64,000 nt of DNA, taken from positions 62,001 through 126,000 of IMG/VR virus record IMGVR_UViG_3300025030_000003, one strand, 5' to 3'. Source of the stretch: a virus. How positions within the stretch are numbered: position 1 is the first letter of the stretch; the number at the start of each line of letters is the position of its first letter. Positions 1 to 64,000 of the stretch are shown one piece after another. A program made the position numbers and the translations under genes. The notes below the pieces were generated by a model, which was not told the origin of the DNA, did not search any database, and worked only from the letters and a program-made list of their open reading frames with translations.

Positions 1-78
1 AGTCCTAGATATTTTAAACAGTATTGCTTCTTTAGGAAACTTTCTCCAGTTAGCGTAATAGGATGTACAGATAGTCAT
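1..78 (-). CDS. DUF488-like protein, N-terminal part only
   Basis: Open from an ATG at 78 and running off the window edge, so only 26 residues are seen (MTICTSYYANWRKFP at the start). The opening TSYYANWRKFP resembles the start of DUF488-family phage proteins (typically TSYFAxxxKLP). The start lies 3 bp after the stop of the preceding gene. The family function is unknown; the assignment rests on a short stretch and is tentative. Confidence 0.55.
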   Translation of the reverse strand, partial: MTICTSYYANWRKFPKEAILFKISRT

Positions 79-81
79 AAA

Positions 82-327
82 TTAGTCCCTATGAAATTCG
101 TGGCAGTATCCACAATATTTATTTTCTACATCTTTTGGATGATAAGAAGTCTTGTTACATTTTAAACAAGTTATCCTAAGCATAAATCTTAATGTAGAAC
201 CTGCCGTGTCTATAAAATATGTTTTCTTATTCTCAACAGCTCTTCTCCTAGGAATACCATATATCCATGACATTAGGAGTAAAAAAGATATAGAAAATAT
301 TAATAAGAATACTATAAAAAATGTCAT
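82..327 (-). CDS. Membrane-anchored zinc-ribbon protein
   Basis: 81 aa. Residues 1-23 form a hydrophobic segment (FFIVFLLIFSISFLLLM), followed by a basic IPRRR stretch and a C-terminal zinc-binding knuckle, ITCLKC...YHPKDV..KYCGYCHEFH, of a type common in small phage proteins. A longer frame opens at 429, but the ATG at 327 overlaps the TGA of the preceding gene (ATGA junction), so I use 327. Likely an inner-membrane protein with a cytoplasmic zinc ribbon; role unknown. Confidence 0.75.
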   Translation of the reverse strand: MTFFIVFLLIFSISFLLLMSWIYGIPRRRAVENKKTYFIDTAGSTLRFMLRITCLKCNKTSYHPKDVENKYCGYCHEFHRD

Positions 328-527
328 GATACTAACTCCCTCAATGTCATATAAGAAGTAAAATGGTCTTCGTCTATTTCCTCTAACGATGTATAAGATG
401 ATTTCATAGGTATCCCAGAATGCTCCCAACTATGTTTAACTTCGTCCCAAAAGTATAGAAACCCAGTTGGAGAGGTTCTATAATAAGAGGAGCCTAGATT
501 AGTTGTATATTTGAAATATTTAACCAC
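324..527 (-). CDS. MxEL-tail family protein
   Basis: 67 aa. It shows the layout shared by about 60 small genes here: an N-terminal M-x-[KR]-Y-[FY]-[KR] (MVKYFKY), an aromatic middle with a central W, an acidic stretch (SLEEIDEDHF) and the tail LRELVS. The tail codons carry a purine-rich Shine-Dalgarno for the next gene, whose ATG overlaps this stop. It overlaps the upstream gene by 8 bp. Function unknown; I know no characterised homologue. Confidence 0.8.
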   Translation of the reverse strand: MVKYFKYTTNLGSSYYRTSPTGFLYFWDEVKHSWEHSGIPMKSSYTSLEEIDEDHFTSYMTLRELVS

Positions 528-801
528 TTACAAGTTCTTTCATTATTCTTAATTTTTCTATGTCATGAGTGTTATCTATTATCTTATAACCCATGTGAAC
601 TTCTAAAAATTCTTTTTTACCATACTCATATATATCTGTACCATGGTAGATAATATGCCAAATATTTCCCCAGATTCTTCCAGTTTTAGCATCTACTTTG
701 TCTCCAGCAACCCTAGCTAAAGAATTACCGTCTATTTTAACTATCATGACTTTTCCATCTGGGTCATGTACTAAGTAAAAAGGTTTTCTTCTATCAGCCA
801 T
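520..801 (-). CDS. MxEL-tail family protein
   Basis: 93 aa, starting MADRRKPFYLVHDPDG and ending IMKELVSG, one residue beyond the usual tail. The middle is rich in Tyr, Trp and His (IWHIIYHGTDIYEYG). Eight bp overlap with both neighbours indicate translational coupling. Function unknown. Confidence 0.78.
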   Translation of the reverse strand: MADRRKPFYLVHDPDGKVMIVKIDGNSLARVAGDKVDAKTGRIWGNIWHIIYHGTDIYEYGKKEFLEVHMGYKIIDNTHDIEKLRIMKELVSG

Positions 802-1306
802 CTTTTCTCTTCCTAGTACGTTTTGGTTTAGGTGGATTGTCCCTTTCCCATAACAGCTCTGACAGAAAATAATAATCTCTACAATATACTTGGTCGGGGT
901 CTATGCCTTTTTTCTCACAATCTTTGATAAATTCTTTAATACAATTTTCATAGAATTGAAATTCTTTCGGATATTTCTCTTGTTTATATCTAAACATTTC
1001 TATATGTGTAGGAATTTTAACGTCTACGGGTTTTGCATCCATTACTATTTCCACTTCTACTATTTCTAATTCATCAGCTTTATAGTAATGGGTTGGGGTA
1101 GAATAATCAGCATTAAACCACTCCGTACTATTTCTACGTACCCATTCTGCATGTTCAGGAGTCATAGACATCCAACAATTTATATTGTCTTTATCTACCT
1201 CTATTATATACTGGAACTCTCCACAGAAATCTCCTCCCTCGTTAGAGGAGAGTCTTACTTTTAAGAATTCATTTTTAACTTTATGTCTTAGTCTATACTC
1301 TTTCAC
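794..1306 (-). CDS. Hypothetical protein, 170 aa
   Basis: GTG start at 1306 embedded in the stop of the upstream gene (GTGA). Soluble, acidic in the middle, with a very basic C-terminus (PPKPKRTRKRKDG) that could bind nucleic acid. It lacks the MxEL tail although it sits inside a family cluster. Not recognised. Confidence 0.75.
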   Translation of the reverse strand: MKEYRLRHKVKNEFLKVRLSSNEGGDFCGEFQYIIEVDKDNINCWMSMTPEHAEWVRRNSTEWFNADYSTPTHYYKADELEIVEVEIVMDAKPVDVKIPTHIEMFRYKQEKYPKEFQFYENCIKEFIKDCEKKGIDPDQVYCRDYYFLSELLWERDNPPKPKRTRKRKDG

Positions 1307-1416
1307 GGTTCCTGCCAGTCTTCACAAAACTCTTGTTCTATGTTAGTAATAATATTTTCTTCCACAGAACAAGTACCGTCTAAATAATGCTTACAATTCT
1401 TACAACAGAGTTTCAT
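1303..1416 (-). CDS. Cys-rich microprotein, 37 aa
   Basis: MKLCCKNCKHYLDGTC then an acidic segment and FCEDW. Spacing CCxNCKHY...C...FC is typical of small phage zinc-binding proteins. Stop and next start overlap (GTGA). Starts 1 bp before the end of the upstream gene at 1418. Function unknown. Confidence 0.65.
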   Translation of the reverse strand: MKLCCKNCKHYLDGTCSVEENIITNIEQEFCEDWQEP

Positions 1417-1417
1417 G

Positions 1418-1624
1418 TTAATCTCTGTAAGTAATGAAGAAAGTTACGATATAGGAATTAGCTTGATTGTAGGGAGATTTAATTCCTTCTATATTACTTT
1501 GTATTCCCAACACCGATTCTTCTGGGATATTAAATCTTGTCAATATTTCGTTCAAAGTCTCCGTAAGATTTTCATTATTAACATGATTCTTTACATTAAC
1601 TGCCTCTTTTACAACTTTAATCAC
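1418..1624 (-). CDS. Hypothetical protein, 68 aa
   Basis: GTG start at 1624 inside a GTGA junction with the upstream gene, which is the main support for the start. Residues 1-35 could form a helix (ENLTETLNEILTRFNIPEES). Not recognised; no MxEL tail. Confidence 0.65.
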   Translation of the reverse strand: MIKVVKEAVNVKNHVNNENLTETLNEILTRFNIPEESVLGIQSNIEGIKSPYNQANSYIVTFFITYRD

Positions 1625-1848
1625 AATATCTCCTCTGTTAATTCTTTCATAACTCTCATTTTATCTCGATATTCATAATCCGATGCTTTGATATCTATTA
1701 CCTCATCAAGGATACCATACATCCACATCTCGTTAAATAAGTCTAAGCCATAAGAGTCTAATCTCCGTCTCATAGCTTCTTCTATATGTTCTCTCTCCCT
1801 GTTAGGGAGAGTTCCTTTTCTTTTATAATCTTCAGAAAAACTATTCAT
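1621..1848 (-). CDS. MxEL-tail family protein (extended tail)
   Basis: 75 aa, helical and charged; the tail motif is present as VMKELTEEIL, so three residues follow the usual end point. It lacks the Y-[FY]-K opening. A GTGA junction couples it to the next gene. Confidence 0.65.
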   Translation of the reverse strand: MNSFSEDYKRKGTLPNREREHIEEAMRRRLDSYGLDLFNEMWMYGILDEVIDIKASDYEYRDKMRVMKELTEEIL

Positions 1849-1850
1849 AT

Positions 1851-2360
1851 TTATTTACCACAAAGTACTTTAGCGGTAGTGTAAGCTGTTGTATCTGGAG
1901 GAATTGCTTTCCAATTAGTCTTAAAATCTAGGAAAGCATCCTTATTTCCCATATAATCAAATCCTTGTCCTATTTCATTATTTTTAGAGTCATATCTTCT
2001 TCCGACAATAAGAGCAGTAGTAGCACTATCACAGTCATATACGACGTACACTACAACTGTCTCATAAACACTGACAGATAACTTTTCCCAAGCTTCTACG
2101 AGGTTGGGTTTATTAACATATCCCGTTACATGCTTAGAAGTTTTTACTGAGTTAGCATCTACTTCAACATTAGTCCCTTTAATGGGAATCCAAACAGGGT
2201 CTTTGAAGGCTACTTTTTCTTCTGGCTTCGCTACTATTTGAGATTTAATTACTGAGGGTTTAACGTGTTTTCTAGCATGTAAGTAATCTGTGATAGCCGA
2301 AGCGGTAATAGAAGATATTAAAACACCAACTATATACAATACAATATATTTTTTATTCAT
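1851..2360 (-). CDS. Exported protein resembling surface-adhesin protein E
   Basis: 169 aa with an N-terminal hydrophobic signal or anchor (YIVLYIVGVLISSITASAI, residues 5-23). The C-terminal half has features I associate with the surface-adhesin E family of Gram-negative bacteria: VYDCDSATTALIVGRRYDSKNNEIG, a conserved W and a terminal VLCGK, with two Cys probably paired. Strong SD (AAGGAGAAGTT) and a consensus promoter at 2390-2418 sit directly upstream, so it is probably expressed as its own unit. Possibly a lysogenic-conversion or superinfection protein; that is inference. Confidence 0.65.
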   Translation of the reverse strand: MNKKYIVLYIVGVLISSITASAITDYLHARKHVKPSVIKSQIVAKPEEKVAFKDPVWIPIKGTNVEVDANSVKTSKHVTGYVNKPNLVEAWEKLSVSVYETVVVYVVYDCDSATTALIVGRRYDSKNNEIGQGFDYMGNKDAFLDFKTNWKAIPPDTTAYTTAKVLCGK

Positions 2361-2385
2361 AACTTCTCCTTTTAATTAGTACTGT

Positions 2386-2862
2386 TTATAGTATAATAGC
2401 TAAAACACTAAATGTCAATACTAAAACCACAAATATTAAGATAAGTGAAGCTATAATTTTAACAGGTTTATTTTCTATCTGATAATCTTCGTCTTCTACC
2501 ATAATGTGTTTTCTAATCTCCTCAGCATGTTTTCTTTTTTGTTCCAGGATATCTAAGTGTTTTTGTTCTAATTTATAAGTAGTTACAAAATATCTAGTGT
2601 CGCCTTTGCCCTTACAGACAATTACAATATCTTTGTTTCTACATTTAACTTTATAAATTCTTGTAGTTTTTCCAAATCTACTAATGAGTTCCGCTTTCCC
2701 CGTATCAATTTGGGAGAACATATCATCTATATCTAACTTAGATAAGTTGATGTCATGCCTTTCTTGAAACCTATTCATAAGATGAAGAAGACGATTCCTT
2801 TGGGGAGTCTTATCTTTATTAGCGAATAGATATTGTGAATTTGTTCTCTTTTTACTAGCCAT
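2386..2862 (-). CDS. Hypothetical protein with C-terminal transmembrane anchor
   Basis: 158 aa: a basic N-terminus, a soluble middle (MNRFQERHDI..., then FGKTTRIYKVKCRNKDIVIVCKGKGDTRYFVTTY), a charged helix around residues 100-125, and a hydrophobic C-terminal helix (IIASLILIFVVLVLTFSVLAII). Tail-anchored topology is predicted, with the N-terminal domain in the cytoplasm. Its last codons contain the promoter of the next gene. Confidence 0.75.
   Translation of the reverse strand: MASKKRTNSQYLFANKDKTPQRNRLLHLMNRFQERHDINLSKLDIDDMFSQIDTGKAELISRFGKTTRIYKVKCRNKDIVIVCKGKGDTRYFVTTYKLEQKHLDILEQKRKHAEEIRKHIMVEDEDYQIENKPVKIIASLILIFVVLVLTFSVLAIIL
2390..2418 (-). promoter_or_regulatory. Sigma70-type promoter for the adhesin-E-like gene
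   Basis: -35 TTGACA (2413-2418), 17-nt spacer, -10 TATACT (2390-2395), read on the minus strand. It lies inside the 3' end of the membrane-anchor gene and about 30 nt ahead of the ATG at 2360. Confidence 0.75.
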
Positions 2863-2863
2863 A

Positions 2864-3220
2864 CTAACTTACCAGCTCTTTCATGTATAAAAATCTATTT
2901 ATTTCTTCTTGACTTGTTAATTCATAAACTTCTCTTTCTTCATCAAAATGAAGTATTAAATGAGTTAGTACTCTCGACCATATTCTTTCTTTTTCTTTGA
3001 ATACTCCGTCAACATATAAATGAAGATGTCTTTTGTGTATCAGCCATTCAACAGTATGACACTGAATATTTTTTCTTCTTATTATATAGAAAGTTTTATT
3101 ATCGAGATAATTATTGTATATGTTATCTAACCATTTACTATAAAAGCTATGGAAGAAACACACATCTCTAAACCATTGATGTTTTATATAAAATATATCA
3201 TTAGGTTTTATTTCTTTCAA
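2864..3220 (-). CDS. MxEL-tail family protein
   Basis: 118 aa. A longer frame opens at 3268, but the TTG at 3220 sits in a TTGA junction with the previous stop and has an SD (AGGGAG) in the preceding tail codons, so I start there. The body is rich in Trp, His and Tyr; the end is ELTSQEEINRFLYMKELVS, a complete family C-terminus. Confidence 0.75.
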   Translation of the reverse strand: MKEIKPNDIFYIKHQWFRDVCFFHSFYSKWLDNIYNNYLDNKTFYIIRRKNIQCHTVEWLIHKRHLHLYVDGVFKEKERIWSRVLTHLILHFDEEREVYELTSQEEINRFLYMKELVS

Positions 3221-3453
3221 GCTGTTAGCTCCCTTAACATTTTTACAGAGTCTATAAAGCTCAGACATTCTTCTTCTGTTATTTCATTAACATACATATC
3301 TGGAATATAATTAGATATGGTCTTTTCAATATTATTTATAAAACACCATTCTTCATATTTAAAGTTGTAAAAATAGAGAAATTTATCATCTCCATATAAT
3401 TTATAGAAGACTTCAGAATTTGCTTTACTTTTAAAATATCTTATATGACTCAA
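3217..3453 (-). CDS. MxEL-tail family protein
   Basis: 78 aa, MSHIRYFKS opening, EITEEECLSF before the tail MLRELTA. Four-bp overlaps on both sides. The sequence around FLYFYNFKYEEWCF is extremely aromatic. Confidence 0.78.
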   Translation of the reverse strand: MSHIRYFKSKANSEVFYKLYGDDKFLYFYNFKYEEWCFINNIEKTISNYIPDMYVNEITEEECLSFIDSVKMLRELTA

Positions 3454-3665
3454 CTGATTAATTCCTGTACTGTTTCAAAAGTTTCTATTCGTATTAGGCA
3501 TTCTTCTTGGGTTATTCTCTCTAGGTACCCGTCATATATTTGAAAAGTTTTTGTATCCCCTATTCTCTCCCAACTTTTAAATCTCCAATCATACATGAAG
3601 AAATAATCATTCACTAATTGATAAAATACTATATTATGTTTATTTATGAAGTATTCCCTAATCAT
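3450..3665 (-). CDS. MxEL-tail family protein
   Basis: 71 aa, opening MIREYF, with ITQEECLIRI followed by the tail TVQELIS, where Val replaces the usual Met. Four-bp junctions on both sides. Confidence 0.78.
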   Translation of the reverse strand: MIREYFINKHNIVFYQLVNDYFFMYDWRFKSWERIGDTKTFQIYDGYLERITQEECLIRIETFETVQELIS

Positions 3666-3967
3666 CCTACTAGCTCATTCATTGTTAATAAACTGTCTAT
3701 CTCTTCTTCTGTTATTTCATACATGTCATCGTTGTCTATTAAGCTATTTATAAAACATTTATAGAGGTCTTTGCTGACTGTGTTTTTTCTACCTTCTTTG
3801 TCGTATATCTCAAGACCACATCTCTTATTTCCTACACAATATCCAATACCAACCCACTCATCTTTTTTAGGATTAAAGATTATAGCCACTTTAATATCTT
3901 TAGCAGGTTCATAATAAAACTTACTATTAAACTCATCTCTTTTGGGAATATGATTAAGTTTTATCAT
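3662..3967 (-). CDS. MxEL-tail family protein
   Basis: 101 aa from the ATG at 3967 (MIKLNHIPKR), which has a good SD (GGAGAAGG); a frame opening at 3979 would overlap the upstream gene further. Ends YEITEEEIDSLLTMNELVG. Confidence 0.75.
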   Translation of the reverse strand: MIKLNHIPKRDEFNSKFYYEPAKDIKVAIIFNPKKDEWVGIGYCVGNKRCGLEIYDKEGRKNTVSKDLYKCFINSLIDNDDMYEITEEEIDSLLTMNELVG

Positions 3968-4316
3968 TGCCTTCTCCAAACAAATATCTTATTGGGATTT
4001 TAACAGCGTAGGCTATATCTTCCTGTATTTTATCTATCATACTGAGTTCGTAATAATTTCCCTCTTTAGGTTTAGCTACTAACTCTATCATTACCAAAAC
4101 CGACTCTACTTCTTCTGGAGTTAATTCAAAAACAGTTGATGGATGATGTTCTAAGAAATTTTCAAACTCATAATCCATCCATGCTGACCTATGCCATTCC
4201 CCCTCTCTCAATATATACACAGTGCTAGAAGTACGAAAATTAGCTTCTCGCCTTTTGTAGAAAACAGGATTGTTGTGGTCGTTATCTATATTTTTATAAT
4301 ATCTACATTTATCCAT
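3954..4316 (-). CDS. MxEL-tail family protein with extra C-terminal domain
   Basis: 120 aa. Residues 1-80 are a standard family member (MDKCRYYK..., ELTPEEVESVLVMIELV). About 40 residues then follow the tail, with IQEDIAYAVKIPIRYLFGEG, which resembles the end of a Cro/C1-type helix-turn-helix. It is paralogous to the next-upstream gene (4309-4695). The extension shows that the tail can be internal. Confidence 0.72.
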   Translation of the reverse strand: MDKCRYYKNIDNDHNNPVFYKRREANFRTSSTVYILREGEWHRSAWMDYEFENFLEHHPSTVFELTPEEVESVLVMIELVAKPKEGNYYELSMIDKIQEDIAYAVKIPIRYLFGEGNDKT

Positions 4317-4695
4317 TAAATTTAGTTCTTATGTTATCTATCTTATTCATTAATCTATTAATAATACTTTTAGTTTTTATAGGGTTTACTTCTAGGGGTT
4401 TCATAGGAATTATAGTTATCCTATTTAACTCTGCCATCATTTCTGATATAGTAAATCCAACTTCATCTTGGTCTACTAGCTCTCTCATAATCATAATGGA
4501 GTTAGCTTCTTCTTCAGTTATTTCTATAACTTTAGTTGAATCTTGAGATAGATATGTTTCAAATTCCGCTAAACTCCAAATAGAATCTTTCCAAATATTA
4601 TCCTTTTGACAAACTACGACTCCTCGTTTATCTACTTTATACAAAGTAGGACAAGATTCAAATTCTATATCTTTGTAATATCTACATTTATTCAT
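4309..4695 (-). CDS. MxEL-tail family protein with C-terminal extension
   Basis: 128 aa; MNKCRYYKDIE opening closely matches the 3954-4316 product, as do IEITEEEANSIMIMRELV and the W-rich middle. About 50 residues follow the tail and look helical and basic. The pair is probably a recent tandem duplication. Confidence 0.75.
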   Translation of the reverse strand: MNKCRYYKDIEFESCPTLYKVDKRGVVVCQKDNIWKDSIWSLAEFETYLSQDSTKVIEITEEEANSIMIMRELVDQDEVGFTISEMMAELNRITIIPMKPLEVNPIKTKSIINRLMNKIDNIRTKFNG

Positions 4696-4697
4696 TG

Positions 4698-4829
4698 TTA
4701 AGCATCTAGTTCTTTTCTTACTTTTTCTACCAAGGGTTTCACTAAATGATACATTCCCATTTTCTTAGCAATTGCTTCTAACTCGTCTACTAAGACTCTA
4801 ATAACTCTTTCTAATTTTTCTACGTTCAT
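4698..4829 (-). CDS. Helical microprotein, 43 aa
   Basis: ATG at 4829 lies in an ATGA junction with the upstream family gene, whose ELIG codons supply the SD. Alternating charged and hydrophobic residues (VEKLERVIRVLVDELEAIAKKMG) predict one or two amphipathic helices. Not recognised. Confidence 0.65.
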   Translation of the reverse strand: MNVEKLERVIRVLVDELEAIAKKMGMYHLVKPLVEKVRKELDA

Positions 4830-5086
4830 CCTATTAACTCCATCATACTTTGTTGTACCATACATTCTTCTTCCGTTATAAGTTCTGAAGTATAACTAGA
4901 ATGATAATGTTTGTTATACCCAGTTTCTGCTATCAACTCTGATAAATTGTACCATTCAAAACTTATAGCCCACTGCTTACCAGTCCATATATGAAATATA
5001 CTTTTATGGATAGTAGGGGTATATTGTATTAACTTAACTTTATTTATTTTATAGTCTAACATGGTAACTTTAAAATATTGACTCAT
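4826..5086 (-). CDS. MxEL-tail family protein
   Basis: 86 aa, opening MSQYFKV, with ELITEEECMVQQSMMELIG at the end. Trp and Tyr are frequent in residues 30-65. Confidence 0.78.
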   Translation of the reverse strand: MSQYFKVTMLDYKINKVKLIQYTPTIHKSIFHIWTGKQWAISFEWYNLSELIAETGYNKHYHSSYTSELITEEECMVQQSMMELIG

Positions 5087-5087
5087 A

Positions 5088-5288
5088 TTATCCTTCAGTA
5101 ATAAAATCCAAGGCTACTCTAAATACCGTTCCTATGACTATCCCAAAGATTAAATTAGGACAATGAGATGGAGTGAATACACAAATTAAAAATATTATAC
5201 CTAAAGCTATCGCATACCAAGTATAGATAGCATATTTAGTATTAAAGACTGGAATGGGTTTAGCCAAAAACTCTTTTATTTTATTCAT
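5088..5288 (-). CDS. Small membrane protein, 66 aa
   Basis: Two predicted transmembrane helices (YAIYTWYAIALGIIFLICVF and NLIFGIVIGTVFRVAL) joined by a short TPSHCP turn. Holin-sized, but nothing specific supports lysis. Confidence 0.7.
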   Translation of the reverse strand: MNKIKEFLAKPIPVFNTKYAIYTWYAIALGIIFLICVFTPSHCPNLIFGIVIGTVFRVALDFITEG

Positions 5289-5383
5289 TACATTTTACCT
5301 ATTAAATTAATTACAAACAACATGGCTAATATTATTAACATCATACCAAGCATTTGTAATGGTACTAAGATTAATGCTTCCAC
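5288..5383 (-). CDS. Single-span membrane microprotein, 31 aa
   Basis: GTG start at 5383 with SD GGAGAAAG formed by the end of the upstream gene. The product is almost all hydrophobic (LQMLGMMLIILAMLFVIN). TAATG junction with the next gene. Confidence 0.6.
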   Translation of the reverse strand: MEALILVPLQMLGMMLIILAMLFVINLIGKM

Positions 5384-5590
5384 TTATTCTTTCTCCAATT
5401 CTTTTGTTATATTCTCAAAGAGTTCAGAATCTTCTATATTGAATACATTTCTTTTAGGGTCAAGATTAGAAATAATTTGTCCGACTCTAAGATAGGGATG
5501 CTTACGTTTATACTGTCTCAACTTATTAAACAACTCATCTATCTTTTCTTCGTCAAACCTAAAGTTGTAATCTTCTTGGTGTTTCTTCAT
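5384..5590 (-). CDS. Conserved-looking phage protein, 68 aa
   Basis: Contains KHPYLRVGQIISNLDPKRNVFNIEDSELF, a pattern (R-x-GQI-x-N ... F-x-IED-x-EL) I have seen in small phage proteins of unknown function. Ends in an acidic-basic helix whose codons hold the SD of the next gene. Confidence 0.7.
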   Translation of the reverse strand: MKKHQEDYNFRFDEEKIDELFNKLRQYKRKHPYLRVGQIISNLDPKRNVFNIEDSELFENITKELEKE

Positions 5591-5907
5591 TCTTCACAAG
5601 CTCCGTTTTCCCAGTCAGCTAATATTAACTTGCTTCCAACTTTATTTTTGACACACGTATTTGTATGAGATTCCGTGTGAACATCCTTATCTGTCGCTAT
5701 AACACAGTAATTTCCGTCTAAGAAAGAATGACCATACGTTATAGACTTAACTGTTTCTGGGTAAGTTGCTTCTTTTAACATTAGACATTCTTTAGGCATG
5801 TGTTCTATTCCATAACCTATTAACACAAATATTGATAGAAAAAATACTAATCCTAATATTACACTAGCTCCATTATTATCATTTCCAATATTTCTTTTTA
5901 TTCCCAT
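5587..5907 (-). CDS. Single-span membrane protein, 106 aa
   Basis: Transmembrane helix at residues 15-33 (VILGLVFFLSIFVLIGYGI), then a domain of about 70 residues with four Cys, likely periplasmic with disulfides. SD AAGGAGA and a promoter at 5928-5956 precede it. Not recognised. Confidence 0.72.
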   Translation of the reverse strand: MGIKRNIGNDNNGASVILGLVFFLSIFVLIGYGIEHMPKECLMLKEATYPETVKSITYGHSFLDGNYCVIATDKDVHTESHTNTCVKNKVGSKLILADWENGACEE

Positions 5908-5927
5908 GATATTTCTCCTTTATAATA

Positions 5928-5956
5928 ATCATAGCATATCTTTAACAATAAGTAAA
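5928..5956 (-). promoter_or_regulatory. Sigma70-type promoter
   Basis: -35 TTTACT (5951-5956), spacer 17, -10 TATGAT (5928-5933) with TGC just upstream of the -10. Directs transcription of the gene starting at 5907. Confidence 0.65.
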
Positions 5957-5969
5957 GTATTTATTAAGA

Positions 5970-6260
5970 TTAATTTACAAGTTCTTCCATACTACGGAGA
6001 GTAATCATTTCATCATCTGTTAATTCAAATACTTTAAAGTCATTCCAGTACCAATAAAAAGTACTCATAGTTTTACTTTTTTCATAATCATGAGGTTTAT
6101 CTAAAGTATCGTTATTATTACAATAGTATCTGAATTCTATACCCGTTATATAAATATCTTTATTAAATCCTCGTTTATGTTGTAATAGATAAAGTTTATT
6201 ATCAAGAAAAGAATATTTATTATTCTTTTCTTTACTATCGTCAGGAAATATTCTTATCAT
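5970..6260 (-). CDS. MxEL-tail family protein
   Basis: 96 aa. The opening MIRIF is atypical but the end FELTDDEMITLRSMEELVN is standard. Last gene of the run before a promoter; the tail persists although no gene is overlapped downstream. Confidence 0.75.
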   Translation of the reverse strand: MIRIFPDDSKEKNNKYSFLDNKLYLLQHKRGFNKDIYITGIEFRYYCNNNDTLDKPHDYEKSKTMSTFYWYWNDFKVFELTDDEMITLRSMEELVN

Positions 6261-6487
6261 GATACCAATTCTCCCATAGCTAAATAAGCTAGATATTCTT
6301 CTTCGGAAGCTTCTCTGTACTGCCTAGAATAATATTTTAATAATTCCTCTAAAGTATAACTATGACTTTTATGTAAGTTACCTATCCCATCAATGTAATA
6401 AAGTCTTCCTTCTTTCTCAACGTAGAATTCAAAATATCTAGCACCCACTTTATGTGTGAAGTCTTCTCTTATCATAGCATATCTCAT
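6257..6487 (-). CDS. MxEL-tail family protein
   Basis: 76 aa; ARYFEFYVEKEGRLYYIDG in the first half, EASEEEYLAYLAMGELVS at the end. ATGA junctions at both ends. Confidence 0.78.
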   Translation of the reverse strand: MRYAMIREDFTHKVGARYFEFYVEKEGRLYYIDGIGNLHKSHSYTLEELLKYYSRQYREASEEEYLAYLAMGELVS

Positions 6488-6816
6488 GATATTAATTCTT
6501 TCATCATTAGTAAAGAACGTAATTCTTCTTCTGGATTATCCGTTTCTGGTTCATAAAGGACTCCTTCATATTTTTGACATTCGTGTGGATGATTACTGTC
6601 ATGAAGATAGCACTCCCAATTGTCTTCATTTATAAATTTGAAAGTTCCTGTCTGATGCCAAATACCATTATAGTCTCTCTTAGACTCTATTTGATAAGAA
6701 ACTAATTTGAGTCTTTTTATTAAGATGGCTTTTTCAAACTCTTCATACAAAAGATAATATGTTTTATTATAATCAAAGCTCCAAGCCTTTCTTAATAAGT
6801 CATCTATCTTTTTCAT
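6484..6816 (-). CDS. MxEL-tail family protein
   Basis: 110 aa, with NKTYYLLYEEFEKAIL near the start and EELRSLLMMKELIS at the end. Central segment carries two His-Cys pairs (CYLHDSNHPHEC). Confidence 0.78.
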   Translation of the reverse strand: MKKIDDLLRKAWSFDYNKTYYLLYEEFEKAILIKRLKLVSYQIESKRDYNGIWHQTGTFKFINEDNWECYLHDSNHPHECQKYEGVLYEPETDNPEEELRSLLMMKELIS

Positions 6817-7046
6817 TTTGTAAGTTCTTTCATATATCTTCCTAAGTCTACTTTAGCATTTATCTCTTCAGAAGTCAATCCTCTATCAATAAGTTCTTTT
6901 TCTATAATCTCATAGTAACATTCTAAATCATAGTACTCTCTATTCATATAAGAACTCATACCAGATAACTCATTATCTATCCAAACTAAATCAGATAATA
7001 AACTATCACTTGTCTGTTCTTCTATGTCTTGTAACATATTAGGCAC
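6813..7046 (-). CDS. MxEL-tail family protein (divergent)
   Basis: 77 aa, acidic and helical, without the aromatic N-terminal signature; keeps LTSEEINAKVDLGRYMKELTK. Overlaps the upstream gene by 8 bp. Confidence 0.7.
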   Translation of the reverse strand: MPNMLQDIEEQTSDSLLSDLVWIDNELSGMSSYMNREYYDLECYYEIIEKELIDRGLTSEEINAKVDLGRYMKELTK

Positions 7047-7584
7047 CTATAAGTTCTTCCATAGATTCAAGACTTCTTAAAGCATCTTCAAACTTACAAT
7101 AGATTCTGGGTAGGGTCTTTACAAGATTGAAAACTTCTTTACCTGCTAAATATGGATTTCTAAAAGCATAGTTCCAATAGTTAAAACTTGGATTAGGAAA
7201 TGGAAGACCTACATAATATTCTATATTATTTTTATCGTCAAATCTCATTAAATAATTATTGCCTTTTATGTTAGCTAAAATATACTCTTCTCCGAGACCT
7301 AATTTTCTAGCAATATCATGTTCACATTCTACCCTATAGTATATATTCCAAATGTTATCAATGCCAGATAACCATTCATCTAATTCTTTAGAAGTCTTGT
7401 TAGGTTTATAAATATTATCCATAGTACTGTCCCTATCGATAGAAGTATCAGAGACATTACCCTCTTTATCATATAAATAATGAGATGCAATAGCAGAGAA
7501 CTCAAGACCCTCTTCCTTTTTAATTAGGTCATAGTACTCTTTGTCTACTGTATATGTTTTATATAATATATGAGAACTATACAT
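7039..7584 (-). CDS. MxEL-tail family protein, long (181 aa)
   Basis: The longest member. Begins MYSSHILYKTYTVDKEYYD and ends ALRSLESMEELIGA. SD-like GGAGATT lies ahead in the preceding microprotein gene. Probably a two-domain version of the family. Confidence 0.72.
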   Translation of the reverse strand: MYSSHILYKTYTVDKEYYDLIKKEEGLEFSAIASHYLYDKEGNVSDTSIDRDSTMDNIYKPNKTSKELDEWLSGIDNIWNIYYRVECEHDIARKLGLGEEYILANIKGNNYLMRFDDKNNIEYYVGLPFPNPSFNYWNYAFRNPYLAGKEVFNLVKTLPRIYCKFEDALRSLESMEELIGA

Positions 7585-7592
7585 TAATTTAC

Positions 7593-7673
7593 TTAATCTC
7601 CAAAATCATGTATGTCCGACCAATGTATAGTAGCTTCGATGGGTTCCTCATATTCTTCTTCGTTATTAATCAT
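7593..7673 (-). CDS. Acidic microprotein, 26 aa
   Basis: MINNEEEYEEPIEATIHW... ending IHDFGD. Good SD (AAGGAGATAAGCT before ATG), formed just after the stop of the upstream gene. May act only as a coupling leader for the 181-aa gene. Confidence 0.5.
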   Translation of the reverse strand: MINNEEEYEEPIEATIHWSDIHDFGD

Positions 7674-7684
7674 AGCTTATCTCC

Positions 7685-7933
7685 TTAGCGTACTAACTCT
7701 GTCATGGTTATTATTTTAGTACAGTCTCCTTCTGTTATTTCTTGTACCTGATTTACTTTTACCAATCTTTTTATTTTATCTGATATCCTATCATAAGGAA
7801 CCGACTCTGCAAGAACTGTCCAATTATTTCTTTTATAATCATACATATAGGTATAGTCATCTTCATCTACTTTATATAAGTAGTATCCAAATTCTAAATG
7901 GAAACTATTTCTTGGTTCTTTATAATATCTCAT
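7685..7933 (-). CDS. MxEL-tail family protein, probably from a leaderless mRNA
   Basis: 82 aa, MRYYKEPRN opening, EITEGDCTKIITMTELVR end. No SD precedes the ATG; instead the -10 box of a promoter (7940-7945) is only 6 nt upstream, so the transcript should begin at or within a few nucleotides of the AUG. First gene of the left-hand cluster. Confidence 0.78.
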   Translation of the reverse strand: MRYYKEPRNSFHLEFGYYLYKVDEDDYTYMYDYKRNNWTVLAESVPYDRISDKIKRLVKVNQVQEITEGDCTKIITMTELVR

Positions 7934-7939
7934 AATTTT

Positions 7940-7968
7940 AGTATAACAAAAATAGAGAAGGCAGTCAA
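7940..7968 (-). promoter_or_regulatory. Promoter embedded in the tRNA-operon terminator
   Basis: -35 TTGACT (7963-7968) lies in the loop of the terminator hairpin, the T-run forms part of the 17-nt spacer, and -10 TATACT is at 7940-7945. Drives the left-hand MxEL cluster. Confidence 0.72.
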
Positions 7969-7980
7969 TACCTTCTCTTT
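7946..7980 (-). terminator. Rho-independent terminator of the tRNA operon
   Basis: Stem AGAGAAGG (7954-7961 with 7971-7978), 9-nt loop, then TATTTTTG on the minus strand. Downstream of the last tRNA; overlaps the next promoter. Confidence 0.75.
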
Positions 7981-8012
7981 AATAATTAATATAATGTTAC
8001 AAACTTTGGAGG

Positions 8013-8052
8013 AAGCACAATAAGCTAATTTTAGTAAAACACAATAAGCTAA
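8013..8052. repeat. Two direct copies of a 14-bp sequence
   Basis: CACAATAAGCTAAT occurs near 8016 and again near 8040, between the last tRNA and the terminator. May be a trace of duplication of tRNA spacer; no function evident. Confidence 0.55.
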
Positions 8053-8059
8053 TAAAAAA

Positions 8060-8133
8060 TGGAGCGGGTAGGGAGAATCGAACTCCCTTCATCAGCTTGG
8101 AAGGCTGAGGCACAACCTATATACCATACCCGC
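8060..8133 (-). tRNA. tRNA-Gly(TCC)
   Basis: Cloverleaf with 7-bp acceptor GCGGGTA/TACCCGC, anticodon loop CTTCCAA, T-arm GGAG-TTCGATT-CTCC, encoded CCA. Last of the array. Confidence 0.93.
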
Positions 8134-8140
8134 TTAATAA

Positions 8141-8223
8141 TACAGGTGAGAGGATTTGAACCTCCACGCTTTTTAAGGCACGAGTGTCTAAAACTCGCAT
8201 GTCTACCATTCCAACACACCTGC
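8141..8223 (-). tRNA. tRNA-Leu(TAG)
   Basis: Type II tRNA with long variable arm; anticodon stem CGAGT/ACTCG with loop TTTAGAC; acceptor GCAGGTG/CACCTGT has a G-U end pair. CCA is not encoded. Confidence 0.92.
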
Positions 8224-8235
8224 ATAGTATATAAA

Positions 8236-8309
8236 TGGCTGAGGAGATAGGAATCGAACCCATATTCACTGAGTCAAAGTCAGGTGTCCTGCCGTTAGAC
8301 GACTCCTCA
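8236..8309 (-). tRNA. tRNA-Gln(TTG)
   Basis: Acceptor TGAGGAG/CTCCTCA, anticodon loop CTTTGAC in stem CCTGA/TCAGT, discriminator G, encoded CCA. Confidence 0.92.
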
Positions 8310-8320
8310 ATAATTAAAAA

Positions 8321-8395
8321 TGGCTCCCTCGGCAGGACTCGAACCTACAGTCATTCGATTAACAGTCGAACGCTCTACCATTGAGCTACGAGGGA
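8321..8395 (-). tRNA. tRNA-Asn(GTT)
   Basis: Acceptor TCCCTCG/CGAGGGA, anticodon loop CTGTTAA in stem TTCGA/TCGAA, discriminator G, encoded CCA. Confidence 0.93.
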
Positions 8396-8401
8396 ATAAA
8401 A

Positions 8402-8473
8402 AGCCCTTTGTCAGATTTGAACTGACAACCTTCATCTTACAAGGATGTTGCTCTACCATTGAGCTAAAAGGGC
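8402..8473 (-). tRNA. tRNA-Thr(TGT)
   Basis: Acceptor GCCCTTT/AAGGGC, anticodon loop CTTGTAA in stem ACATC/GATGA, T-loop TTCAAAT; CCA not encoded. Confidence 0.9.
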
Positions 8474-8476
8474 AAG

Positions 8477-8551
8477 TGGGTGGAAGGACGGGACTCGAAC
8501 CCGCTTTGCTTCGTTCACAGCGAAGGATATTACCCATATATGACCGACCAC
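8477..8551 (-). tRNA. tRNA-His(GTG), imperfect acceptor stem
   Basis: Anticodon loop CTGTGAA in stem CTTCG/CGAAG; extra 5' G opposite C73 as expected for histidine tRNA; CCA encoded. Two acceptor positions (U4-U69 and C5-U68) do not pair, which is unusual. Confidence 0.85.
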
Positions 8552-8552
8552 A

Positions 8553-8626
8553 TGGCGGAACTATGGGGATTTGAACCCCAGACTTCTCGCAGACAACGAG
8601 TAGTTTTACCCCTAAACTATAGTTCC
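8553..8626 (-). tRNA. tRNA-Asp(GTC)
   Basis: Acceptor GGAACTA/TAGTTCC, anticodon loop TTGTCTG closed by CTCG/CGAG, discriminator G, encoded CCA. Confidence 0.9.
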
Positions 8627-8633
8627 AAATATA

Positions 8634-8706
8634 TAGATACTGAGAGACTCGAACTCCCGACTTCCTCCGTGTAAGAGAGGCACTCTACCGACTGAGTTAA
8701 GTATCC
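8634..8706 (-). tRNA. tRNA-Val(TAC)
   Basis: Acceptor GGATACT/AGTATCT, anticodon loop CTTACAC in stem CCTCT/GGAGG, discriminator A, no encoded CCA. Ends one base from the next tRNA's CCA. Confidence 0.92.
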
Positions 8707-8707
8707 A

Positions 8708-8783
8708 TGGTCTAGGTGGAGGGACTTGAACCCCCGACTCCCTACGTCCAAGGTAGGATTTCTACCAACTGAATTACACCTAG
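8708..8783 (-). tRNA. tRNA-Pro(TGG)
   Basis: Starts with C like bacterial proline tRNAs; acceptor CTAGGTG/CACCTAG, anticodon loop CTTGGAC in stem CCTAC/GTAGG, encoded CCA. Confidence 0.92.
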
Positions 8784-8794
8784 ATTATAATTAA

Positions 8795-8868
8795 TGGTGT
8801 TTCCTAGAAGAGTCGAACTTCTGTCTAACGCTTATGAGGCGACCGCTCTGCCGTTGAGCTAAGGAAAC
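8795..8868 (-). tRNA. tRNA with CAT anticodon (elongator Met or Ile2)
   Basis: Acceptor GTTTCCT/AGGAAAC is fully paired at 1-72, unlike an initiator; anticodon loop CTCATAA. Could be tRNA-Met or, if C34 is lysidinylated by the host, tRNA-Ile. Encoded CCA. Confidence 0.88.
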
Positions 8869-8869
8869 A

Positions 8870-8947
8870 TGGTAGCAGGAGTTGGATTTGAACCAACGAC
8901 CCCCAGCTTATGAGACTGGTGAGCTAACCAGACTGCTCTATCCTGCG
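8870..8947 (-). tRNA. tRNA-fMet-like initiator (CAT)
   Basis: Acceptor CGCAGGA/TCCTGCT has the C1-U72 mismatch that marks initiators, and a D-arm close to bacterial initiator tRNA (GAGC...GGTTAGCTC). The anticodon stem CCAGT/GCTGG lacks the three G-C pairs of canonical initiators. Encoded CCA. Confidence 0.85.
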
Positions 8948-8953
8948 ATAATA

Positions 8954-9027
8954 AGTACCTGATTGGATTTGAACCAACGACTACAGAGGTTGCAACTCTG
9001 CCCCTTAGACCACTTGGGTACAGGTAC
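8954..9027 (-). tRNA. tRNA-Cys(GCA)
   Basis: Acceptor GTACCTG/CAGGTAC, anticodon loop TTGCAAC in stem CAGAG/CTCTG, discriminator U as for cysteine; CCA not encoded. Confidence 0.9.
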
Positions 9028-9028
9028 A

Positions 9029-9103
9029 TGGTGGGAGTAGTAGGTACCGAGCCTACCTCTGGTGCTTTTCAGGCACCCGCTAATCCATCTCAGCTATTCT
9101 CCC
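9029..9103 (-). tRNA. tRNA-Phe(GAA), unusual T-loop
   Basis: Anticodon loop CTGAAAA in stem GGTGC/GCACC, acceptor GGGAGAA/TACTCCC with one mismatch, encoded CCA. The T-loop reads CTCGGTA instead of TTCRANY, so position 54 is C. Confidence 0.88.
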
Positions 9104-9104
9104 A

Positions 9105-9190
9105 TGGTGCGTTGGGAAGGACTCGAACCTCCAAGTGATTATTAGTCGGGTGGGTTACAGCCACCTGCCATACCGTTAGGCGACCAACGC
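9105..9190 (-). tRNA. tRNA-Tyr(GTA)
   Basis: Type II with long variable arm, acceptor GCGTTGG/CCAACGC, anticodon loop CTGTAAC in stem GGTGG/CCACC, encoded CCA. Confidence 0.93.
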
Positions 9191-9195
9191 ATATT

Positions 9196-9265
9196 TGGAG
9201 ACAGTGGGAATTGAACCCGCTACAACGTCTTTGCAAAAGAAGTCCGCTACCTCAGCGTTATCCCC
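9196..9265 (-). tRNA. tRNA-Ala(TGC)
   Basis: Short (70 nt). Acceptor GGGGATA/TGTCTCC contains the G3-U70 wobble that specifies alanine. The loop TTTGCAA gives anticodon TGC with stem CTTCT/AGACG (one mismatch); parsing it as cysteine GCA breaks the stem. CCA not encoded. Confidence 0.8.
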
Positions 9266-9269
9266 ATGA

Positions 9270-9540
9270 CGGGAGGAGTTACCCTCCCCGACTTCTAGGC
9301 TACGAGAGCCATTTTACGTCCGAAATCTAAAGACACTGTGTTGTTTCCGTTTGTTGTTTTTGCTATTTTTAAAGAGAATGCCCTCTTACTTGCGAGTTTA
9401 TCCCTACCTACCACGTCTAATCCACGCACCCCCATGGTGGAGGTGAAGGGAGTCGAACCCTTGTCCGCAACAGACATCAATAAACCTTCTACAAGTTTAG
9501 TCCAATTTGAAGAGTAGGACTTCTCACTAAATTTTCAAGG
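9270..9540 (-). ncRNA. ssrA: Circularly permuted transfer-messenger RNA (tmRNA)
   Basis: Trans-translation RNA. The acceptor half comes first: a pseudoknot (TTGAA/TTCAA at 9520-9538 interleaved with AGTCC/GGACT), then a P2-like strand GTTGCGGAC, T-arm AAGGG-TTCGACT-CCCTT and CACCTCC-A-CCA ending at 9435. After one U (9434) the coding half begins at 9433 with GGGGGTG, which pairs with CACCTCC including the G3-U70 alanine determinant, then GGATTAGACG. The tag frame is 9295-9363: resume codon GCA, 22 residues beginning AKTTNG and ending MALVA, stop TAG. A GC hairpin at 9268-9290 closes the coding half. Normal tmRNAs have the opposite order, so this gene is permuted. Confidence 0.85.
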
Positions 9541-9545
9541 TACAA

Positions 9546-9716
9546 TTACTTTGTTTTGTATTGAGTTCTTCTGTATTTTTTCCAGCTTCTTCTTACGGTG
9601 TGCCTTGCGTTCTCTACTTGATGCCAAGGACAGAAGGAGCAGGAAGCGAATTTTCTTTTATAGTATTTTTTATAAACACTATTATTAGTAGTTGTTTTAA
9701 AGTCTTCGCTTTTCAT
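9546..9716 (-). CDS. Basic CxxC microprotein, 56 aa
   Basis: ATG at 9716 with SD AGGAGA 8 nt upstream. Begins MKSEDFKTTTNN, then KKYYKRKFASCSFCPWH, then a very basic end (VRRSWKKYRRTQYKTK). The CSFCPWHQVEN block followed by SWKxxRxxQ resembles small phage proteins often found near tRNA genes. Likely RNA- or ribosome-associated by charge; that is inference. It lies just ahead of the tmRNA acceptor half in the same transcript. Confidence 0.7.
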   Translation of the reverse strand: MKSEDFKTTTNNSVYKKYYKRKFASCSFCPWHQVENARHTVRRSWKKYRRTQYKTK

Positions 9717-9747
9717 TTCTTGTATCTCCTGAGTTATTATCCTCAGA

Positions 9748-9774
9748 GATTATTTAATTCTTTTTTCATGATTG
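9748..9774 (-). CDS. Possible 8-residue leader peptide
   Basis: ATG AAA AAA GAA TTA AAT AAT CTC TGA with AGGAAA 5 nt upstream, ending ahead of the SD of the 56-aa gene. Could be a coupling leader; equally likely chance. Confidence 0.25.
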
Positions 9775-9790
9775 TTTCCTCATATTTAAT

Positions 9791-9825
9791 AACAAAAAAG
9801 AGAGGTTCTTTTTTTGAGAACCTCT
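9791..9825 (-). terminator. Strong rho-independent terminator
   Basis: Perfect 9-bp stem AGAGGTTCT (9801-9809 with 9817-9825), 7-nt loop, then CTTTTTTGTT on the minus strand. It ends the transcript from the promoter at 10175-10203; the tmRNA-tRNA operon beyond it has no obvious promoter, so partial read-through is likely. Confidence 0.82.
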
Positions 9826-10168
9826 TGAAGAAATCTTTTCTTTTGTATCGTTGGAGATTAGTCATCTCCTCCGTAAGAGGTTTTTGTTCTCATGCCTGTG
9901 CAATCCACGCTATGTCCTTCAAAATTAATTGACGGATTCGCTATGGTATAATTTTGTTGTAGCATGAGTTCCATTTTATTTTCTTTCTGACCCGTTAAGG
10001 GTATCATCTTTTCTAATTTGAGTCCTAAGTATTTGTTACTCGGTATGAACTTAGGGATAACCGAAGATAGTTTTTAGTTGCGTAGCTATCATAACAACAA
10101 ATATTTGATTTTCTAATTATAATATAAAGTAGTGTTAAAAAAACTATTATATTTTTTCTTTACTCTAT
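9797..10168 (-). ncRNA. Candidate structured transcript (about 370 nt) ahead of the tmRNA and tRNAs
   Basis: Bounded by a perfect promoter and a strong terminator. Contains an H-type pseudoknot (TCGGT/ACCGA at 10060-10064 with 10040-10044; CCTAAGT/ACTTAGG at 10049-10055 with 10024-10030), a TCATGC/GCATGA pairing around AATCC/GGATT, and hairpin GGAGAT/ATCTCC. A short reading frame also runs through it. It may be a stable RNA, a riboregulatory leader or both. It does not fit RNase P, 6S or group I intron landmarks I know. Confidence 0.5.
9858..10007 (-). CDS. Possible small protein, 49 aa
   Basis: Frame from ATG at 10007 (MIPLTGQKENKMELM...) to TAA, ending RTKTSYGGDD; an internal ATG at 9974 would give 38 aa. 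No good SD precedes either start, and the same DNA can fold, so coding status is uncertain. Confidence 0.35.
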   Translation of the reverse strand: MIPLTGQKENKMELMLQQNYTIANPSINFEGHSVDCTGMRTKTSYGGDD

Positions 10169-10174
10169 ATAACC

Positions 10175-10203
10175 ATTATATCATGAGATGAATTCTTTGT
10201 CAA
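10175..10203 (-). promoter_or_regulatory. Perfect-consensus extended -10 promoter
   Basis: TTGACA (10198-10203), 17-nt spacer, TATAAT (10175-10180) preceded by TGA. Expected start near 10168. One of the strongest sigma70 promoters in the window; serves the short transcript and, by read-through, the tmRNA and tRNA operon. Confidence 0.85.
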
Positions 10204-10217
10204 GTATTTAATTTAAA

Positions 10218-11258
10218 TTAATCGGTAAATCCTTTTTCCTTTAATTTTTTAATATAAGAAGTGTCCAAGTATTGAATATCTATATTATCTCTTGTGGCTC
10301 CTAACCTTCTAACATTTTGATTTAAAAAATTAAGTAAAAATTCAGTATCATCTAAGTCTCTCGTTGTTTCTGATAAACCTGCGACTTCCCATAATTTTGT
10401 ATAAGAGGAGATAATAATTTGATAATTCCATTTTCTTGGAGTCAACGCTTTCATAGCGACTTCATGAAATAAATCACCTCTGAATAGATAAACATTTCCT
10501 TTATCATCCACGAGTCCTCGAACTTCATCAAATTGTTTGAACATTTTATTTAATTCATTTGGGGAAGGATTAACAAAAATATCGGCTTCTCCGTTACCTC
10601 CCCTAGCTGTTGTTACATAGTCTTCATGAGTATCATTAATATTTAATATGACTTTAGGAGTAATAACTACAGCTTCCCAGTCAACTCCAGAACGCTTATA
10701 TAAATCTTTTAGATTGGAGATTGAAACACGTTTCTCTATATACGTTAAAGAAGGATGGTACTCTTCATTATACTTTACCCAACCATCAAGAGGTACTACT
10801 ACACCATCTTTTAATTTAAAGAATTTTTGGAAATCCCATTCATATTTCCAATCTGCTATATCTTTAATCAGATATTTTAATCTTTCATTACTTCTTTTTA
10901 TGGAAGCATCTCTATTTAAACTATTACTACTATGGTCAAAAAATACTACTTTAGTATCACTTTCTACCAGACCTGCTGTTAATCCTTCAGTATTTAAATC
11001 TTCTATCTTATTAATCATATCATCGTGAAGAGCTAATCCCCCAACCCACATATATAAGTCATCATTACCATCTATAAAATATCTAAGTCTAAATTTTTTA
11101 TCATATTTGTGTCTACTATTATCATTATAACCTATTTTTACTAATGCCCTAAAATCACTGGAGGTAGGATTTTTAAACACTTCCACTTCTTTAGAGTAGT
11201 TACTTTTAACTACTCCATAAAATTCTTCTGTTATCTTTTTAATTTTCTTTAAACTCAT
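10218..11258 (-). CDS. Two-copy NPS-domain phage protein, 346 aa
   Basis: N-terminus MSLKKIKKITEEFYG matches the upstream paralogue. Two repeats follow: residues about 26-85 (VFKNPTSSDFRALVK...LYMWVGGLALHDDM) and about 225-275 (IFVNPSPNELNKMFKQ...VYLFRGDLFHEVAM). The pattern NPS-x2-EL-x-K-L/F ... VR ... LYVW ... H is found in many phage proteins, some virion-associated, but its function is unknown to me. The region between the copies is unlike either. Confidence 0.72.
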   Translation of the reverse strand: MSLKKIKKITEEFYGVVKSNYSKEVEVFKNPTSSDFRALVKIGYNDNSRHKYDKKFRLRYFIDGNDDLYMWVGGLALHDDMINKIEDLNTEGLTAGLVESDTKVVFFDHSSNSLNRDASIKRSNERLKYLIKDIADWKYEWDFQKFFKLKDGVVVPLDGWVKYNEEYHPSLTYIEKRVSISNLKDLYKRSGVDWEAVVITPKVILNINDTHEDYVTTARGGNGEADIFVNPSPNELNKMFKQFDEVRGLVDDKGNVYLFRGDLFHEVAMKALTPRKWNYQIIISSYTKLWEVAGLSETTRDLDDTEFLLNFLNQNVRRLGATRDNIDIQYLDTSYIKKLKEKGFTD

Positions 11259-11711
11259 TTATCCAATCACCCATTCAACTTGTTCTGGAGAATATCCAAA
11301 CCTAGACACATCAGGGTCTGATAAGAAATCGTTAGTAAGTTCTTTTACATCTTCCTCATCTTCAAATTCTTCTTCGTCCCTGTATCCAAGTATGTTCATG
11401 TAAAGTTCTATCTTATCAGGAAACATTTTCCCTTGAAAGGTATCAGCTTCCATTCTTTTATAGTCTTCATCATCCATAACACTTCCGTGTAAGATTCTAC
11501 CATCCCAAACATACAGAGCATCACCTATGGTAAATCTCACGTATCCAAATTCTTTAAAAAGTTTATATAGTTCTTGTTTAGAGGGATTTCTAAAGATATC
11601 TACATTAGTGTCTCCTTTAAGACCACTAACCATAGCAGTCATAGAGTTTCCTTTCACTAAAATAGATTTATAATACTCTTCTGTTATCTTTTTAATCTTC
11701 TTAAGACTCAT
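11259..11711 (-). CDS. Single-copy NPS-domain phage protein
   Basis: About 150 aa from ATG at 11711 (MSLKKIKKITEEYYKS), chosen because it aligns with the start of the neighbouring paralogue; a TTG at 11726 gives five more residues. One NPS repeat: DIFRNPSKQELYKLFKEFGYVRF...ALYVWDGRILHGSVM. Abuts the next gene, so the pair arose by tandem duplication. Confidence 0.72.
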   Translation of the reverse strand: MSLKKIKKITEEYYKSILVKGNSMTAMVSGLKGDTNVDIFRNPSKQELYKLFKEFGYVRFTIGDALYVWDGRILHGSVMDDEDYKRMEADTFQGKMFPDKIELYMNILGYRDEEEFEDEEDVKELTNDFLSDPDVSRFGYSPEQVEWVIG

Positions 11712-11753
11712 TAAATATATTTCCAATAGTAATCTATTTAAAATATAAAACTT

Positions 11754-11939
11754 TTACCAATTTATCATATACCCTTCGTAAGACCCTCCCATACAAGAAA
11801 AGTCATGTTTACTTTCTCTTACCACGGAATATTTCTTTTCAAGAGAAGGAAGTATCTCTGCTATGTTGAATACTAAAGTTCCCTTACATCCTAATGCTTT
11901 AGCTTGTCTAATCTTCTCTCTCACTTCACCTAGATTCAT
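11754..11939 (-). CDS. Hypothetical protein, 61 aa
   Basis: Starts MNLGEVREKIRQAKALG, a likely helix, followed by a short beta-rich end. Four bp from the upstream stop. Not recognised. Confidence 0.65.
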   Translation of the reverse strand: MNLGEVREKIRQAKALGCKGTLVFNIAEILPSLEKKYSVVRESKHDFSCMGGSYEGYMINW

Positions 11940-11943
11940 GAAG

Positions 11944-12159
11944 TTATACCTCTTCTACTTTCTTTATTTCCCAAGATAAAGTTTCCTCTGATTCTAATTC
12001 AAAATCTCCCTTATCTATTTGAATCGGCAATTCGTCATTAGCTACACAACCAGTTAATAATTGTGTTATTACATGTTGAGCTTCGTCAGAATTATCTACT
12101 CCAGTTACTATATAAGTATACCTGCTAACTTCTTCAGTTATTATTTTAAATTTTCCCAT
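11944..12159 (-). CDS. DpnD/PcfM-like small protein, 71 aa
   Basis: MGKFKIITEEVSRYTYIVTGVDNSDEAQHVI resembles the beta-alpha-beta DpnD/PcfM-like family (KFKVEIEE...V.A.s.eEA). Ends SWEIKKVEEV. Family function unclear. Confidence 0.6.
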   Translation of the reverse strand: MGKFKIITEEVSRYTYIVTGVDNSDEAQHVITQLLTGCVANDELPIQIDKGDFELESEETLSWEIKKVEEV

Positions 12160-12162
12160 TAC

Positions 12163-12597
12163 CTATCCCTCCTTGTACTTCTCATTTAAATCTTTAAATA
12201 GTTCTTCTCCATCTAATAAATCTTTTTCAAGATGAAGTTCATCCTCGGCTTCGTTTAGTTTATTAAATAAATCTTCTATGCTTTCACATCTTGTAAGATT
12301 GATTCCATTCTCAGCTTCAAACATAGCTTCGAGGGTTTCTGCATTAGGAATATGAGAACTATACTCAAGTGTCTTATATCCATCTGGGCTTTCCCCATCA
12401 GTTTCTATATAATAGTTTTCTATATCTTTTGCATCCACTACTATTTCAGAGACGTAATAAAAATCATAATCTCCATACTCATCTGTTTGAGAATACATCT
12501 CACATAGTCTATCCGCATGTTCTTTGCTACTAAATGCTTCTACTGGATAATCTCCATCCATGCCTAGATTGTGCATTACAACGTATACTGTATCCAT
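12163..12597 (-). CDS. Acidic protein with DUF7336-like start, 144 aa
   Basis: TVYVVMHNLGMDGDYPVEAFSSKEHADRLCEMY matches the general layout of small proteins in which a strand is followed by F/YSS-x-E-x-A. The remainder is strongly acidic and helical. Function unknown. Confidence 0.65.
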   Translation of the reverse strand: MDTVYVVMHNLGMDGDYPVEAFSSKEHADRLCEMYSQTDEYGDYDFYYVSEIVVDAKDIENYYIETDGESPDGYKTLEYSSHIPNAETLEAMFEAENGINLTRCESIEDLFNKLNEAEDELHLEKDLLDGEELFKDLNEKYKEG

Positions 12598-12941
12598 TAT
12601 TCCTCCAGTAATTTTATTCTACTGGGAGATATGTCGACAAGAGAGGCTAACTGCCAATGCTCTAAAGCACTTAGGCTTAATCCTTTTATATCCACCTCAA
12701 AAAGAATATCTCCCAGCCAATCCTTTTTATTTGTACTTAGATATACATATTTCCCATCTCTACCATATTCAATTTTTAATCCGTGTTTTAATATGCTTTC
12801 TAAATTTTTAGAGTCAGTACGATGATAAGCTTTCTCTCTTGATAAGTTAAAAGCACAAATCTCACAGGATGTTAAATTCCTATCTTCTTTCTTGTACTTG
12901 CAAGTGTGGGGTTGTTGTTCTTCATAACATAAGATATTCAT
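12597..12941 (-). CDS. Small ADP-ribosyltransferase-fold-like protein
   Basis: 114 aa. A Cys-rich N-terminus (C5, C14, C26, C29) is followed by AYHRTDSKNLESILKHGLKI...YVYLSTNKKDW, the H-x-T ... NL-x2-IL-x2-GL ... Y-L-S arrangement of DarT/KptA/ART-type folds. The usual catalytic Glu would lie near EVDIKGLS. Could modify a nucleic acid or protein with ADP-ribose, or be inactive; similarity is motif-level only. Confidence 0.5.
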   Translation of the reverse strand: MNILCYEEQQPHTCKYKKEDRNLTSCEICAFNLSREKAYHRTDSKNLESILKHGLKIEYGRDGKYVYLSTNKKDWLGDILFEVDIKGLSLSALEHWQLASLVDISPSRIKLLEE

Positions 12942-13009
12942 TACTTACTCGCATACCCTACAGCAAATATTAATAATGCTATACCAGCAAACATCCAAAA
13001 TACTTCCAC
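12941..13009 (-). CDS. Membrane microprotein, 22 aa
   Basis: GTG start at 13009 with SD AAGGAGAAATAG; MEVFWMFAGIALLIFAVGY is one transmembrane helix. TAATG junction with the next gene. First of three adjoining membrane microproteins. Confidence 0.6.
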   Translation of the reverse strand: MEVFWMFAGIALLIFAVGYASK

Positions 13010-13156
13010 CTATTTCTCCTTATTGTTCTTACTCTCTTTCAAATATTTAATTATTTCTTTAATATAATACACTGTCAAATGAGTAGCTAACAGGAGCATT
13101 ATTAAGGCTAAGGAACCCACCATGACTATTAAAATAATATTTAATATTATTTCCAT
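13010..13156 (-). CDS. Membrane microprotein, 48 aa
   Basis: ATG at 13156, SD AAGGAG. One transmembrane helix (IILIVMVGSLALIMLLLATHL) then a basic cytoplasmic tail ending NNKEK. Its last codons carry the SD for the next gene. Confidence 0.65.
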   Translation of the reverse strand: MEIILNIILIVMVGSLALIMLLLATHLTVYYIKEIIKYLKESKNNKEK

Positions 13157-13260
13157 TACTTCTCCTTGTGATTTATTGTTATAGTCATTCCGCCATGAAT
13201 TAAAAATCCAAATGCTAAAACTATTAAGGCTAATCCTGCAAAGGTTCCGAATAAATACAT
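13156..13260 (-). CDS. Membrane microprotein, 34 aa
   Basis: ATG at 13260; hydrophobic FGTFAGLALIVLAFGFLI then a polar end. The C-terminal HKEK codons (AAGGAG) are the SD for the gene at 13156, the same trick as in its neighbour. Confidence 0.65.
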   Translation of the reverse strand: MYLFGTFAGLALIVLAFGFLIHGGMTITINHKEK

Positions 13261-13574
13261 TATGTTTCTACCTCCTGTATATAGAATGCTAAAGTTCTGT
13301 CAGGATGTTTCTCTTCAGAATACTTCTGCATGCAACTAGAACATTCTATGGCTTTCTCTTTGGTATTGAATTCATCCAACTGAATATCTTCTCCGTCTTC
13401 TCGTATCATTCTGACACGATATCTCTTATTAGATGGTTCGATTCCAGATAACTCGGGAAGATTTTCTGCTATCATTCTTTCAGCATCTTCTCTTAATTCG
13501 GGAGGAAGATATTCCTTCAACTCATTTAATTTTGTAAATATATGTATTCTGTAAGCATCGTCTTTAGATTCCAT
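13260..13574 (-). CDS. Hypothetical protein, 104 aa
   Basis: Helical N-terminus (FTKLNELKEYLPPELREDAERMIAENLPEL) and a beta-rich second half (YRVRMIREDGEDIQL). Not recognised. Confidence 0.7.
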   Translation of the reverse strand: MESKDDAYRIHIFTKLNELKEYLPPELREDAERMIAENLPELSGIEPSNKRYRVRMIREDGEDIQLDEFNTKEKAIECSSCMQKYSEEKHPDRTLAFYIQEVET

Positions 13575-13583
13575 GATTATTCC

Positions 13584-14036
13584 TTATACTTCTATACAAT
13601 GTTGTTTAAATACTTTTAAATCAAATAGAAAATTTTTACTATTACTGTTAGCATCTCCACCAACTACTATGGTTTTAAATAATTTATTAACTATCATATT
13701 CTTAAGTTCTTTTGTAGGAATAAGATAGAGGCTTGCCTTATCTTCCGATTCGTGTATCTTGAAGCAGTACATGTCAGCCTCTGAAGTTTGAATGCCTGAA
13801 GCCTTACCTCTGCATTCATACTCTACTCCTACGTTTCCTGTTCTTGCACAGGTAAAATCTTGTTTAACTTCTACCTTTAGGTATGTTCCTTTCTTGGTAT
13901 AGAATAAGATATCATATTTATTATCGTGATTGTACCTTACAAAATCGCATCCATACTTTTCGCATATAGCACATGCAACTTCATATTCACATTGTTCCGC
14001 TAATTCTTTATCCTTTGTGTAGTTGTAGTGATTCAT
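13584..14036 (-). CDS. PD-(D/E)XK-like nuclease
   Basis: 150 aa. KYDILFYTKKGTYLKVEVKQD (residues about 43-63) gives the D-x(n)-E-x-K core of restriction-like nucleases; VEYECRGKASGIQTSEADMY resembles the segment following the core in small phage members, where the chain inspects its substrate type. Could act in recombination or host-DNA cutting. A promoter lies just upstream and SD AGGAGA precedes the ATG. Confidence 0.68.
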   Translation of the reverse strand: MNHYNYTKDKELAEQCEYEVACAICEKYGCDFVRYNHDNKYDILFYTKKGTYLKVEVKQDFTCARTGNVGVEYECRGKASGIQTSEADMYCFKIHESEDKASLYLIPTKELKNMIVNKLFKTIVVGGDANSNSKNFLFDLKVFKQHCIEV

Positions 14037-14067
14037 TTACTGTCTCCTACTTTATTTATATATAATT

Positions 14068-14096
14068 ATAATAGCATAAATTAAAATAGAATGCAA
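14068..14096 (-). promoter_or_regulatory. Sigma70-type promoter for the nuclease gene
   Basis: TTGCAT (14091-14096), 17-nt spacer, TATTAT (14068-14073) with an upstream TGC. About 30 nt of leader before the ATG at 14036. Confidence 0.72.
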
Positions 14097-14113
14097 GTAT
14101 ATGTTAAGTTATA

Positions 14114-14377
14114 TTAATTTTCTACGACAAATCTAACTTTACATCCAGTACAGATTGTCATATCTGTAAGAATAGTTAAAGGCTCATAATAATAAGTCTC
14201 TTTTCCACATTTGGGACAACGACTTAGTTTTTTTAAATTTTTCGGAATAAATTTAGTAATCTTTAATTTTCTTAATAAATTAATGAAAAATATTTTCAAT
14301 CTATGCTTTTTATAATAAGCTAGATAAAACATGTTTAGGTCTAACAAATATTTTCCAAAGGCATCTCTAAAATTCAA
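14114..14377 (-). CDS. Zinc-ribbon protein, 87 aa
   Basis: Basic helical first half (KKHRLKIFFINLLRKLKITKFIPK), then CPKCGKETYYYE...TICTGCKVRF, a four-Cys zinc ribbon at residues 54-82. Probably nucleic-acid or protein binding. No assigned role. Confidence 0.7.
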   Translation of the reverse strand: MNFRDAFGKYLLDLNMFYLAYYKKHRLKIFFINLLRKLKITKFIPKNLKKLSRCPKCGKETYYYEPLTILTDMTICTGCKVRFVVEN

Positions 14378-14387
14378 TTCAATCTCC

Positions 14388-15131
14388 TTATATTAAACTA
14401 AGTCCATAGTTTATCATAGTTATCTTTGCATTAACATAGGCTAAAGCATATTGTTGATTAGCTACAGCATATCCTCCGTTAGTTTGAATAGAGGTTACAT
14501 AAGCATTCCAAGCTTGAGAAGTAGCAGAAGAATTATAAACCTCTACGGCATAATTAAAAGTATAATTATCTGGAGCATATCCTCCTAGTATAATATCTGA
14601 CTCTGAATCACAACACATGTTAGCTAGGTTATGGGAACACATAGCAGCGTGAATAGAGGTATTAGCATTAGCAGAATCAACTATACTATTATAAACATTA
14701 ACAGCATCTTCTTGCATATTAACCACAGTATGAACATTAGTATCCTCACTATTCACAGCCTTAGCTACAGAAGCAGCCATACTAGCACCTTCTGAAGCAG
14801 TAGAAGCTCTCGAAGAATTTTCCACAGTTTGATTACTGAGATAAGCTACAGCAGAGGCTAAAGCTTCAGAGGGTCTTCCATCATTAGGGTAATTTATGAT
14901 AAAACCATTTATACATTGCTGTGTTGCATAAATTCCATACTGTATCTTTTTAGTGCGGTCTAATAATCTTAGTACTACAAAGTTAGCCCAATCATAATGT
15001 TCCTCCGTTACTAATTCATTTATTAATACGGTAGAATCTATTTGGACTTGTACTCCGAAGTAAGATACAGCCCAAGTATATAAATCATTGGGAGCTTTTT
15101 CTTCCCTAAGCCATTGTAATGTTATTTGCAT
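14388..15131 (-). CDS. Imm5-like helical-repeat protein, 247 aa
   Basis: LQWLREEKAPNDLYTWAVSYFG at the N-terminus, then ATQQCINGFIINYPNDGRPSEAL, similar to the Imm5-type putative immunity proteins (P-x-D-x-RP-x-EAI followed by Ala-rich helices). Ala-, Asn- and Ser-rich afterwards. In phages such proteins often sit near fibre genes. Could be an immunity-type or structural protein; undecided. Confidence 0.55.
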   Translation of the reverse strand: MQITLQWLREEKAPNDLYTWAVSYFGVQVQIDSTVLINELVTEEHYDWANFVVLRLLDRTKKIQYGIYATQQCINGFIINYPNDGRPSEALASAVAYLSNQTVENSSRASTASEGASMAASVAKAVNSEDTNVHTVVNMQEDAVNVYNSIVDSANANTSIHAAMCSHNLANMCCDSESDIILGGYAPDNYTFNYAVEVYNSSATSQAWNAYVTSIQTNGGYAVANQQYALAYVNAKITMINYGLSLI

Positions 15132-15141
15132 TTAGTCTCCT

Positions 15142-15420
15142 TTACTTATATTTATCATATTTAAATGTTAAATTTGATTTCGGCTCGTCATCGATTATTT
15201 CAGTAAGTTCCCTCATCATGAGAGCTTTAGTTTCCCACTCTTTAAATTGTTCCTCGGTCATTATTTCGTAGTCTTGATGCTCAAGATAAAATTCTATGAA
15301 ATAAGATTCTTCATTACATCCCGCTAAATCACTACCTGCAAAGCAAGAGAGTACCTCTCCGTCTTCGTATTTCATAAGATAATGTCCACTATCAGGACTT
15401 GTTAAATATACTTTATTCAT
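15142..15420 (-). CDS. MxEL-tail family protein with extension
   Basis: 92 aa; YEIMTEEQFKEWETKALMMRELT is followed by about 20 polar residues. Ends the middle cluster in transcription order. The upstream junction overlaps by 4 bp. Confidence 0.72.
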   Translation of the reverse strand: MNKVYLTSPDSGHYLMKYEDGEVLSCFAGSDLAGCNEESYFIEFYLEHQDYEIMTEEQFKEWETKALMMRELTEIIDDEPKSNLTFKYDKYK

Positions 15421-15770
15421 GAAACTAATTCCTGCATCATCTTGTATTTATTTAAAATCTCGAAAGCTTCTTTCTGATAATTTAATTCGTATATATCCCA
15501 AGCACCTTTACAATCTCGATATCCTAAAATGGAATCTTCATATTCAGAAGCATATCTGTGTTTATCATGAGGGTATTCTTTGTCCACAGAAAAGTCTTCT
15601 GATATCTCCCATTCTAACCAAGGATAGTCTCTAAAGAAAGAATCTTTAGTTCTATTAGGAGCATGTAAGTATCCCATAATAAATTCTCTCCCTCTATCTC
15701 CTTCATTGAATTCAAGAGCGAGATAAACTTTCTTAGGATTTATATTCGTTTTTGGAGTAAATTTATTCAA
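15417..15770 (-). CDS. MxEL-tail family protein
   Basis: 117 aa, ending ILNKYKMMQELVS. The middle carries acidic and aromatic blocks (FFRDYPWLEWEISEDF). Confidence 0.76.
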   Translation of the reverse strand: MNKFTPKTNINPKKVYLALEFNEGDRGREFIMGYLHAPNRTKDSFFRDYPWLEWEISEDFSVDKEYPHDKHRYASEYEDSILGYRDCKGAWDIYELNYQKEAFEILNKYKMMQELVS

Positions 15771-15994
15771 CCTACCAACTCTCTTAAGTATCTTATTCTT
15801 TCTACCTCTTCTTTATTTTCTAATAGAGTTACACTATTTACATTAAAGAATTCATTATGGTAATCAGAATCATAAAAGTTATGAACTATTTTATAACCAC
15901 TTCTTATAAATTCTTGTCCCCTTCTATTAGTATATAGATATTTACAATGACGGCTTCTTTTCATAATCTGGTCGATACTTGTAATCTTAATCAT
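15767..15994 (-). CDS. MxEL-tail family protein
   Basis: 75 aa, basic N-terminal half (KRSRHCKYLYTNRRGQEF), end NKEEVERIRYLRELVG. ATGA junction downstream. Confidence 0.76.
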   Translation of the reverse strand: MIKITSIDQIMKRSRHCKYLYTNRRGQEFIRSGYKIVHNFYDSDYHNEFFNVNSVTLLENKEEVERIRYLRELVG

Positions 15995-16291
15995 CTAATC
16001 CACCAGTTCCATCATCATTAAAACTCTGGTCATCTCTTCTTTTTCTTCAGGAGAACATTCCCACACATTAGTTATGTATCTGTTATTTATGTGCATTTTA
16101 AGATTAGCTTCGTCCCTTCCTCCTCGACGAGAATGCTCAGAAGGATTCTCAGATACATAAGTAAATTTCCAAATATCAAACAGGGACTTCTCAGCTTTCT
16201 CAAATGTATAATAGCCGATAACTCCATCATCCTCTTTAGAGAAATAAAGCTTATTGTAATCAAATTTATTTATATAATCTATCTTTCTCAT
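15995..16291 (-). CDS. MxEL-tail family protein
   Basis: 98 aa; NKLYFSKEDDGVIGYYTF opening region, ECSPEEKEEMTRVLMMMELVD end. Stop and next ATG abut without overlap. Confidence 0.76.
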   Translation of the reverse strand: MRKIDYINKFDYNKLYFSKEDDGVIGYYTFEKAEKSLFDIWKFTYVSENPSEHSRRGGRDEANLKMHINNRYITNVWECSPEEKEEMTRVLMMMELVD

Positions 16292-16295
16292 TTAA

Positions 16296-16499
16296 TTACT
16301 TTAATTCTTCCAATTCCTTTTTGTACTTTGATTTAATTATAAAAGCAGTTATGGCATAGTAAATAATTGATACTATAGCAAGTGAGATTGTAATCTCACA
16401 CACTGGGAAAGGACTTGCTATAAGAAAAAAAGAAATCCCTATAAGAGTAAATGCCAAGATACAAGATAGTCCACAAGAGTATAATAAAAATTTAAACAT
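16296..16499 (-). CDS. Two-span membrane protein, 67 aa
   Basis: Transmembrane helices at residues 4-28 and 35-56, then a basic end (KSKYKKELEELK). Overlaps the upstream gene by 8 bp; embedded in an MxEL cluster. Confidence 0.7.
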   Translation of the reverse strand: MFKFLLYSCGLSCILAFTLIGISFFLIASPFPVCEITISLAIVSIIYYAITAFIIKSKYKKELEELK

Positions 16500-16791
16500 G
16501 TTTATCTCCTTTTAATATTTCTAATAATAATAGTTTAGCTCTTTTATTCCATTCGTTAAAGTAGTCATCTCCATAACATTCTATTACAGCTTCACAAACT
16601 CTTCTATACTCGTTCTCTAAAATCATACCGTCATTAAGAGCAGTTATAAAATACTCTCTCCAATCAATAGAGAAATTATATCTACTTAATTCGTTCAATG
16701 CTAATGACAAGGGAAGACCGTGAGTATGATAAATCTCATACACTTTCCCTCCGCCTATTACAGATTTACCATCTTCTGTTATCTTAATCAT
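16492..16791 (-). CDS. Hypothetical protein, 99 aa
   Basis: Mostly helical in the second half (VCEAVIECYGDDYFNEWNKRAKLLLLEIL). Lacks the tail motif and may be a cargo gene in the cluster. Confidence 0.68.
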   Translation of the reverse strand: MIKITEDGKSVIGGGKVYEIYHTHGLPLSLALNELSRYNFSIDWREYFITALNDGMILENEYRRVCEAVIECYGDDYFNEWNKRAKLLLLEILKGDKHV

Positions 16792-17049
16792 TTAATTTAT
16801 CAACTCCATCATTACTAATTTTCTATCTATTTCTTCTTGGTCTAGTATGTAATTTTTAACATGTCCAGACTTACATAACTGATTATAAATGTCTTCCATG
16901 CTATAAAATCCAGTGCCTATTTCATGCAGTCCTTTAGGGGTTACAGCATAATGCCTGACTCTACTTCCTTCTTTAACGTAGAGTGAATCAGCCTCTATTC
17001 CTTCCATGTATATTTTTGTTATATCATTCCAACTGTAGAATTTAGCCAC
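16792..17049 (-). CDS. MxEL-tail family protein
   Basis: 85 aa; DSLYVKEGSRVRHYAVTPKGLHEIG in the middle, LDQEEIDRKLVMMELIN end. Directly adjoins both neighbours. Confidence 0.76.
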   Translation of the reverse strand: MAKFYSWNDITKIYMEGIEADSLYVKEGSRVRHYAVTPKGLHEIGTGFYSMEDIYNQLCKSGHVKNYILDQEEIDRKLVMMELIN

Positions 17050-17342
17050 TATTCTTCTATTCCTTGGAACAAGTCCATTATCTGTATTTTGTAATCTCCC
17101 ATAGCTTCTATAAGCTTAGGGTCTAAAGTACTTGGAGTATTCTCGTCTATGATGGCATAGAGTTTTACCCAATCCACTCTTAGGTTAGTAGAGATGGCTG
17201 TTTGTAAAAACACTATAGTAGCTTGAGAGGCTGCTCTGAGATAGTTAAATTCAGTTCCGTTCTCGCATCCCATCATCATATCATAAGACAGGGCTTTAAT
17301 TAGGTCTATTACTCCTGCGTAAACTTCTTGTTTATCTGTCAT
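17049..17342 (-). CDS. Hypothetical helical protein, 97 aa
   Basis: No tail motif. Helical, with ASQATIVFLQTAISTNLRVDW in the centre. SD GGAG is 7 nt before the ATG, and a near-perfect promoter (17393-17420) precedes it by about 50 nt, so it may be transcribed separately. Confidence 0.7.
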   Translation of the reverse strand: MTDKQEVYAGVIDLIKALSYDMMMGCENGTEFNYLRAASQATIVFLQTAISTNLRVDWVKLYAIIDENTPSTLDPKLIEAMGDYKIQIMDLFQGIEE

Positions 17343-17472
17343 GGTTTTTCTCCATTATCATATTTATGAAATCATAAGGTTTATATAATTTCATTATATC
17401 AAATGTTCTTTCTTTGTCAAGACTAACTTGTTCTCTTTCTTGTATTGGTCTTGGTTCTATTAATACTTTCAT
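17332..17472 (-). CDS. Microprotein, 46 aa
   Basis: ATG at 17472 in an ATGA junction with the upstream tail remnant, whose codons give the SD AAGGAG. MKVLIEPRPIQEREQV start. A consensus promoter lies inside its frame, so it may be partly leader DNA. Confidence 0.5.
   Translation of the reverse strand: MKVLIEPRPIQEREQVSLDKERTFDIMKLYKPYDFINMIMEKNHDR
17393..17420 (-). promoter_or_regulatory. Near-consensus promoter inside a small ORF
   Basis: TTGACA (17415-17420), 16-nt spacer, TATAAT (17393-17398) with upstream TGA. The -35 and flanks resemble the promoter at 10175-10203. Would express the gene at 17049-17342 from within the cluster. Confidence 0.7.
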
Positions 17473-17546
17473 TCAATCAGCTCCTTCATTATCAGCTCTT
17501 TTTCAAATTCTTCTTTTGTTAAGATATCTAAACTAAAATATGTTAT
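17469..17546 (-). pseudogene. Remnant of an MxEL-tail gene
   Basis: 25 codons: TYFSLDILTKEEF followed by a complete tail (ELIMKELIE). At the place where other members have TCATGA the sequence is TCATAA, so the ATG is ATA. The N-terminal YF and C-terminal tail are joined with the middle missing: an internal deletion plus start loss. Confidence 0.65.
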
Positions 17547-17836
17547 GATATTAATTCCTGAATTAAAAGATGTCTATTGACTTCTTCCATCATTTCTTCG
17601 TAGGAACTAAATTGTTTAACTACCTTATATTTACATACTGTATTTATATGTACATTTTCTGAAATAAGATAACCATCTCTTACTCTTTCTTCACTCTGAG
17701 TTCTTTCAAATTCATTAGCTTTACCAAATCTAAAAGCATAGGATTTATATGTTTCTTTATACGAGAAAGAACCTCCGACAGGGGATACAAATTCATCGTT
17801 TAGGAAAGGTTGAACTTGTACATAAAAATTAGTCAT
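17543..17836 (-). CDS. MxEL-tail family protein
   Basis: 97 aa, opening MTNFYVQVQPF, ending SYEEMMEEVNRHLLIQELIS (Met of the tail replaced by Ile). Overlaps the upstream gene by 8 bp. Confidence 0.76.
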   Translation of the reverse strand: MTNFYVQVQPFLNDEFVSPVGGSFSYKETYKSYAFRFGKANEFERTQSEERVRDGYLISENVHINTVCKYKVVKQFSSYEEMMEEVNRHLLIQELIS

Positions 17837-18266
17837 TGATTAACTCTTCCATAACGTACTTGGATAAAAATATATCTTCTCCTTTACTTAACATAGGTTG
17901 AAAACGCTCTTTGCAATCTTCGAAAGAATCAAATAAGAGTTTTATAACAGGTTTTGAATTTGTATATAATCTTATCAAATCGTAAAATAAATCTGACCTG
18001 TTAGTATTTATACGCTCCCATCTTTGAGATTTCAAAGTATGAATGTATCGGGGATAAAATCCTATCATACTAAAATCTTCTCTACAAGAATATCTTATAG
18101 GCATTAGTCCCGTAAACTTCTTATTAAATACTTCTACGAAATAGCTCATGCTAGAATAGAAGATACTGTTATCTAAGCGTTCTTTTTCTATCATAGGTTT
18201 TATAGTGAGTTCGTACCAAACATCTTGGAACTTTAACTTCTGTACAAGTAGCTCATGTCTATTCAC
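17829..18266 (-). CDS. MxEL-tail family protein, 145 aa
   Basis: One of the longer members; ends FLSKYVMEELIND, two residues past the usual end. Middle rich in Phe, Tyr and Arg. Confidence 0.74.
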   Translation of the reverse strand: MNRHELLVQKLKFQDVWYELTIKPMIEKERLDNSIFYSSMSYFVEVFNKKFTGLMPIRYSCREDFSMIGFYPRYIHTLKSQRWERINTNRSDLFYDLIRLYTNSKPVIKLLFDSFEDCKERFQPMLSKGEDIFLSKYVMEELIND

Positions 18267-18559
18267 GATACAAGTTCCTTCATCGATATCAATAATAACA
18301 TTTCTTCTTTTGTAAAATCTTCTGTCTCATCAGTTTCATAATAAACAATAGTAAAATTAATAAACCTGTCTCCTAAGCGTTCCGCTGATGTTAGAGCCTC
18401 TTTCATAAAGTTTTCATTTATTACAAACTGTTCTCCGAAATGGAAAGGTTGGTAAGTTAGTACTTTGTAGCTAAAACCCATATAGGAAGTATCTCTATTC
18501 TCTGGGAAATAGTGAGAACTATAGTAATTAACTTTTATAATTTTAGGTTGTCCAATCAT
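18263..18559 (-). CDS. MxEL-tail family protein with a close paralogue at 23.5 kb
   Basis: 98 aa. The segment FMKEALTSAERLGDRFINF aligns with FMAEALSFAEKLGDSFIRF of the 23462-23713 product, linking two distant clusters. End LISMKELVS. Confidence 0.78.
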   Translation of the reverse strand: MIGQPKIIKVNYYSSHYFPENRDTSYMGFSYKVLTYQPFHFGEQFVINENFMKEALTSAERLGDRFINFTIVYYETDETEDFTKEEMLLLISMKELVS

Positions 18560-18759
18560 GATACTAATTCCTTCATACAGAAATAAGCAGATACCTGTTC
18601 TTTAGTAACTTCCATACCTCTTTCTCTTTCATCTAAGGGAAACATGTTCTGAGTAGCAACCCATCTCTTTGTATGATGAGAATACCAGTAAGTATTCTTG
18701 GTTCCTACTTTATATATCAAAGGTTTATATCCATCTAAATTAGGAGAGTAGTACTTCAT
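18556..18759 (-). CDS. MxEL-tail family protein
   Basis: 67 aa, compact: MKYYSPNLDGYKPLIYKVG start, EVTKEQVSAYFCMKELVS end. Its junction (minus strand AATTAGTATCATGA) recurs at several other junctions. Confidence 0.78.
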   Translation of the reverse strand: MKYYSPNLDGYKPLIYKVGTKNTYWYSHHTKRWVATQNMFPLDERERGMEVTKEQVSAYFCMKELVS

Positions 18760-18989
18760 ACCAACAGTTCCTTAAGCATACAGGGAGCTAAAGCTTTACC
18801 TTCCGATATCTCATTAACAATATAACCTTGTTCTTCCCAATATAATAGAAACTCTTCAGCAGGGTACCAAGATTTCATCCACAAGGGGTTATCACAATTA
18901 TCGTAGAAATGGATAGAACCGTCTTCCGAAATCCTATAGACTTTCAAAAGTTCTTTACTTCTCTTACTAATTACTTCGTAATACTTCAC
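18756..18989 (-). CDS. MxEL-tail family protein
   Basis: 77 aa, MKYYEVISKRSKELL start, EISEGKALAPCMLKELLV end with one residue inserted between Met and Lys-Glu. Confidence 0.76.
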   Translation of the reverse strand: MKYYEVISKRSKELLKVYRISEDGSIHFYDNCDNPLWMKSWYPAEEFLLYWEEQGYIVNEISEGKALAPCMLKELLV

Positions 18990-19189
18990 GATACTACCTC
19001 ATAGTTTCTTACAGGTTGCATATCCTTAGCTCTGAATAAAGCCTTATGTCCGTTCTTATATTCAATCAATTTGTATAATCCGCCTTTAGTACCTTCACAG
19101 TAGTAATAGTATTTAGATTCTCCTTGTCTGAAAACATTAGGATATTCTTGTTGAACATCTACTACATGTGTTACTTTTACTTTAAGCAT
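18986..19189 (-). CDS. Divergent MxEL-cluster protein
   Basis: 67 aa, first gene after the promoter at 19218-19246, SD AAGGAGATATTA. YYYYCEGTKGGLYKL is typical of the family body, but the end is VRNYEVVS, a degenerate tail. Confidence 0.7.
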   Translation of the reverse strand: MLKVKVTHVVDVQQEYPNVFRQGESKYYYYCEGTKGGLYKLIEYKNGHKALFRAKDMQPVRNYEVVS

Positions 19190-19217
19190 TAATATCTCCT
19201 TGATTAACTATATAATT

Positions 19218-19246
19218 AGATTATCATAGCCAAAACAAGAAGTCAA
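19218..19246 (-). promoter_or_regulatory. Promoter of the middle MxEL cluster
   Basis: TTGACT (19241-19246), 17-nt spacer, TAATCT (19218-19223) with TGA before it. Preceded by the recurrent GTAACA...TTACA block. Confidence 0.68.
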
Positions 19247-19264
19247 TGGTATGTAAAGAAATTG

Positions 19265-19399
19265 TTACACTGTAGGTACTTCTATTATAATAGAGAACAC
19301 ACCCTCATCTACCGAGACGTTTTCTCTGGAGGTCAATTCTTTTATGAGTGCTTCTTTAGAAAATAGTTTAAGTATCTCTATTTTATCTTCTTTAATCAT
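19265..19399 (-). CDS. Small phage protein, 44 aa
   Basis: ATG at 19399 overlaps the end of the upstream gene. MIKEDKIEILKLFSKEALIKELTSRENV...FSIIIEVPTV follows the layout F-S-x-E-x-L-x-EL-x-R-x-V seen in many small phage proteins. Confidence 0.65.
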   Translation of the reverse strand: MIKEDKIEILKLFSKEALIKELTSRENVSVDEGVFSIIIEVPTV

Positions 19400-19502
19400 T
19401 CTTATCAACTATTCCCAGTATCTTAACCTTCTTATTTCTATCGGCTATGAGTGCAATACTTCTAACATAGTCAAATTGCTCAGGAGGTATTTTATATTTC
19501 AT
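19392..19502 (-). CDS. Microprotein, 36 aa
   Basis: ATG at 19502 with SD AAGGAAG; MKYKIPPEQFDYVRSI start, ILGIVDKND end. Overlaps the next gene by 8 bp. Between 19503 and 19582 I see only two near-repeats of TCGAAAAA[GC]ATTAA. Confidence 0.6.
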   Translation of the reverse strand: MKYKIPPEQFDYVRSIALIADRNKKVKILGIVDKND

Positions 19503-19582
19503 TGTTTCTTCCTTAATGTTTTTCGATACGAGTTATAATTTATTAACAGTTCTCGACTTAGTTTAATCTTTTTCGACTTTAT

Positions 19583-19813
19583 TTATCTTAACAAGAAGCT
19601 ATGTTTAAGAAGTCTTTTTAATTCCAAACAGTGGTACTTAAGGTAGACAAGTTCTGTTTCTCTGTCAATATCTTTATAGGTTTTGATAAAGTAACTTCTT
19701 GTTTTTATTGCATATAAGAAAGATGCTACTAATGCACAGTGGTTTTGTTTATTCTTACTTATCTCTCTTAATTCTACACTACTTCCAGACTTAGTTCCAT
19801 TTTGAGTACCCAT
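19583..19813 (-). CDS. Hypothetical basic protein, 76 aa
   Basis: Polar N-terminus, then helical ALVASFLYAIKTRSYFIK and a Leu/Lys-rich end. TAATG-type junction with the upstream gene. Not recognised. Confidence 0.6.
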   Translation of the reverse strand: MGTQNGTKSGSSVELREISKNKQNHCALVASFLYAIKTRSYFIKTYKDIDRETELVYLKYHCLELKRLLKHSFLLR

Positions 19814-20010
19814 TATTTCTTTCCTTGTGTTAAATTAAAACAGTAATCCAATATTCTTTCATTAGTGTCGTTGATTCTGTATCCCATTACAACACCACTA
19901 TCACTTATAAAGAAATCCGTAGGATATTTTATTTCTTCATTTAAGAATATCGTTACTTCTTTCTTAACAACTATATTTCCGTGTCTGGGTTTAGCAACAT
20001 ATTCAAACAT
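19813..20010 (-). CDS. Hypothetical protein, 65 aa
   Basis: Start at ATG 20010 (MFEYVAKPRHGN), which overlaps the upstream stop and follows AAGGAAG; a frame opening at 20040 is less likely. Beta-rich. Confidence 0.65.
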   Translation of the reverse strand: MFEYVAKPRHGNIVVKKEVTIFLNEEIKYPTDFFISDSGVVMGYRINDTNERILDYCFNLTQGKK

Positions 20011-20197
20011 TTTTAGTTTCTTCCTTTTCTTTATTCTCATGATGTCTTACATAAGCATCATAGAACATTCTTAAGAAATAAAATCCACACATAATACAAA
20101 GGATGCCCCAGAAATATTCACCTGATTTTAAATCGTTGAACCCAATATATAAATCCATGAAAGATAAAAATAAAAGAAAAACTTGTACTCCAGTCAT
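20003..20197 (-). CDS. Membrane protein, 64 aa
   Basis: Two hydrophobic segments (VFLLFLSFMDLYIGF and YFWGILCIMCGFYFLRMF) and a charged C-terminal tail (HHENKEKEETKNV). Confidence 0.7.
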   Translation of the reverse strand: MTGVQVFLLFLSFMDLYIGFNDLKSGEYFWGILCIMCGFYFLRMFYDAYVRHHENKEKEETKNV

Positions 20198-20425
20198 TTA
20201 ATTATTCACATACCTTTCCCTATCGGATTGTATCTGTCTTCTTACAATCTTAAGGTCTTCTTCATCACCTGTTATTCTAATACGATAATCTTCAAAGAAT
20301 AAACCAGAGTCTTTCTCATATTCTACCCTTACATTATCATATTTAAAATCTAAAGCTCTTAAGTAACTTCCAAAGTTAGCAAGCTTAGTACATTCAACAG
20401 TAAATTTTAATACAGCCTCTGCCAT
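20198..20425 (-). CDS. Hypothetical protein, 75 aa
   Basis: Single domain, beta then helix (EEDLKIVRRQIQSDRERY). SD AAGGAGA and promoter 20446-20474 upstream. Not recognised. Confidence 0.7.
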   Translation of the reverse strand: MAEAVLKFTVECTKLANFGSYLRALDFKYDNVRVEYEKDSGLFFEDYRIRITGDEEDLKIVRRQIQSDRERYVNN

Positions 20426-20445
20426 TAATTTCTCCTTGTATATTC

Positions 20446-20474
20446 ATCATATACTATATTGAATTATACTACAA
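20446..20474 (-). promoter_or_regulatory. Promoter with GTAACA block
   Basis: TTGTAG (20469-20474), 17-nt spacer, TATGAT (20446-20451). The block GTAACAGTTTAGTTAC with ACAAACAC lies directly upstream. Confidence 0.66.
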
Positions 20475-20484
20475 GTGTTTGTAA

Positions 20485-20814
20485 CTAAACTGTTACTAAT
20501 TCTTTTCTTCTGAGTCGAGAAACAATTCCTAAAAGTCCTTGATGTAGTAAAACATGTTCGTCATGAGACATTATTTGTAAGTTAGAAATATGATTATTAG
20601 ACTTATTTAAATCTCTATGATGTACCTCATATCCATCGGGAATTTCAATATCCATTGCTAAGAAGAGTAATCTGTGTTCTAGGATTAAGAAACTTCCTTC
20701 GTCTCCTTTGTACCTAACTAACACATACCCGTTATGAGTAATTTTTCTTTCTCCTTCTCTAAATACTTTCTTAACTAGCTCTTTGTCTCTAGTAAGTCTT
20801 TTAATACTTGCCAT
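20485..20814 (-). CDS. HNH endonuclease
   Basis: 109 aa. EVHHRDLNKSNNHISNLQIMSHDEHVLLH (residues 63-91) contains the two His and Asn of the HNH beta-beta-metal fold. Free-standing HNH enzymes in phages are usually homing-type nicking or cutting enzymes. Basic N-terminus may contact DNA. Has its own promoter-leader unit. Confidence 0.8.
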   Translation of the reverse strand: MASIKRLTRDKELVKKVFREGERKITHNGYVLVRYKGDEGSFLILEHRLLFLAMDIEIPDGYEVHHRDLNKSNNHISNLQIMSHDEHVLLHQGLLGIVSRLRRKELVTV

Positions 20815-20845
20815 TAAAATCTCCTTGTCTTAATCTTATATATTT

Positions 20846-20874
20846 AGCATAACAAAAAGAAGACTATATTTCAA
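20846..20874 (-). promoter_or_regulatory. Promoter embedded in a terminator
   Basis: TTGAAA (20869-20874) lies in the loop and stem edge of the terminator, spacer 17 containing the T-run, TATGCT at 20846-20851. Followed by the shared leader (TATATAAG.TTAAGACAAGGAGA). Confidence 0.68.
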
Positions 20875-20882
20875 GTCTTCTT
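20850..20882 (-). terminator. Rho-independent terminator of the beta-helix gene
   Basis: Nine-bp stem AAGAAGACT (20857-20865 with 20874-20882), 8-nt loop, then TTTTTGTT on the minus strand. Confidence 0.78.
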
Positions 20883-20910
20883 ATATAAGTTTGTTACAAT
20901 TATTTACAGA

Positions 20911-22227
20911 CTAAACTATGCTTGTAATTTGTCCGTCTACTACTGTTATTGTTTTACCGTCTACTGTTGTGAAGCTACCATTAATGGCATTCTTTGTTAC
21001 ACAACTATTAAGAGCATCCTTAACCGAGGCTCCAGAAACTGAAGAGTCGTTTGCTAATGCTGAAGCATGACTCATCAAGTCTACATTACCAGAGTTAAGA
21101 ACTATCACGTTAGCTGGATTCTCTGGAGCAGATACTACATCGTAGTTAAGATAAGCTGTAGCTCCGTCAGAAGTTAAGCTTCCCCAAGTATGACAAGTAT
21201 GTATCTCTAACCAACAGTTGTTTATAACTGAGACATTGTTTAAACCAGAGTTAGCAATATTTCTTGTACCAGAATCTCCGTAAACTGGGTCAGGAACTTC
21301 TAATCCTACATCGTCTATTACAACATTTCCGTATACCATAGAGTCTCTTACTATCATGTGTGAAGAGTGTTGGGTAAGATTTCCACTGATTAAACAATCG
21401 TTAGTAATTTGTAAATAGTCAACGGTTCCTCTGAAATTAGATACTATACTATCAGCCCACATGTCTGCTAACCAAACTGAAACTCCGTTCACTACTCCAG
21501 TAGGTTTATCAAAAGTAATTGTTCCTCTGATAGTAATATCTCTTATTTCTAATCTACCACCAGTACTAAATGTACATAGATGAGTTCCCGTTACTTTAGT
21601 AGTTTCTTTTGATTCACCTTTTAAACACACATAAGGTTTAAATGCTAAGTTTTCTGTGTAAGCTCCTGCTTTTATTTCTAACATATATTTCTTAGAATTA
21701 CTTGCATCGGAGATAGAATCGATAGCAGATTGAATTGTCTTAAAGGGCTTCATCTGAGAACCATCTTCCGTATAAGAATCGGTTCTTGTGTTGTCTACGA
21801 ATTTAACTTCTGTAACTGGAATTGCTATTAAAGCATCGAGTACAGCACGATTAGTATGAGCTATAGCCGTATGGTCATAAGTTGTTTCATGTGTAGTCAT
21901 GACCCCATTAACAAAGGTAGCATCTACAGAAGAGCCTTGGAGACTTACTACTTCGGTTTGAATAGCCTGAACTGCCTCGTTCATTTCTGCTATAGTATCT
22001 TTAAAGGCTTGAGGGGTTAATTGCTCTGCATCACGAGGAACTGGAATTGATAAATCTACTGTGGCTCCTAATAAAACTAAAGTATCAAAAGGTGCAATAG
22101 CAGATACTATCTGTACTTCTGTATAACCTATTGGAGCATTTACTGTTGTTAAGGGTGCTACTGTAAAGTTAGCAAGCTCGGATATAATAACTTGGGAGCT
22201 TCCTGTATTTTGAATTTGAAGTGCCAT
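20911..22227 (-). CDS. Beta-helix (DUF1565/pectate-lyase-like) fibre or surface protein
   Basis: 438 aa. A small N-terminal domain and helical linker (about 80-105) precede KFVDNTRTDSYTEDGSQMKPFKTIQSAIDSI (about 140-172), the classic entry of right-handed beta-helices in which -G-S-x-x-x-PF-x-TIQ-x-AI is conserved. Thereafter come short repeating strands ending in ITSIV. Probably a virion fibre or decoration protein; no catalytic motif seen. It is isolated from other structural genes. Confidence 0.7.
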   Translation of the reverse strand: MALQIQNTGSSQVIISELANFTVAPLTTVNAPIGYTEVQIVSAIAPFDTLVLLGATVDLSIPVPRDAEQLTPQAFKDTIAEMNEAVQAIQTEVVSLQGSSVDATFVNGVMTTHETTYDHTAIAHTNRAVLDALIAIPVTEVKFVDNTRTDSYTEDGSQMKPFKTIQSAIDSISDASNSKKYMLEIKAGAYTENLAFKPYVCLKGESKETTKVTGTHLCTFSTGGRLEIRDITIRGTITFDKPTGVVNGVSVWLADMWADSIVSNFRGTVDYLQITNDCLISGNLTQHSSHMIVRDSMVYGNVVIDDVGLEVPDPVYGDSGTRNIANSGLNNVSVINNCWLEIHTCHTWGSLTSDGATAYLNYDVVSAPENPANVIVLNSGNVDLMSHASALANDSSVSGASVKDALNSCVTKNAINGSFTTVDGKTITVVDGQITSIV

Positions 22228-22258
22228 TTTTTAATTCCTTATATTTTACTACTCATTT

Positions 22259-22287
22259 AAAATATAAAAGAATTGTATAGTAGACAA
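22259..22287 (-). promoter_or_regulatory. Weak promoter for the beta-helix gene
   Basis: TTGTCT (22282-22287), 17-nt spacer, TATTTT (22259-22264). SD AAGGAATT follows. Confidence 0.45.
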
Positions 22288-22288
22288 T

Positions 22289-22621
22289 TTAATCCGTTAA
22301 TTCCCTAAGCACCTTATACTTATTAAGATGTCTATTTAACCCCTTCATGGTTCTAAACTCATAGATATTCCAGACGGAGCCATCTAAGCTATCTGCTATA
22401 TCTTCTATCCAATCCCATAGACTATCATGACTTGTATAATCAGAACCTTTTATAATTAAATCATCCCCTAAGTTATATCTAGTATAGTTACCCCAACCGT
22501 CTGGGTCTGGCTCTCCTACTTCATAAACAAAGAACCTATTATCGTCTTCTGGATTAACAGGAACAGCTAAGTAGAATCTGTCAGGTCTTATATTACATAC
22601 GAGTTTCTTTATTTGTTTCAT
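22289..22621 (-). CDS. MxEL-tail family protein
   Basis: 110 aa, DRFYLAVPVNPEDDNRFFVYEVG start, LNRHLNKYKVLRELTD end. Resembles the 27328-27645 product in layout. Final gene of the largest cluster. Confidence 0.76.
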   Translation of the reverse strand: MKQIKKLVCNIRPDRFYLAVPVNPEDDNRFFVYEVGEPDPDGWGNYTRYNLGDDLIIKGSDYTSHDSLWDWIEDIADSLDGSVWNIYEFRTMKGLNRHLNKYKVLRELTD

Positions 22622-22914
22622 TCTGTCAACTCATTTATAAATCTATCTACTATGTCTCTTTTTCTTTGTTTACATACGGCTATCATATATCTATATATAA
22701 ACCAAGGAAATATTACAAATACTATTAAAAGAATGTATCTTTCATTCTCATAAATATCAAAGACATCTCTAAATATTAGATAGTCCCAAAGCTCATTACA
22801 AAAAGAAGGAGGAGAGTATATTCTTATAAAAATTATAAATGCTATGAAATTAAAAGTACAATATAATACAAAGATAAGTAGCATTATAAGTAATATAGCA
22901 AATACTTCTTTCAT
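22618..22914 (-). CDS. Membrane protein carrying the MxEL-like tail
   Basis: 98 aa, two or three transmembrane segments (ILLIMLLIFVLYCTFNFIAF and ILLIVFVIFPWFIYRYMI), ending DRFINELTE. The tail occurs on an otherwise unrelated membrane protein. Confidence 0.7.
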   Translation of the reverse strand: MKEVFAILLIMLLIFVLYCTFNFIAFIIFIRIYSPPSFCNELWDYLIFRDVFDIYENERYILLIVFVIFPWFIYRYMIAVCKQRKRDIVDRFINELTE

Positions 22915-23174
22915 TAGTTAGTAAGCTCTTTCATTAAATCAGCAGTTATAAACTTAATATTAAATTGTTCTAGGTCTTTAGAACAAGTTATCTTACCTTC
23001 CATAATAGCTTTCTGTATCTTACGTGTATATATTTCAAGATGCACTGGACATAAATCTATGTGTTCCCAGTCTGAAGTATACCTATCATAGTCCAAAGAT
23101 TCTCCATGATAAAGTTGTATCTTTCTTACATATTCTATTTCATTACATTTATCACATCGTCTTATACTAACCAT
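22914..23174 (-). CDS. Zinc-binding MxEL-tail protein
   Basis: 86 aa. RRCDKCNEIEY at the start and DLCPVHLEIY later form a CxxC...CxxH site; ends FITADLMKELTN. Combines a zinc module with the tail. Confidence 0.74.
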   Translation of the reverse strand: MVSIRRCDKCNEIEYVRKIQLYHGESLDYDRYTSDWEHIDLCPVHLEIYTRKIQKAIMEGKITCSKDLEQFNIKFITADLMKELTN

Positions 23175-23175
23175 A

Positions 23176-23460
23176 TCAGTCTCCTGTTAATTCTTGAATA
23201 AATACCATGTGCTCTACGTCCTCTTTATTCATCATTATTATTTTTATCTCTGTAGACATTTTTCTCTCTTTATCTTTTCCTGCTTTAAAGGCATGATGCT
23301 TTTTGGAATATATTCTAGTTGTAAGAGGATAGAGAAGGGGTATATCTTTAAAATTAATCTGTTGCCATTTCCATCCCCACGCTCTGTCGACAATCCTAGC
23401 CAATCTCATATAATAATCATTACCTTGATAACTTGTGTATTTTAAAACAAATACAGCCAT
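23176..23460 (-). CDS. MxEL-tail family protein
   Basis: 94 aa; YYMRLARIVDRAWGWKWQQINF in the middle; tail VFIQELTGD, one residue past the usual end. Confidence 0.76.
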   Translation of the reverse strand: MAVFVLKYTSYQGNDYYMRLARIVDRAWGWKWQQINFKDIPLLYPLTTRIYSKKHHAFKAGKDKERKMSTEIKIIMMNKEDVEHMVFIQELTGD

Positions 23461-23461
23461 A

Positions 23462-23713
23462 TCAATCTCCTGTTAATTCTTTCATAGATAACATTGCTCT
23501 ATATTCTTCCATAGTCATTTTCTCTACCCTATGTGTTACATAGAACCTTATAAAACTATCCCCCAACTTCTCTGCGAAAGATAATGCCTCAGCCATAAAT
23601 TCATCATCAGTGCTACCTCCTAGAACAGAATAATGTTCAAATTCTTTCTGAGTAGTAACTCCTCCTATATGATTTAACCAATAGAAGACAGTAATTTTGA
23701 GAGGTATCTTCAT
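23462..23713 (-). CDS. MxEL-tail family protein, paralogue of the 18.3-kb gene
   Basis: 83 aa from ATG 23713 (MKIPLKITVFYW), which overlaps the upstream TGA; the frame at 23728 is longer but less likely. Shares FM-x-EAL-x2-AE-x-LGD-x-FI with the product of 18263-18559. Tail SMKELTGD. Confidence 0.77.
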   Translation of the reverse strand: MKIPLKITVFYWLNHIGGVTTQKEFEHYSVLGGSTDDEFMAEALSFAEKLGDSFIRFYVTHRVEKMTMEEYRAMLSMKELTGD

Positions 23714-24042
23714 GCTACTAATTCCCACATTGTTCTTACGGTATCTATATCTTCTGTTATTCTAGTTACTATCAGATGAGGATAAACTTCGTTGTTAAAT
23801 ATTGTAGGTTCGTCTAATTCAAAATCATGAGAGACTCTTCCATCTATCCACAATCCTTTTTCTATATCTCTAGCTAAGACTTCGAGTACGTTAGGAACTC
23901 CTCTGCCTAGCATACCTTTTGTTTGTAAATATCCAGAAGAAGTTTTAATTATGAAAAAGTAAACAGGGTCAGTCTCCGTGTAACTATCAAAAGCACAAGG
24001 GTTCTTAACCATCCATACATCTTCTATTTTAATTACTGTCAT
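23710..24042 (-). CDS. MxEL-tail family protein
   Basis: 110 aa, MTVIKIEDVWMVKN start, RITEDIDTVRTMWELVA end. Confidence 0.77.
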   Translation of the reverse strand: MTVIKIEDVWMVKNPCAFDSYTETDPVYFFIIKTSSGYLQTKGMLGRGVPNVLEVLARDIEKGLWIDGRVSHDFELDEPTIFNNEVYPHLIVTRITEDIDTVRTMWELVA

Positions 24043-24560
24043 GTAGTTAATTCTCTCATCATTAGAAACTTATCAACATTATCTACTATCTCAATTACTT
24101 TAAGTAGGTCTCTAGCTTTTATATAGGATTCATCCCCCTCTACAGATAGTACCATTCTACCATTCTTCATAACCTTTTTAACTTCAAGTTCTGTTTTGTT
24201 ATCGAAGTTACCGTCAGTGTATATACACAAGGACACTATAAAGATATCTCCATGCCAGACATTATCACACATCCAGATACTGGGATGGAAGCCAGTGTTA
24301 GCCTCGATAAGATTCTCTATCTCATGAATATGTTTATATCTCTTATTAGTATTTGCTTTCCCAAAATCTTTATAGGTATCTAAAAGCTTACTGTGTAGTT
24401 GTCTTAACTTCTTGTCATACCAAGGATGTAAGTTTCCTTTCCTATCTGTTACGTAGGTAGGTAACTCTTCTTCTTTCTCTTCGGTTACACTTTCTCCTAT
24501 AAATAGATTCTTAATATATTCTATTAAAGAAAAGTGTTCATTACAACAAGGACATTTCAA
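24039..24560 (-). CDS. MxEL-tail protein with N-terminal zinc knuckle, 173 aa
   Basis: MKCPCCNEHFSLIEY at the N-terminus (CPCC-x5-H-like), a helical central part and an ordinary C-terminus, DKFLMMRELTT. Another case of the tail on a different architecture. Confidence 0.75.
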   Translation of the reverse strand: MKCPCCNEHFSLIEYIKNLFIGESVTEEKEEELPTYVTDRKGNLHPWYDKKLRQLHSKLLDTYKDFGKANTNKRYKHIHEIENLIEANTGFHPSIWMCDNVWHGDIFIVSLCIYTDGNFDNKTELEVKKVMKNGRMVLSVEGDESYIKARDLLKVIEIVDNVDKFLMMRELTT

Positions 24561-24865
24561 CTTACAAGCTCCCTCATCATTATATACCTATCTATCTCTG
24601 CTAAGTATTGTTCTTTAGTTCTGTACTCTTTTATTATATCATTATAGAATTTCTCGTGATTAGTTGTATAAGAAGATTGTAATCTATTACCAACTACAGT
24701 AAGAATCTTTCCTCTCTGTAAATCGTGAGAGTCGTATACAAAAGAATAAGCGAAGGCTCCTTGAATAAATCCCTCAGCTTCCCAATAAATAAAGGAACAC
24801 TCGGGGGAATTATAATCAGTGTTAAGACACCGTGATATTTTAAAGTACCTAGTCTTACTCATCAT
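24557..24865 (-). CDS. MxEL-tail family protein (EEYLxEI subfamily)
   Basis: 102 aa; YRTKEQYLAEIDRYIMMRELVS end matches the ends of the 25146 and 26793 genes nearly residue for residue, so the three form a recent subfamily. Confidence 0.78.
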   Translation of the reverse strand: MMSKTRYFKISRCLNTDYNSPECSFIYWEAEGFIQGAFAYSFVYDSHDLQRGKILTVVGNRLQSSYTTNHEKFYNDIIKEYRTKEQYLAEIDRYIMMRELVS

Positions 24866-25146
24866 AAGATTAATTCTCTCATTATTTTTCTTTTATCGGT
24901 TTCTTCTTTCATTTGTTCCCAAGTTATCTGTTCTATGATAACTCCTTCTACTCTTTCCCACCAATCTATATCCATGTATCTCCAACAAGAGTCGTCCCAT
25001 TTTAAATCTGTAGGATGAAAATCTCTAGGATTAATATGGTTCTCTGTGTATATCTCATCCATGTGTAGGAGACAATCTTTTATATCACCATACTCCTTTG
25101 GAATATTATAAATTTTATAGTATCTGCTTTCTATAAAAGTTGGCAT
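24862..25146 (-). CDS. MxEL-tail family protein
   Basis: 94 aa, ESRYYKIYNIPKEYG near the start, TWEQMKEETDKRKIMRELIL end. Middle contains KWDDSCWRYMDIDWWERV. Confidence 0.77.
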   Translation of the reverse strand: MPTFIESRYYKIYNIPKEYGDIKDCLLHMDEIYTENHINPRDFHPTDLKWDDSCWRYMDIDWWERVEGVIIEQITWEQMKEETDKRKIMRELIL

Positions 25147-25448
25147 TATCCTACTAACTCTTTCATCATAACATACTTTTCTATTTCTTGCAAGTACTCT
25201 TCTTCAGATTTATATTCTTCTAAATAACTATGAACTGTAGTAGTTGTTCCGTAAGCTCCCCGTTCCACGAACTGTACTGCATCTACTGTCTCACATCTTT
25301 TAGCTATAGTGTTCGTACATTTACAATGAACTCGTCTTTCGAAATCATATACATAAAGTATATCACCAATTATATAAATCATAGAGATACCACCAGAACA
25401 ATGTTTATCTCTCCAAGACATCAGAGGTAATTTGTAATACTGAATCAT
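25146..25448 (-). CDS. MxEL-tail family protein (EEYLxEI subfamily)
   Basis: 100 aa, MIQYYKLPLMSWRDKH start, YKSEEEYLQEIEKYVMMKELVG end. Paralogue of 26793-27098, which also begins MIQY. Confidence 0.78.
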   Translation of the reverse strand: MIQYYKLPLMSWRDKHCSGGISMIYIIGDILYVYDFERRVHCKCTNTIAKRCETVDAVQFVERGAYGTTTTVHSYLEEYKSEEEYLQEIEKYVMMKELVG

Positions 25449-25702
25449 GATACGAGTTCCTGCATCATTAAATAATTATCAACTTCATAATCTTCTATCT
25501 CGTAGAAAGCATCTGGAAAAAACATAACATCCTTATCTGTAACAAGGTCATGAAATATTAACAGATTCTTATGTACTTCTGCTGAGGAAGCTACTCCCCA
25601 TCTTAAAAACTTTAACACTGTATATTTCTGTATACTGGGGTTGGTGTAATACAGGTAATGTTTTCCTGTTATGCACTTATCAGTTCTCTTTAGTTGTCTC
25701 AT
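25445..25702 (-). CDS. MxEL-tail family protein
   Basis: 85 aa, GKHYLYYTNPSIQKYTVLKFL, tail NYLMMQELVS. Codons CAGGAACTC form the SD 9 nt before the next ATG. Confidence 0.77.
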   Translation of the reverse strand: MRQLKRTDKCITGKHYLYYTNPSIQKYTVLKFLRWGVASSAEVHKNLLIFHDLVTDKDVMFFPDAFYEIEDYEVDNYLMMQELVS

Positions 25703-25980
25703 CCAACTAGTTCCTCTATCATTAATCTATTTTGGAATTCACCCCAAGTTATTTCTTCAGGTATCAGTTCTTTCTTATCTAACCAATTAGTAAACTCAAG
25801 CACGGTGTAGAACCTAGTTCTCTGCCATTCTTTATGTTCTACATCCCATACTTGTATCATAGTATCGTTTGGTTTCTTTGTATAATAAATAGTATAAAAT
25901 CTATAATAGATAGTACGGATACTTCCATAGCTATGCAATGAATTAAAATGAACTCTAAAGTATCTAGCAATATTTACCAA
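25699..25980 (-). CDS. MxEL-tail family protein
   Basis: 93 aa, NIARYFRVHFN start with a Tyr-rich middle (YYRFYTIYYTKK), WDVEHKEWQRTRF and tail LMIEELVG. Confidence 0.77.
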   Translation of the reverse strand: MVNIARYFRVHFNSLHSYGSIRTIYYRFYTIYYTKKPNDTMIQVWDVEHKEWQRTRFYTVLEFTNWLDKKELIPEEITWGEFQNRLMIEELVG

Positions 25981-26210
25981 GCTAACTCCTTCATCATCAA
26001 TACAGCTTCAAATTCTTCTGTGGGAATTTGTTCTATCTTATATTGAAAAGCTTCAGCTACTCTTATCATCTCCGCTTCATCTACAAAAGAAACAGTAGAC
26101 CAACAATCTTTATAGTTACCATCATAAAAGCTAATAAGATTATTGTCTCTTACTCTGTAGATGTCATCCGTATTATTATCTGTATTTGTAACTCTGAAAT
26201 ACTTAGTCAT
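25974..26210 (-). CDS. MxEL-tail family protein
   Basis: 78 aa, MTKYFRVTNTDNNTDDIYRV; paralogous to the next-upstream gene. Tail LMMKELAW, an unusual Ala-Trp end. Overlap 7 bp with the downstream start. Confidence 0.77.
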   Translation of the reverse strand: MTKYFRVTNTDNNTDDIYRVRDNNLISFYDGNYKDCWSTVSFVDEAEMIRVAEAFQYKIEQIPTEEFEAVLMMKELAW

Positions 26211-26446
26211 GAAATAAGTTCTTCCATTATTAAAGTTGATTTGAATTCATCAGGGGTGATTTCGGTTAGGATATAATTCTCAGGATATCTACGAGCACAA
26301 CCTACCACAGCCTCTGCGTTGGGAATTATAGTAGTATCCCACCAGCCTCTCTTCTTATTATATATCTGTGCTTTATCATTGTCAACACATTTATAGTAAT
26401 CTGTTACATTTGTATACTTCTTATAAACTTTAAAGTATCTTGTCAT
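26207..26446 (-). CDS. MxEL-tail family protein
   Basis: 79 aa, MTRYFKVYKKYTNVTDYYK start, TEITPDEFKSTLIMEELIS end. A tandem sibling of 25974-26210 by opening and layout. Confidence 0.78.
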   Translation of the reverse strand: MTRYFKVYKKYTNVTDYYKCVDNDKAQIYNKKRGWWDTTIIPNAEAVVGCARRYPENYILTEITPDEFKSTLIMEELIS

Positions 26447-26796
26447 GATACAAGTTCCTTTATCATTCTCTCTGAGAGATATTCCTTCTCGTCTAAGAGA
26501 TATATTTTTCTGAACATATACTCATGAAACCTATTAGATATTCTTAGGTCAGCGTTTATTAGATTAGATATATTTGAATGGAAGTTGACATTATATAGTA
26601 GCTCTAAGAATTGGTCTATCTCTTTCGCACTGGAAGTTCTAAAGTCTATATATACTTTCTTCTGTATGTTGAAAGAACTCGTTATAACCCAGTATCTTTT
26701 TATACTCCAAAAGAACCATCTTATTATAAAATGATTATGCTTTTTAAATACCGAAAAGATATTAAAGATACTTGATTTATTGTCTACTTCAATCAT
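26443..26796 (-). CDS. MxEL-tail family protein, 117 aa
   Basis: Divergent body with few acidic residues and several Phe/Trp (HFIIRWFFWSIKRYWVI), tail RMIKELVS. Could be membrane-associated, though no full transmembrane helix is clear. Confidence 0.73.
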   Translation of the reverse strand: MIEVDNKSSIFNIFSVFKKHNHFIIRWFFWSIKRYWVITSSFNIQKKVYIDFRTSSAKEIDQFLELLYNVNFHSNISNLINADLRISNRFHEYMFRKIYLLDEKEYLSERMIKELVS

Positions 26797-27098
26797 AATA
26801 CAAGTTCCCTCATAATAGAATATTTATCTATTTCTTGTAAATACTCTTCTTGGGTTTCATACATTTCAACAATAGGAAATTTGAACTCCCTATTCAAATT
26901 AAGAATATATACATGAAAATTATTATCTTTTATATAAGCCCGAGACTTTCTAGCTTCCCTACGTTGCCCAGGATATCTATGTTCTTTCATTTTAAAATTG
27001 TAACCCGAGTCTCGGTCTCCTTCAAGAGTCATGAAAGAAACTCCACAAGTATTAAATTGTTCATTAGGAAGTCCTTTTATTTTTAAGTATTGTATCAC
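26793..27098 (-). CDS. MxEL-tail family protein (EEYLxEI subfamily)
   Basis: 101 aa with GTG start in the GTGA junction. MIQYLKIKGLPNEQF start, YETQEEYLQEIDKYSIMRELVL end. Confidence 0.77.
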   Translation of the reverse strand: MIQYLKIKGLPNEQFNTCGVSFMTLEGDRDSGYNFKMKEHRYPGQRREARKSRAYIKDNNFHVYILNLNREFKFPIVEMYETQEEYLQEIDKYSIMRELVL

Positions 27099-27331
27099 GA
27101 TATTAGTTCCTCCATAGCCAACATTGCCCTATACTCTTCTTCTGTATACCATTTTAATTCAAAGACACTCTTAGGATAATCATCTAATATTTTATCTAAA
27201 GTACTACCAGTTTTAAACCAAGAGTTCCTATCATAATAAAGATTGCATTCCCAATAATCTTTATTAGTATGGCGGAAAACCATACCTATCTCTTTCTCAT
27301 GATAGTTTCTTATTGTTAGATAAGTGTTCAC
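27095..27331 (-). CDS. MxEL-tail family protein
   Basis: 78 aa; FRHTNKDYWECNLYYDRNSWF middle, YTEEEYRAMLAMEELIS end, close to the end of the 23462 gene (EEYRAML). Confidence 0.77.
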   Translation of the reverse strand: MNTYLTIRNYHEKEIGMVFRHTNKDYWECNLYYDRNSWFKTGSTLDKILDDYPKSVFELKWYTEEEYRAMLAMEELIS

Positions 27332-27645
27332 TTAGTTAGTTCCTCCATGAATAAGAACTTATCCAATTCCTCTTCGGAGTCTAATTCCCAGAGAGACATA
27401 TCGTGAGACAGGTAATTCCATTTGACAAACCACTTATGTAAATTCATTCGAAGAGTAGAATCCGTAGCTTCAGAAGTATGCCATGTCTTTCTATTCCTAG
27501 TACTGGTAAGATGCTTGTAGTAGAAGTTACCTATAGGAATAAACACATGTAAGTTCTCCGTAATAAAAGTTTCTCCCAGACATACTAAATATATCTTTCC
27601 GTACTCAATATTAAATGTATGATGTATGTTACCTAAGTTTCTCAA
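27328..27645 (-). CDS. MxEL-tail family protein
   Basis: 105 aa, GKIYLVCLGETFITENLHVFI start, DSEEELDKFLFMEELTK end. Confidence 0.77.
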   Translation of the reverse strand: MRNLGNIHHTFNIEYGKIYLVCLGETFITENLHVFIPIGNFYYKHLTSTRNRKTWHTSEATDSTLRMNLHKWFVKWNYLSHDMSLWELDSEEELDKFLFMEELTK

Positions 27646-27887
27646 GTGGTCAACTCCTGCATGAATAAAAAGTTATCGAGTTCTTCTTTAGTTACTTCTC
27701 TTATACTTAAGAATCTTTTATCGTGTTGAGCATTTCCAAGATACCAATCCGACATTACCCATTCATTAGATTTAATCATTAGCTCTCTCCATCTATAGTA
27801 TCTCTTATGAACTCCTATCCTAAAGAATCTATATCTAGGAGTCTTCCTATACCCATCAAATAATGTTATGAAATATTTATATTTCAT
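27642..27887 (-). CDS. MxEL-tail family protein
   Basis: 81 aa, MKYKYFITLFDGYRKTPRYRF start, EVTKEELDNFLFMQELTT end; the last 15 residues resemble those of the adjacent 27328 product. Confidence 0.77.
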   Translation of the reverse strand: MKYKYFITLFDGYRKTPRYRFFRIGVHKRYYRWRELMIKSNEWVMSDWYLGNAQHDKRFLSIREVTKEELDNFLFMQELTT

Positions 27888-28237
27888 GAAACTAATTCCC
27901 TCATAGTTTCATATACTGGAATCAATGAAAGGTCTTTCCTGAATCCTCTTCTTAGTAGATTCATTATGAATCTACTAGGATTTTCTAATCTAACTTTTAT
28001 CTTGTCTACTCCTCCAAATGGGTCTGGTATCAAGAAATCATTATCATCATCGAACCAGTCCTCTACCATCCAAGCAGGGGCTACCACATATAACCTATCT
28101 ACTAAGAAGTATTCAATGGGCTTTAGGGGTAGGGGATTCTCAGGGTTAATACAATTTAATAATTCCATATTAAGATAGGGTTCATTGTAGAATAGAACAC
28201 GAGTATCTTCTTTTGTATATACAATTGATAACTTCAT
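27884..28237 (-). CDS. MxEL-tail family protein (divergent), 117 aa
   Basis: YTKEDTRVLFYNEPYLNMELL start, RKDLSLIPVYETMRELVS end. Lacks the usual EIT-x-EE before the tail; contains PLKPIEYFLVDRLYVVAPAWM. Confidence 0.73.
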   Translation of the reverse strand: MKLSIVYTKEDTRVLFYNEPYLNMELLNCINPENPLPLKPIEYFLVDRLYVVAPAWMVEDWFDDDNDFLIPDPFGGVDKIKVRLENPSRFIMNLLRRGFRKDLSLIPVYETMRELVS

Positions 28238-28425
28238 TCAACAAGTTCCTGTAGCATTATAGTTTTCATGGCTTTCTCTTCTGTAATTTTATGACCAGCC
28301 ACTCCGCCTACGGATAAGTTCCACTCTCCATTATACCAGTACTCTAATCTTTTTTCAATACAATCATACCGATATATTAAGGGATTGTAAAATTCTTGTG
28401 TTGTATAGAAATACCTAAAGGTCAT
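28234..28425 (-). CDS. MxEL-tail family protein, 63 aa
   Basis: Start at ATG 28425 (MTFRYFYTTQEF) in the ATGA junction; the frame at 28446 would eat into the previous gene. KITEEKAMKTIMLQELVE end. Confidence 0.76.
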   Translation of the reverse strand: MTFRYFYTTQEFYNPLIYRYDCIEKRLEYWYNGEWNLSVGGVAGHKITEEKAMKTIMLQELVE

Positions 28426-28664
28426 GATACTAGTTCCCTCATGCACCTTAATTTATCATACTCTTCTTTTGTTTCTATTTGATAAACATCATATTTATCA
28501 AATATACATTTACCATTTTTCTTGAGATAGTAAAGAAGTTCTTTTACCATTTGCCTACCCATTATTCTATAGTATGTTCTTTTCTTATTAAATAGATAGA
28601 AAACAGGAGGATGGGGAGGAGTTAAACGATTAGATAAATCTTCTTCTTCAATTATTGGTATCAT
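28422..28664 (-). CDS. MxEL-tail family protein
   Basis: 80 aa, PVFYLFNKKRTYYRIMGRQM, YQIETKEEYDKLRCMRELVS end. Confidence 0.77.
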   Translation of the reverse strand: MIPIIEEEDLSNRLTPPHPPVFYLFNKKRTYYRIMGRQMVKELLYYLKKNGKCIFDKYDVYQIETKEEYDKLRCMRELVS

Positions 28665-28984
28665 ACTATCAACTCCATCATGTATTCCAAGGTCTCATAA
28701 TCTTCAGCCTCTGCCAGTACTTCATAACCATATTCAAGAAAATAGTGTTCTGGTTTAAGTTCTAGTCTTCTAGGTAACGTAAGCCAACCATATTCTTTCC
28801 TGTGGATGTCGTAGTAATAGTTATAGGTACCGTCTCCATTTAGTCCTAGGGTTAATCTACATATAGATATATCTAAGTTATTTTTAACATACTTATAACT
28901 ATCCTTAACAAGATAGAATCTCTTTCCAGATTCTTCATAAGCTTTGAGGTTTCCAAAAGAATCTTCTCCTATAAAATGTTTCAT
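28661..28984 (-). CDS. MxEL-tail family protein
   Basis: 107 aa, KRFYLVKDSYKYVKNNLDISI, end EAEDYETLEYMMELIV. Confidence 0.77.
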   Translation of the reverse strand: MKHFIGEDSFGNLKAYEESGKRFYLVKDSYKYVKNNLDISICRLTLGLNGDGTYNYYYDIHRKEYGWLTLPRRLELKPEHYFLEYGYEVLAEAEDYETLEYMMELIV

Positions 28985-29229
28985 GAGATGAGTTCCTTCA
29001 TATACTTAAGCTTTGTCTTCTCTTCTTCAGACTCTATCTCGTAGATATCATACAAATCAAAGAACCCAGAATACCCTTTAAGAAACGAGCCGTCATCATA
29101 AGTCAACCTATAGGAAGTCCATTTCATTATCCTCTTCTTATTAGTTATACTTATATAACCATCTTTCTTTCGGATAGTATAATATTGTTTCTTATATTTG
29201 ATATCAGCCTTATTAAATATTTGTATCAT
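28981..29229 (-). CDS. MxEL-tail family protein
   Basis: 82 aa, KKQYYTIRKKDGYISITNKKR, YEIESEEEKTKLKYMKELIS end. Overlaps the upstream non-family gene by 17 bp. Confidence 0.77.
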   Translation of the reverse strand: MIQIFNKADIKYKKQYYTIRKKDGYISITNKKRIMKWTSYRLTYDDGSFLKGYSGFFDLYDIYEIESEEEKTKLKYMKELIS

Positions 29230-29419
29230 ACTTCTTTACCTTTTCTATGAAATCTTCTCTCCCGTCCACATCATCTAGCATGAGAGAAGAAAGTTGATTC
29301 CTCTGTTCGGGTGTCATCTTATTGTAGTTGCTCAAACATTGCATTTCAATATCTTTAATCTGTTTTTCAATCTCTAAGATATCGTCTATTAATTTGTTAG
29401 CTTCATTTTCAAAATTCAT
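29213..29419 (-). CDS. Coiled-coil protein without the tail, 68 aa
   Basis: Start at ATG 29419 (MNFENEANKLIDDILEIEKQIKDIE) in the ATGA junction. Helical heptad-like first 35 residues. A non-family gene inside the cluster. Confidence 0.7.
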   Translation of the reverse strand: MNFENEANKLIDDILEIEKQIKDIEMQCLSNYNKMTPEQRNQLSSLMLDDVDGREDFIEKVKKYDTNI

Positions 29420-29640
29420 GATGTCAACTCCTTCATAGTTAAATAAGTTAAAGTTTCTTCTTCTGTTATAGTTGTTATGATACCTCCGAAAGTTCCAAAA
29501 CATCTTATTAAATCTTCTTCATCTACATAGTGAGTACTGAGCCACTTCCCTATTTCAGGAACATAAGCTTCTACTGTTTTAATACCTTCTGGGTCATATC
29601 TAAAATACCTATTTCTACTGGAACTAAAATATTTTATCAT
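29416..29640 (-). CDS. MxEL-tail family protein
   Basis: 74 aa, a compact complete member: MIKYFSSSRNRYFRYD, YVPEIGKWLSTHYV, TITEEETLTYLTMKELTS. Confidence 0.79.
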   Translation of the reverse strand: MIKYFSSSRNRYFRYDPEGIKTVEAYVPEIGKWLSTHYVDEEDLIRCFGTFGGIITTITEEETLTYLTMKELTS

Positions 29641-29912
29641 GATACTAATTCTACCATAAACATTAACTTTTGGAGATGCTCTAAATTCTTGGCTCCCGTT
29701 ATATCATAAATTATTATATTATTTTCTTCATGATATCTTCTTAAGGGAGGTTGACTATGGCTGGAATGTTCTCCACCTTTTAAATAGTTATCGTAGGCTT
29801 TCTTAATACTTTTATCCTCGGGGTATTCAAGATATTTATTCCGCTTATAAGATACTATTTTATACCTGCTAGATTTTGCAAACCTATGTTCATATAAGTA
29901 TAATTTTTTCAT
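29637..29912 (-). CDS. MxEL-tail family protein
   Basis: 91 aa, basic N-terminal half (HRFAKSSRYKIVSYKRNKYL), tail FMVELVS. Here the second tail codon is Val, so the embedded SD is weak, yet ELVS is unchanged. Confidence 0.77.
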   Translation of the reverse strand: MKKLYLYEHRFAKSSRYKIVSYKRNKYLEYPEDKSIKKAYDNYLKGGEHSSHSQPPLRRYHEENNIIIYDITGAKNLEHLQKLMFMVELVS

Positions 29913-30220
29913 GATACTAATTCTACCATAAATATTTTAGTTTGTCTAGCTACAGTTTCTTTTTCTATTACATCAGCTATAGCCCTAGTGATAACTTTGG
30001 GAAGACTATCTCTGTGGCTCTGTTCCATTCTCGGACTATAGTATAATCTATCCCAACTACGGACTTCATTGAACAAGTACTCCATAGTATAAGTACCTTT
30101 TCTTCTATCAACAAGTCTTAAGTTACGTACTGCGAGTTCATTACCTTTATTAAATAGATAGTATCTACTTGTCTCAGCTATAAGATTATATTCGTTTATA
30201 ACAGTATATTCGTTTGACAT
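29909..30220 (-). CDS. MxEL-tail family protein
   Basis: 103 aa from ATG 30220 (MSNEYTVINEYN), the first start after the upstream stop. Tail FMVELVS; its last codons and junction are nearly identical at DNA level to those of the gene at 29637. Confidence 0.75.
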   Translation of the reverse strand: MSNEYTVINEYNLIAETSRYYLFNKGNELAVRNLRLVDRRKGTYTMEYLFNEVRSWDRLYYSPRMEQSHRDSLPKVITRAIADVIEKETVARQTKIFMVELVS

Positions 30221-30222
30221 AG

Positions 30223-30555
30223 TTAATACCTTTTCCAATAATCATAAAGTAATATAAACATTCCACATAGTTTACAAAAGAATCTGTAGCTTATAGTTAT
30301 CTCATATATTCTTTTGTTGAATAAAATAAACACCTGTACTATTTGAAAGCAACTAGCATTACTAATTTTAAAATCATATCCTCGGGCATACTTTATTTTA
30401 TAATCTTTTAAAGTCATTCTCTGTATGAATTCAGCAGACTCAGATTGCCCTTCTGGAAATAATTTCCCTGTATGGAAATTAATGAATCCTAATTTAATAA
30501 AGAAAATATCTTTATATGTATAGTATTCCAATATGTTTTTAATTAATACTTTCAT
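30223..30555 (-). CDS. Hypothetical protein, 110 aa
   Basis: Phe-, Ile- and Tyr-rich, with FFCKLCGMFILLYDYW near the end; no tail. Probably a membrane-peripheral or beta-rich protein. Not recognised. Confidence 0.65.
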   Translation of the reverse strand: MKVLIKNILEYYTYKDIFFIKLGFINFHTGKLFPEGQSESAEFIQRMTLKDYKIKYARGYDFKISNASCFQIVQVFILFNKRIYEITISYRFFCKLCGMFILLYDYWKRY

Positions 30556-30562
30556 ATCATTC

Positions 30563-31198
30563 CTAACTAACTTTAGATAAGTATCTTATATGGAACTTCT
30601 GGATGTTATATCCTCCAGCATAGATAGCTTGAGTTACCAGAGTTCTTTCTAATCCAAAAGGTTTCTTAATCTTAAATGTTCCTACCAAGTTTCCTTTACT
30701 TAATGCTATGTCAACGGTTTGTACTTCGTTTATTTCTACACCATCGAAATGTTTAAGAGTGGACTGGAGTAACTTGTATCTTGAATTAAGTATTGATTCG
30801 GTAACAGTCATGTCAATGAATCTATCAAGTTGTTTTCTGTTATGTGCTTCTATTAATTCTTTGTTAGGTTCTCCGTAGTAACCATGAGTTCTTTTTCCGT
30901 CATGCTTCTTTATACCTAATTGTTGTAAAGTATACCAACATGATTTATAGAACTCTTTATTAAAATGACTTACTTTTAATTGTAGCAATTGAAAATCATG
31001 TGGGGAATAATACTCAGAAGTATTTAAGAACTCTCTGTACTTTAATTCCCAATAAGCTTTTATGTCTTGAGCCATCTCATCTTCTTTAACTTTAAAAGAA
31101 GAAGTCATCTTTTCGATAAGCTCTTCGTTCAATTGTTTCTTAGTCTTATCTATTTTATTAGAAAGCTTTTCGTTATTTCTTCTTATATCATCTAACAT
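30563..31198 (-). CDS. Coiled-coil protein, 211 aa
   Basis: First gene of this transcription unit. Charged coiled coil at residues 5-60 (NEKLSNKIDKTKKQLNEELIEKM), then a globular part with LKHFDGVEINEVQTVDIALSKG. SD AGGAG within the shared leader. Not recognised. Confidence 0.72.
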   Translation of the reverse strand: MLDDIRRNNEKLSNKIDKTKKQLNEELIEKMTSSFKVKEDEMAQDIKAYWELKYREFLNTSEYYSPHDFQLLQLKVSHFNKEFYKSCWYTLQQLGIKKHDGKRTHGYYGEPNKELIEAHNRKQLDRFIDMTVTESILNSRYKLLQSTLKHFDGVEINEVQTVDIALSKGNLVGTFKIKKPFGLERTLVTQAIYAGGYNIQKFHIRYLSKVS

Positions 31199-31230
31199 AA
31201 TAAACTCCTATTGCTTAACCTCATAATATA

Positions 31231-31259
31231 AATATATCATGAATGCAGTAAGAGTTCAA
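31231..31259 (-). promoter_or_regulatory. Promoter of the right-hand MxEL cluster
   Basis: TTGAAC (31254-31259), 17-nt spacer, TATATT (31231-31236) with TGA upstream; leader AGGTTAAGCAATAGGAG follows. A GTAACA block is at 31277-31282. Confidence 0.7.
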
Positions 31260-31283
31260 GTGTGTTAAACAATCTTTGTTACA

Positions 31284-31526
31284 TTAGTTTACAAGTTCGT
31301 GCATAGTAAGTATTCTAGTAACTTCATCCTCGTCTGTTATTATTTTAAGACCTACAGGAAATTCATCTATTATATTTTCTAATGTCTTTCCCATAGTATG
31401 TATGGGACATAAGTATTCTTTACTATCCCCCGTCAAATATCTATAATGGATATTATCTTCTCCATAAAAATACACACGGGAAAGAGCGGGGTTATAAGGA
31501 ATATCTACTATAAGTCTCTTTAGCAT
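31284..31526 (-). CDS. MxEL-tail family protein
   Basis: 80 aa; LSRVYFYGEDNIHYRYLTGD, EDEVTRILTMHELVN end. Last gene ahead of the promoter; no overlap downstream, but the tail is intact. Confidence 0.76.
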   Translation of the reverse strand: MLKRLIVDIPYNPALSRVYFYGEDNIHYRYLTGDSKEYLCPIHTMGKTLENIIDEFPVGLKIITDEDEVTRILTMHELVN

Positions 31527-31784
31527 TTAACTTACTAACTCCTTAAGAACAAGAGCACTATTAAATTCTTCTTCTGATAATTCTTGTACTATGTTTAACT
31601 TTTTATACAAATCCTGTATGTCATCACAGAAAGCTCCAATGTGCCTATCATAGTATTGAAATAAAACATATCCTCTAGGAACAGCTAACTGATGAGGACA
31701 GAACTTAACATACTCAAAAAGATTAGAGGGTGTTACAACCTTAAAGTATCTGGGTTTAGTGTATTCAAGATACAAATTCCTCAT
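31527..31784 (-). CDS. MxEL-tail family protein
   Basis: 85 aa, LEYTKPRYFKVVTPSNLFEYV start, ELSEEEFNSALVLKELVS end (Leu in place of Met). Confidence 0.77.
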   Translation of the reverse strand: MRNLYLEYTKPRYFKVVTPSNLFEYVKFCPHQLAVPRGYVLFQYYDRHIGAFCDDIQDLYKKLNIVQELSEEEFNSALVLKELVS

Positions 31785-32011
31785 CCTTTTATTCTTTCCG
31801 CCAGTTCTATTATCTCTTTGTTGAATTCATTCTTACATTCTCCAGAACAGATGTGGAGTTTAGCTTTACTTATCCGAAAAGTTATCCAGTCGTTATCTCT
31901 AATAGCATCTATTATATCTTGAGGGCATGGCTCATGAGGAGTCTCTATATGTTTACCGCACTGGTCGCAATAGATTCTGTATAGGTATTCATCGTCGTCA
32001 AAAACTATCAT
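31781..32011 (-). CDS. Zinc-finger protein, 76 aa
   Basis: YCDQCGKHIETPHEPC at residues 14-29 and HICSGECKNEF at 54-64 make a four-Cys site. Ends in a short amphipathic helix. No tail. Confidence 0.7.
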   Translation of the reverse strand: MIVFDDDEYLYRIYCDQCGKHIETPHEPCPQDIIDAIRDNDWITFRISKAKLHICSGECKNEFNKEIIELAERIKG

Positions 32012-32240
32012 AAGTAATAACCTCCTTAGTCTCTAAATCAAAAACAAAGTATTCCAACGAGAATAAAGTAAAATCAGAAACTGGAGATTTATCTATAAAT
32101 CTTATAGCGTAAGATACTTGCCTAATAAATCTTTTTAATGATTTCCCTGTATGAACATGATTCCTAGATGTTGGAAATATAGTTCCAACATAGTATAAAT
32201 TATCTTCCACTATATCTTCATCATAATAAAGCCTGTTCAT
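31998..32240 (-). CDS. Hypothetical protein, 80 aa
   Basis: MNRLYYDEDIVEDNLYYVG start; ends FDLETKEVITYDSF. Overlaps the next gene by 14 bp. Body layout resembles the MxEL family but the tail is absent. Confidence 0.65.
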   Translation of the reverse strand: MNRLYYDEDIVEDNLYYVGTIFPTSRNHVHTGKSLKRFIRQVSYAIRFIDKSPVSDFTLFSLEYFVFDLETKEVITYDSF

Positions 32241-32384
32241 TTATATCTGCTCCATCTTCTTCAGGTTCTCGTCAGACTGTCTCTTGTCTTTAAGTCCAGT
32301 TCCTATAAACACTTGTGCTCCGTAGGTTTCATCGTAACCTATGAATAGTAATTCTCTTTTCTTTAAGTCTTCTTGTTTTGACAT
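32241..32384 (-). CDS. Small protein, 47 aa
   Basis: ATG 32384 overlaps the preceding TAA (TAATG). MSKQEDLKKRELLFIGYDETYGAQVFIG... ends with a charged helix. Confidence 0.62.
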   Translation of the reverse strand: MSKQEDLKKRELLFIGYDETYGAQVFIGTGLKDKRQSDENLKKMEQI

Positions 32385-32653
32385 TAGTTTATTAACTCCT
32401 TCATGCACTTGTATATTTCTGCTTCTTCCTGCGTAGCCTTCTGGAATTCCTTTCCATTCTTTTGGATACCGTAATCTAACAGGTCTCTTAGTCCCGCTTC
32501 TGATACATCACTCCACATAGTAACAGAGAATCCATTGAAGTAAAATTGTTTCTTAGTAGCTACATCTCTTATAGTCCATGCTCCTCTTCGACATTCGTGG
32601 AATGTCTCGTCATAATAAACTTCTACTATACTATCGTTAATCTTATAGTACAT
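32384..32653 (-). CDS. MxEL-tail family protein
   Basis: 89 aa, MYYKINDSIVEVYYDETFHECRRGAWTI, EFQKATQEEAEIYKCMKELIN end. Confidence 0.77.
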   Translation of the reverse strand: MYYKINDSIVEVYYDETFHECRRGAWTIRDVATKKQFYFNGFSVTMWSDVSEAGLRDLLDYGIQKNGKEFQKATQEEAEIYKCMKELIN

Positions 32654-33186
32654 TAGTTTAATAGCTCCTGTAGCATTAGGATTGAATCTATCTTATCTTC
32701 TGAGTTCAACATTCCTCTTACTTCCTCAGTAATATTTTCGTCCTTTAGAAACTTCTCCAGTGTATCATAGTAATAGAATTGTAATTCTTTAAAAAGACTG
32801 CTTCTTATCCTAGAGATTATGAACGGATGATTCTTTGTATCAGTTTCCGAATAGCCGTAGTAATCAGAATCATATTCATCTACTATATCAAAGCTTCCTC
32901 TACTAAATTTTATTTTCCATTTATTCTTACCTCTCCAGTAAGGGTCATGATACTTAGATACTACAAACTCTTCATTAGTATCATGTAGTTCTTTAATCTT
33001 ATTGTAGCATATTATTACTAAAGCATCAAGTAGTTTGTAACTAAATCTTATCTTATCGGCTTCTTCTTTTATTAACTCAGGATTATCAATTGCATCTTTA
33101 AGCATACCTCGTAGAGAACTGTGGCTCCTACAGTTCTCTTCTATTAAAAGTATGTCGGCTATTACTTCTGAGTTAGTGTAATCCAT
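32653..33186 (-). CDS. MxEL-tail family protein, 177 aa
   Basis: A long helical N-terminal domain (residues 1-75), then YWRGKNKWKIKFSRGSFDIVDEYDSDY and the end DKIDSILMLQELLN. Probably a fusion of an extra domain to the family C-terminus. Confidence 0.74.
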   Translation of the reverse strand: MDYTNSEVIADILLIEENCRSHSSLRGMLKDAIDNPELIKEEADKIRFSYKLLDALVIICYNKIKELHDTNEEFVVSKYHDPYWRGKNKWKIKFSRGSFDIVDEYDSDYYGYSETDTKNHPFIISRIRSSLFKELQFYYYDTLEKFLKDENITEEVRGMLNSEDKIDSILMLQELLN

Positions 33187-33590
33187 TAGTTTACAAGTTC
33201 TTCCATAACTTTAGGTGCGTTCATTATACTATCAACTTCTTCTCTTCTACGAGAACAATCAAAACATCCTACGTAAGTTATTCTACAGTAGACTTTAACT
33301 ATAGCTGTAACAACTCCGTCTATGTTTTCGTATGTTAGTACATTGCTTGTACTAGCTTGGTCGTATTCTATATTAACACAAGCATAACCAGCACTGAAAT
33401 CTTTAACGTGGTTTCTTAACTCTTCATTCTGTAAACTGGAATGGTAGTAAACATTCTCCACTACTAAATCTCTAAAGGTAATTTCATTATCTGTCTTAGC
33501 AATACATTGTACTGAAGTTCCTCTTGCGGGAATGCGTTCTCTCTTTTTTCTAGTCGTCATACTTTTACCAGAACCTTTTATAGCAATCAT
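33186..33590 (-). CDS. MxEL-tail protein, first gene of the cluster
   Basis: 134 aa. Very basic N-terminus (GKSMTTRKKRERIPARG), a VGCFDCSRRREEV site, and the tail VMEELVN. Preceded by the shared leader ending AAGGAGACATCT. Confidence 0.74.
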   Translation of the reverse strand: MIAIKGSGKSMTTRKKRERIPARGTSVQCIAKTDNEITFRDLVVENVYYHSSLQNEELRNHVKDFSAGYACVNIEYDQASTSNVLTYENIDGVVTAIVKVYCRITYVGCFDCSRRREEVDSIMNAPKVMEELVN

Positions 33591-33621
33591 AGATGTCTCC
33601 TTGTCTTAACCTTATATATTT

Positions 33622-33650
33622 AGTATAACAAAAGAGGCACCATAAGTCTA
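33622..33650 (-). promoter_or_regulatory. Promoter embedded in a terminator
   Basis: -35 TAGACT (33645-33650) in the loop of the hairpin, 17-nt spacer, TATACT at 33622-33627. Same geometry as at 7940 and 20846. Confidence 0.62.
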
Positions 33651-33660
33651 GTGTCTCTTT
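33627..33660 (-). terminator. Rho-independent terminator
   Basis: Ten-bp stem (33631-33640 with 33651-33660, one G-U), 10-nt loop, T-rich end TTTTGTTAT. Ends the unit with the exported prot gene at 33688. Confidence 0.7.
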
Positions 33661-33687
33661 AGTATTTATTAAGTTATTGTTACAATG

Positions 33688-33975
33688 TTATCTACAAGTA
33701 TATCCTATAACTCTTCCGAGCTGGTCGGTGATTGGAACATAACCTCCTTGTTCTAAGATGTAAGTTGTTCCATAGAGATGGGGTACTACACATCCTGTCG
33801 GTTGATATACTTGAACTGGGACAGGGTAATAATTGGTCTGGGGATAATAAGCTTGAGGTTGGGATGCACCTATGATTGTAGTAGGAGCATAGTTAAGTGA
33901 TAAGGAATTCCCTCTGGCATAAGAAGCCTGAGTAAATCCTAACACGATAAGTAAACTAAGTAATATTCTTTTCAT
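33688..33975 (-). CDS. Small exported protein, 95 aa
   Basis: Signal peptide MKRILLSLLIVLGFTQASYA with a likely cut after YA-R; the mature part is Pro-, Tyr- and Gln-rich (QPQAYYPQTNYYPVPVQVY) with two Cys. Likely periplasmic; function unknown. Confidence 0.75.
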   Translation of the reverse strand: MKRILLSLLIVLGFTQASYARGNSLSLNYAPTTIIGASQPQAYYPQTNYYPVPVQVYQPTGCVVPHLYGTTYILEQGGYVPITDQLGRVIGYTCR

Positions 33976-34449
33976 CTATGTCTCCTTATATAATTCTTTG
34001 AAGTTACTTGTATAATTCTTTTGTTTGTTGTCCTCTTCATTTAATTTTATTTTATGTTCCTCGTAGATAGGGGATAAAGTATCTTGTATAGTTTTTAGAA
34101 GAGTGTATAGTTCTGAGGCATCTAGTTTAGTATCTTTAATAGATATATAATTTTTATTAGCATAGATATTGAATATCTTTTTATTGTCTTTATAAACTGT
34201 TAGCTCCTCGTATATGTCTTCCCTACTAAAAGGATTCCCTCTTTGAGCATGTACCCTGATTTTATCATAGCCTTCTATATTTAAATCTACATAATAGTTA
34301 TTCTTACCATCCCAATAGCCATTTACATTTATATACTTATTAGCACATAAGCAATATACCATGTAGTTGATATCATTTAGCTGTTCATATACTTTCTCTT
34401 CAATAGTAACTTCAAGTTGAGTTTCTTTTTTCTTAAATATATTAAACAT
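33976..34449 (-). CDS. Hypothetical protein, 157 aa
   Basis: MFNIFKKKETQLEV start, then repeated beta-strand-like segments rich in Tyr and Asn and a helical end. Not recognised. Confidence 0.7.
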   Translation of the reverse strand: MFNIFKKKETQLEVTIEEKVYEQLNDINYMVYCLCANKYINVNGYWDGKNNYYVDLNIEGYDKIRVHAQRGNPFSREDIYEELTVYKDNKKIFNIYANKNYISIKDTKLDASELYTLLKTIQDTLSPIYEEHKIKLNEEDNKQKNYTSNFKELYKET

Positions 34450-34773
34450 TTAATGACTCCTATCTATATCTTCTGTAACTCTATTGGTTACAGTTTTATA
34501 TCCAGTAACTATTCCTAAGAAAGTACAAGGTATCTTACTTTCTTCTAGCTTTAGGAAACCTTTACAGTTGTTATTCTTATTTATATGTATGCAAGTTGTA
34601 TCCCTTTCAATATCTCTTACAGGTCTTTCTAGGGGACTACCATTTTTAAGATACTCGTTTATCATGATTGCATCAGAGTTAATACAATGATAGTCATCGT
34701 TGTTCATGTGGATATAGTTATCGTGTATCCTATAACAGTATGCACACTCTTTACAATAAACTTTATCCACCAT
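34450..34773 (-). CDS. Cys-rich protein, 107 aa
   Basis: VYCKECAYCYRIH..., YHCIN, TTCIHI, NCKGF, IPCTF: seven Cys and several His arranged as in small zinc-binding phage proteins. Adjoins its neighbours with almost no gap. Confidence 0.7.
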   Translation of the reverse strand: MVDKVYCKECAYCYRIHDNYIHMNNDDYHCINSDAIMINEYLKNGSPLERPVRDIERDTTCIHINKNNNCKGFLKLEESKIPCTFLGIVTGYKTVTNRVTEDIDRSH

Positions 34774-35036
34774 TAGATACCTGCTTCCCTAACTATGTAG
34801 TAAATACTTCTTACTATTCCAGACTTGTGAGTTCTTAGAACTCTGTCCTTGAAATGGAACCAAGTAGTGTCAAAATCCTGACACTTATCAGCTAAGTATA
34901 ACATTATCTTTTCGTCTTGGGTAAGATTAGGATACTCATTACCCCAAGAAGAACGTCTCTTCTTCTCGTGTAAATCTTTTCTTATTCTTCTGTATCCCCT
35001 GTCATTTAACAGTTCATAGATATTGTAGTCTGACAT
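34773..35036 (-). CDS. Hypothetical protein, 87 aa
   Basis: Basic N-terminal half (RGYRRIRKDLHEKKRRSSW), then KIMLYLADKCQDFDTTWFHFKDRVLRTHKSGIVRSIYYIVREAGI, which could be a winged-helix-like segment. Possible DNA binding is inference. Confidence 0.66.
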   Translation of the reverse strand: MSDYNIYELLNDRGYRRIRKDLHEKKRRSSWGNEYPNLTQDEKIMLYLADKCQDFDTTWFHFKDRVLRTHKSGIVRSIYYIVREAGI

Positions 35037-35037
35037 G

Positions 35038-35217
35038 TTACCTCTTCTTCCTGTACTCGTCGGGGTAACACACTCCAGCTAAGTAATCGCACTTAGAACC
35101 ATATCTTTCAAAATGATAACAGGTTAAACAATCGTGTGAAGTATAATGCTCTACTCTTATTTCTATAGAACTATCCGAGATTTTGTTTACTATTATATCC
35201 GACTTGTCTCTTGACAT
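35038..35217 (-). CDS. Cys-rich small protein, 59 aa
   Basis: ATG 35217, MSRDKSDIIVNKISD start, DCLTCYHFERYGSKC...GVCYPDEYRKKR end: CxxC and C-x-C pairs suggest zinc. TAACATG junctions at both ends. Confidence 0.68.
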   Translation of the reverse strand: MSRDKSDIIVNKISDSSIEIRVEHYTSHDCLTCYHFERYGSKCDYLAGVCYPDEYRKKR

Positions 35218-35222
35218 GTTAC

Positions 35223-35432
35223 TTATCCAATCGTACTTAGTTGTGAAATTGATAATACTCTTTTGTTATTTAAAGTATACAGATGATAATCGTTAGTATA
35301 CTTAGAGTGTAGTAAATAGAATCTTTCTCCTTTACTATTCTCGATTATCTTTTTGAAGATAACAAACTCATGGTCGACAACTTCACATTCTTCTATGAAT
35401 TTATATATCTTTCCTTTTATCTTATACTTCAT
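35223..35432 (-). CDS. Hypothetical protein, 69 aa
   Basis: Beta-rich (KYKIKGKIYKFIEE, EFVIFKKIIENSKGERFYLLHS). Overlaps the upstream stop by 1 bp. Not recognised. Confidence 0.66.
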   Translation of the reverse strand: MKYKIKGKIYKFIEECEVVDHEFVIFKKIIENSKGERFYLLHSKYTNDYHLYTLNNKRVLSISQLSTIG

Positions 35433-35614
35433 TATATTCTCACTTCGTCATAGACATGAGGATTGTTTCTTAAGGTTTCAAGTTCATAGTGATAGCTGTG
35501 GTATCTTAACCAATCTTTGAAATCCTCTACTGAAGAAGGTTTGTTTTCATTCTTAGCATAGTACTTGAATTGTTCTACTGCTTGGATTAAGTTTTCGATA
35601 ACGTATGATTTCAT
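35432..35614 (-). CDS. Hypothetical protein, 60 aa
   Basis: Helical: IENLIQAVEQFKYYAKNENKPSSVEDFKDWLRYHSYHYE. ATGA junction with upstream gene. Confidence 0.66.
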   Translation of the reverse strand: MKSYVIENLIQAVEQFKYYAKNENKPSSVEDFKDWLRYHSYHYELETLRNNPHVYDEVRI

Positions 35615-35910
35615 AAGCTACCCATCCTTCTAGCTTTAATGGAAGCTACCTGTTCTACTACTTTCTTTTCTACTCTTTCTATGATGAGGTCTAGTCCTTC
35701 ACTAGCCATCAGGATAGCTTCTTCAGATTTAACTTCAAGATTTCTTCCGTTGTTAAGTTTAAGAATAGATAATACCAGAAGTCCGTTATCTTTTATATCC
35801 ACTACTTTAGATATAATTCTATCTATCTTAGGAGTGGCTGTTCTTATTATATTGAAAACTAAAACGGTATCATTAAGTTTAATTTCTCTTCCGTATAAAT
35901 CGTGAGCCAT
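35611..35910 (-). CDS. Hypothetical protein with an SH3/KOW-like start, 99 aa
   Basis: DLYGREIKLNDTVLVFN suggests a small beta-barrel (G-x-x-I-x-x-GD-x-V-like), followed by helices and a basic end. Leader TATATAAGGTTAAGACAAGGAG precedes it. Confidence 0.68.
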   Translation of the reverse strand: MAHDLYGREIKLNDTVLVFNIIRTATPKIDRIISKVVDIKDNGLLVLSILKLNNGRNLEVKSEEAILMASEGLDLIIERVEKKVVEQVASIKARRMGSL

Positions 35911-35941
35911 ATTCGTCTCCTTGTCTTAACCTTATATAATT

Positions 35942-35970
35942 ATATTACCATACATGGTTAGACAATACAA
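35942..35970 (-). promoter_or_regulatory. Promoter with GTAACA block and shared leader
   Basis: TTGTAT (35965-35970), 17-nt spacer, TAATAT (35942-35947). Upstream DNA carries GTAACAGTTTAGTTACA followed by AACAC; downstream leader matches those at 20.8, 33.6 and 37.2 kb. Confidence 0.66.
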
Positions 35971-35989
35971 GTGTTATGTAACTAAACTG

Positions 35990-36391
35990 TTACAAACTTA
36001 TCCTATATATAATACCGTTGGGTATTACTTCATGCACCAGAAGTTCTATCTTGTATCCTAAGAGCTTAATACAATTCAGACTTTCTTTATCGAGAGGGAA
36101 GTCTAACTTTATTTCAAAGTCGTACTTACCAGACTGGGTAGCTTTGTCTATCTCCCATAGCATGTATCTGAGTTCATTCCTATATAGGTTTGCATCTACT
36201 ACATTCTTAACAGCATCTTGTCTGAATAGTATAGGAGGCATCTTAGCATAACCACTCTCATAGAATTCTTTTCCGTATATACTTTTTAATTCTTTGGTAC
36301 ACTCGTGGTCTGCGTATAAAGTATTCCATCCATATAGTTCGGGATGTTCATTCATATAGAAGTAAAAACCGTTTCTATATAACTTAGCCAT
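35990..36391 (-). CDS. Hypothetical protein, 133 aa
   Basis: Start at ATG 36391 (MAKLYRNGFYFYM) with SD AAGGAGATAACA; the frame at 36442 lacks one. FEIKLDFPLDKESLNCIKLLGYKIELLVHEVIPNGIIYRISL end. Not recognised. Confidence 0.7.
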   Translation of the reverse strand: MAKLYRNGFYFYMNEHPELYGWNTLYADHECTKELKSIYGKEFYESGYAKMPPILFRQDAVKNVVDANLYRNELRYMLWEIDKATQSGKYDFEIKLDFPLDKESLNCIKLLGYKIELLVHEVIPNGIIYRISL

Positions 36392-36626
36392 TGTTATCTC
36401 CTTGTTTGTGAGTATCGTCATCGTAATGAAAAGACAATTCATCTATATCTGTAAGTTCGAACTTAGCTAAAAATTCTTCTTTCTCCCTAACAAATACATA
36501 ATTAAAATCCCTGTTCTTATAAGCAACCATCACTTGGTCTTCCTGAGCGTTGGTACAATTAACAACACCCATGTTAAGAACTATATAAAGTTTACCCGTC
36601 TTAATATGTCTATATATTTCCGACAT
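36384..36626 (-). CDS. DUF1653-like protein, 80 aa
   Basis: Start at ATG 36626 (MSEIYRHIKTGKLYIVL), SD AAAGGAAAAAC. YRH-x-KTG-x-x-Y-x-V...E-x-x-V-x-V-x-Y matches the DUF1653 pattern. Acidic C-terminus. Function of the family is unknown. Confidence 0.68.
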   Translation of the reverse strand: MSEIYRHIKTGKLYIVLNMGVVNCTNAQEDQVMVAYKNRDFNYVFVREKEEFLAKFELTDIDELSFHYDDDTHKQGDNNG

Positions 36627-36733
36627 GTTTTTCCTTTCGGTTTCTTTAACTCGATTACTTTTCCACATGCTTCACAATGGAAACAATCTTTTATTATAGT
36701 TGTTCTAGCAACATTACCACACTTACAATTCAT
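36581..36733 (-). CDS. Zinc-ribbon microprotein, 50 aa
   Basis: ATG 36733; MNCKCGNVARTTIIKDCFHCEACGKVIEL is a two-CxC/CxxC ribbon followed by a basic tail. Overlaps the next start by 46 bp, unusual here, so the C-terminal part is less certain. Confidence 0.58.
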   Translation of the reverse strand: MNCKCGNVARTTIIKDCFHCEACGKVIELKKPKGKTCRKYIDILRRVNFI

Positions 36734-36899
36734 CAGTACATTCTCCTGAAGCTATCAAGTCAGTAGCTACTCTTCCGTAATGTCCTTGTAACTGCCATAC
36801 TAATTTACTGTCTATTAAATCTTGGAATAGTTCTACTATCTCTTCGTTATCAAGTTCGCCTTGTTCATAAGCCATGATTCTATCTACATAATCTGCCAT
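36723..36899 (-). CDS. DUF7417-like phage protein, 58 aa
   Basis: ATG 36899. ADYVDRIMAYEQGELDNEE... LFQDLIDSKLVWQLQGHYGR-x-A-x-x-LI matches a protein widespread in tailed phages (I-MAYE-x-GEL, LFQ-x-LI, AWQLQG-x-YGR). Function unknown. Confidence 0.8.
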   Translation of the reverse strand: MADYVDRIMAYEQGELDNEEIVELFQDLIDSKLVWQLQGHYGRVATDLIASGECTDEL

Positions 36900-36913
36900 T
36901 ATTTACTTAGCTC

Positions 36914-37192
36914 CTATCTATTTCTTTTACTGTGTATATCTAATCTTCTTCCGTCTTCCATACAAGTAGTTCCTTTAAAGGTAGCCCAAGTTCTTGTTAG
37001 TATCTCTGCCATGTAATTATCTATAACTGATTCTTCCACTATGTCCCCTTCATTTACTTCTAAGTAGCTCCAAGAATTATCAGCCTGTCTAATCATCTCT
37101 TTATATGTTGCACTCTTATTTCTATTTATATAACTTATTCTAACATAGTCAGAAGCTTTGATACTCTTCTTTACTTTTACTAAGTTAGCCAT
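36914..37192 (-). CDS. Hypothetical protein, 92 aa
   Basis: MANLVKVKKSIKASDYVRISYIN start, basic end (DIHSKRNR). Begins 13 nt after SD AGGAGATACATT of the shared leader. Not recognised. Confidence 0.68.
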   Translation of the reverse strand: MANLVKVKKSIKASDYVRISYINRNKSATYKEMIRQADNSWSYLEVNEGDIVEESVIDNYMAEILTRTWATFKGTTCMEDGRRLDIHSKRNR

Positions 37193-37225
37193 AATGTATC
37201 TCCTATTGCTTAACCTTATATACTT

Positions 37226-37254
37226 AGGTTATCATATATAAGATATGAATACAA
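37226..37254 (-). promoter_or_regulatory. Promoter with GTAACA block and shared leader
   Basis: TTGTAT (37249-37254), 17-nt spacer, TAACCT (37226-37231). GTAACAATAACTTTACA lies at 37265-37276 side; leader AAGGTTAAGCAATAGGAG follows. Confidence 0.58.
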
Positions 37255-37280
37255 GTGTTTGTAAAGTTATTGTTACAATA

Positions 37281-37421
37281 CTACTCGAGTTCTATGTAGA
37301 AAGATATCCTATCTATAACTTTCTTGATTGCTCTTCTCATATCGTCGTCTTGTCTGTATCCGTATTCATTACTGAACTGAGTCAGGTCTTTCTTCAAAGC
37401 AGTTAAATCTTTATCTAACAC
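37281..37421 (-). CDS. Helical microprotein, 46 aa
   Basis: GTG start at 37421 with SD AAGGAGATAGTT. MLDKDLTALKKDLTQFSNEYGY..., ends VIDRISFYIELE. Amphipathic helices likely. Confidence 0.62.
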   Translation of the reverse strand: MLDKDLTALKKDLTQFSNEYGYRQDDDMRRAIKKVIDRISFYIELE

Positions 37422-37434
37422 AACTATCTCCTTA

Positions 37435-37599
37435 TTAATTTACTTTCTTGATTTGTTCTTTTAACTTATTGAAACAGGATTTACATAAGTTGAAAGTATA
37501 TTCACCAGTAGGATTAATACTTATAGAATAAGATATAGTGTTCTCACATTCATAAACATTACAGATACATCTAGGATAATCATTACGAGTTACTTTCAT
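37435..37599 (-). CDS. Cys-rich protein, 54 aa
   Basis: ATG 37599; PRCICNVYECENTISY ... FNLCKSCFNKLKEQ gives CxC/C and CxxC pairs, a treble-clef-like zinc site. Confidence 0.66.
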   Translation of the reverse strand: MKVTRNDYPRCICNVYECENTISYSISINPTGEYTFNLCKSCFNKLKEQIKKVN

Positions 37600-37603
37600 A
37601 ATC

Positions 37604-37768
37604 TTATATCAATCCTTGCATCTTTAAAATTAACGGAACCAAACTTGTTGTATCTAATATAATCATTCCAAGTAATACATATAACAAAGAATTGTCCTGT
37701 AGATTCTTAAAAGCAGGAATAGCTATAAACAAATTTGCTAATATCAATAATGCTATTTCGAAATACAT
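37604..37768 (-). CDS. Two-span membrane protein, 54 aa
   Basis: ATG 37768, SD AAAGGAGATAATT. FEIALLILANLFIAIPAF and YVLLGMIILDTTSLVPLIL are transmembrane helices. Confidence 0.68.
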   Translation of the reverse strand: MYFEIALLILANLFIAIPAFKNLQDNSLLYVLLGMIILDTTSLVPLILKMQGLI

Positions 37769-37817
37769 AATTATCTCCTTTTAAAGTTCGTCATTTTTCT
37801 TAAGAGCCACAAGGTTC

Positions 37818-38063
37818 TTAACCGAATATTCTCAAAGTTCTGTAATCATTATAGTTATACTTAATATCTTGATAAATAGGTTTACCCTCAGAAGTTTTTG
37901 ATTTATGGGTAATAGTTTTAATAGTATCTTCTTTAAGATATATAGCTTCTACTGAAGGACTGACAATTATATTAACTTCTTTATTCTTAAGTTTAGGAAC
38001 TATGCCTTCTTGTTTTTCTATTAGGCTTACTACTTGTCTTAATTCTGTTAAACTCAGATACAT
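37818..38063 (-). CDS. Hypothetical protein, 81 aa
   Basis: MYLSLTELRQVVSLIEKQEG start then basic beta-rich segments. Not recognised. Confidence 0.66.
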   Translation of the reverse strand: MYLSLTELRQVVSLIEKQEGIVPKLKNKEVNIIVSPSVEAIYLKEDTIKTITHKSKTSEGKPIYQDIKYNYNDYRTLRIFG

Positions 38064-38073
38064 AATTGTCTCC

Positions 38074-38418
38074 TTAATCTACATTTAATACCTGTAATAT
38101 TCTGTTGAGTTCTGCTTCAACTCTCTCTTTGAATTCGTTAGCTACTTCAGCACAATCATAATCAAAAGCAGGAATCCAACCTTCTCTTCCATTTTTCATT
38201 CCACGTTTAGTACCTCTATAATCACTTGTAAAACAAGGTAGAGGTTTTATTGGTGATAGTTTATTAACTACTATATTCTGATTACCTATTAAAGTAACTA
38301 CAATATTAACACAAGATATTAAATTATAATCCCCATCCTTATAAGTTTCTTTTTCAGTTGTAACAGAAATTACTGCTACTTTATTTATTATATTATTAAA
38401 TATCTTTTCATAATTCAT
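38074..38418 (-). CDS. Hypothetical protein under possible antisense control, 114 aa
   Basis: MNYEKIFNNIINKVAVISV..., ends with a helix (EVANEFKERVEAELNRILQVL). Its own promoter (38455-38483) gives a 5' leader of about 30 nt, of which 17 nt covering the SD (38425-38441) are perfectly complementary to a hairpin loop of the neighbouring structured RNA. Not recognised. Confidence 0.7.
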   Translation of the reverse strand: MNYEKIFNNIINKVAVISVTTEKETYKDGDYNLISCVNIVVTLIGNQNIVVNKLSPIKPLPCFTSDYRGTKRGMKNGREGWIPAFDYDCAEVANEFKERVEAELNRILQVLNVD

Positions 38419-38454
38419 ATTGTGTCTCCATAATCTATTTCGGTACTAATAATT

Positions 38455-38483
38455 AATATAGCATGTATGAAATAAGAAGTCAA
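38455..38483 (-). promoter_or_regulatory. Sigma70-type promoter
   Basis: TTGACT (38478-38483), 17-nt spacer, TATATT (38455-38460) with upstream TGC. Expected start about 38448. Confidence 0.72.
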
Positions 38484-38535
38484 CATATTGTTAAAATTTA
38501 TTAAGCTAAAGGTTTACTAGCGAATTAAACATATT

Positions 38536-38813
38536 GAATATAAAGAAAAAGCTTGATACCTTGACTATTAGTCAGCGGGTGGCAAGCTTACAAGAAATAG
38601 ATTATGGAGATAATTGTAATAAAATGTGGGATTTTGTATCAACACGTCCCTGAAACCCCACGAAAATCGAGCCGTGGAATAGAAAGCTACAATCTACCAC
38701 GCACTGATTCAATCCTTGAACCAGTGGCTAACCTGTTGGTAGTACTCTAAAGTTTTAAGTACCCGCTACCTCGGAGCACTGTACACATATAATAGTCAAG
38801 CTTTCTTATATTC
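38536..38813 (-). ncRNA. Candidate structured regulatory RNA, about 280 nt
   Basis: Its ends form an inverted repeat (38536-38571 with 38790-38813, including 11 bp CTTGACTATTA/TAATAGTCAAG), so the RNA closes on itself. Inside are several hairpins: GGTAG..GTACT/AGTAC.TACC, CACTG.TTCAA/TTGAA.CAGTG, CGTGG/CCACG, GTGGG/CCCAC, and TTACAA/TTGTAA (38588-38593 with 38614-38619). The 20-nt loop of the last one holds, on the minus strand, TCTCCATAATCTATTTC, complementary to the leader of 38074-38418. A T-run follows the repeat on the minus strand; a hairpin with T-run at 38861-38917 would suit a plus-strand transcript, so strand is not settled. No convincing promoter seen. The rest of 38419-38914 has no gene. 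Confidence 0.55.
38594..38610. repeat. 17-bp inverted copy of the 38.4-kb leader
   Basis: GAAATAGATTATGGAGA on the plus strand here; the same 17 bases occur on the minus strand at 38425-38441 over the SD of 38074-38418. Confidence 0.85.
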
Positions 38814-38914
38814 TATTACATGCCGTTATACTATTACTATTGTTTTAAAGAAACTAATAGAACCGATAAACTATTAGAATGAGTGTATAGCAATATAGAA
38901 GTTGTTATCGGTTT

Positions 38915-39184
38915 TTATTCTTGAGTTATTACTATCTCTTTAGTTATGATACCATCGTTTGACATTACCAGAATAGAATCAATGTCATCTATTAGTTTAT
39001 CATTACTTATAGGTATTGCTATCAGTTGTGGCATAGGAGGAATCTGTCTCAACATAGTATGTGTTTTAATTCCTCTAGGTATGAGTTCTTTTATCTCCCC
39101 TGCTTTTACTAATGTGTTTGCAAGTTTTATTAACTTCATTACTTCTGGTTCATTGTTATTTAAAGTGAGTACTATTCTTTCCAT
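38915..39184 (-). CDS. Hypothetical protein, 89 aa
   Basis: MERIVLTLNNNEPEVMKLIKLANTLVKAG start, ends ITKEIVITQE. Single small alpha/beta domain; not recognised. Confidence 0.7.
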   Translation of the reverse strand: MERIVLTLNNNEPEVMKLIKLANTLVKAGEIKELIPRGIKTHTMLRQIPPMPQLIAIPISNDKLIDDIDSILVMSNDGIITKEIVITQE

Positions 39185-39201
39185 CTATTTCTCCTTATGA
39201 T

Positions 39202-39516
39202 TTAATAGGGTTGTCCGTCTGATATATTATCAAACTCTCCGTTGATATCGTATCTTCTTTTCTGATAGTTATCTGAGAGCATCATAGCAAAGTTAGCTAT
39301 GTCGGCACACTTTTCTGATAGTTCATCTACTGAGGTATCCCCCATCGGATATATTTGTTTTAATAGTATAAGTCTTTTATCTAACTCATCCAGTAGGAAC
39401 TTACGATTGCAGGGTTCCTCTGACCAATGGGTTTTATGCACGTTATCCATTAGTCTTTTAAACATTATGTTAGAGAAGTTATGTATTGATTTAATTAAGT
39501 TGAGTGGTGTGTTCAT
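39202..39516 (-). CDS. MazG/DUF550-like protein
   Basis: 104 aa. M-x-KL-like start (FKRLMDNVHKTHW), LLDELDKRLILLKQ, then DELSEKCADIANFAMMLSDNY, whose E-x(3)-D-x-ANFAM-x-x-D pattern matches the phage dATP/dGTP pyrophosphohydrolase and DUF550 type. Acidic residues could bind Mg. May clean the nucleotide pool. Confidence 0.65.
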   Translation of the reverse strand: MNTPLNLIKSIHNFSNIMFKRLMDNVHKTHWSEEPCNRKFLLDELDKRLILLKQIYPMGDTSVDELSEKCADIANFAMMLSDNYQKRRYDINGEFDNISDGQPY

Positions 39517-39529
39517 CGTTTATCTCTCC

Positions 39530-39697
39530 TTATATTTCTTGACATCTATTACTATAACATTCTTCACATAGAGTTACTTCTATTTGTTCATCGTTTATCT
39601 CTTTGGCATAAGGGCAGTGAGTCTCTATCACAGTCTTGTCTTGGGTACCACAGTCTTGGCATGTTAAATATTCTTCTGGGATATTAATCTCTACCAT
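39530..39697 (-). CDS. Zinc-binding protein, 55 aa
   Basis: ATG 39697. YLTCQDCGTQDKTVIETHC...VTLCEECYSNRCQEI; the LC-x-x-CY-x-x-RC end is frequent in small phage zinc proteins. Confidence 0.72.
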   Translation of the reverse strand: MVEINIPEEYLTCQDCGTQDKTVIETHCPYAKEINDEQIEVTLCEECYSNRCQEI

Positions 39698-40003
39698 TTA
39701 TTCTTCCTCTAGTCTTATTGATATGTTACAGATGTCAGGTTCCCAATCTACTGAATGTAATTCACATCCATCATCCCATAGGTCTCCTACATGTTGTTTA
39801 CATACGTGAGAGTATCTATCATAGATAGCTTTCACTCCGTCGGGAGGATAGACTATAGTATAGTCAGCATCTTTCTTACAGGGAATAAAGCAACAATATT
39901 TAGTACCAGAAGGATTGTAGCAGATAGACCTATTTCCTGTTAGCCTATCTACCAGTCCACTCCAATAGAAACTTATGTAGGCAAATATATTATTTATTTT
40001 CAT
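39698..40003 (-). CDS. Cys-rich protein, 101 aa
   Basis: Starts with a hydrophobic stretch (IFAYISFYWSGLV), followed by CYNPSGTKYCCFIPCKKDADY and SHVCKQH...DDGCELH. Likely zinc-binding; resembles small phage Cys/His proteins. Confidence 0.66.
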   Translation of the reverse strand: MKINNIFAYISFYWSGLVDRLTGNRSICYNPSGTKYCCFIPCKKDADYTIVYPPDGVKAIYDRYSHVCKQHVGDLWDDGCELHSVDWEPDICNISIRLEEE

Positions 40004-40513
40004 TTAGATTATATTAAATTTCTTAAGTATGTTATATAAATTATGAGGATTTACTACACTTGAGTTAGTATCAAATAATACTTTACAATGGAATAAAGCA
40101 TCTGTTACTAACTCAGAACAGAAGAACTTCTTCTCCGATTCTTTTGTTTTAATCTTTGAATTAATTCCATGAAGTCCAGACATCAAAGCTTGGTAGAAAT
40201 CGTAAGGTCTACCATTCACATCATTGACAAAAGTTCTCAGGGCATTAGCATCAAACCTTTCTCTAGCACTTAGAGTTAGAGGGAAACATTCTTTACCTTG
40301 AGTTCTGTTTAATGCTTCGGATAGAGGAACTATCCTCACTCCCGCAGTTTGAGCTTCCAACATATTTTCAGAGTCAACTGCTATTCCCGCATGGGAATAC
40401 TTAGACCAAGTAAATATACGAATAACTTGTCCCATTAAGTCAGCAGGTTCAAAGAAGATTACATCTCCCGCTTGTAATTTTGGATATTGTTTTTGTTTCT
40501 TACTGAATAACAT
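40004..40513 (-). CDS. YiiX/NlpC-P60-like permuted papain-fold hydrolase
   Basis: 169 aa. LQAGDVIFFEPADLMGQVIRIFTWSKYSHAGIAVD (residues 15-48) holds the His, and KFFCSELVTDAL (about 129-140) the Cys, the order of YiiX-type permuted NlpC/P60 enzymes. These act on peptidoglycan or amide/acyl bonds. No signal peptide, so exit would need holin or virion delivery. SD AGGAGAATAG. Confidence 0.78.
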   Translation of the reverse strand: MLFSKKQKQYPKLQAGDVIFFEPADLMGQVIRIFTWSKYSHAGIAVDSENMLEAQTAGVRIVPLSEALNRTQGKECFPLTLSARERFDANALRTFVNDVNGRPYDFYQALMSGLHGINSKIKTKESEKKFFCSELVTDALFHCKVLFDTNSSVVNPHNLYNILKKFNII

Positions 40514-40542
40514 TTCTATTCTCCTATTGTTTATATGATTTA

Positions 40543-40764
40543 TTATGTAGCATTGACAATAGTTTCATAAGACAACTGAACTTTAGTTGGGTCTAATGCT
40601 TGATAGTTTCCTTTGTCCTCGAAAGCAAATTCAACATTGTTTACTGTATATGTATTCTTTACTCCATGTATATCTGTTATAGATATTAAATCTCCCGCTC
40701 TTGGTAATAGTACTATGGTTAGATTATCAGCTACTACAGTTCCACCTACCACTAATTTCATCAT
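40543..40764 (-). CDS. Hypothetical beta-rich protein, 73 aa
   Basis: MMKLVVGGTVVADNLTIVLLPRAGDLISITDIHGVKNTYTV: a small beta domain of the type found in phage structural or accessory proteins. Not recognised. Confidence 0.65.
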   Translation of the reverse strand: MMKLVVGGTVVADNLTIVLLPRAGDLISITDIHGVKNTYTVNNVEFAFEDKGNYQALDPTKVQLSYETIVNAT

Positions 40765-40788
40765 ATATCTTTCTCCTTTATTATTGTA

Positions 40789-41022
40789 TTATATATCCCA
40801 GCTCACTTCTAATACTCTATCCGTCTCTGTTGTTTTTTGTATGGTTACTTTGTATCCTTGCTCTTGATAATGGGATACTATTTCATCAGATAATGAAATA
40901 GGAATCTCATCTACTTTGATACTAAGTTTACCATAATGTACTCTACCTTCTATCTTATTATCAATGATAGCTATATTAGATTCTAATGTTTCTTTACGAA
41001 CTCCTTCAGCAGATTTTGTCAT
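40789..41022 (-). CDS. Hypothetical protein, 77 aa
   Basis: MTKSAEGVRKETLESNIAIIDNK start; SLSDEIVSHYQEQGYKVTIQKTT has the helix-turn-strand layout of small phage DUFs. Touches both neighbours. Confidence 0.66.
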   Translation of the reverse strand: MTKSAEGVRKETLESNIAIIDNKIEGRVHYGKLSIKVDEIPISLSDEIVSHYQEQGYKVTIQKTTETDRVLEVSWDI

Positions 41023-41229
41023 CTAATCCTCCTTATAGTTTGATAGCATTACGTCATAGTCGCTGAAAGCGTATGAGAGTTTCACTATCAAATCCCACGC
41101 TTCGTCAGAAGGAGCTACATCTTTTGACTCAAAGAAGTCTAGTATCTTTAATAGAGCCACTGCTTCTGTATTTGTTTCCAATGTTATGGTTATGGGCTGA
41201 AATGATAATTCGTCTTGAGTTATTTTCAT
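41023..41229 (-). CDS. Hypothetical protein, 68 aa
   Basis: MKITQDELSFQPITITLETNTEAVALLKILDFFES, ending SDYDVMLSNYKED. ATGA junction upstream. Not recognised. Confidence 0.66.
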   Translation of the reverse strand: MKITQDELSFQPITITLETNTEAVALLKILDFFESKDVAPSDEAWDLIVKLSYAFSDYDVMLSNYKED

Positions 41230-41564
41230 CTTACCAGTTCCTCCAATACTTCAACAGAAACTTGAGGTAGCTTATAATTGGGGTCTTCCAACTCCCTAAC
41301 CATTCTTCCAAAATTAATTATCTCTTTGATTGAATTTCTTATAGAAGATTTTATACTTGTATAAGCGATAGTAAACTCTGGATATAAATCTTGATACCCA
41401 GTGCAATCGCTGTAAGTAATTCCCCACAAAAAATTAGATATGTCTATGGGTAACTTAGTATTAAGTAAAGTATTTTTAATGACTCTCTGATACAGTCTTG
41501 GAAAATCATTAGACTTCTTTGAGTCTATTATCTTTTGGAAATCTCTAAGTGTGTAAATTTTCAT
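41226..41564 (-). CDS. Possible outlying MxEL-tail protein
   Basis: 112 aa, MKIYTLRDFQKIIDSKK start, ends VEVLEELVR with codons AGGAACTGG supplying an SD for the next gene. The body does not look like the family, so the tail may reflect coupling alone. Confidence 0.62.
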   Translation of the reverse strand: MKIYTLRDFQKIIDSKKSNDFPRLYQRVIKNTLLNTKLPIDISNFLWGITYSDCTGYQDLYPEFTIAYTSIKSSIRNSIKEIINFGRMVRELEDPNYKLPQVSVEVLEELVR

Positions 41565-41854
41565 ACTGGTTTATACTCCTCCACATCTTTATAAATTACA
41601 TGTTTAAATCTATCGTATATAATTCTAGGATTGCTTGGTAATTGTTTTAATACCTCTACAGCATCTGGAAAGATACAGGTAGTAGGCATTGCAATATTAG
41701 TCCCATTTACTATCTGATAACAGTTATCGTCTATTGTTATATGTGAATACCCATTATTAAATTGCACATAAGAGATAGTTTCATAAGAAGCTTTGTCTTT
41801 ATGTCTAGCACTTAATGACATAACTTTTATTATAATTGGATTAAAATCTACCAT
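41561..41854 (-). CDS. Hypothetical protein, 97 aa
   Basis: VQFNNGYSHITIDDNCYQIVNG middle, ends HVIYKDVEEYKPV. ATGA junction downstream. Not recognised. Confidence 0.66.
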   Translation of the reverse strand: MVDFNPIIIKVMSLSARHKDKASYETISYVQFNNGYSHITIDDNCYQIVNGTNIAMPTTCIFPDAVEVLKQLPSNPRIIYDRFKHVIYKDVEEYKPV

Positions 41855-42019
41855 TTATTTATCTTTCTTAAAGTATTTTAAATATATTCTTAATAATTCT
41901 TTTTGGTCATCTTCCATCATATCTCTACTACAACGAGAACAAACCTTATGATGTTTCTCATAAAGTTCAACAACTCTTTTACAATCTATATAGAAAGAAT
42001 ATAATTTACCTATATCCAT
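41855..42019 (-). CDS. Small CxxC protein, 54 aa
   Basis: ATG 42019, SD AGGAAAT. YIDCKRVVELYEKHHKVCSRCSRDM is a Cys/His cluster; helical, basic end. Confidence 0.65.
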   Translation of the reverse strand: MDIGKLYSFYIDCKRVVELYEKHHKVCSRCSRDMMEDDQKELLRIYLKYFKKDK

Positions 42020-42024
42020 TATTT

Positions 42025-42204
42025 TTATTTCCTATAGTACTTTGAATTTCCCGAACCACCTTTAGGAGGAATTGGATTATCCGTAGTTCTCCTACCTCCC
42101 GTATATCCTCTTGGACGGTCTTCCGCAAATAATAAATAGAAGGCTGAGGTACAACTCAATATGAATATAAAAGGATATATACTAATTAATAAATTGGCAT
42201 CCAT
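42025..42204 (-). CDS. Membrane-anchored small protein, 59 aa
   Basis: ATG 42204. Transmembrane helix (LLISIYPFIFILSCTSAFYLLF) then a Gly/Arg/Pro-rich tail (RPRGYTGGRRTTDNP). Size and layout could suit a spanin-like or assembly role; nothing decisive. Confidence 0.65.
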   Translation of the reverse strand: MDANLLISIYPFIFILSCTSAFYLLFAEDRPRGYTGGRRTTDNPIPPKGGSGNSKYYRK

Positions 42205-42206
42205 AA

Positions 42207-42563
42207 TTATCTTGTCCTAGGAGGTTTTGTATCAGCAGGTATTTCTCCTCTGCCTTCATGACATCTACTTCTTATTAAAGGTTGAACATCTTTAGAAGGG
42301 TCATACTCTTCCTTAACCTTAACAGGCTTCTTAAGCTTATCTGCTAATAAAGCATCAACACATTCAGTAAGAGTTCTAACAGTATTCTCTAACTGGGTTA
42401 TCCTATTTAGCATACCAGTATCTTTATTATCTTTTAAGGGAGAACCTTTACCCATAGTTAAACCCGTAAAAGGTTTAAAATCAGTTACATCTGGATAAGG
42501 ACAAGTTCCTAATAGTTGACACCGTACTCCGTTAAAGTTACCACAACCATCACATTTACTCAT
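42207..42563 (-). CDS. Cys-rich N-terminal protein, 118 aa
   Basis: MSKCDGCGNFNGVRCQLLGTCPYP (four Cys), then a coiled-coil (LNRITQLENTVRTLTECVDALL) and a polar tail. Not recognised. Confidence 0.66.
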   Translation of the reverse strand: MSKCDGCGNFNGVRCQLLGTCPYPDVTDFKPFTGLTMGKGSPLKDNKDTGMLNRITQLENTVRTLTECVDALLADKLKKPVKVKEEYDPSKDVQPLIRSRCHEGRGEIPADTKPPRTR

Positions 42564-42565
42564 TA

Positions 42566-42775
42566 TTAAATTCCTTTTTGTTTCTTCTCCAACTTCTTAA
42601 GTCTTCTCTCTGCTTTTCTTCTCTCCGTTCTAAATCCTCTGGGGTCTGACTTTCTCCAGCTCTCCATGAAAGCAAAAGTATCTTGAGACATAGACTCCTC
42701 TTGATTATCCCCAGAGTATTTATTCAACAGAGTATCAAGAACTTGCTCCGCTGTATCTTTATTAATACTTTCCAT
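42566..42775 (-). CDS. Hypothetical protein, 69 aa
   Basis: Start at ATG 42775 (MESINKDTAEQVLDTLLNKYSG); the earlier start at 42811 overlaps the upstream gene. Very basic end (RKAERRLKKLEKKQKG). Confidence 0.63.
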   Translation of the reverse strand: MESINKDTAEQVLDTLLNKYSGDNQEESMSQDTFAFMESWRKSDPRGFRTERRKAERRLKKLEKKQKGI

Positions 42776-42920
42776 ATTTACTATTATAACCCCTTCCGTT
42801 GGATTTGTCAACTGCTGTAATAAACATTTCTTTTAACTTAGGGTTATTTGTTTTTCTTATTAAAAGTTCTTTAAAACATACTTCCAATATACTTCTTCTG
42901 CTTTGTTCAAAATTATTCAT
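42762..42920 (-). CDS. Hypothetical protein, 52 aa
   Basis: Start at ATG 42920 (MNNFEQSRRSILEVC) after SD AAAGGAAAC; the frame at 42953 overlaps the upstream gene. Basic C-terminus. Confidence 0.65.
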   Translation of the reverse strand: MNNFEQSRRSILEVCFKELLIRKTNNPKLKEMFITAVDKSNGRGYNSKYGKY

Positions 42921-42921
42921 A

Positions 42922-43233
42922 TTAGTTTCCTTTAATTGTTTTAATAACATCAAGCCTTTGTTGATAAGCTTTAATCATAGTTTCAATTAGTTCAATACCT
43001 GTATCAAGGTTCTGCTCATCTAAGGTAAGTTGTTTTAACTCATCGGTAGCTACCTTACCAGCTACAGATGTTTTAACCTTAATAGATAGCTCTTGTAAAG
43101 AGTCCATTACATCATCATTACTCTTAGCAGCTTTATTATATAAGTTAATTTTATTTTTAGGAACCTTCCTATCTAATAAATATTTTATCACAGGAGCTAA
43201 CAATACAATTATCTTTACTACATCTACTTTCAT
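42922..43233 (-). CDS. Membrane-associated helical protein, 103 aa
   Basis: Short hydrophobic N-terminus (VVKIIVLLAPVIKYLL), then long helices (LTLDEQNLDTGIELIETMIKAYQQRLDVIK). Could be a spanin-like or holin-associated protein by size; not recognised. Confidence 0.65.
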   Translation of the reverse strand: MKVDVVKIIVLLAPVIKYLLDRKVPKNKINLYNKAAKSNDDVMDSLQELSIKVKTSVAGKVATDELKQLTLDEQNLDTGIELIETMIKAYQQRLDVIKTIKGN

Positions 43234-43242
43234 ACTATCTCC

Positions 43243-44145
43243 TTAACTATTTAATATCTTAGCTAAATCATCTAGCTCATCGTACCACTCATTGTTTATA
43301 TAATTCTTAGTTAAATTTTCTAAGTCTCTTAGATTCAAATAAGATACATTATCCATATCAGAATTACTTTTAGATAGTCTTACTTGAAATCTCCAATAAT
43401 CTTTTATGGGTAGCATTTTTCTTAATATATATTCTGTAGTATCTGACTGACCGTCCGATACTAAGTCAAACAAATTAGTAGCCCAGTCTAACATATTATA
43501 CTTCTTAATCTTGTTAGGGTCTACATACTCATACAGTGAACCAGTGCCTAAAGATATTAATACTATCTCTTCATTGGGGTACATCTTCTGTGCTTCTACG
43601 TACGCACATAGAGCGGGATTGTTTGCGAATATTCCTCCGTCCACACATAGCATCTCATTCAATACATAAGATTCAAAGAACGTAGGAGCTGCTGAAGTAG
43701 CTCTAGCTATCTGGGATAATAAGATGTTAGAATATCTTTTATCTTCTTTAGTAAAGAAGACAGCTTGCTTAGAAAGTATGTCGTATGTTGTTACTAATAA
43801 TCCTTTATCTGGTCTGACATCCCCTAGCTTAACCCCTTTAAAAATATCATTAAGCACTCCATCTATATCTGATGAGGGATACTTTACAGCATCGAGGGGA
43901 TTAAGTTTTAACTTACCCTTGAATATTTTATGTATGGGTTCTTTGGTATAAAAATTATATATATCATTCATATTCATACCAGTAGATAGAAGTAAAGAGA
44001 TAATACCCCCTGTAGACGTTCCAGCAAAGAAATCAAAGCTCTGCTGTATTGGTTTATCTAAAAGATTATTCTCTAAGTATCTTAGCAATACAATAGGAAT
44101 TAGTCCTCTACATCCCCCACCATCTATGGATAATATTTTCTTCAT
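43243..44145 (-). CDS. Patatin-like phospholipase
   Basis: 300 aa, full-length. ILSIDGGGCRGLIPI (residues 4-18) is the Gly-rich oxyanion loop, FFAGTSTGGIISLL (about 40-53) the G-x-S-x-G nucleophile, and LCVDGGIFANNPAL (about 168-181) supplies the Asp of the Ser-Asp dyad. It should hydrolyse membrane phospholipids or other lipid esters. No signal peptide. Neighbours are small membrane proteins and fibre genes; a role in host-membrane attack or defence is inference. Confidence 0.88.
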   Translation of the reverse strand: MKKILSIDGGGCRGLIPIVLLRYLENNLLDKPIQQSFDFFAGTSTGGIISLLLSTGMNMNDIYNFYTKEPIHKIFKGKLKLNPLDAVKYPSSDIDGVLNDIFKGVKLGDVRPDKGLLVTTYDILSKQAVFFTKEDKRYSNILLSQIARATSAAPTFFESYVLNEMLCVDGGIFANNPALCAYVEAQKMYPNEEIVLISLGTGSLYEYVDPNKIKKYNMLDWATNLFDLVSDGQSDTTEYILRKMLPIKDYWRFQVRLSKSNSDMDNVSYLNLRDLENLTKNYINNEWYDELDDLAKILNS

Positions 44146-44155
44146 TACATAACTC

Positions 44156-44458
44156 CTAAGTTAATTTAACTACTGATAAGATATCTTTCCATATCACATT
44201 TAAAACTATATTCTCGTTGGGAGGAGCAACATACACATAATTAAATTCTGCTTCTGTTTTAATAACATAAGTTCCCGCTGTCTCTGAAAAATCTCCTAAT
44301 AAAACTCTTCCCCCGCCTAATACATAATCAAACACTTCTTGCTTCATATCTAATAAAGTTTGAATATCCATAGGAACTTCAGTAACAAAATTAGTTCCCA
44401 CAAATTCAAAAGTTTTATCGATATCATCATGTATCATTACATTAAAATTAAATATCAT
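44156..44458 (-). CDS. Hypothetical beta-rich protein, 100 aa
   Basis: FNFNVMIHDDIDKTFEFVGTNFVTEVPMDIQTL; strands with a helix, ending IVLNVIWKDILSVVKLT. Lies between the patatin and a tail-type gene. Not recognised. Confidence 0.68.
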   Translation of the reverse strand: MIFNFNVMIHDDIDKTFEFVGTNFVTEVPMDIQTLLDMKQEVFDYVLGGGRVLLGDFSETAGTYVIKTEAEFNYVYVAPPNENIVLNVIWKDILSVVKLT

Positions 44459-44467
44459 ATTATATTC

Positions 44468-45151
44468 CTATGCTGGTTTCTGTAATACAATCCAACCACT
44501 ACCGTCTGGATTTGCAAATAGTTCACAAGCTCTTCCTCCCGATACTGAGAGGAGACTAGAATCGTCTATCTTTTGTCCTAAAGTTGGATAAAAATAAACT
44601 GTCCTACTTCCAATATTTTTAATATAATAAACTCTTTCTGGACAATTACTTGAGTTGGGTAGATAAGCATTAATAGTGTGGTCAACATCAAAAAGCCAAA
44701 CAGTAGCGGAAGCATCCATAGTTATATTATCATGACCCGTTACTTTTTTAGATTTAATAGAACCTGTCCCATCTTGACCTATTACTGGTAAAGAGTTCAT
44801 TAGCTCATCTAGCCTAGTTGGGGATTGACTGAGAGATGTTATATATGTTTTCCAGTTCTCCCACTCATTGGAAGTTATATCAACAGTATCTGGGTACCCT
44901 ATTACTATATCATTAGCCCCATCTATCCTCAATACCTTAAAGTAAGGAGTTACTTTTAACTTAGCATCTATCTCCATAGATGTCTTATTAATATTATAGA
45001 TATCAGTAAGGTCTTGAACAGTAGGTTCTGTTTCTGTTAAATTCCATTCATGTATATAAGTATTACCGTTAGAATCCACTTTAAGAATAACATCCTTCTT
45101 AAAGTCTAGCTTCCTGCCTAATTTCTTTTCTATACTTGAAGCGAAGTCCAT
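44468..45151 (-). CDS. Tail-fibre-like protein, 227 aa
   Basis: N-terminal domain (residues 1-80: AxSIEKKLGRKLDFKKDVILKVDSNGNTYIHEWNL...PTVQDL) matches that of the next-upstream gene, in the style of phage XkdW-type domains. The C-terminal part (GHDNITMDASATVWLFDVDHTINAYLP...) resembles the short beta domains of tail fibres. Possibly a host-recognition module. Confidence 0.68.
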   Translation of the reverse strand: MDFASSIEKKLGRKLDFKKDVILKVDSNGNTYIHEWNLTETEPTVQDLTDIYNINKTSMEIDAKLKVTPYFKVLRIDGANDIVIGYPDTVDITSNEWENWKTYITSLSQSPTRLDELMNSLPVIGQDGTGSIKSKKVTGHDNITMDASATVWLFDVDHTINAYLPNSSNCPERVYYIKNIGSRTVYFYPTLGQKIDDSSLLSVSGGRACELFANPDGSGWIVLQKPA

Positions 45152-45777
45152 TATAAACCTCTTCCTTCCACAGTTAATATTTCTAGTCTGTAGTCTGTTA
45201 AGTTAAGAGTACTAAGACTACTGTTATAAACCTCTGCTGTAAGAGTATCTCCCTTACTTAACCTTGTTATAACATTACAAGAAGTAAGTAAATCCTCAGT
45301 AGACAATAATCCAGCCATTGATACGTTACTATCGAAGTCTATTATATTCCCATTCTTTTTAATTGTTACTTCAAACTTATAATTACTTGGAACATTGTTC
45401 AAGGTTCCCACAAAATTTACTGCCACAGATTGAATTTTCTTAGACGTAAAAGTATTAGTTACAAATTCCACATCCTTATCTTCTGACTCTGTAAAATTAA
45501 CAGAAGTAAAAACTCTGGACTGAATGCTCTGGGAACTTCCCAGAGCAGACACATAAGAGTCTGGGTAGTTAGACCATAAAGTATGGTCAAGGGTATTCCA
45601 CAAATCAAGTAATTGTTGATAGGTCGGCTTAGTGGGAGAAACGATATTCCACGCATCTATACATATCCCATCAGGGTCTGCATCTTCACCCCAATCTTGA
45701 CAAAGTATTACTTCCGACGTATAATCTACTTCTCTTCCTACATAAGCTTCTATAGCTTCTTTATAATTAAAGCTCAT
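45151..45777 (-). CDS. Fibre protein with C1q/TNF-like end, 208 aa
   Basis: YKEAIEAYVGREVDYTSEVILCQDWGED...NIVSPTKPTYQQLLDLW is the same N-terminal domain as downstream. The second half (FTSVNFTESEDKDVEFV, NYKFEVTIKKNGNII) parallels the C-terminal half of the 45788 product. One-bp overlap with it downstream. Confidence 0.7.
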   Translation of the reverse strand: MSFNYKEAIEAYVGREVDYTSEVILCQDWGEDADPDGICIDAWNIVSPTKPTYQQLLDLWNTLDHTLWSNYPDSYVSALGSSQSIQSRVFTSVNFTESEDKDVEFVTNTFTSKKIQSVAVNFVGTLNNVPSNYKFEVTIKKNGNIIDFDSNVSMAGLLSTEDLLTSCNVITRLSKGDTLTAEVYNSSLSTLNLTDYRLEILTVEGRGL

Positions 45778-45787
45778 TTATATTTTC

Positions 45788-46474
45788 CTATCTTAATTTA
45801 ATAATACTAAGTATCTGATTTCCATTTAAATTTCTATTGTTACTACCATCTGTATGATAAGCATATATCTCCAAAGTATCATTTATATTAACATCTATTG
45901 GAAAAGATAGTTGTACACAAATAAATCCTCCAGTAGCTCCTCCCCCACTATTTTCTATGGAGTGCATAAGCATACTTCCATTTTTATAAATAATTAAATA
46001 AAGAAGTCTATCGTTACCAAATCCAGTACCTATAAAATTAGAAGATACTAACACAGTTTGATTAGATAAACTTGTAAATGTGCTATTTGAAAATTCAGAT
46101 AAAGTATCTGAAACTTCTGTCGGAAATAGAACTTTAGTATATACTCCTCCTTGGATACTTTGAGTAGCTGTGTTCTTAGATAATATTTTAGTAGCAGGTA
46201 AAGAATCTATACTAGACCAACTAGTGTTAGTCCCATCAGTTGCTAATAATTTTCCAGTTTGACCAGTTTGAGAAGGTAGCACATTGTTCAAAGAAGTATT
46301 TTTATCAGATACATCACTGAGATTGTTACCCCCAAGAAGTATCTTAGAAAAGATACCACCGAAATTCTTACCCTCTAAGATTCCACTATTACTTTGAAGA
46401 GTTACTTTATTACTGGATTTACCCAACGAAAATATACTTCTAAGAGTGCCTTCTATATTTAGAAAGTCGCTCAT
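45788..46474 (-). CDS. Fibre protein with C1q/TNF-like end, 228 aa
   Basis: Residues 70-90 (TGQTGKLLATDGTNTSW) are a pattern common in trimeric tail-fibre necks, followed by a beta-sandwich region (VYTKVLFPTEVSDTLSEF ... LYLIIYKNGSMLMHSI). First gene of the fibre operon, with a consensus promoter 60 bp upstream. Confidence 0.7.
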   Translation of the reverse strand: MSDFLNIEGTLRSIFSLGKSSNKVTLQSNSGILEGKNFGGIFSKILLGGNNLSDVSDKNTSLNNVLPSQTGQTGKLLATDGTNTSWSSIDSLPATKILSKNTATQSIQGGVYTKVLFPTEVSDTLSEFSNSTFTSLSNQTVLVSSNFIGTGFGNDRLLYLIIYKNGSMLMHSIENSGGGATGGFICVQLSFPIDVNINDTLEIYAYHTDGSNNRNLNGNQILSIIKLR

Positions 46475-46531
46475 GTAATCTCCTTTATATATACGTTTAT
46501 GTCAAAATACTATTTTACTCTTAATGATACC

Positions 46532-46560
46532 ATTGTACCATAAGCAAAAGTATTTGTCAA
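46532..46560 (-). promoter_or_regulatory. Sigma70-type promoter of the fibre operon
   Basis: TTGACA (46555-46560), 17-nt spacer, TACAAT (46532-46537) with TGG before it. SD AAGGAG follows about 50 nt later. Confidence 0.78.
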
Positions 46561-46564
46561 TACT

Positions 46565-46762
46565 CTAATTAAAAATATCTGTATCATTAATCATAGTGTC
46601 TATCTCATTGCATAAGTTAAGACCTTCTTCATAGGATTGAGTATCTAATAATCCAACAGTAAACCTAGAAGTATCTTTAAATAATAATTTATATCTCCCT
46701 GAAAGTTTTGAAGCAATCTTATAAAGTCTTTTTAATTCTAACTCTCTTTTATCCTTTGACAT
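46565..46762 (-). CDS. Hypothetical helical protein, 65 aa
   Basis: Charged helices (KDKRELELKRLYKIASKLSGRY), end EIDTMINDTDIFN. Last gene before the fibre promoter. Not recognised. Confidence 0.66.
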   Translation of the reverse strand: MSKDKRELELKRLYKIASKLSGRYKLLFKDTSRFTVGLLDTQSYEEGLNLCNEIDTMINDTDIFN

Positions 46763-46785
46763 ATAATTTCCTTTTAGTTATAAAT

Positions 46786-47481
46786 TTAGTATTCTATTCC
46801 TTTTCTTATAGGTACCGTAGCTAAAGTAGCCCCACAATTAGGGCAATAGTTAGACCTGAACTCAAAACTTCTCTTACAAGTTGAGCAAGTCTTCTCGAAG
46901 TAATGCTTAACACATCTTAAATCAGTCATTAGGTCTGCTATATCTTTTATTTTGTCATAGAGAGGTTCACTCCAAATACGTCCCGTTAGAACTATCTCTA
47001 GGTCAGGTCTCTCTTCTTTCATAGTTCTTATGAATTCAAAGAATGTTCTTTGGGATATAAGAGATAGATTCAAAGCTCCCAGTATCTCGTCTAGTACTAA
47101 CATATTATAAGGTTGAACATACTCTTCTATATGGTCTTGTGCTATTACATTCTTCTTAGTCTTCCCAGCATTGATATCGTCTATCATAGAAAGCCAAGCT
47201 TCCCTTACCAATACTTTATCTTCGTCGTCTTTATTATGTTCTAGTATTACTTTATATGGAACAGTATCATGAGATTGTATTATGGTTATATTATTCTTAA
47301 ACATCCTACAGGATTTTAGTTCCCCATAAACTCTATCTACCGAAGAGTCTCCCTTCATGAACTGAGCTATCAATACATTCCAGTCTTGTCCCATAGCTCT
47401 CATTACTAAACCAAATGCACTTGTAGTTTTTCCTTTACCACTTCCTGTATATACTTGAATCAATCCTGATTTATTTATCAT
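46786..47481 (-). CDS. CobO/BtuR-like P-loop ATPase with zinc ribbon
   Basis: 231 aa. QVYTGSGKGKTTSAFGLVMRAMGQ (residues 9-32) is the unusual GxGKGKTT P-loop of ATP:corrinoid adenosyltransferases; QFMKGD, MLVLDEILGALNLSLIS and VLTGR also match. CobO proteins normally end there, but this one adds CSTCKRSFEFRSNYCPNCGA, a zinc ribbon at about 200-220. It could adenosylate corrinoid, or be a repurposed nucleotide-binding protein. Confidence 0.72.
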   Translation of the reverse strand: MINKSGLIQVYTGSGKGKTTSAFGLVMRAMGQDWNVLIAQFMKGDSSVDRVYGELKSCRMFKNNITIIQSHDTVPYKVILEHNKDDEDKVLVREAWLSMIDDINAGKTKKNVIAQDHIEEYVQPYNMLVLDEILGALNLSLISQRTFFEFIRTMKEERPDLEIVLTGRIWSEPLYDKIKDIADLMTDLRCVKHYFEKTCSTCKRSFEFRSNYCPNCGATLATVPIRKGIEY

Positions 47482-47723
47482 TAATCTTTCGACTTCTTTC
47501 TTTTCTCTAAACTTTTCTGCATGCTTTTAATTCTAGGATTAGCTTCAAACAACTCACAGAAATCCTGAGTTGGAATCTTTTCCCTAATAGGAATACAGTA
47601 CTCTCCCAGTTGGAGTGCGGATATCAAAGGACACTTAGCTAAGTGTTTACAGAATCTACACTTATCTTCCTCTTCAAAGAATACTATATGACCTCCGTTA
47701 CCTTCATCGTAGCTTAGGTACAT
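47481..47723 (-). CDS. Cys-rich protein, 80 aa
   Basis: CRFCKHLAKCPLISALQLGEYC is a four-Cys site, followed by TQDFCELFE and a basic C-terminus. One bp overlaps the CobO-like gene. Confidence 0.68.
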   Translation of the reverse strand: MYLSYDEGNGGHIVFFEEEDKCRFCKHLAKCPLISALQLGEYCIPIREKIPTQDFCELFEANPRIKSMQKSLEKRKKSKD

Positions 47724-47752
47724 AGAACCTCCTTTAATATAAAAGGTAAAAT

Positions 47753-47953
47753 TTAAATCTGAAAATCATTCATATCCACGATGACGACCCCGTGATATAC
47801 AATCAAAGACTTAGGATTATCTCCTAGAATACCAGCGTAATCCTGTAATCTATCTGTACTAACTTTTCTTAATAACCATATATAAAAACATAAAGGCATA
47901 CATAATAGTATGAATGTCTTTAGCTTTAATAAAAAACTCTTTAACCTATTCAT
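47753..47953 (-). CDS. Membrane protein, 66 aa
   Basis: Transmembrane helix (LKTFILLCMPLCFYIWLL) after a basic start, then a polar tail. Overlaps the upstream gene by 8 bp. Confidence 0.66.
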   Translation of the reverse strand: MNRLKSFLLKLKTFILLCMPLCFYIWLLRKVSTDRLQDYAGILGDNPKSLIVYHGVVIVDMNDFQI

Positions 47954-48257
47954 ATCTAGTTCTAATCTCCTCTATTAGTTTCTCCAACTTCACTCTTGTT
48001 AGAGATTCTTTCTTTAACCTTTTAGCTATTCCTTCTATATTTTTAACTATGCTTATAAATAACAACATATTATTATTTATTGGTTTTTTGTTACATAGCA
48101 CATCTAGGAAAGCATCCGTTAAATAATAATGCTTCTTTCCTCCCCTACTTATGAATACCTTATCATAGTCATCTAACTTTAACATATACCCATCTGGTAA
48201 CATTATGTGAGGTATCTCTCCTCGTCTTAAAGCTTTTAAGTCTTTACGATTTATCAC
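47946..48257 (-). CDS. Hypothetical protein, 103 aa
   Basis: MINRKDLKALRRGEIPHIMLPDGYMLKLDDYDKVFISRGG...; basic, with a helical end. One-bp overlap upstream. Not recognised. Confidence 0.67.
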   Translation of the reverse strand: MINRKDLKALRRGEIPHIMLPDGYMLKLDDYDKVFISRGGKKHYYLTDAFLDVLCNKKPINNNMLLFISIVKNIEGIAKRLKKESLTRVKLEKLIEEIRTRYE

Positions 48258-48520
48258 TACTCTTCATCCTGCTCTAATTTTAATCTAATAAGAATTAATG
48301 CTTCTTCTTCATCCACATCCTCGAATGAATTAGCCTTCTTCCAATTGGATTTAAAATAGCAGAGCCAATCTACCTGATGTCTACAAAATATATTCCTCTT
48401 AGGAATATAGAATAAATGTTCCTCGTAATCCGTTTCTCCCAACAGATTAACATCTTCGTCCAGCAAGTATGATTTACCCGCTTTAATTTCCTCTAGGATT
48501 TCTTCAGGATTTAAAACCAT
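48257..48520 (-). CDS. Hypothetical acidic protein, 87 aa
   Basis: PEEILEEIKAGKSYLLDEDVNLLG start, IFCRHQVDWLCYF centre, ends FEDVDEEEALILIRLKLEQDEE. Layout recalls the MxEL family without its tail. Confidence 0.66.
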   Translation of the reverse strand: MVLNPEEILEEIKAGKSYLLDEDVNLLGETDYEEHLFYIPKRNIFCRHQVDWLCYFKSNWKKANSFEDVDEEEALILIRLKLEQDEE

Positions 48521-48553
48521 TCATCTCTCCCACTTAACAAGATATCTTAAAAC

Positions 48554-48868
48554 TTAGTGTTCGCTATATAGCATTTCAAAAAGGTCGTCTACTTCCTTAT
48601 CAGATTCTAAACATTTATTAAATAGATTTACGTTATCCATTCTATTTGTCAACAAGTGCATTAAGAAACCTAACCTAGATTCATCTCCAGAAAAAATTGT
48701 TTCCATCTTAAAATTTTCTAAGCTACTGGGTTCTTTTCTAGTAACATGAACCGATGTCCTACTGTGCCATCTTAGCACCTCAAAGTTAATATCTAACTCC
48801 TTACAAAGTTCAATAGCATAATAGTATTCATATTCATCATCTAAACATAAAACTGTTTCTTTTATCAT
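48554..48868 (-). CDS. Hypothetical protein, 104 aa
   Basis: ETVLCLDDEYEYYYAIELCKELDINFEVLRWHSRTSVHV: alpha/beta fold. Has a consensus promoter 30 bp upstream, SD AAGGGATA. Confidence 0.67.
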   Translation of the reverse strand: MIKETVLCLDDEYEYYYAIELCKELDINFEVLRWHSRTSVHVTRKEPSSLENFKMETIFSGDESRLGFLMHLLTNRMDNVNLFNKCLESDKEVDDLFEMLYSEH

Positions 48869-48897
48869 AGTATCCCTTCAGACAACTTAGTACTCTG

Positions 48898-48926
48898 ATT
48901 ATACCATTTCTCAATATAAATGTCAA
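48898..48926 (-). promoter_or_regulatory. Near-perfect extended -10 promoter
   Basis: TTGACA (48921-48926), 17-nt spacer, TATAAT (48898-48903) preceded by TGG. Confidence 0.83.
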
Positions 48927-48934
48927 TATACTTT

Positions 48935-49816
48935 TTAAAAACGTAGTCCTAATTGTTCATGTATAAGTTTTAAATATTCCATGGAAGCTTCTGGAGTTTC
49001 TAACTCTTGAAGAATCTTAAGAGTACTTATACTTTCAGAAGGATTCCTTTTCTTAAAGTTAGATATTAGATTGTCCAAGTTAGACAAATCACAAATCTTA
49101 TTGATAACTCTGTCCATATTATTATAGGCTTCTGGAATGAATACTTCTTTAGCTGGGACTACCTTCAACTGATTTAAAGATACAACTCCTTTATCGATAA
49201 TGGCATAGGTTATGATATCCCTTACTAGATTATAACCATCTGCTGTATTCCTCATGAAAGAACCCATACGATACACATTAGTAGTTTCCGTTACTATGGT
49301 TGAGTATGGGGAGTGGTCGTGCCCTAAGAAAACATATTGATAGCTTTTTAAATCAGACATAGATAAACTTTCTTTAGGAGCTAAGTTATTATCCAAATAG
49401 AAATGTCCTAATAATATATTTGATTTTTTCTCGGGTAGTTTTAATTCTGGAACTACTGAAGCAACATCGTAAGATACCCCCTCTAGTTCAAAAGATTCTA
49501 AATGTAAATCTATCACATCCGAATTCATAAGAGTTCCCATGTCAGTCTTATCTAGGTTAAGGGTTCTATAGGAAGCATCATGGTTTCCTAATATAGAGTG
49601 TAGTCTTCCCTTATAGGGTTTAAGTCTTTTAATTAACTTATTACAGTACTCAGTAGACACAGAAGAACTATGAAACAAGTCTCCGAGTATTATTACATAT
49701 TTATATAATTTTAATACAGATTCCAACTTATCTATACAAGTAGTAGGATAATCATCCATTCTACTTTTAGGTTTAGTGTCGGAGGCATGAAGGTCTCCTA
49801 TTATAGCTGTTACCAT
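48935..49816 (-). CDS. sbcD: SbcD/Mre11-type exonuclease subunit
   Basis: 293 aa. All phosphoesterase motifs are present: GDLHAS (residues 7-12), GDLFHS (about 44-49), GNHD (about 77-80), LLGHFY and GHDH (about 165-168). Together with the SbcC halves just upstream it should form an Mre11-Rad50-type nuclease that processes DNA ends and hairpins for replication-linked recombination (phage T4 gp47 equivalent). One-bp junction with the upstream gene. Confidence 0.88.
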   Translation of the reverse strand: MVTAIIGDLHASDTKPKSRMDDYPTTCIDKLESVLKLYKYVIILGDLFHSSSVSTEYCNKLIKRLKPYKGRLHSILGNHDASYRTLNLDKTDMGTLMNSDVIDLHLESFELEGVSYDVASVVPELKLPEKKSNILLGHFYLDNNLAPKESLSMSDLKSYQYVFLGHDHSPYSTIVTETTNVYRMGSFMRNTADGYNLVRDIITYAIIDKGVVSLNQLKVVPAKEVFIPEAYNNMDRVINKICDLSNLDNLISNFKKRNPSESISTLKILQELETPEASMEYLKLIHEQLGLRF

Positions 49817-50103
49817 TATTCCTCCATTAAATCTTTTACGCTGTTAGTTATGTCTGTTATCGTTGCTCTAAATAAATATCTTCTCTTCTTATTCACTTTG
49901 TTATAACTGTGTAAGTAATTAAGTTCTATCCATAAAGAGTCTAACAATTCTAAGTTACTTGGGTTAAACAGAAACTTATTACAATATTCAGCTATCTCTA
50001 TTAACTGTTGTTTATCTGCTAAACATAATTCTTCAAAGTATGTTTCATTTAAACTGGATAACTTTTCTTTAATACAAACTATCTTATGTCTGTAATCAAG
50101 CAT
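49816..50103 (-). CDS. Hypothetical protein in the SbcCD operon, 95 aa
   Basis: Start at ATG 50103 (MLDYRHKIVCIKEKL), overlapping the stop of SbcC-C; the frame at 50175 would overlap by 80 bp. Helical throughout. Unknown accessory role. Confidence 0.7.
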   Translation of the reverse strand: MLDYRHKIVCIKEKLSSLNETYFEELCLADKQQLIEIAEYCNKFLFNPSNLELLDSLWIELNYLHSYNKVNKKRRYLFRATITDITNSVKDLMEE

Positions 50104-50719
50104 TAGAAACCTCTTCAACTCGACCATCACTAATTCTATAAATCTTATTTGCGTATTGAAGAAAACGAACATCATGGGTTACTATGGATATTCTTAATCC
50201 TTTCTCCTGACATATCCTATTCAGAAAAGTAAAGAAGTTAGGGAGATACTCTGTAGATATATAAGAGTATTTCTCGTCTACCTCTAAGAACTCTTTACCT
50301 TTATTTACTAAAGCAAAAATATTAAGTATGGCGGAGATAACAGACCTAACACCATTACCGCATCCATTCTTAAGAGATACTTCAAAATCATTATCTAAAT
50401 CTTTAAGTTTAAAAGATAATCCCTTTGTCCCTCTTTTATCTTCTAGTTCTATTGCTATCTCATAGTTCTTATCATAAAATATAAATCTAAGAGCAGAATT
50501 AATAAGTTCCTTCAAGAACCCTATGCTTTTATCATATAAGATATCTTGACTCTTCTTATAATAAATAGCAGATTCTTTAATTGTTTCTAAGTCTCGAGTC
50601 TCTTCTTCTATTTCCTTATTAACCGATAAAATAATATTCTCTATATTACTTACTCTGGCTTTAATAGATTCGTACCTACGAATCCTATAGTCAAGAGACA
50701 AAGATATATTATTATCCAT
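50096..50719 (-). CDS. SbcC/Rad50 C-terminal half
   Basis: 207 aa: coiled coil (residues 10-60), then VSLKNGCGNGVRSVISAILNIFALV carrying a degenerate ABC signature (G-C-G-NG in place of LSGG), FLEVDEKYSYIS as Walker B with catalytic Glu-like residues, and SIVTHDVRFL as H-loop. Complements the Walker A half at 50988. It is a separate gene, not a frameshift product: a start codon follows a stop and another gene lies between. Confidence 0.82.
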   Translation of the reverse strand: MDNNISLSLDYRIRRYESIKARVSNIENIILSVNKEIEEETRDLETIKESAIYYKKSQDILYDKSIGFLKELINSALRFIFYDKNYEIAIELEDKRGTKGLSFKLKDLDNDFEVSLKNGCGNGVRSVISAILNIFALVNKGKEFLEVDEKYSYISTEYLPNFFTFLNRICQEKGLRISIVTHDVRFLQYANKIYRISDGRVEEVSNA

Positions 50720-50720
50720 A

Positions 50721-50987
50721 TTAAATATTGTCCTCTATCTCTTTAAGTTGAGGTTCCGAGGAAGCCAGATATTCTTGAACTTGGTCTAAGAAAGATTCCA
50801 CCTCTGGTTTTTTACTATCCCTAAGAGCTACTACTTTCTTCCAATCTTTTAAATCATCAAAGTTATATTTCTTTACAAGACTACTTGCTTCTTTAACTTT
50901 CATATTCTTTACAGCTTCTACTTTTGATTGTCTCAATTGAAAAGCTTCATAGTTCTTTTTAATTTCTTCTGCTTGTCTGATATCCAT
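50721..50987 (-). CDS. Coiled-coil protein between the SbcC halves, 88 aa
   Basis: MDIRQAEEIKKNYEAFQLRQSKVEAVKNMKVKEASSLVKKY, highly charged and helical; it could represent the coiled-coil arm or a third subunit that bridges the halves. Abuts both. Confidence 0.68.
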   Translation of the reverse strand: MDIRQAEEIKKNYEAFQLRQSKVEAVKNMKVKEASSLVKKYNFDDLKDWKKVVALRDSKKPEVESFLDQVQEYLASSEPQLKEIEDNI

Positions 50988-52103
50988 TTATATTTTCTCC
51001 TTTATTGTTTGTCCACATAGAGGACAGGTCTCCATTGAATCCAGTTGTTCTTTTAATTCTATTAGGTTCTTTTGAATCTCTTTCTCCTCTTCAGACATAT
51101 CTCTTACTTCTTTTAAAATACTTATTAGGTTTTCACAATCCTTATCAAGTTCTTGATATTGTCTAATGATATTGAAATCAAACTTAGGGTCTTCTGGAAT
51201 ATCTATAGATAAAGATTTAAATAAATCTACTAACTTATTAGTATCTTTATCCAACTCAGTATATTCGCTGACAATACTAAAATCAAATTCTTTATAAAGT
51301 ACTTCTCTATTCACTATCAATATACAATCTTCTAAGAGACTAACATCCTTATCCAATTCAGTATACTTATTGATAATACTAAAATCAAATTCCTCTCTTT
51401 TAATCTTAGATATATCTGATATGATTCTAAGACATGCTAGAATATTATTACAATCATTATCTAGTCCCTGATATTCTTGAAGCATAAATTGTAGTTTATC
51501 TCTCATAGCCGATAAATCCTTTTCACTATAAGAGTTTATGAAAGAGTTTATTTTACTAAGTCTATCTTCGTTTATAATAAGCTTACTATTCATGTCGGCT
51601 ATCTTACGTTTAGTTTCTGACTCATCTTCTTTTATTTTTTTCATTACAGCCGTGGAGTCGTTTTCATTCATAGCAAAAATGTCTTCAAACAATTTATATA
51701 CTTGAGAGTCCGTTCTATCAAAAGGAAATAAAGAAGACCACTCATCTTGTATATTCACTATACTTCCATCCTCATCAAGATAGAAATCATTGTCTGGGAC
51801 TAATTCAAATAAATCTGTCCTTCCTACTTTTTGATGAGCTACCCCATCTATTTCATAAGTAGATTCTTTAGGAGTTCTAGTCCACTTAACTTTCATTCTG
51901 TCTGTCTCTATCTCCACCTCAGCTTTATCTTTCCCATGTTTAATAAAAGATTTAGCTTCGGGAGGATTCTTTAGTAAAGAATAGATAGCTCTTATAGTAG
52001 ATGTCTTTCCAGAGTTAGAAGGTCCTATGATAGCAGTGATGCCAATAGGAAATTCTAATTCCGCTTCAGAAATAAGCTGAAAGTTTTTTATTTTTAATTT
52101 CAT
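50988..52103 (-). CDS. SbcC/Rad50 N-terminal half ending in the zinc hook
   Basis: 371 aa. GITAIIGPSNSGKTSTIRAI (residues 21-40) is Walker A. Long coiled coil includes three repeats of about 45 residues based on FDF-x-I-x-x-Y-x-ELDKD. It ends CPLCGQTIKEKI, the CxxC zinc hook, six residues from the C-terminus. In ordinary SbcC the hook is in the middle of one long chain, so the gene is split exactly at the hook. Confidence 0.85.
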   Translation of the reverse strand: MKLKIKNFQLISEAELEFPIGITAIIGPSNSGKTSTIRAIYSLLKNPPEAKSFIKHGKDKAEVEIETDRMKVKWTRTPKESTYEIDGVAHQKVGRTDLFELVPDNDFYLDEDGSIVNIQDEWSSLFPFDRTDSQVYKLFEDIFAMNENDSTAVMKKIKEDESETKRKIADMNSKLIINEDRLSKINSFINSYSEKDLSAMRDKLQFMLQEYQGLDNDCNNILACLRIISDISKIKREEFDFSIINKYTELDKDVSLLEDCILIVNREVLYKEFDFSIVSEYTELDKDTNKLVDLFKSLSIDIPEDPKFDFNIIRQYQELDKDCENLISILKEVRDMSEEEKEIQKNLIELKEQLDSMETCPLCGQTIKEKI

Positions 52104-52135
52104 ATATCTTTCCTAATTACAATAGTATAATTAAT

Positions 52136-52164
52136 ATTATATCACATCTTAATAAAAAAAGCTA
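52136..52164 (-). promoter_or_regulatory. Extended -10 promoter of the SbcCD operon
   Basis: TATAAT (52136-52141) preceded by TGTGA; a poor -35 (TAGCTT, 52159-52164) at 17 nt overlaps the terminator stem. Confidence 0.6.
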
Positions 52165-52182
52165 GAGGTTTTCTCTAGCTTC
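52151..52182 (-). terminator. Rho-independent terminator after the recA unit
   Basis: Seven-bp stem GCTAGAG/CTCTAGC (52161-52167 with 52173-52179), 5-nt loop, then TTTTTTTATT on the minus strand. Confidence 0.86.
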
Positions 52183-52200
52183 TAAAAATTTTAATATAAA

Positions 52201-52425
52201 TTATTCTTCGGGTATCTTTATAAATGGAGTTTCTTTAGCAACCTTAAGAATGTAATCCTTAAGTTCCTGTTCGTCTATTCCTCCATTTAAAGCTTTCTCT
52301 ATCATGTAAGATACCAGTAAAGCATCGGCTTGGTCATATACCTCAGCTACTATTTCGTCCACTCCGTCTTTTGTTACAACTAATTTGTAGTTCTTTTTGA
52401 ATTGTATTATCCTTACTTTACTCAT
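52201..52425 (-). CDS. Hypothetical protein after recA, 74 aa
   Basis: MSKVRIIQFKKNYKLVVTKDGVDEIVAEVYDQADALLVSYMI; beta-beta-helix. Overlaps recA by 8 bp. Possible recombination accessory; not recognised. Confidence 0.7.
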   Translation of the reverse strand: MSKVRIIQFKKNYKLVVTKDGVDEIVAEVYDQADALLVSYMIEKALNGGIDEQELKDYILKVAKETPFIKIPEE

Positions 52426-53539
52426 CTTCTTCTATTATATCCTCCTCTGTTTTCTCATGTACTAATGTATAAGCTCCGTCATTCTTCAGGAACTCATCCA
52501 ACTCTGCAAAATTATCTTTAACCCATTTGTATAAAGACTTTATACCACAGAGACTCCACTCTCCTCCTGCTGGATTAGGTATAATTTCAGTTTTCCAATA
52601 AGACCCTGCTGACTTAATATACCCCTTACTCTTTAATAAATCAACTAAGAAGTATATATTAGATACTCCCTTAGTAAAAATAAGAGGGAATACTATTGGA
52701 ATCTTAGAAAATCCCTTTCTATTCTTATCTGCCTTAGCAGAGATATAACATCCTACAGGAACATCCTTCTCTCCCTCTAGGGTTACTCTCTTCTCTAGCA
52801 TGTCAGCTCCGCCATTCCTACCGCTATCCTTCTTTAAAGATATAATAACGTCTGGCTGATAATGTAAAGCTTTACATCCTGCCGATTTAGTTTTCTTATC
52901 ATAAGGACCTTTAGCTTCTATGTTAGCTCTCTCTTGGTTTACTAATAAGGTTGTGATACCCGCTTTCCTTAGTAGCACTCTAAACTTCTGTAAAAAAGAT
53001 GTCATAGCCTTAGCTTGTCCACACATCATGGGGTCTATTACTGACCTAGTTAATACAGAATCATCTAACACATTAGTAATACTATCTATAATAACTACAT
53101 CGTAAGCAGGGACATCTTGTTTAACTAATCCCTCTAATATCTTCTCGAGATGCCCCACCGTTTGTAACTCGTCCACAAAATTGAATAGTCCTTTATCTAT
53201 AAAGGGTAACATGCCCTGAGACTCAATCATGTTAGCTAAACCAGCTTCAACATCTATGAATAAAACTTTTTTACCATATTGTTCCATGAGTCTTCTAGCC
53301 ATGTGTAAGACTAAAGTAGTCTTACCTAATCCTTCTGGGGAATATATCATAATCATATCCCCTTCTCTAATGCCCCCAGATAATAATATATCCATTGGTA
53401 TAATACCTGTAGGAATTACTTCATCCTCTCTAGCTTCAGCATTAACGTATTTCTTTAAGAAGTCATCAAAAGATAACTTCATATTTATTCCTGCTAAGTC
53501 AGTGTCTTCTTTTTTCTTGGCTGGTTTCTTTGGTGCCAT
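52418..53539 (-). CDS. recA: RecA-family recombinase
   Basis: 373 aa. MIMIYSPEGLGKTTLVLHMAR (residues about 58-78) is Walker A; YDVVIIDSITNVL (about 140-152) Walker B; LLVNQERANIEAKG ... SAGCKALHYQPDVIISL the L2 region and following strand. It forms filaments on single-stranded DNA and pairs homologues. A basic N-terminal extension (APKKPAKKKED) and acidic tail (EEDIIEEDE) flank the core. SSB and RuvC-like genes are adjacent. Confidence 0.92.
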   Translation of the reverse strand: MAPKKPAKKKEDTDLAGINMKLSFDDFLKKYVNAEAREDEVIPTGIIPMDILLSGGIREGDMIMIYSPEGLGKTTLVLHMARRLMEQYGKKVLFIDVEAGLANMIESQGMLPFIDKGLFNFVDELQTVGHLEKILEGLVKQDVPAYDVVIIDSITNVLDDSVLTRSVIDPMMCGQAKAMTSFLQKFRVLLRKAGITTLLVNQERANIEAKGPYDKKTKSAGCKALHYQPDVIISLKKDSGRNGGADMLEKRVTLEGEKDVPVGCYISAKADKNRKGFSKIPIVFPLIFTKGVSNIYFLVDLLKSKGYIKSAGSYWKTEIIPNPAGGEWSLCGIKSLYKWVKDNFAELDEFLKNDGAYTLVHEKTEEDIIEEDE

Positions 53540-53559
53540 CTTATATATCCTCCCGTTAG

Positions 53560-54111
53560 TTACGATACACTTGTTGCGAAGTCTATAGCCATCTGCTTAC
53601 AATCTTCTAATGTGTTGGCTATCCATTCCCCTCTTCCTCTTTTATAACAAGGACAATTATCTTCATTACATTCTATTCTAGTATCTCTACACAATAATCT
53701 ACTTGTTCCATCATCTATACCATAATCTTCTACTAAATCAGAACAAGCTCCCCAAACACTTCCGTATCTATAATCTTCAAAATTATCTGGTACGTAGTGA
53801 GCATCACCTTTCTTACAAGTGGAACCTATCCCAAATCCAAAGATAGCCCGATGACTCCAACCGTACCACTTTTGTTCTTTAGTAGAGAAACCAATACTAC
53901 AAACTTTGTTCTCTGGCTTAGATGTTTGAAATTCAGAATCTATAGAATACTTTTCCATCCTAATAGATAACTCTACAGCATCATCTATGTACTTACCTTC
54001 TTTGTTGTAAGCCCATACCATTATAATATCCTTGCATCCTTCTACGGAACATTTAACTAATCGGATATCAAAGTTATCAAATTCTATTATTCTTATTAAT
54101 TCTTCTTCCAT
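53560..54111 (-). CDS. Conserved phage protein, 183 aa
   Basis: Contains GFSTKEQKWYGWSHRAIFGFGIGSTCKKGD, a motif I recognise from proteins widespread in tailed phages near replication genes, plus CNEDNCPCYKRGRGEW and ten Cys. Function not known to me. Overlaps the RuvC-like stop by 16 bp. Confidence 0.74.
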   Translation of the reverse strand: MEEELIRIIEFDNFDIRLVKCSVEGCKDIIMVWAYNKEGKYIDDAVELSIRMEKYSIDSEFQTSKPENKVCSIGFSTKEQKWYGWSHRAIFGFGIGSTCKKGDAHYVPDNFEDYRYGSVWGACSDLVEDYGIDDGTSRLLCRDTRIECNEDNCPCYKRGRGEWIANTLEDCKQMAIDFATSVS

Positions 54112-54611
54112 ACATATTGTTCCCCATAATGAGCCAGAAGCAATGCTTCTGCCTTACCATCATCTTTTCTAAGTTTAATATACTTGGATGATTCAGGATA
54201 TAATTTTAATACGGTATCTATTGATTTATATTTATCGTGGTCTAACACCATCTTTGCTTTCCACACGGAAGAACGAACTTCGTGGTACTCTATGTTCAAA
54301 CTAGAAAGTACCCCTAGGTATGCTCCATAACCTTCTGCATATACGAAGACCGAAGATACCCCCTGTTTTGGCATTGCTTGACTATGCTCTATAACACACT
54401 TAGCCTTACCACGATACTTCTCAAGAGCCAAGTAGATACCTCTAGGGTCTACTCTAGTCTTTGTCTCTGGAACTCTTTTCATATTAACCACTTTAGTTTT
54501 ACCAGTTTTAATCTCCAACAAAGGGCAACTGATAATCTCTACCAGTTTCCCTTTATTAGTGATAGCCATACTTCCAGTAAAGCCTGGGTCGATACCAATA
54601 AGATAAGTCAT
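54096..54611 (-). CDS. RuvC-like Holliday-junction resolvase
   Basis: 171 aa. LIGIDPGFTGSMAI (residues 4-17) provides the first Asp; CVIEHSQAMP (about 93-102) the Glu; LRKDDGKAEALLLAHYG (about 146-162) the C-terminal Asp pair of the RNase-H-fold RuvC family. Cuts four-way junctions during packaging or recombination. Confidence 0.85.
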   Translation of the reverse strand: MTYLIGIDPGFTGSMAITNKGKLVEIISCPLLEIKTGKTKVVNMKRVPETKTRVDPRGIYLALEKYRGKAKCVIEHSQAMPKQGVSSVFVYAEGYGAYLGVLSSLNIEYHEVRSSVWKAKMVLDHDKYKSIDTVLKLYPESSKYIKLRKDDGKAEALLLAHYGEQYVWKKN

Positions 54612-54617
54612 ATAATC

Positions 54618-55556
54618 CTATTCAGTATAAAAATCATCTACGTCTTGAATAATCTCAGACAAGTCAAGACCCTCTAGCTCAGTAGAGCTAGGTAATTGTA
54701 TTGTTTGTACGGGTGCCTGTACTGGAGTAACCACTGGGGCTGGTTGTGGTAGTGGGGCTAGACTTACAGGAGGAACTACTACCTGTTGTGGAGGTAGGGA
54801 TAATCCTACAACTCCAGCTACCGTTTGTTGTTGCTGTACTTGAGGTTGAGCCACTGGTTGGGGTAATGCTTCTAGCTGAGGAGATGCTAAAGTCTCCTGA
54901 GACTTAGAAACATTTTGTAAGATAGCATTTTTTAATTTGTCCCCATTTAAATCTTTACCTAAAGAAGGTCTAATTAATTCTCTATAACTAATCAAAAAGT
55001 TCTTAGCCTGTTCTACTAATTGAGGATTCTTTGTTATATCAAATCCTCCTTTAACTTTAATCTTAGGAGAAACTCTTTTAAACCTACCTTCTCCTTCCGA
55101 AGTTCCTTTAATACGAAGTATTTTAGAAGGAATAGTAATTGGGTCTACTTCACTATCTTCAAATTCATCGAGTAATGCTTTGTAATCTTTTTCTGTTAAT
55201 TCTAATCTTACAAAAGATACAGGTAACTGAAAGTTATTTTTATCTACTGTGGTAAAAACCATTGCAGGTAACACATACTTACTAGACGGATAAGACTTTG
55301 TGGTTTCTTCACTTAATACTTCTTGACTTATCAAGTCTTCTAACACTTTGCAACAATCTCCCTTGATACGTATTCCATCATCATCGGTTGATGAAGTACA
55401 ATGAATAGAGCCAACTCCCTTTACAAAGTGTGTCTTAGGATTCAAAAAGAAATCTTCGTCTACACTAAGTATGTTCACAAATTTAATTTCATCGTCCACC
55501 AAAGTCATCTTCTTAATAATGTTAGATTGTTTTGGTGCTTCTCCAAATTTTACCAT
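54618..55556 (-). CDS. Candidate single-stranded DNA-binding protein
   Basis: 312 aa in three parts: a folded N-terminal region (1-200), a Gln/Pro-rich low-complexity linker (about 225-285, QPQVQQQQ and PVVTPVQAPVQ), and an acidic tail (GLDLSEIIQDVDDFYTE). A long linker with an acidic end is the usual SSB layout; the core could not be matched to a known OB fold by eye. Placed between RuvC-like and recombination genes. Confidence 0.6.
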   Translation of the reverse strand: MVKFGEAPKQSNIIKKMTLVDDEIKFVNILSVDEDFFLNPKTHFVKGVGSIHCTSSTDDDGIRIKGDCCKVLEDLISQEVLSEETTKSYPSSKYVLPAMVFTTVDKNNFQLPVSFVRLELTEKDYKALLDEFEDSEVDPITIPSKILRIKGTSEGEGRFKRVSPKIKVKGGFDITKNPQLVEQAKNFLISYRELIRPSLGKDLNGDKLKNAILQNVSKSQETLASPQLEALPQPVAQPQVQQQQTVAGVVGLSLPPQQVVVPPVSLAPLPQPAPVVTPVQAPVQTIQLPSSTELEGLDLSEIIQDVDDFYTE

Positions 55557-55561
55557 TCTGT

Positions 55562-55885
55562 TTAATCCTCCTCAGAATTTAATAACTCTACTATGCTCGG
55601 TAAAAATATATCGTTAAATATTTTATTACTGGCTTTGTCTGTCATCCGTAATGATTTACTTTTAGGTATATAGTCATCACAGATATTTATTTCTATGTTT
55701 CCTTTAACTAAAGAAGCACTTATCTTCTTATACTTAGATAAATATAATCTATCTGTACCCTTACAAGCCTTCTTCATATTCTTCAAAATTATGTACAATA
55801 ATAAGTGAACGTCTCTTTGATTTAAGTATATTCCTAATTCTGACAAATCTTTACATATACTTTCATGTAAATCTTTAGCTTTCAA
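55562..55885 (-). CDS. Hypothetical protein, 107 aa
   Basis: MKAKDLHESICKDLSELGIYLNQRDVHLLLYIILKNMKKA: helical, basic centre; ends in EED. Four-helix or HTH-like; not recognised. Confidence 0.68.
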   Translation of the reverse strand: MKAKDLHESICKDLSELGIYLNQRDVHLLLYIILKNMKKACKGTDRLYLSKYKKISASLVKGNIEINICDDYIPKSKSLRMTDKASNKIFNDIFLPSIVELLNSEED

Positions 55886-55903
55886 GATTAAAACCTCTTT
55901 TAA

Positions 55904-56305
55904 CTAATGGGGTCTAAAACAATCAGGATTTGCCATTTGTTTTATTTTAAGTAAATCTGCTAAGGTTCTAGCTCTCTGAGAAAAAGTATATACATGATTC
56001 TTATATTCCTCTAACATGGAATTAACTTCCTCATAGGCTTTCTTAGATTGAAGTTGTTCAGATACTGTACCTCCCTTTTTTACTTTATCCTTAATGAGAC
56101 TAGATAAGTTATATAGAATAGAAACAATATAACTAGCATTATATTGTAATTCTAAACTAACATTTATCCTACCCTCGTACTCCTTTATGGATAGATTCAA
56201 ATTTTCTAAATCCTCTATGTTATCTGCTAACATAGTTTTAAATACATTTATACTATTACCTAGGTCTGTTCTTAACCTAGATATACCTTCCCAGCTCATT
56301 CGCAA
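55904..56305 (-). CDS. Hypothetical helical protein, 133 aa
   Basis: Long predicted helices with leucines at regular spacing (FKTMLADNIEDLENLNLSIKEYEG). Overlaps the upstream gene by 10 bp. Not recognised. Confidence 0.68.
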   Translation of the reverse strand: MRMSWEGISRLRTDLGNSINVFKTMLADNIEDLENLNLSIKEYEGRINVSLELQYNASYIVSILYNLSSLIKDKVKKGGTVSEQLQSKKAYEEVNSMLEEYKNHVYTFSQRARTLADLLKIKQMANPDCFRPH

Positions 56306-56724
56306 ATCTCCTTCAAAAATTTAACCCTGCTTAAATCTTCTTCTCCTAAACCTTGGTAAGCAAGTATCAAGGAATAATATCTGTTCTTTAACTCTTTACT
56401 TCTAGTAGAAGATATTATAGATAATATAATTCCCACATCCAACTTAGATACGATAAGTAAATTATTTAGATTAAGACACTCCAAGTTATTCATTATAAAT
56501 TCTTTACTAAGACTGCCGTTGGTTGATACCCCATCCCAAGATATCTTATCTCTAAAACAATCTATAAACTTCTCAGGTAAGTTAGGTAAATAAGATATTT
56601 CTAACCAAGAGTGTTCCCCAAATTTATGCTCAACTTCTAGCAAAACATCTTCTTTGGATTGAATACCCAACATATAATTATTTATTAATGAACTATACTT
56701 ATTAGAAATATTTACTATGTTCAC
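56296..56724 (-). CDS. Hypothetical protein, 142 aa
   Basis: I prefer the GTG at 56724 (MNIVNISNKYSS), which has AAGGA 11 nt upstream; the ATG at 56736 leaves no room for an SD. Leu/Ile-rich helical repeats (EFIMNNLECLNLNNLLIVSKL). Not recognised. Confidence 0.65.
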   Translation of the reverse strand: MNIVNISNKYSSLINNYMLGIQSKEDVLLEVEHKFGEHSWLEISYLPNLPEKFIDCFRDKISWDGVSTNGSLSKEFIMNNLECLNLNNLLIVSKLDVGIILSIISSTRSKELKNRYYSLILAYQGLGEEDLSRVKFLKEICE

Positions 56725-56747
56725 AATAAAACCCATCCTTATAATAC

Positions 56748-56776
56748 ATTATATCATTAGTGTAAAGAAATGTCAA
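56748..56776 (-). promoter_or_regulatory. Perfect-consensus extended -10 promoter
   Basis: TTGACA (56771-56776), 17-nt spacer, TATAAT (56748-56753) with TGA before it; just downstream of the ligase stop. Confidence 0.85.
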
Positions 56777-56783
56777 GTGTCCT

Positions 56784-58043
56784 CTAAAGTATCTGGGAAT
56801 CAATAAATTCTCGAGTAATTATACAGTCGTCAGGTTTCTTGTCAATGCGGAAATTCCAATCAATAGCTCTACAGTGGGACATTCTATTATTCTTTGAGCT
56901 AAAGTCCTGACCCTCACAAGCTAATACTAATCCTAAGTATTCAGGATTTAGTGTGGGATTTCCATCATTATCTAATATTGTCATCTTTCTTCTTAAAGAA
57001 TCTGTTATACCAGATATAGTTCCAATCCATTGTTCAGTTAATAATTCATCTTCTTCCTCAACATAACAAGAAACTTTAATGCCCCCTATTAGATTCTGTA
57101 CTGCTAATGCTGAATTCTTTTTAGGAAAGATAGAACCAGAAATAAAACAATCTATATCTTCATTTTTACTTCCTGTTAGGGTTCTCTTCATCTTAACTTG
57201 AACATGTCTCTTACGTGAAGTAGTAGCATAGTATTGTTCATTTAAATTCTTTAATACTAATCCTTCTCCGCCATTAGCTACTATCCTATCAAAGAACTCT
57301 TGTTTATTTATTATAGTACTTTCGGGTAATTCAAAAGGAGTTATCCCGTCAATTTTTTTCATAAAGCTAGTTAATAGTTGTCTGCGTTGTCTGAGTGTTT
57401 TAATCTTTAAGTCTTGATTATCAAACTCCAACATATCAAATACACAAAACTTTAAAGGATTACCATCCATCTGAATTTCTACTGCTCTCTCCGCATGGGA
57501 ACCCAATATAGAAACAGTAGCATTAAGCTCTGTAGCAGAGAATGTTCCTCCCCTAGAAGTAGTATCAAGGGTTTTATTAAATACAAGAACTTCTGCATCC
57601 AGTATAAAAGATTGTTTGAACATTCCCCTATAACTCTGGGGAGTTCTAACTCTTCCATCTTTAGTTATTAATAATATCTTTTCCGTATAACAATTAGGCA
57701 GGAAAGTTATATCTGATATATCCCTAGAGAAAAATTCAAATCCCCAATCTGGATGATAAGTTATGATACATCTTAATCCATCAATCTTGACTTCTCCTAA
57801 CCAATCCTCGGATGTCAAGATATTTTTTTGTTCTTCTGGTTTAAGTTCCTTAAAAGAAAAACATAATTGAGGAGTATGTAATTCAAACAATCTTTTATAC
57901 ATACCCCATGTTTGAACTTTAGGATATTTATTATAATAATCTATTCCCAATATACGTTCTAATTCTTTATTAGTAGTCTTAGGATTAGATGGTACGGGTA
58001 TCCCCCGTACCTTGAAGTGCTGTAGTATTTCCTCCTTTTTCAT
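56784..58043 (-). CDS. ATP-dependent DNA ligase
   Basis: 419 aa. LGEVKIDGLRCII holds the adenylated Lys of motif KxDG (about residue 82-85); FILDAEVLVFN, GGEGLVLKNL (motif IV) and VQVKMKR (motif V) follow in order. A short N-terminal helical domain (1-45) precedes the nucleotidyltransferase core; OB fold at the C-terminus. Seals nicks during replication. Confidence 0.86.
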   Translation of the reverse strand: MKKEEILQHFKVRGIPVPSNPKTTNKELERILGIDYYNKYPKVQTWGMYKRLFELHTPQLCFSFKELKPEEQKNILTSEDWLGEVKIDGLRCIITYHPDWGFEFFSRDISDITFLPNCYTEKILLITKDGRVRTPQSYRGMFKQSFILDAEVLVFNKTLDTTSRGGTFSATELNATVSILGSHAERAVEIQMDGNPLKFCVFDMLEFDNQDLKIKTLRQRRQLLTSFMKKIDGITPFELPESTIINKQEFFDRIVANGGEGLVLKNLNEQYYATTSRKRHVQVKMKRTLTGSKNEDIDCFISGSIFPKKNSALAVQNLIGGIKVSCYVEEEDELLTEQWIGTISGITDSLRRKMTILDNDGNPTLNPEYLGLVLACEGQDFSSKNNRMSHCRAIDWNFRIDKKPDDCIITREFIDSQIL

Positions 58044-58055
58044 AATCCCTCTCCG

Positions 58056-58865
58056 TTAATCTGGAGTATCTTCTTGTGAACTCTCTTCTGGATTTATTAA
58101 CTTATCGAGTTTCTTTTTAATACGTTTGTCTCGCTTAAGTTCTTTCTTTTCTTCTAGTTCCCTTTTTGTTTGTTCTTCTAAAGCTATTCTAGCTTCTTCT
58201 ACTAAAGCTTCTTGTTCTCTTTGTTTCTTACTCTTTCTTTTCTTTTTTGGTTTATCTTCTTCTATCTCTTCGTCTTCTAAATCTTTTAAAGAATCTGCCG
58301 TAACAGCATCCTCGTCGTTGGTCATGATATAAACATCTTCATTTACGGATACAACATATTTACTTGTTTTCTGAATAGCTTTAAGTATCTTTTCAGCGGG
58401 CGATAGTTTAGTATCTTGTAGAGATTCTAGGATAGCTTGAGAATGGTATTCCCCAGAACCTATGCAAACAAAATTATCAGCGGGTTCTAATATAGATAGG
58501 TCTGCTTGAACCACAAATAACTTATTCTCTATGCCTACAATGAGTTCACTTCCCCCACCCATTACTTCTACACCATTCACATCTATAAGAAACTTTTCTT
58601 GTCTTAGACAATTAAGAAGAGAATCGTAAAAAGAATTATAAACATACTCATAAATATCTTGGTCAACAAATCTGGGGACTACGGCTAACTTATGAGTCAG
58701 TATCTGTATCATCCTAAAACTTCCACAGACTCCTATAATGAAATCTCCTACTTGAAAAACCTTTCTTGGATAGTTTATCTTAGTACCAGTAAAACTATTA
58801 GAACCAAAACTATCAGTTCCTAAATAAACATATTCCTCAGTTTTTATCCCAACTATACAAGTCAT
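58056..58865 (-). CDS. Ntn-hydrolase (proteasome-subunit-like) with charged tail
   Basis: 269 aa. MTCIVGIKTEEYVYLGTDSFGS fits phage Ntn-hydrolases in which Thr2 becomes the nucleophile after Met removal; KVFQVGDFIIGVCGSFR and the remainder to about residue 185 form the alpha-beta-beta-alpha core. Residues 190-269 are a Lys/Glu-rich helix (KPKKKRKSKKQREQE...), not usual for the family. Probably a self-assembling peptidase; target unknown. Confidence 0.74.
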   Translation of the reverse strand: MTCIVGIKTEEYVYLGTDSFGSNSFTGTKINYPRKVFQVGDFIIGVCGSFRMIQILTHKLAVVPRFVDQDIYEYVYNSFYDSLLNCLRQEKFLIDVNGVEVMGGGSELIVGIENKLFVVQADLSILEPADNFVCIGSGEYHSQAILESLQDTKLSPAEKILKAIQKTSKYVVSVNEDVYIMTNDEDAVTADSLKDLEDEEIEEDKPKKKRKSKKQREQEALVEEARIALEEQTKRELEEKKELKRDKRIKKKLDKLINPEESSQEDTPD

Positions 58866-59449
58866 GAAAAATCCCCCACTGAACTATTATAACCTACAAT
58901 CTTATTGAAAACATCAAATAGATTTTTAATATTCTCTGTCTTAGATTCTATATCTTTTGAATCATAGTATAACGAAAACTTTTTACATAGGGTAGCAAAC
59001 TTATAATCTACATAAGAATCCCTAGTAGAATTCTCTATCAAAGGAGCTATATAAAGTAAATCATACCCTCCAAATTTAATATAGTTATATAAATTATACT
59101 CTGTATATAGTTTTATAAAATTATTAATAAACTCTAAATCAAATTTAATATTATGTCCCACTACGGTCAATTTATCTTTTCCCTTATTAGTAACTTCTTT
59201 AAGAGTTGAGATAAAATTATAGCAAGCCTCCTCTGGATTTCCATAACCCCTAAGAGTATCTATGTCTAACCCATTAAAATCTAAAGCTTCCTTAGCTATA
59301 GTGGAAGGAAGTCTTCCCCGTCTAGGTTTAACATGAAATGTATTCTGGTCTACTATAGCATTATTATGTTCTATTCTATAAGATAATTTTATTATATCAT
59401 CATATTCAGGATTTAACCCAGTAGTAGCCGTGGATAAAAACAGATACAT
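58862..59449 (-). CDS. DnaQ-fold protein lacking catalytic residues
   Basis: 195 aa. The N-terminus LFLSTATTGLNPEYDDIIKLSY aligns with the ExoI motif of DEDD exonucleases (DTETTG), but both acidic residues are changed (S and A). ExoII (VVGHNIKFDLEF) keeps its Asp, while the ExoIII region (SKDIESKTENIKNLFDVF) has lost the His/Tyr and Asp. Most likely an inactive, structural or regulatory relative. ATGA overlap with the Ntn gene. Confidence 0.72.
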   Translation of the reverse strand: MYLFLSTATTGLNPEYDDIIKLSYRIEHNNAIVDQNTFHVKPRRGRLPSTIAKEALDFNGLDIDTLRGYGNPEEACYNFISTLKEVTNKGKDKLTVVGHNIKFDLEFINNFIKLYTEYNLYNYIKFGGYDLLYIAPLIENSTRDSYVDYKFATLCKKFSLYYDSKDIESKTENIKNLFDVFNKIVGYNSSVGDFS

Positions 59450-59477
59450 CCCTTCTCCTTTATATCATTCTTAATCC

Positions 59478-59506
59478 ATTATATCACAACATAGGTGATA
59501 TGTCAA
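59478..59506 (-). promoter_or_regulatory. Perfect-consensus extended -10 promoter
   Basis: TTGACA (59501-59506), 17-nt spacer, TATAAT (59478-59483) with TGTGA ahead. Drives the exonuclease-like gene onward; SD AAGGAGAAGG. Confidence 0.85.
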
Positions 59507-59512
59507 TCTAAA

Positions 59513-60847
59513 TTATACAACAATTTTAATTATGGTCTTATTAGAACAAAGTTTATCATGGCTCTTAGCATTATAAGCTTCTATCTCTGTAGTAACATCA
59601 TAGCCTACAACATCTTCGTAATTTTGCAAGTCCACCTTAATTATATCTCTATTCTTATTCTTATAAAAGATTCCTATATTCTGAGAAGCTCTTCCCGATA
59701 ATTGTAACCCCCTGTCAGAATAAGCGTTTTGACCACACATACTAGCTGACCTACTATAATTATCGGATACACAAGCTTCGTGTAAATGTCCACTAAGTAC
59801 ATAGTCTATAAAAATTCCATCGTAAGCATACTTGGCTACAGCCTTCTTAATTCCATTAGCTAAGTCTGATTTAAATTGGTGCCCGTGAATTAATAGAACG
59901 TTATTTCCAGCAACATCTATAACTTGTTCTAGGGGGTCTTCTAAATGGAAAGACACTGAAGAAGAACCCATGAATCTAGCATTTAACATATTGTACAACA
60001 TTAAGTCATAGTTGTCTGAAGCTATAATATCTGTCCATGCAATATCTTTAGCCATACGAGTTTCATTACCTGTTACTCCACAAAAAGTAATCTTAAAATC
60101 CTTATTCAAGTCAAGTATGAACTGTGATAATAAACTTGTAGCAAGTAAGCAAGCTTTCATTCTATTAGTAGCATTGTTCAATAGTTTATCAAGAATATCA
60201 TCTTTGTTAAGTAAATCCCCAGTAGAACAGATAGCAACACTCTTAATACCGTTTAATTTAAAATAACTAACTGCTCTTTCTGCTAACAACTTCAATCTCT
60301 TAGAAGCAATATGAAAGTCATATTTGTTATTTTTTAAATTAATTAACTCGTTGAAATGCAAATCAGATAGTTGAATGATACCCATACAATCAGAACTTAC
60401 ATTGGTATGTTTAATAGTTTTCTCAGATAACTTAATACTTTTTAATAACTGTATTAATTCTAAGTTAGATTCCTCTAACGCATTAGTTAATCTATCCTCG
60501 TGTCTAATCCCCTTACGTTCTATTCTATTAATGTCTTGAAGTTTTTGAACCTTACGTCTTAATTGTATATTAGCAATTAAAACATCTTCATCTACTTCCT
60601 TCTCTATGTCTTCTTTTAATTCTTGTTGTTTTTTCTTAGATAAATCAGAGGGGTATATTCCAGACTTAGATAATTCTAAAACTAACTTATCTCTGTATTC
60701 AGAACTAAAGAACATGTTAATATCATTAGTCGTATACTCATTAGATATCTCTCTTATCCTTTTTCTCCAGTAACTTCTTCCCCTGTATTTACCTTCTGAG
60801 ATACACCCTTGATACAATAACTCAAAAAGATTTTCAAATTTTTCCAT
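59513..60847 (-). CDS. Metallophosphoesterase with long N-terminal domain
   Basis: About 444 aa; the second of two adjacent ATGs (60847) has better SD spacing (GAGGGAAG). Residues 1-150 are helical with a coiled coil; IIQLSDLHFNEL, CSTGDLL, VTGNETR, LIHGHQ and SGHLHE then give all five metal-binding motifs. Possibly a nuclease or phosphatase acting on nucleic acid in the replication block. The helical N-terminus is unusual. Confidence 0.82.
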   Translation of the reverse strand: MEKFENLFELLYQGCISEGKYRGRSYWRKRIREISNEYTTNDINMFFSSEYRDKLVLELSKSGIYPSDLSKKKQQELKEDIEKEVDEDVLIANIQLRRKVQKLQDINRIERKGIRHEDRLTNALEESNLELIQLLKSIKLSEKTIKHTNVSSDCMGIIQLSDLHFNELINLKNNKYDFHIASKRLKLLAERAVSYFKLNGIKSVAICSTGDLLNKDDILDKLLNNATNRMKACLLATSLLSQFILDLNKDFKITFCGVTGNETRMAKDIAWTDIIASDNYDLMLYNMLNARFMGSSSVSFHLEDPLEQVIDVAGNNVLLIHGHQFKSDLANGIKKAVAKYAYDGIFIDYVLSGHLHEACVSDNYSRSASMCGQNAYSDRGLQLSGRASQNIGIFYKNKNRDIIKVDLQNYEDVVGYDVTTEIEAYNAKSHDKLCSNKTIIKIVV

Positions 60848-60891
60848 CATCTTCCCTCTTCTATTTTATCTATATATAATATAACTTAAGA

Positions 60892-63396
60892 TTAAGAATG
60901 TCGTTTAGGAATTAGTCTAGTTCTATTCTCGTCTTCCCATTTAAAAGCAAATAGATGTCCCAGACTATCCCCCACCTCTATAGAACAATCTATAGGTATC
61001 GGGAAGTTAGGAGGATTGAATATCATTAAATCTTCAATCACTTTAGCCCACTGTGTAAATCTTTTCTTATTAATTCTGTAATTACATTCATCATGCACTG
61101 AAGATACGTAAGCTACTTCACTTGAGTATTTAGGATTAAGGAATATCTTATTAGCTAAATTTACTAACAACTGTCTCATGATGGAGCTACCAGAGCCTTG
61201 AATCTTGTGAGAAGCTATTGTCCTAACCCCAAAATTATAAGTCCCTCTATCATCAGAAGTTAGATAGTGCTTAACTCTTCTAGGTCTTCCAAACATATCA
61301 ACTACCGTAAAGTTAGTTTCTTTCTCAGCTTTGTTTAGTTCTAAATCTTTCCATATCTTTAAAGTTATGTTAGCATTCCACCATTTGTTATATAGTTCTT
61401 GAGATTCCTCTTCCGTCATGGGGACTCCCATCTGTTCAGCTACTGCCTTCAGTACTGGGGGAGACCCTCCATACAATAAACCAAAGTTAGCTACCTTAGC
61501 TGCTTTTCTTTTCTCCTTATCATAGTTTTCTTCCCCAAACAGTTTCTTAGCCATCTCTGTATGAACATCTCTACCTTCTTTGAAGGGTTCCACAAAGTTA
61601 GGCTCCCCACTGATAACACCAGCTAATTTAAGTTCCTGTGCTGAATAATCCACCGACAGTATCAGTTCTTCGTCGTTCTTGACTCTAATAGCTTTTCTCA
61701 CATTTAAGTCTGGGCTTAACCCCTCCACAAAATATTTATTAGGATTCTGGGATACATATTCTTTAACATCGTCTGGTTTACCAACTAACTTAAACTCGTA
61801 TCCTAATATGCCTTGATAATCATTATCTAACTTAATAGCTTCATATATAGCTGGTTTAGGTTTAGTTAGGTTCTGTATATTTAAATTTATAAAATAATCG
61901 TTATCTTCAGCTTTAGATTTTCCTCCCGTTCCAGAAGCCAATCTCCCAGAAGCAGTATCAAATAACTTATAATTAATTCTGCATATCCCTATATTAGGAT
62001 TATCTGGAAGTGAATCACATTTAGACAACTTATCTATATAGGAATTCAACTGCTTCTCCAAAGAACTCAGTTCTATTAATTCCTTAACTATAGGATGCTG
62101 ACTAGCTACCTGTAACAGGGCATCCTTGGCTGTACTCATACAACCAGTTTCAGTCCTAACTCCTGTATCTATCCCCAGAGACATTAAGGCTGCTGGTAAT
62201 TCCTTAGTCCTAGAACGAATGTTAAAAGGATACCCCACTGTCTGAAAGATACTCATCTCTAATTCTTCTATCCTTTTTAAGATAGTATCTTTATATTCAC
62301 TCATAACAAGTTTATCTATATACAAAGGATTTTCTACATAGTAATCAGCAAATGCCTTGACAAGTTTATTATCTAAGGATAATATTTTCTCACAACCTTC
62401 TCTCTTTAAGGTTGGATAGAGAACCTGAAATAACCCAAAGGTATTTCCCGTGTCAGCAGAAGCATAAAAAGCACAAGAAGAGGGGTCAACATCTTTAAGA
62501 GTTTTATTAGTGCCTAATACTTCTTTAAACTTGGTAGCTCGTCTTCCTAAGAAATGTTCAGTTGCTGGTTTCAACCCCATCATGCCTTTAGCATTAGTAT
62601 CAGAATTATAAGTCAATACCATAGTATCGAATATATTTATCTTTGAGGTCTCATAACCTTCTTTCTTCAGCATCGTCATATCAAACGTAGCGTTGTGGCA
62701 TAATGTTAATTTAGATTTACACAGGGCATCATAGATTATATCTAAACAATTCTTAGGATTTAGGTTCTTTTCGCTCTCCTGATATTTCTTAACTTTAATC
62801 TTTTTCATGGAAGGTTCTAATGTATAAAAATTCTCTTGAATAATCTTAAGAGACTCTGGGAAGTGTTCTTCTAAGTCAAGAGGATAGATACAAGTAGCTT
62901 CCTCTATCTTCTCCTTTATTATTTCTATATAGTCTTTGTCAAAAGACTTAGCTTCCATTAAGGATTCTAAAAATATATTAGGATAATCTATTACACTATC
63001 ATCGTCTGGAGAAAATCCTTCAATGCTTTCATTAGCCTTGATTAATTTTTTAAGAATCTTATCCTGAGTAGGTTTCTTAAAATGAATTAATCCAGTATCT
63101 TCATACCTCTTCTCTTCTTTACCTTCTTCGTCCCACGAAAGAACATGTCTAATAGGAATATAATATCCAGACCAAGCATCAAAACTAAAGGAGAATCCTA
63201 TCATCTCATTTCTTCTATAGTCTAATCCATCCGTTTCACAGTCATAAGCCATCACTCTTCCAGTACAATCTCCCAACAAATCTTTTAGTTCTTGTTCTGA
63301 TTCTATTAACTTATATTTAAATTTGTCTTCCCAATTAAAATCTAATGGCACTGGGTCAAAATAATGTTTATAATCTATCTTATTACTTATTGACAT
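60892..63396 (-). CDS. Family A DNA polymerase (3'-5' exonuclease + polymerase)
   Basis: 834 aa. Exonuclease: MAYDCETDGLDYR (DxE), LCHNATFDMTML, YASADTGNTF (YxxxD). Polymerase: LILSVDYSAQELKLAG (motif A), KRKAAKVANFGLLYGG (motif B; R, K, F and Y of the O-helix conserved, with Phe at the position that excludes dideoxynucleotides), SSVHDECNY (motif C). No 5'-3' exonuclease domain; that activity must come from elsewhere. This is the phage replicase. Confidence 0.95.
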   Translation of the reverse strand: MSISNKIDYKHYFDPVPLDFNWEDKFKYKLIESEQELKDLLGDCTGRVMAYDCETDGLDYRRNEMIGFSFSFDAWSGYYIPIRHVLSWDEEGKEEKRYEDTGLIHFKKPTQDKILKKLIKANESIEGFSPDDDSVIDYPNIFLESLMEAKSFDKDYIEIIKEKIEEATCIYPLDLEEHFPESLKIIQENFYTLEPSMKKIKVKKYQESEKNLNPKNCLDIIYDALCKSKLTLCHNATFDMTMLKKEGYETSKINIFDTMVLTYNSDTNAKGMMGLKPATEHFLGRRATKFKEVLGTNKTLKDVDPSSCAFYASADTGNTFGLFQVLYPTLKREGCEKILSLDNKLVKAFADYYVENPLYIDKLVMSEYKDTILKRIEELEMSIFQTVGYPFNIRSRTKELPAALMSLGIDTGVRTETGCMSTAKDALLQVASQHPIVKELIELSSLEKQLNSYIDKLSKCDSLPDNPNIGICRINYKLFDTASGRLASGTGGKSKAEDNDYFINLNIQNLTKPKPAIYEAIKLDNDYQGILGYEFKLVGKPDDVKEYVSQNPNKYFVEGLSPDLNVRKAIRVKNDEELILSVDYSAQELKLAGVISGEPNFVEPFKEGRDVHTEMAKKLFGEENYDKEKRKAAKVANFGLLYGGSPPVLKAVAEQMGVPMTEEESQELYNKWWNANITLKIWKDLELNKAEKETNFTVVDMFGRPRRVKHYLTSDDRGTYNFGVRTIASHKIQGSGSSIMRQLLVNLANKIFLNPKYSSEVAYVSSVHDECNYRINKKRFTQWAKVIEDLMIFNPPNFPIPIDCSIEVGDSLGHLFAFKWEDENRTRLIPKRHS

Positions 63397-63411
63397 GAAT
63401 TATATTCCTCC

Positions 63412-63861
63412 TCAATTAACTTCATCTAATTTATAACCATGATATAAATTATCTAAAAATACATCTATCCGTTCAAAACTATCTACCCAAGTATTATTTA
63501 CTTTTAAGACTATCTCCTCATCTCGTAGTCCATTATTTTTTAACAGTCCTAAGTCCTTTATAAGTTTACTATAATCTTTTATCTCCTTATCCGAAAAATT
63601 ATCTTTCAAGTATTTACAAGGATTTATATTTAATTTTAACTTTAGATAATCATAGGAAGTAAAAAATCTATGTTCCCCCCAACAATGTAATCTTATTATA
63701 CCGTCATCATCAAAATAAAATCTAGCAGATTTAGATTTACTGTATCTAGGGTCTTCGTGAAAAGGACAAAAAACATTTCCATATCCCACATCTACCAAAG
63801 AATCAAAAGGAACCAACTTCTCTATGAGTACCCTAACCTCTCTCTCACTTAGATTCGTCAT
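63412..63861 (-). CDS. Primase-type zinc-binding protein (CHC2-like)
   Basis: 149 aa. VFCPFHEDPRYSKSKSARF and LHCWGEHRFFTSYDYL correspond to the zinc-binding N-terminal domain of DnaG-type primases (C-x2-H ... C-x-x-x-H), but no catalytic Toprim domain follows. It may be a separate zinc subunit of a split primase or a template-recognition factor. Confidence 0.75.
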   Translation of the reverse strand: MTNLSEREVRVLIEKLVPFDSLVDVGYGNVFCPFHEDPRYSKSKSARFYFDDDGIIRLHCWGEHRFFTSYDYLKLKLNINPCKYLKDNFSDKEIKDYSKLIKDLGLLKNNGLRDEEIVLKVNNTWVDSFERIDVFLDNLYHGYKLDEVN

Positions 63862-64000
63862 TAGATTCTCCCATTAAATCATCTAATGTTATAATGTCTT
63901 CTATGTTTGGAAGAACTACATCCTCAGTCTTAGAGGATTCTTCAGTCTGGGTAACATCTAAAGTAGTATTATCCATATCTATGGCAATATCCTCTATATC
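63845..64000 (-). CDS. C-terminal end of an upstream protein
   Basis: Last 51 residues, strongly acidic (DIEDIAIDMDNTTLD ... DDLMGESNDESK), running in from beyond the window and overlapping the zinc-protein start by 17 bp. Acidic ends like this occur on replication proteins, but identity cannot be judged. Confidence 0.6.
   Translation of the reverse strand, partial: DIEDIAIDMDNTTLDVTQTEESSKTEDVVLPNIEDIITLDDLMGESNDESK

What the first reader, a model, noticed from the sequence alone, without database searches (positions are those of the whole stretch)
324..33590. A family of about 60 tandem small genes sharing a C-terminal M-x-E-L-[VIT]-[SGN] tail
Three clusters (0.3-7.9, 15.1-19.2, 22.3-33.6 kb) contain around 60 genes of 65-180 codons. 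Bodies diverge widely, but most have a Y-[FY]-[KR] opening, an aromatic middle with Trp, EIT-x-EE, and then the tail. Paralogy is visible between clusters (FM-x-EAL-x2-AE-x-LGD at 18.3 and 23.5 kb; EEYLxEI at 24.6, 25.1 and 26.8 kb; CRYYK pair at 4.0 and 4.3 kb). Extensions occur after the tail, and the tail appears on membrane and zinc proteins. Such an expansion in a phage suggests a diversifying arsenal (anti-defence, host takeover) or a tail that docks all members onto one partner. I know of no description.
Basis: partly seen in the sequence, partly recalled or inferred. Interest (0 to 1): 0.95.

Follow-up and report, generated by a model that had tools for sequence, protein, structure and literature searches.

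The report
Shared protein tail across phage genes
A large uncultured bacterial virus carries about 95 small genes whose proteins have almost nothing in common except the same last few amino acids, held fixed by selection while the rest changes; a related virus has its own version of this shared ending, so the ending looks like a common fitting for a variable set of tools.

Summary
The window is bases 62,001-126,000 of a 190-kb metagenomic phage record. The tail [ML]-x-E-L-[VIT]-x ends 54 genes in the window, lies internally in 4 more, and ends about 94-98 genes in the whole record, all on one strand. Ten other phage genomes show no such excess.

The tail is a protein feature. Tail leucine codons match background usage. 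In 81 orthologue pairs with a close relative, Glu and Leu never change (0/81 each) while 17.6% of body residues do; dN/dS is 0.03 for M/E/L against 0.19 for bodies. Ribosome-binding sites do overlap the tail DNA but do not explain it: genes ending operons, and genes extended past the tail, keep it.

Without the last 22 residues, 90 of 94 bodies are unrelated by BLAST. Some belong to other folds (a ferredoxin, Cys-rich and membrane proteins). A second phage (74% capsid identity) has its own array with a different uniform tail, L-M-x-x-E-L-L-[KR], there the last helix of a confidently modelled domain.

Best reading: a fast-turnover arsenal of small proteins sharing a C-terminal helix that fits one partner or interface. 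Partner and function are unknown. Positive selection is not supported.

The parts
324..7933 (-). Cluster 1. Tail genes: 324-527, 520-801, 2864-3268, 3217-3453, 3450-3665, 3662-3979, 4826-5086, 5970-6260, 6257-6487, 6484-6816, 6813-7046, 7039-7584, 7685-7933; internal tails at 1621-1848, 3954-4316, 4309-4695
15142..18989 (-). Cluster 2. Tail genes: 15417-15770, 15767-15994, 15995-16291, 16792-17049, 17543-17836, 17829-18266, 18263-18559, 18556-18759, 18756-18989; internal tail at 15142-15420
22289..30238 (-). Cluster 3a, 27 tail genes nearly head to tail: 22289-22621, 22618-22914, 22914-23174, 23176-23460, 23462-23728, 23710-24042, 24039-24560, 24557-24865, 24862-25146, 25146-25448, 25445-25702, 25699-25980, 25974-26210, 26207-26446, 26443-26796, 26793-27098, 27095-27331, 27328-27645, 27642-27887, 27884-28237, 28234-28446, 28422-28664, 28661-28984, 28981-29229, 29416-29640, 29637-29912, 29909-30238
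31284..33590 (-). Cluster 3b. Tail genes: 31284-31526, 31527-31784, 32384-32653, 32653-33186, 33186-33590
22618..22914 (-). Tail (FINELTE) on a membrane protein (maximum 19-residue hydropathy 2.68)
22914..23174 (-). Tail (LMKELTN) on a CxxC...CxxH protein of zinc-binding type
   Evidence: no Pfam family reaches its cut-off
24039..24560 (-). Tail (MMRELTT) on a protein starting with a CPCC motif
3954..4316 (-). Tail (LVMIELVA) inside the protein, followed by about 40 more residues; the G001 orthologue (64% identity) keeps both (LVMVELVS)
15142..15420 (-). Tail (MMRELT) inside the protein; the tail is identical in the G001 orthologue while the extension after it differs in length and sequence
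24862..25146 (-). Tail gene swapped for an unrelated tail gene at the same place in G001 (141299-141559)
31284..31526 (-). Target of the window-family structure model: strands, helix, strand, final helix 66-79 holding the tail; mean pLDDT 68, low confidence

Best explanation
This is a clade-specific arsenal of about 95 small phage proteins, a quarter of the called genes. Each has a fast-changing body and ends in a conserved amphipathic helix carrying [ML]-x-E-L. Shown: the tail is selected as protein, sits on bodies with no detectable relationship and on some clearly different folds, tolerates extra residues after it, is kept when whole genes are gained, lost or swapped, and is of one type within each genome but differs in type between two related genomes. 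Inferred: all members use the helix against a common surface, most likely one shared partner (phage- or host-encoded) that brings variable effector bodies to one place. The tail DNA also often carries the ribosome-binding site and start of the next gene, which packs the genes into translationally coupled runs.
For: Tail on 94-98 of about 370 genes, one strand. De novo C-terminal sharing 790, 748 and 1798 pairs in G000, G001 and G002 against about 20 in shuffles; no comparable excess in ten other IMG/VR phage records or in Rhizobium phage RHph_TM30/39. Orthologues: E 0/81 and L 0/81 changed, body 17.6%; dN/dS of M/E/L 0.03 against body 0.19. Tail Leu codons at background frequency, p=0.26. Bodies: 2 BLAST links among 94 after removing 22 residues. 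Tail after a complete ferredoxin domain (Pfam 7-61 of 78) and on Cys-rich and membrane proteins. Kept at operon ends and internally in G001 orthologues. Most new or swapped array genes bring their tails. Uniform, different tail in G002, with final K/R also in uncoupled genes (12 of 13, against 2 of 13 in G000).
Against: No partner found; docking is inference. In G002 the tail is the last helix of one confidently modelled domain (pLDDT 95.7), so it may be conserved for folding. Uniform tails within a genome could also come from descent from one founder per lineage. The cases on clearly other folds are few, and some may be short chance endings (HNH protein 8408: its G002 homologue lacks the tail).
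Confidence: 0.47

Rival explanations
1. The tail is only the last helix of one highly diverged domain family, kept for folding and by descent from one founder per phage lineage; there is no common partner.
For: The G002 family models as a strand-strand-strand-strand-helix-strand-helix domain with the tail helix at block-mean pLDDT 93-97; the window model has the same order of elements; many members share the opening and EIT-x-EE before the tail; 55 of 60 G002 tail genes form one BLAST group with tails included.
Against: Tail on a ferredoxin, Cys-rich and membrane proteins; window and G002 profiles match only through the tail (92% probability, 0.3% once cut); E and L invariant although the rest of the supposed core drifts. 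The window model is low confidence and has no PDB match.
Confidence: 0.33
2. The tail is a C-terminal address for loading into the phage head, a counterpart of T4's N-terminal capsid targeting sequence.
For: T4-like head genes: capsid 36% identical to Rhizobium phage RHph_TM39, head maturation protease phrog_207. [ML]-x-E resembles the x-x-E sites of such proteases (PMC5694885). Other proteins here carry a different, N-terminal shared motif, so the phage seems to use terminal addresses.
Against: Leu after the Glu is invariant, unlike a simple cleavage site; about 95 loaded proteins would be extraordinary; the G002 tail forms part of a fold; the N-terminal motif is the better candidate for this job.
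Confidence: 0.09
3. The tail is a by-product of embedded ribosome-binding sites and overlapping start codons, or a device for translational coupling.
For: Tail genes are more often coupled to the next gene (69/91 against 61/108 non-tail, odds ratio 2.4, p=0.005); SD-like 4-mers lie in 35 of 52 coupled against 3 of 17 uncoupled tails; synonymous change is reduced at x and after L.
Against: Leu uses all six codons at background frequency; E and L never change while their synonymous sites do (20 synonymous, 0 nonsynonymous at E); genes with no next start keep the tail; internal tails are conserved. It explains codon choice and the last residue in G000, not M-x-E-L.
Confidence: 0.03
4. The tail marks the joint of exchangeable gene cassettes (a recombination anchor).
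For: Whole-gene gain, loss and one-for-one swaps between G000 and G001 in the arrays.
Against: Tail DNA is too variable to be a recombination site (all Leu codons, any x); selection acts on amino acids.
Confidence: 0.04
5. The tail is a C-terminal degradation tag read by a host or phage protease.
For: C-terminal location; the phage has its own tmRNA whose predicted tag ends in ALVA.
Against: Extended members keep an internal tail; M, E and L are conserved rather than the extreme C-terminus; G002 ends in Lys/Arg.
Confidence: 0.03

Closest known systems
T4 capsid targeting sequence (CTS) on internal head proteins
   Same: A short shared terminal peptide on otherwise unlike phage proteins, read by one assembly machinery
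   Different: N-terminal, on a handful of proteins, removed by the prohead protease after x-x-E; here C-terminal, about 95 proteins, Leu after Glu invariant, sometimes internal
Lineage-specific families of small phage early/accessory proteins
   Same: Runs of small, overlapping, fast-evolving genes of unknown function
   Different: I found no case in which one C-terminal motif links otherwise unrelated bodies; the other phage genomes compared show no comparable excess
Motif-defined effector arsenals of eukaryotic parasites (RxLR, PEXEL), from general knowledge
   Same: One short conserved address, variable bodies, gene turnover
   Different: N-terminal secretion/export motifs of cellular pathogens; no kinship implied, analogy only
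Encapsulin cargo-loading peptides, from general knowledge
   Same: C-terminal peptides on unlike proteins that bind one HK97-fold shell
   Different: Sequence type differs; loading was not tested here

Membership tests
T4-type capsid targeting sequence | N-terminal position | tested here: not met
   Tail is C-terminal or near it in all members
T4-type capsid targeting sequence | Free residue after the cleaved Glu of x-x-E | tested here: not met
   Leu follows Glu in 81/81 orthologue pairs
T4-type capsid targeting sequence | Protein found in virions and cleaved | not testable with these tools
   Needs virion mass spectrometry
C-terminal degron (SsrA-like) | Motif at the free C-terminus | tested here: not met
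   Internal tails conserved in G001 orthologues
Embedded ribosome-binding-site artefact | Conservation at DNA rather than protein level | tested here: not met
   Leu codons at background frequency; E 20 synonymous, 0 nonsynonymous
Single paralogous domain family | Detectable body homology without the tail | tested here: inconclusive
   G000: 2 links among 94 bodies; G002: 13 links among 60; same order of predicted structure elements
Known Pfam/PHROGs/NCBIfam families | Profile match to a family common to the members | tested here: not met
   No listed family matches more than one member

The most novel reading that the evidence does not exclude
A virus-wide C-terminal address: one helix motif carried by dozens of unrelated small effector proteins and co-evolving within each genome with one recognition partner, so that this phage clade uses separate terminal labels for different classes of protein (C-terminal on small array proteins, N-terminal on larger, possibly injected ones).
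Probability: 0.35. Interest if true: 0.9.

Novelty: categorically new. Interest (0 to 1): 0.76.

Why it matters
Large phages spend much of their genome on small genes of unknown function that are studied one by one. Here about a quarter of a phage's genes are tied together by a single selected motif, so one experiment (find what the tail binds) could give function to the whole set. If the tail is an address, it would be a way for a virus to plug new effector bodies into one socket and would explain how such genes are gained and swapped so fast.

Tried and rejected
Ribosome-binding-site or coupling artefact: real overlay, insufficient. Positive selection on bodies: not seen; the three genes with dN/dS above 1 have too few changes to judge. 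C-terminal degron: internal tails. Recombination site: tail DNA too variable. Relatives in named phages: protein searches with a window member and a G002 member gave nothing significant; whole-collection tail patterns gave multi-hit contigs only from this clade. Fold search in PDB: nothing significant for either model; viral library only weak matches to small uncharacterised phage proteins, best E=0.02, TM up to about 0.6. Profile search against PDB sequences: nothing convincing. Promoters: sigma-70-like sites are enriched upstream of gaps in all gene classes, not specifically before tail genes, so early expression is not established. Paper searches found no description.

Full report
What the window is. 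It is bases 62,001-126,000 of G000, a 190,151-base IMG/VR virus record. Gene content is that of a large contractile-tailed phage: terminase, prohead protease (phrog_207), capsid, sheath, DnaB-like helicase. The capsid's nearest named relatives are Rhizobium phages of Kleczkowskaviridae at 36% identity. No DNA match to a named phage was found for the 22-34 kb stretch.

The observation. All tail genes are on the minus strand. The window has 54 genes ending in the tail and 4 with the tail followed by several to about 50 further residues. In the whole record there are 94-98 depending on the gene caller, reaching 2.3 kb. A test that assumes no motif counts pairs of small proteins sharing at least 5 of their last 10 residues: 790 in G000, against 16-22 in shuffles, 38 for N-termini and 8 for mid-protein segments. 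Five distant capsid relatives, five phages carrying a relative of the window's phosphoesterase-like protein (59513-60850) and Rhizobium phage RHph_TM30/39 show no comparable excess; G008 is the highest with 24 pairs against 4-13 in shuffles.

Protein, not DNA. The tail's Leu uses TTA, TTG and all CTN codons at background frequency (p=0.26) and Glu uses both codons. Between G000 and its near relative G001 (capsid 99% identical), 81 reciprocal-best tail pairs show no change at Glu or Leu and 7 at Met, against 1505 of 8550 body residues. dN/dS is 0.03 for M/E/L, 0.16 for the ten residues before, 0.19 for bodies, 0.10 for non-tail small genes. The variable x and the residues after Leu are loose in protein (0.5-0.6) but have fewer synonymous changes, the mark of an overlaid ribosome-binding site: SD-like 4-mers lie in 35 of 52 tails overlapping the next start but in 3 of 17 uncoupled ones. 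Tail genes are coupled to the next gene more often than others (odds ratio 2.4), yet operon-end genes such as record 57595, 67970, 84289 and 93284 have it too. So the ribosome-binding site is an overlay, not the cause. The tail need not be terminal: window 3954-4316 and 15142-15420 carry it internally and so do their G001 orthologues.

Bodies. No listed Pfam, PHROGs or NCBIfam family matches more than one member. With the last 22 residues removed only 2 BLAST links remain among 94 bodies. Clear other folds are a ferredoxin whose domain (residues 7-61 of 78) ends before the tail, kept in G001, several Cys-rich proteins and membrane proteins. Comparing G000 and G001 gene by gene shows insertions, losses and one-for-one swaps of whole genes in the arrays, most of them bringing their own tail; for example window 24862-25146 is replaced in G001 by an unrelated tail gene.

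A second tail. G002 (IMGVR_UViG_3300025436_000002, 170 kb, capsid 74% identical) has about 60 array genes on its plus strand ending in a different uniform tail, L-M-x-x-E-L-L-[KR]. Only 3 of 94 G000 tail genes have a G002 hit at E 1e-3. The final Lys/Arg is kept in uncoupled genes (12 of 13), so it is a protein feature. Window and G002 family profiles match at 92% probability through the tail, and at 0.3% when the tail is cut.

Structure. The G002 family models confidently (pLDDT 95.7) as strands, helix, strand and a final helix that is the tail; the window family model has the same order at low confidence (68). PDB fold search found nothing significant; viral models only weak matches.

Interpretation. 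Shown: a protein-level, clade-limited tail shared by about a quarter of the genes, on fast-turnover bodies of more than one fold, genome-specific in type. Inferred: a common surface or partner. The strongest rival is that the tail is simply the last helix of one very diverged family; the ferredoxin, Cys-rich and membrane cases and the invariance of E-L speak against it being the whole story, the G002 model speaks for it. I therefore give docking 0.47 and structure-only 0.33.

Membership. The tail fails the defining features of T4 capsid targeting sequences (N-terminal; free residue after Glu), of C-terminal degrons (free C-terminus) and of a DNA-level artefact. It may still work like an address. 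Novelty is called categorical because no family, system or compared genome shows it; lineage-specific expansion of small phage genes is the nearest ordinary kind, and if the structural rival proves right the finding would drop to that class.

Limits. Gene calls are greedy and mechanical; G000, G001 and G002 are metagenomic records of unknown host; selection estimates are pairwise; no coordinates of the models were available to inspect burial of E and L.

Noticed in passing
window 10218-11258 and 11259-11726; about 20 proteins each in G000, G001 and G002: A second shared terminal motif, N-terminal: M-[SF]-x-K-[KR]-[IL]-x-x-[LI] (MSLKKIKKITEE, MFKKIINLINE), on larger proteins and almost never with the C-tail. 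Carriers include ADP-ribosyltransferases (G002 133448, ART-PolyVal 4.7e-47; G000 156212, weak HYD1-type), as expected of injected proteins with a T4-like capsid targeting sequence.
   Followed up: partly
window 9295-9496: Permuted (two-piece) tmRNA, Rfam RF04321, 98 bits, predicted tag GNNTVSLDFGRKMALVA; also in G001, not found in G002. Two-piece tmRNAs are known from aquatic phages (PMC9004378).
   Followed up: partly
window 8060-9266: Fifteen tRNA genes in a row next to the tmRNA.
   Followed up: no
L039:9277-9352 (+), G002: ARAGORN calls a tRNA with anticodon TTA, which would read TAA, although TAA is the commonest stop in G002.
   Followed up: no
window 58056-58865: Proteasome/HslV-like protein (Pfam Proteasome 1.4e-4, just below cut-off); the G002 homologue (101798-102346) lies inside its tail array.
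   Followed up: no
window 43243-44145; 46786-47481; 40004-40513: Patatin-like phospholipase (4.6e-24), corrinoid adenosyltransferase (4.8e-38) and a C92-type amidase (1.3e-8).
   Followed up: no
G000 18939, 20995, 22009 (tail genes) and window 56296-56736: Proteins with LSEEFI-like repeat segments, some of which also end in the tail; the similarity is by eye apart from weak BLAST links.
   Followed up: no

Follow-up and report, generated by a model that had tools for sequence, protein, structure and literature searches.

The tmRNA–tRNA operon and its surroundings

The window that we analysed, a stretch of 64,000 nucleotides (positions 62001-126000 of a 190,151-base IMG/VR virus record), carries on its minus strand a permuted tmRNA gene (9295-9527) and an array of 15 tRNA genes (8060-9266), both preceded on the same strand by a structured leader RNA (9797-10168), just as the initial annotation had placed them. 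The tmRNA gene was recognized by the Rfam model tmRNA_permuted (RF04321) with 98 bits and encodes a tag that ends in GNNTVSLDFGRKMALVA. The leader measures ~370 nt from its early promoter and ~310 nt from a second, probably late one, and closes with an intrinsic terminator. Consensus scans of the minus strand from this terminator to the end of the array found no promoter-like site matching at 9 or more of 12 positions and no copy of the phage promoter motif described below, so the tmRNA and tRNAs would most simply be made by read-through.

Several smaller features accompany the operon. The tmRNA region (9204-9527) represents a permuted, two-piece tmRNA in a phage with Gram-positive-looking promoters; between this phage and its relative (see below) the tmRNA acceptor stem shows compensatory changes, and the A-run ahead of the tag is one base longer in one phage than in the other. 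A 56-codon frame with a good Shine–Dalgarno (SD) sequence, containing CSFCPWHQ, lies between the terminator and the tmRNA (9546-9716, minus strand) and is absent in the relative. The terminator that follows the tRNA array (7940-7978, minus strand) is conserved in the relative, and its hairpin contains the −35 box (TTGACT) belonging to the promoter that comes next.

The phage is large and little known: its DNA polymerase has relatives among 50,697 GenBank phages that are only ~25% identical. At the DNA level the leader region had no match in these phages at a threshold of 1e-5, and with lax settings the matches listed included just short AT-rich or promoter-like similarity, as to Lactococcus phage PMBT69. 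Scans of a viral collection revealed a sole relative, IMGVR_UViG_3300025154_000049, and the same single genome was reached by every probe, namely a 25-mer from the pseudoknot, 18-mers from the central domain and from the tmRNA, and six back-translated stretches of an open 49-codon frame that crosses the leader. Matches of 16-17 bases beyond the relative proved to be chance when their alignments were checked, and a scan of a genome collection, which included the 49-aa frame, found no relative. We found no Rfam family matching the leader, and a search of one literature library returned no account of attenuated phage tRNA operons.

Promoters and conservation of the leader

The early promoter (10175-10203, minus strand) is a sigma70-type TTGACA-17-TG.TATAAT sequence with an extended −10 element that matches the consensus at 12 of 12 positions and is retained in the relative, which bears out the perfect TTGACA-17 promoter that had been claimed here. 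Perfect TTGACA-N16-18-TATAAT sites number 18 in the 190-kb record, 16 of them on the minus (coding) strand, and 12 in the relative; the reversed control pattern matched once in the 190-kb record. Given this excess over the control and the strand preference, we regard the promoter as a member of a real set. When we checked seven other early promoters in the window, six were followed by an SD-led gene within ~50-120 nt, which makes a long untranslated leader exceptional; the seventh (26385) seems to be situated within a coding region.

Inside the transcript we detected a second promoter-like element, a copy without mismatches (TTTATATTATAATTAGA, 10112-10128, minus strand) of a 17-base motif, TTTATATTATAWNTAGR, that is also perfect at the equivalent place in the relative (G001:125509-125525). 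Allowing up to two mismatches, the minus strand holds ~25 copies of this single-element motif, most of which closely precede a gene start, and the other strand has few; sites besides the one in the leader include L053-L072. The motif probably represents a phage-specific promoter class, which looks late judging from its positions, and the polymerase that reads it is probably phage-encoded or modified by the phage. RNA common to both transcripts would start near 10105. The initial annotation had also described further hairpins in the transcript, of which others were recovered, but the AU-rich one at the 5' end holds the perfect motif copy and is therefore probably in part promoter DNA. Two weak extra copies of the element in the relative's genome likewise turned out to be the phage promoter motif.

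The element is placed and oriented in the relative as it is here, ahead of a permuted tmRNA and a tRNA array, and the distance from the terminator to the tmRNA there is no more than tens of bases. The core of the leader differs at 3 of 252 positions, against 21 of 170 in the flanks (8/84 on the promoter side and 13/86 on the terminator side; p = 1e-6, with boundaries set post hoc). Nearby, the tRNA block at 7600-9104 is almost identical to that of the relative while the sequence to either side of it is diverged, suggesting that it was probably shared recently by exchange or mosaicism; the relative lacks a tRNA-Tyr. Mosaic exchange could account for part of the conservation of the leader as well, and with a neighbouring block probably shared so recently, conservation taken by itself counts for less than it seems to. 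The conserved core is, however, bordered on each side by diverged sequence.

Fold of the leader and its alternative 3' pairings

The complete transcript is predicted to fold more stably than its shuffles (z = -3.3), with the extra stability in the 3' half (z of -2.8 and -3.8), whereas the 5' half alone, with pseudoknots ignored, is not unusual (z about +0.5). That 5' half contains the H-type pseudoknot with 5-bp and 7-bp stems that had been noticed at the outset, and we found it at 10024-10064 (minus strand), formed by UCGGU (10064-10060) with ACCGA (10044-10040) and CCUAAGU (10055-10049) with ACUUAGG (10030-10024), with loops of 4, 4 and 9. It is rare by chance, as one of 400 dinucleotide shuffles and one of 566 equal-length pieces of the window (the latter possibly the pseudoknot itself) held an equally good one, and its sequence is identical in the relative, the only other sequence known. 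The predicted fold continues with a small hairpin, ACCC-UUAAC-GGGU (9990-10002, minus strand), in which a C-to-U substitution in the relative turns a C-G pair into a U-G pair, and with a central domain (9889-9968, minus strand) closed by CUCAUGC (9968-9962) and GCAUGAG (9895-9889) at a pair probability of 0.7-0.99 and invariant in the relative. Two further pseudoknots were considered and rejected: a tandem second one (GUUG/CAAC plus GAUAG/CUAUC) is at chance level, equalled by 219 of 566 window pieces, and a third (GCUA/UAGC plus CAAAAUUA/UAAUUUUG) loses one pair by substitution in the relative.

The terminator (9801-9825, minus strand) has the 9-bp stem that had been reported, a 7-nt loop and a U tract; the stem is the same in the relative and the loop differs. 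Upstream of it we found a strand, AACCUCUU (9875-9882, minus strand), that is complementary over 8 bp to the 5' arm of the terminator (9826-9819) and may act as an antiterminator. The match was noticed after looking, with a chance expectation of ~1%: one as good over 100 nt occurred in 10 of 2000 shuffles and 13 of 1278 window pieces (~0.5-1%). In the relative the corresponding pairing, AGAACCUCU/AGAGGUUCU, is 9 bp, one pair having been lost at one end and two gained at the other, and comparison of the two phages revealed no compensatory pair change in the helix. In folding predictions, which leave out pseudoknots and kinetics, the antiterminator has a pair probability of mostly 0.9-1.0 before the 3' arm of the terminator is transcribed, and once the transcript is complete the pairs of the terminator reach 0.94-0.99, the outermost one less; both hold in both phages, and in each the two computed pairings are mutually exclusive.

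The antiterminator pairing, AACCUCUU/AAGAGGUU, closes a predicted three-way junction, whose first hairpin, GGAGAU-GACUA-AUCUCC (9853-9869, minus strand), is kept in the relative with an A-U pair replaced by U-G (both sides changed) and a U-A pair by U-G. The second hairpin is preserved although its length differs by 3 bases. The substitutions in the first hairpin are consistent with the fold but fall short of proof, coming from two sequences only.

Proposed attenuation of the operon and alternative explanations

We suggest that the element is probably the 5' leader of the tmRNA–tRNA operon acting as a transcription attenuator, most likely one that switches the translation-support genes of the phage on or off. 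Under this model, an early host-type promoter and the internal phage-specific, probably late promoter would both feed the leader, and the nascent RNA would first fold its structured 5' part, comprising the pseudoknot, the small hairpin and the central domain. The three-way junction would then form and sequester the 5' arm of the terminator, allowing RNA polymerase to continue into the tmRNA and tRNAs. Unless the junction holds, the terminator hairpin, as the more stable structure, would win, and transcription would stop with the release of a ~310-370-nt RNA. We infer that switching would take place in vivo and that read-through supplies the array, and the conserved 5' part may sense a ligand, a protein or the state of the ribosome, its pseudoknot being the natural candidate for the sensor. 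The terminator could instead merely leak, or be passed by RNA polymerase arriving from upstream genes.

Between the natures first offered for this transcript, the riboswitch-like leader fits better, because the terminator and antiterminator are exclusive and no promoter was found before the array; the other, a novel stable RNA, is less likely but plausible, because any transcript stopped by the terminator would itself be a discrete RNA. A bolder version, which we put forward only tentatively, is a new riboswitch-like class of RNA by which the phage senses the translation state of its host (through a metabolite, uncharged tRNAs or stalled ribosomes) and gates transcription of its tmRNA and tRNAs; the leader has no Rfam match and its core hardly varies between the two sequences known.

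The leader RNA is new, its kind, the attenuator leader, is known, and its place is unusual. It resembles the attenuating leaders and riboswitches of Gram-positive type in being long, structured and untranslated, in a predicted antiterminator that competes for the terminator's 5' arm, and in the proposed control of its operon by read-through, but it matches no known aptamer and its targets would be a tmRNA and tRNAs, not genes for proteins. T-box leaders also combine a terminator/antiterminator switch with a tie to tRNA biology, and the Rfam T-box model had no match to the leader; T-boxes regulate amino-acid genes and those for synthetases and are not known to control arrays of tRNA genes. The permuted tmRNA (RF04321) is the gene directly downstream, and the leader itself lies outside it: we rejected the idea that the leader is a piece of the tmRNA, as it has its own terminator and tmRNA models scored at chance level only (alpha_tmRNA, E = 0.6). 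The leader bears on the question of when and why phages turn on tRNAs and a tmRNA of their own: if the conditional terminator is real, expression of this tmRNA–tRNA operon answers to a signal through a concrete, testable element, and the leader joins the few structured phage RNAs that lie close to tRNA arrays as one not described before.

A doubtful but serious alternative is that the element encodes a free-standing, structured non-coding RNA acting in trans, for which the terminator is the normal end and behind which the array is expressed by leaky read-through. Two promoters, a strong terminator and a conserved pseudoknotted core would all suit such an RNA, and there is precedent in GOLLD and ROOL, phage-encoded structured RNAs with pseudoknots that are often found near tRNA islands (PMC12286853) and whose function in trans is presumed. 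The leader is likewise phage-encoded, pseudoknotted and near tRNA genes, but it is shorter than both (over 800 nt for many members of GOLLD, with ROOL larger too; PMC12286853), has no match to the GOLLD or ROOL models of Rfam, and has an attenuator-like end. A free-standing RNA would not need a terminator–antiterminator alternative, yet both phages have one, and this explanation also has to contend with an array for which no promoter was found.

The remaining alternatives concern the 49-codon frame (9858-10007, minus strand), which is open, as the initial annotation had it, and has no SD sequence at any in-frame ATG; we judge that it codes for nothing, or for no more than a leader peptide. Codon conservation had been proposed as the sign of a coding frame, and the count of 1 synonymous to 5 non-synonymous changes (small numbers) speaks against coding. 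The changes are spread evenly over the three codon positions (2, 2 and 2; again small numbers), whereas most changes in the neighbouring genes with enough of them to judge fall at third positions. Attenuation mediated by ribosomes, with the frame as a leader peptide sensing, for example, the stalled ribosomes that tmRNA and extra tRNAs would relieve, is thus improbable in our estimation, and the conservation of nucleotides also reaches upstream of the frame. In its favour, the frame ends within the junction hairpin at 9853-9869 and in the relative a stop lies no more than one codon away from this position although five of the nine bases there have changed, which leaves room for a leader-peptide role. 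A gene for a small protein is very hard to credit, since the 49-aa frame, although open in both phages with a 47-residue match at 94% identity, shows neither synonymous bias nor SD, has no match in Pfam or PHROGs and no homologue found beyond the relative, while an overlapping 40-aa frame with a good SD at 9865 lacks a start in the relative.

Other proteins in the window also drew our attention. A 114-aa protein (12597-12941, minus strand) shows weak, sub-threshold similarity to the KptA/Tpt1 2'-phosphotransferase and PARP families (E of ~0.02-0.03) and is perhaps an ADP-ribosyltransferase-like enzyme. Neighbouring proteins (10218-11711, minus strand; L004) differ in sequence but share identical first 12 residues, MSLKKIKKITEE, encoded by near-identical DNA, as if a start cassette had been exchanged; the remainder of these proteins differs between the phages. 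Many short tandem open reading frames at 3954-19000 (minus strand) end in a similar motif (M.EL followed by V, I or T), and their products apparently form an expanded family of small phage proteins.
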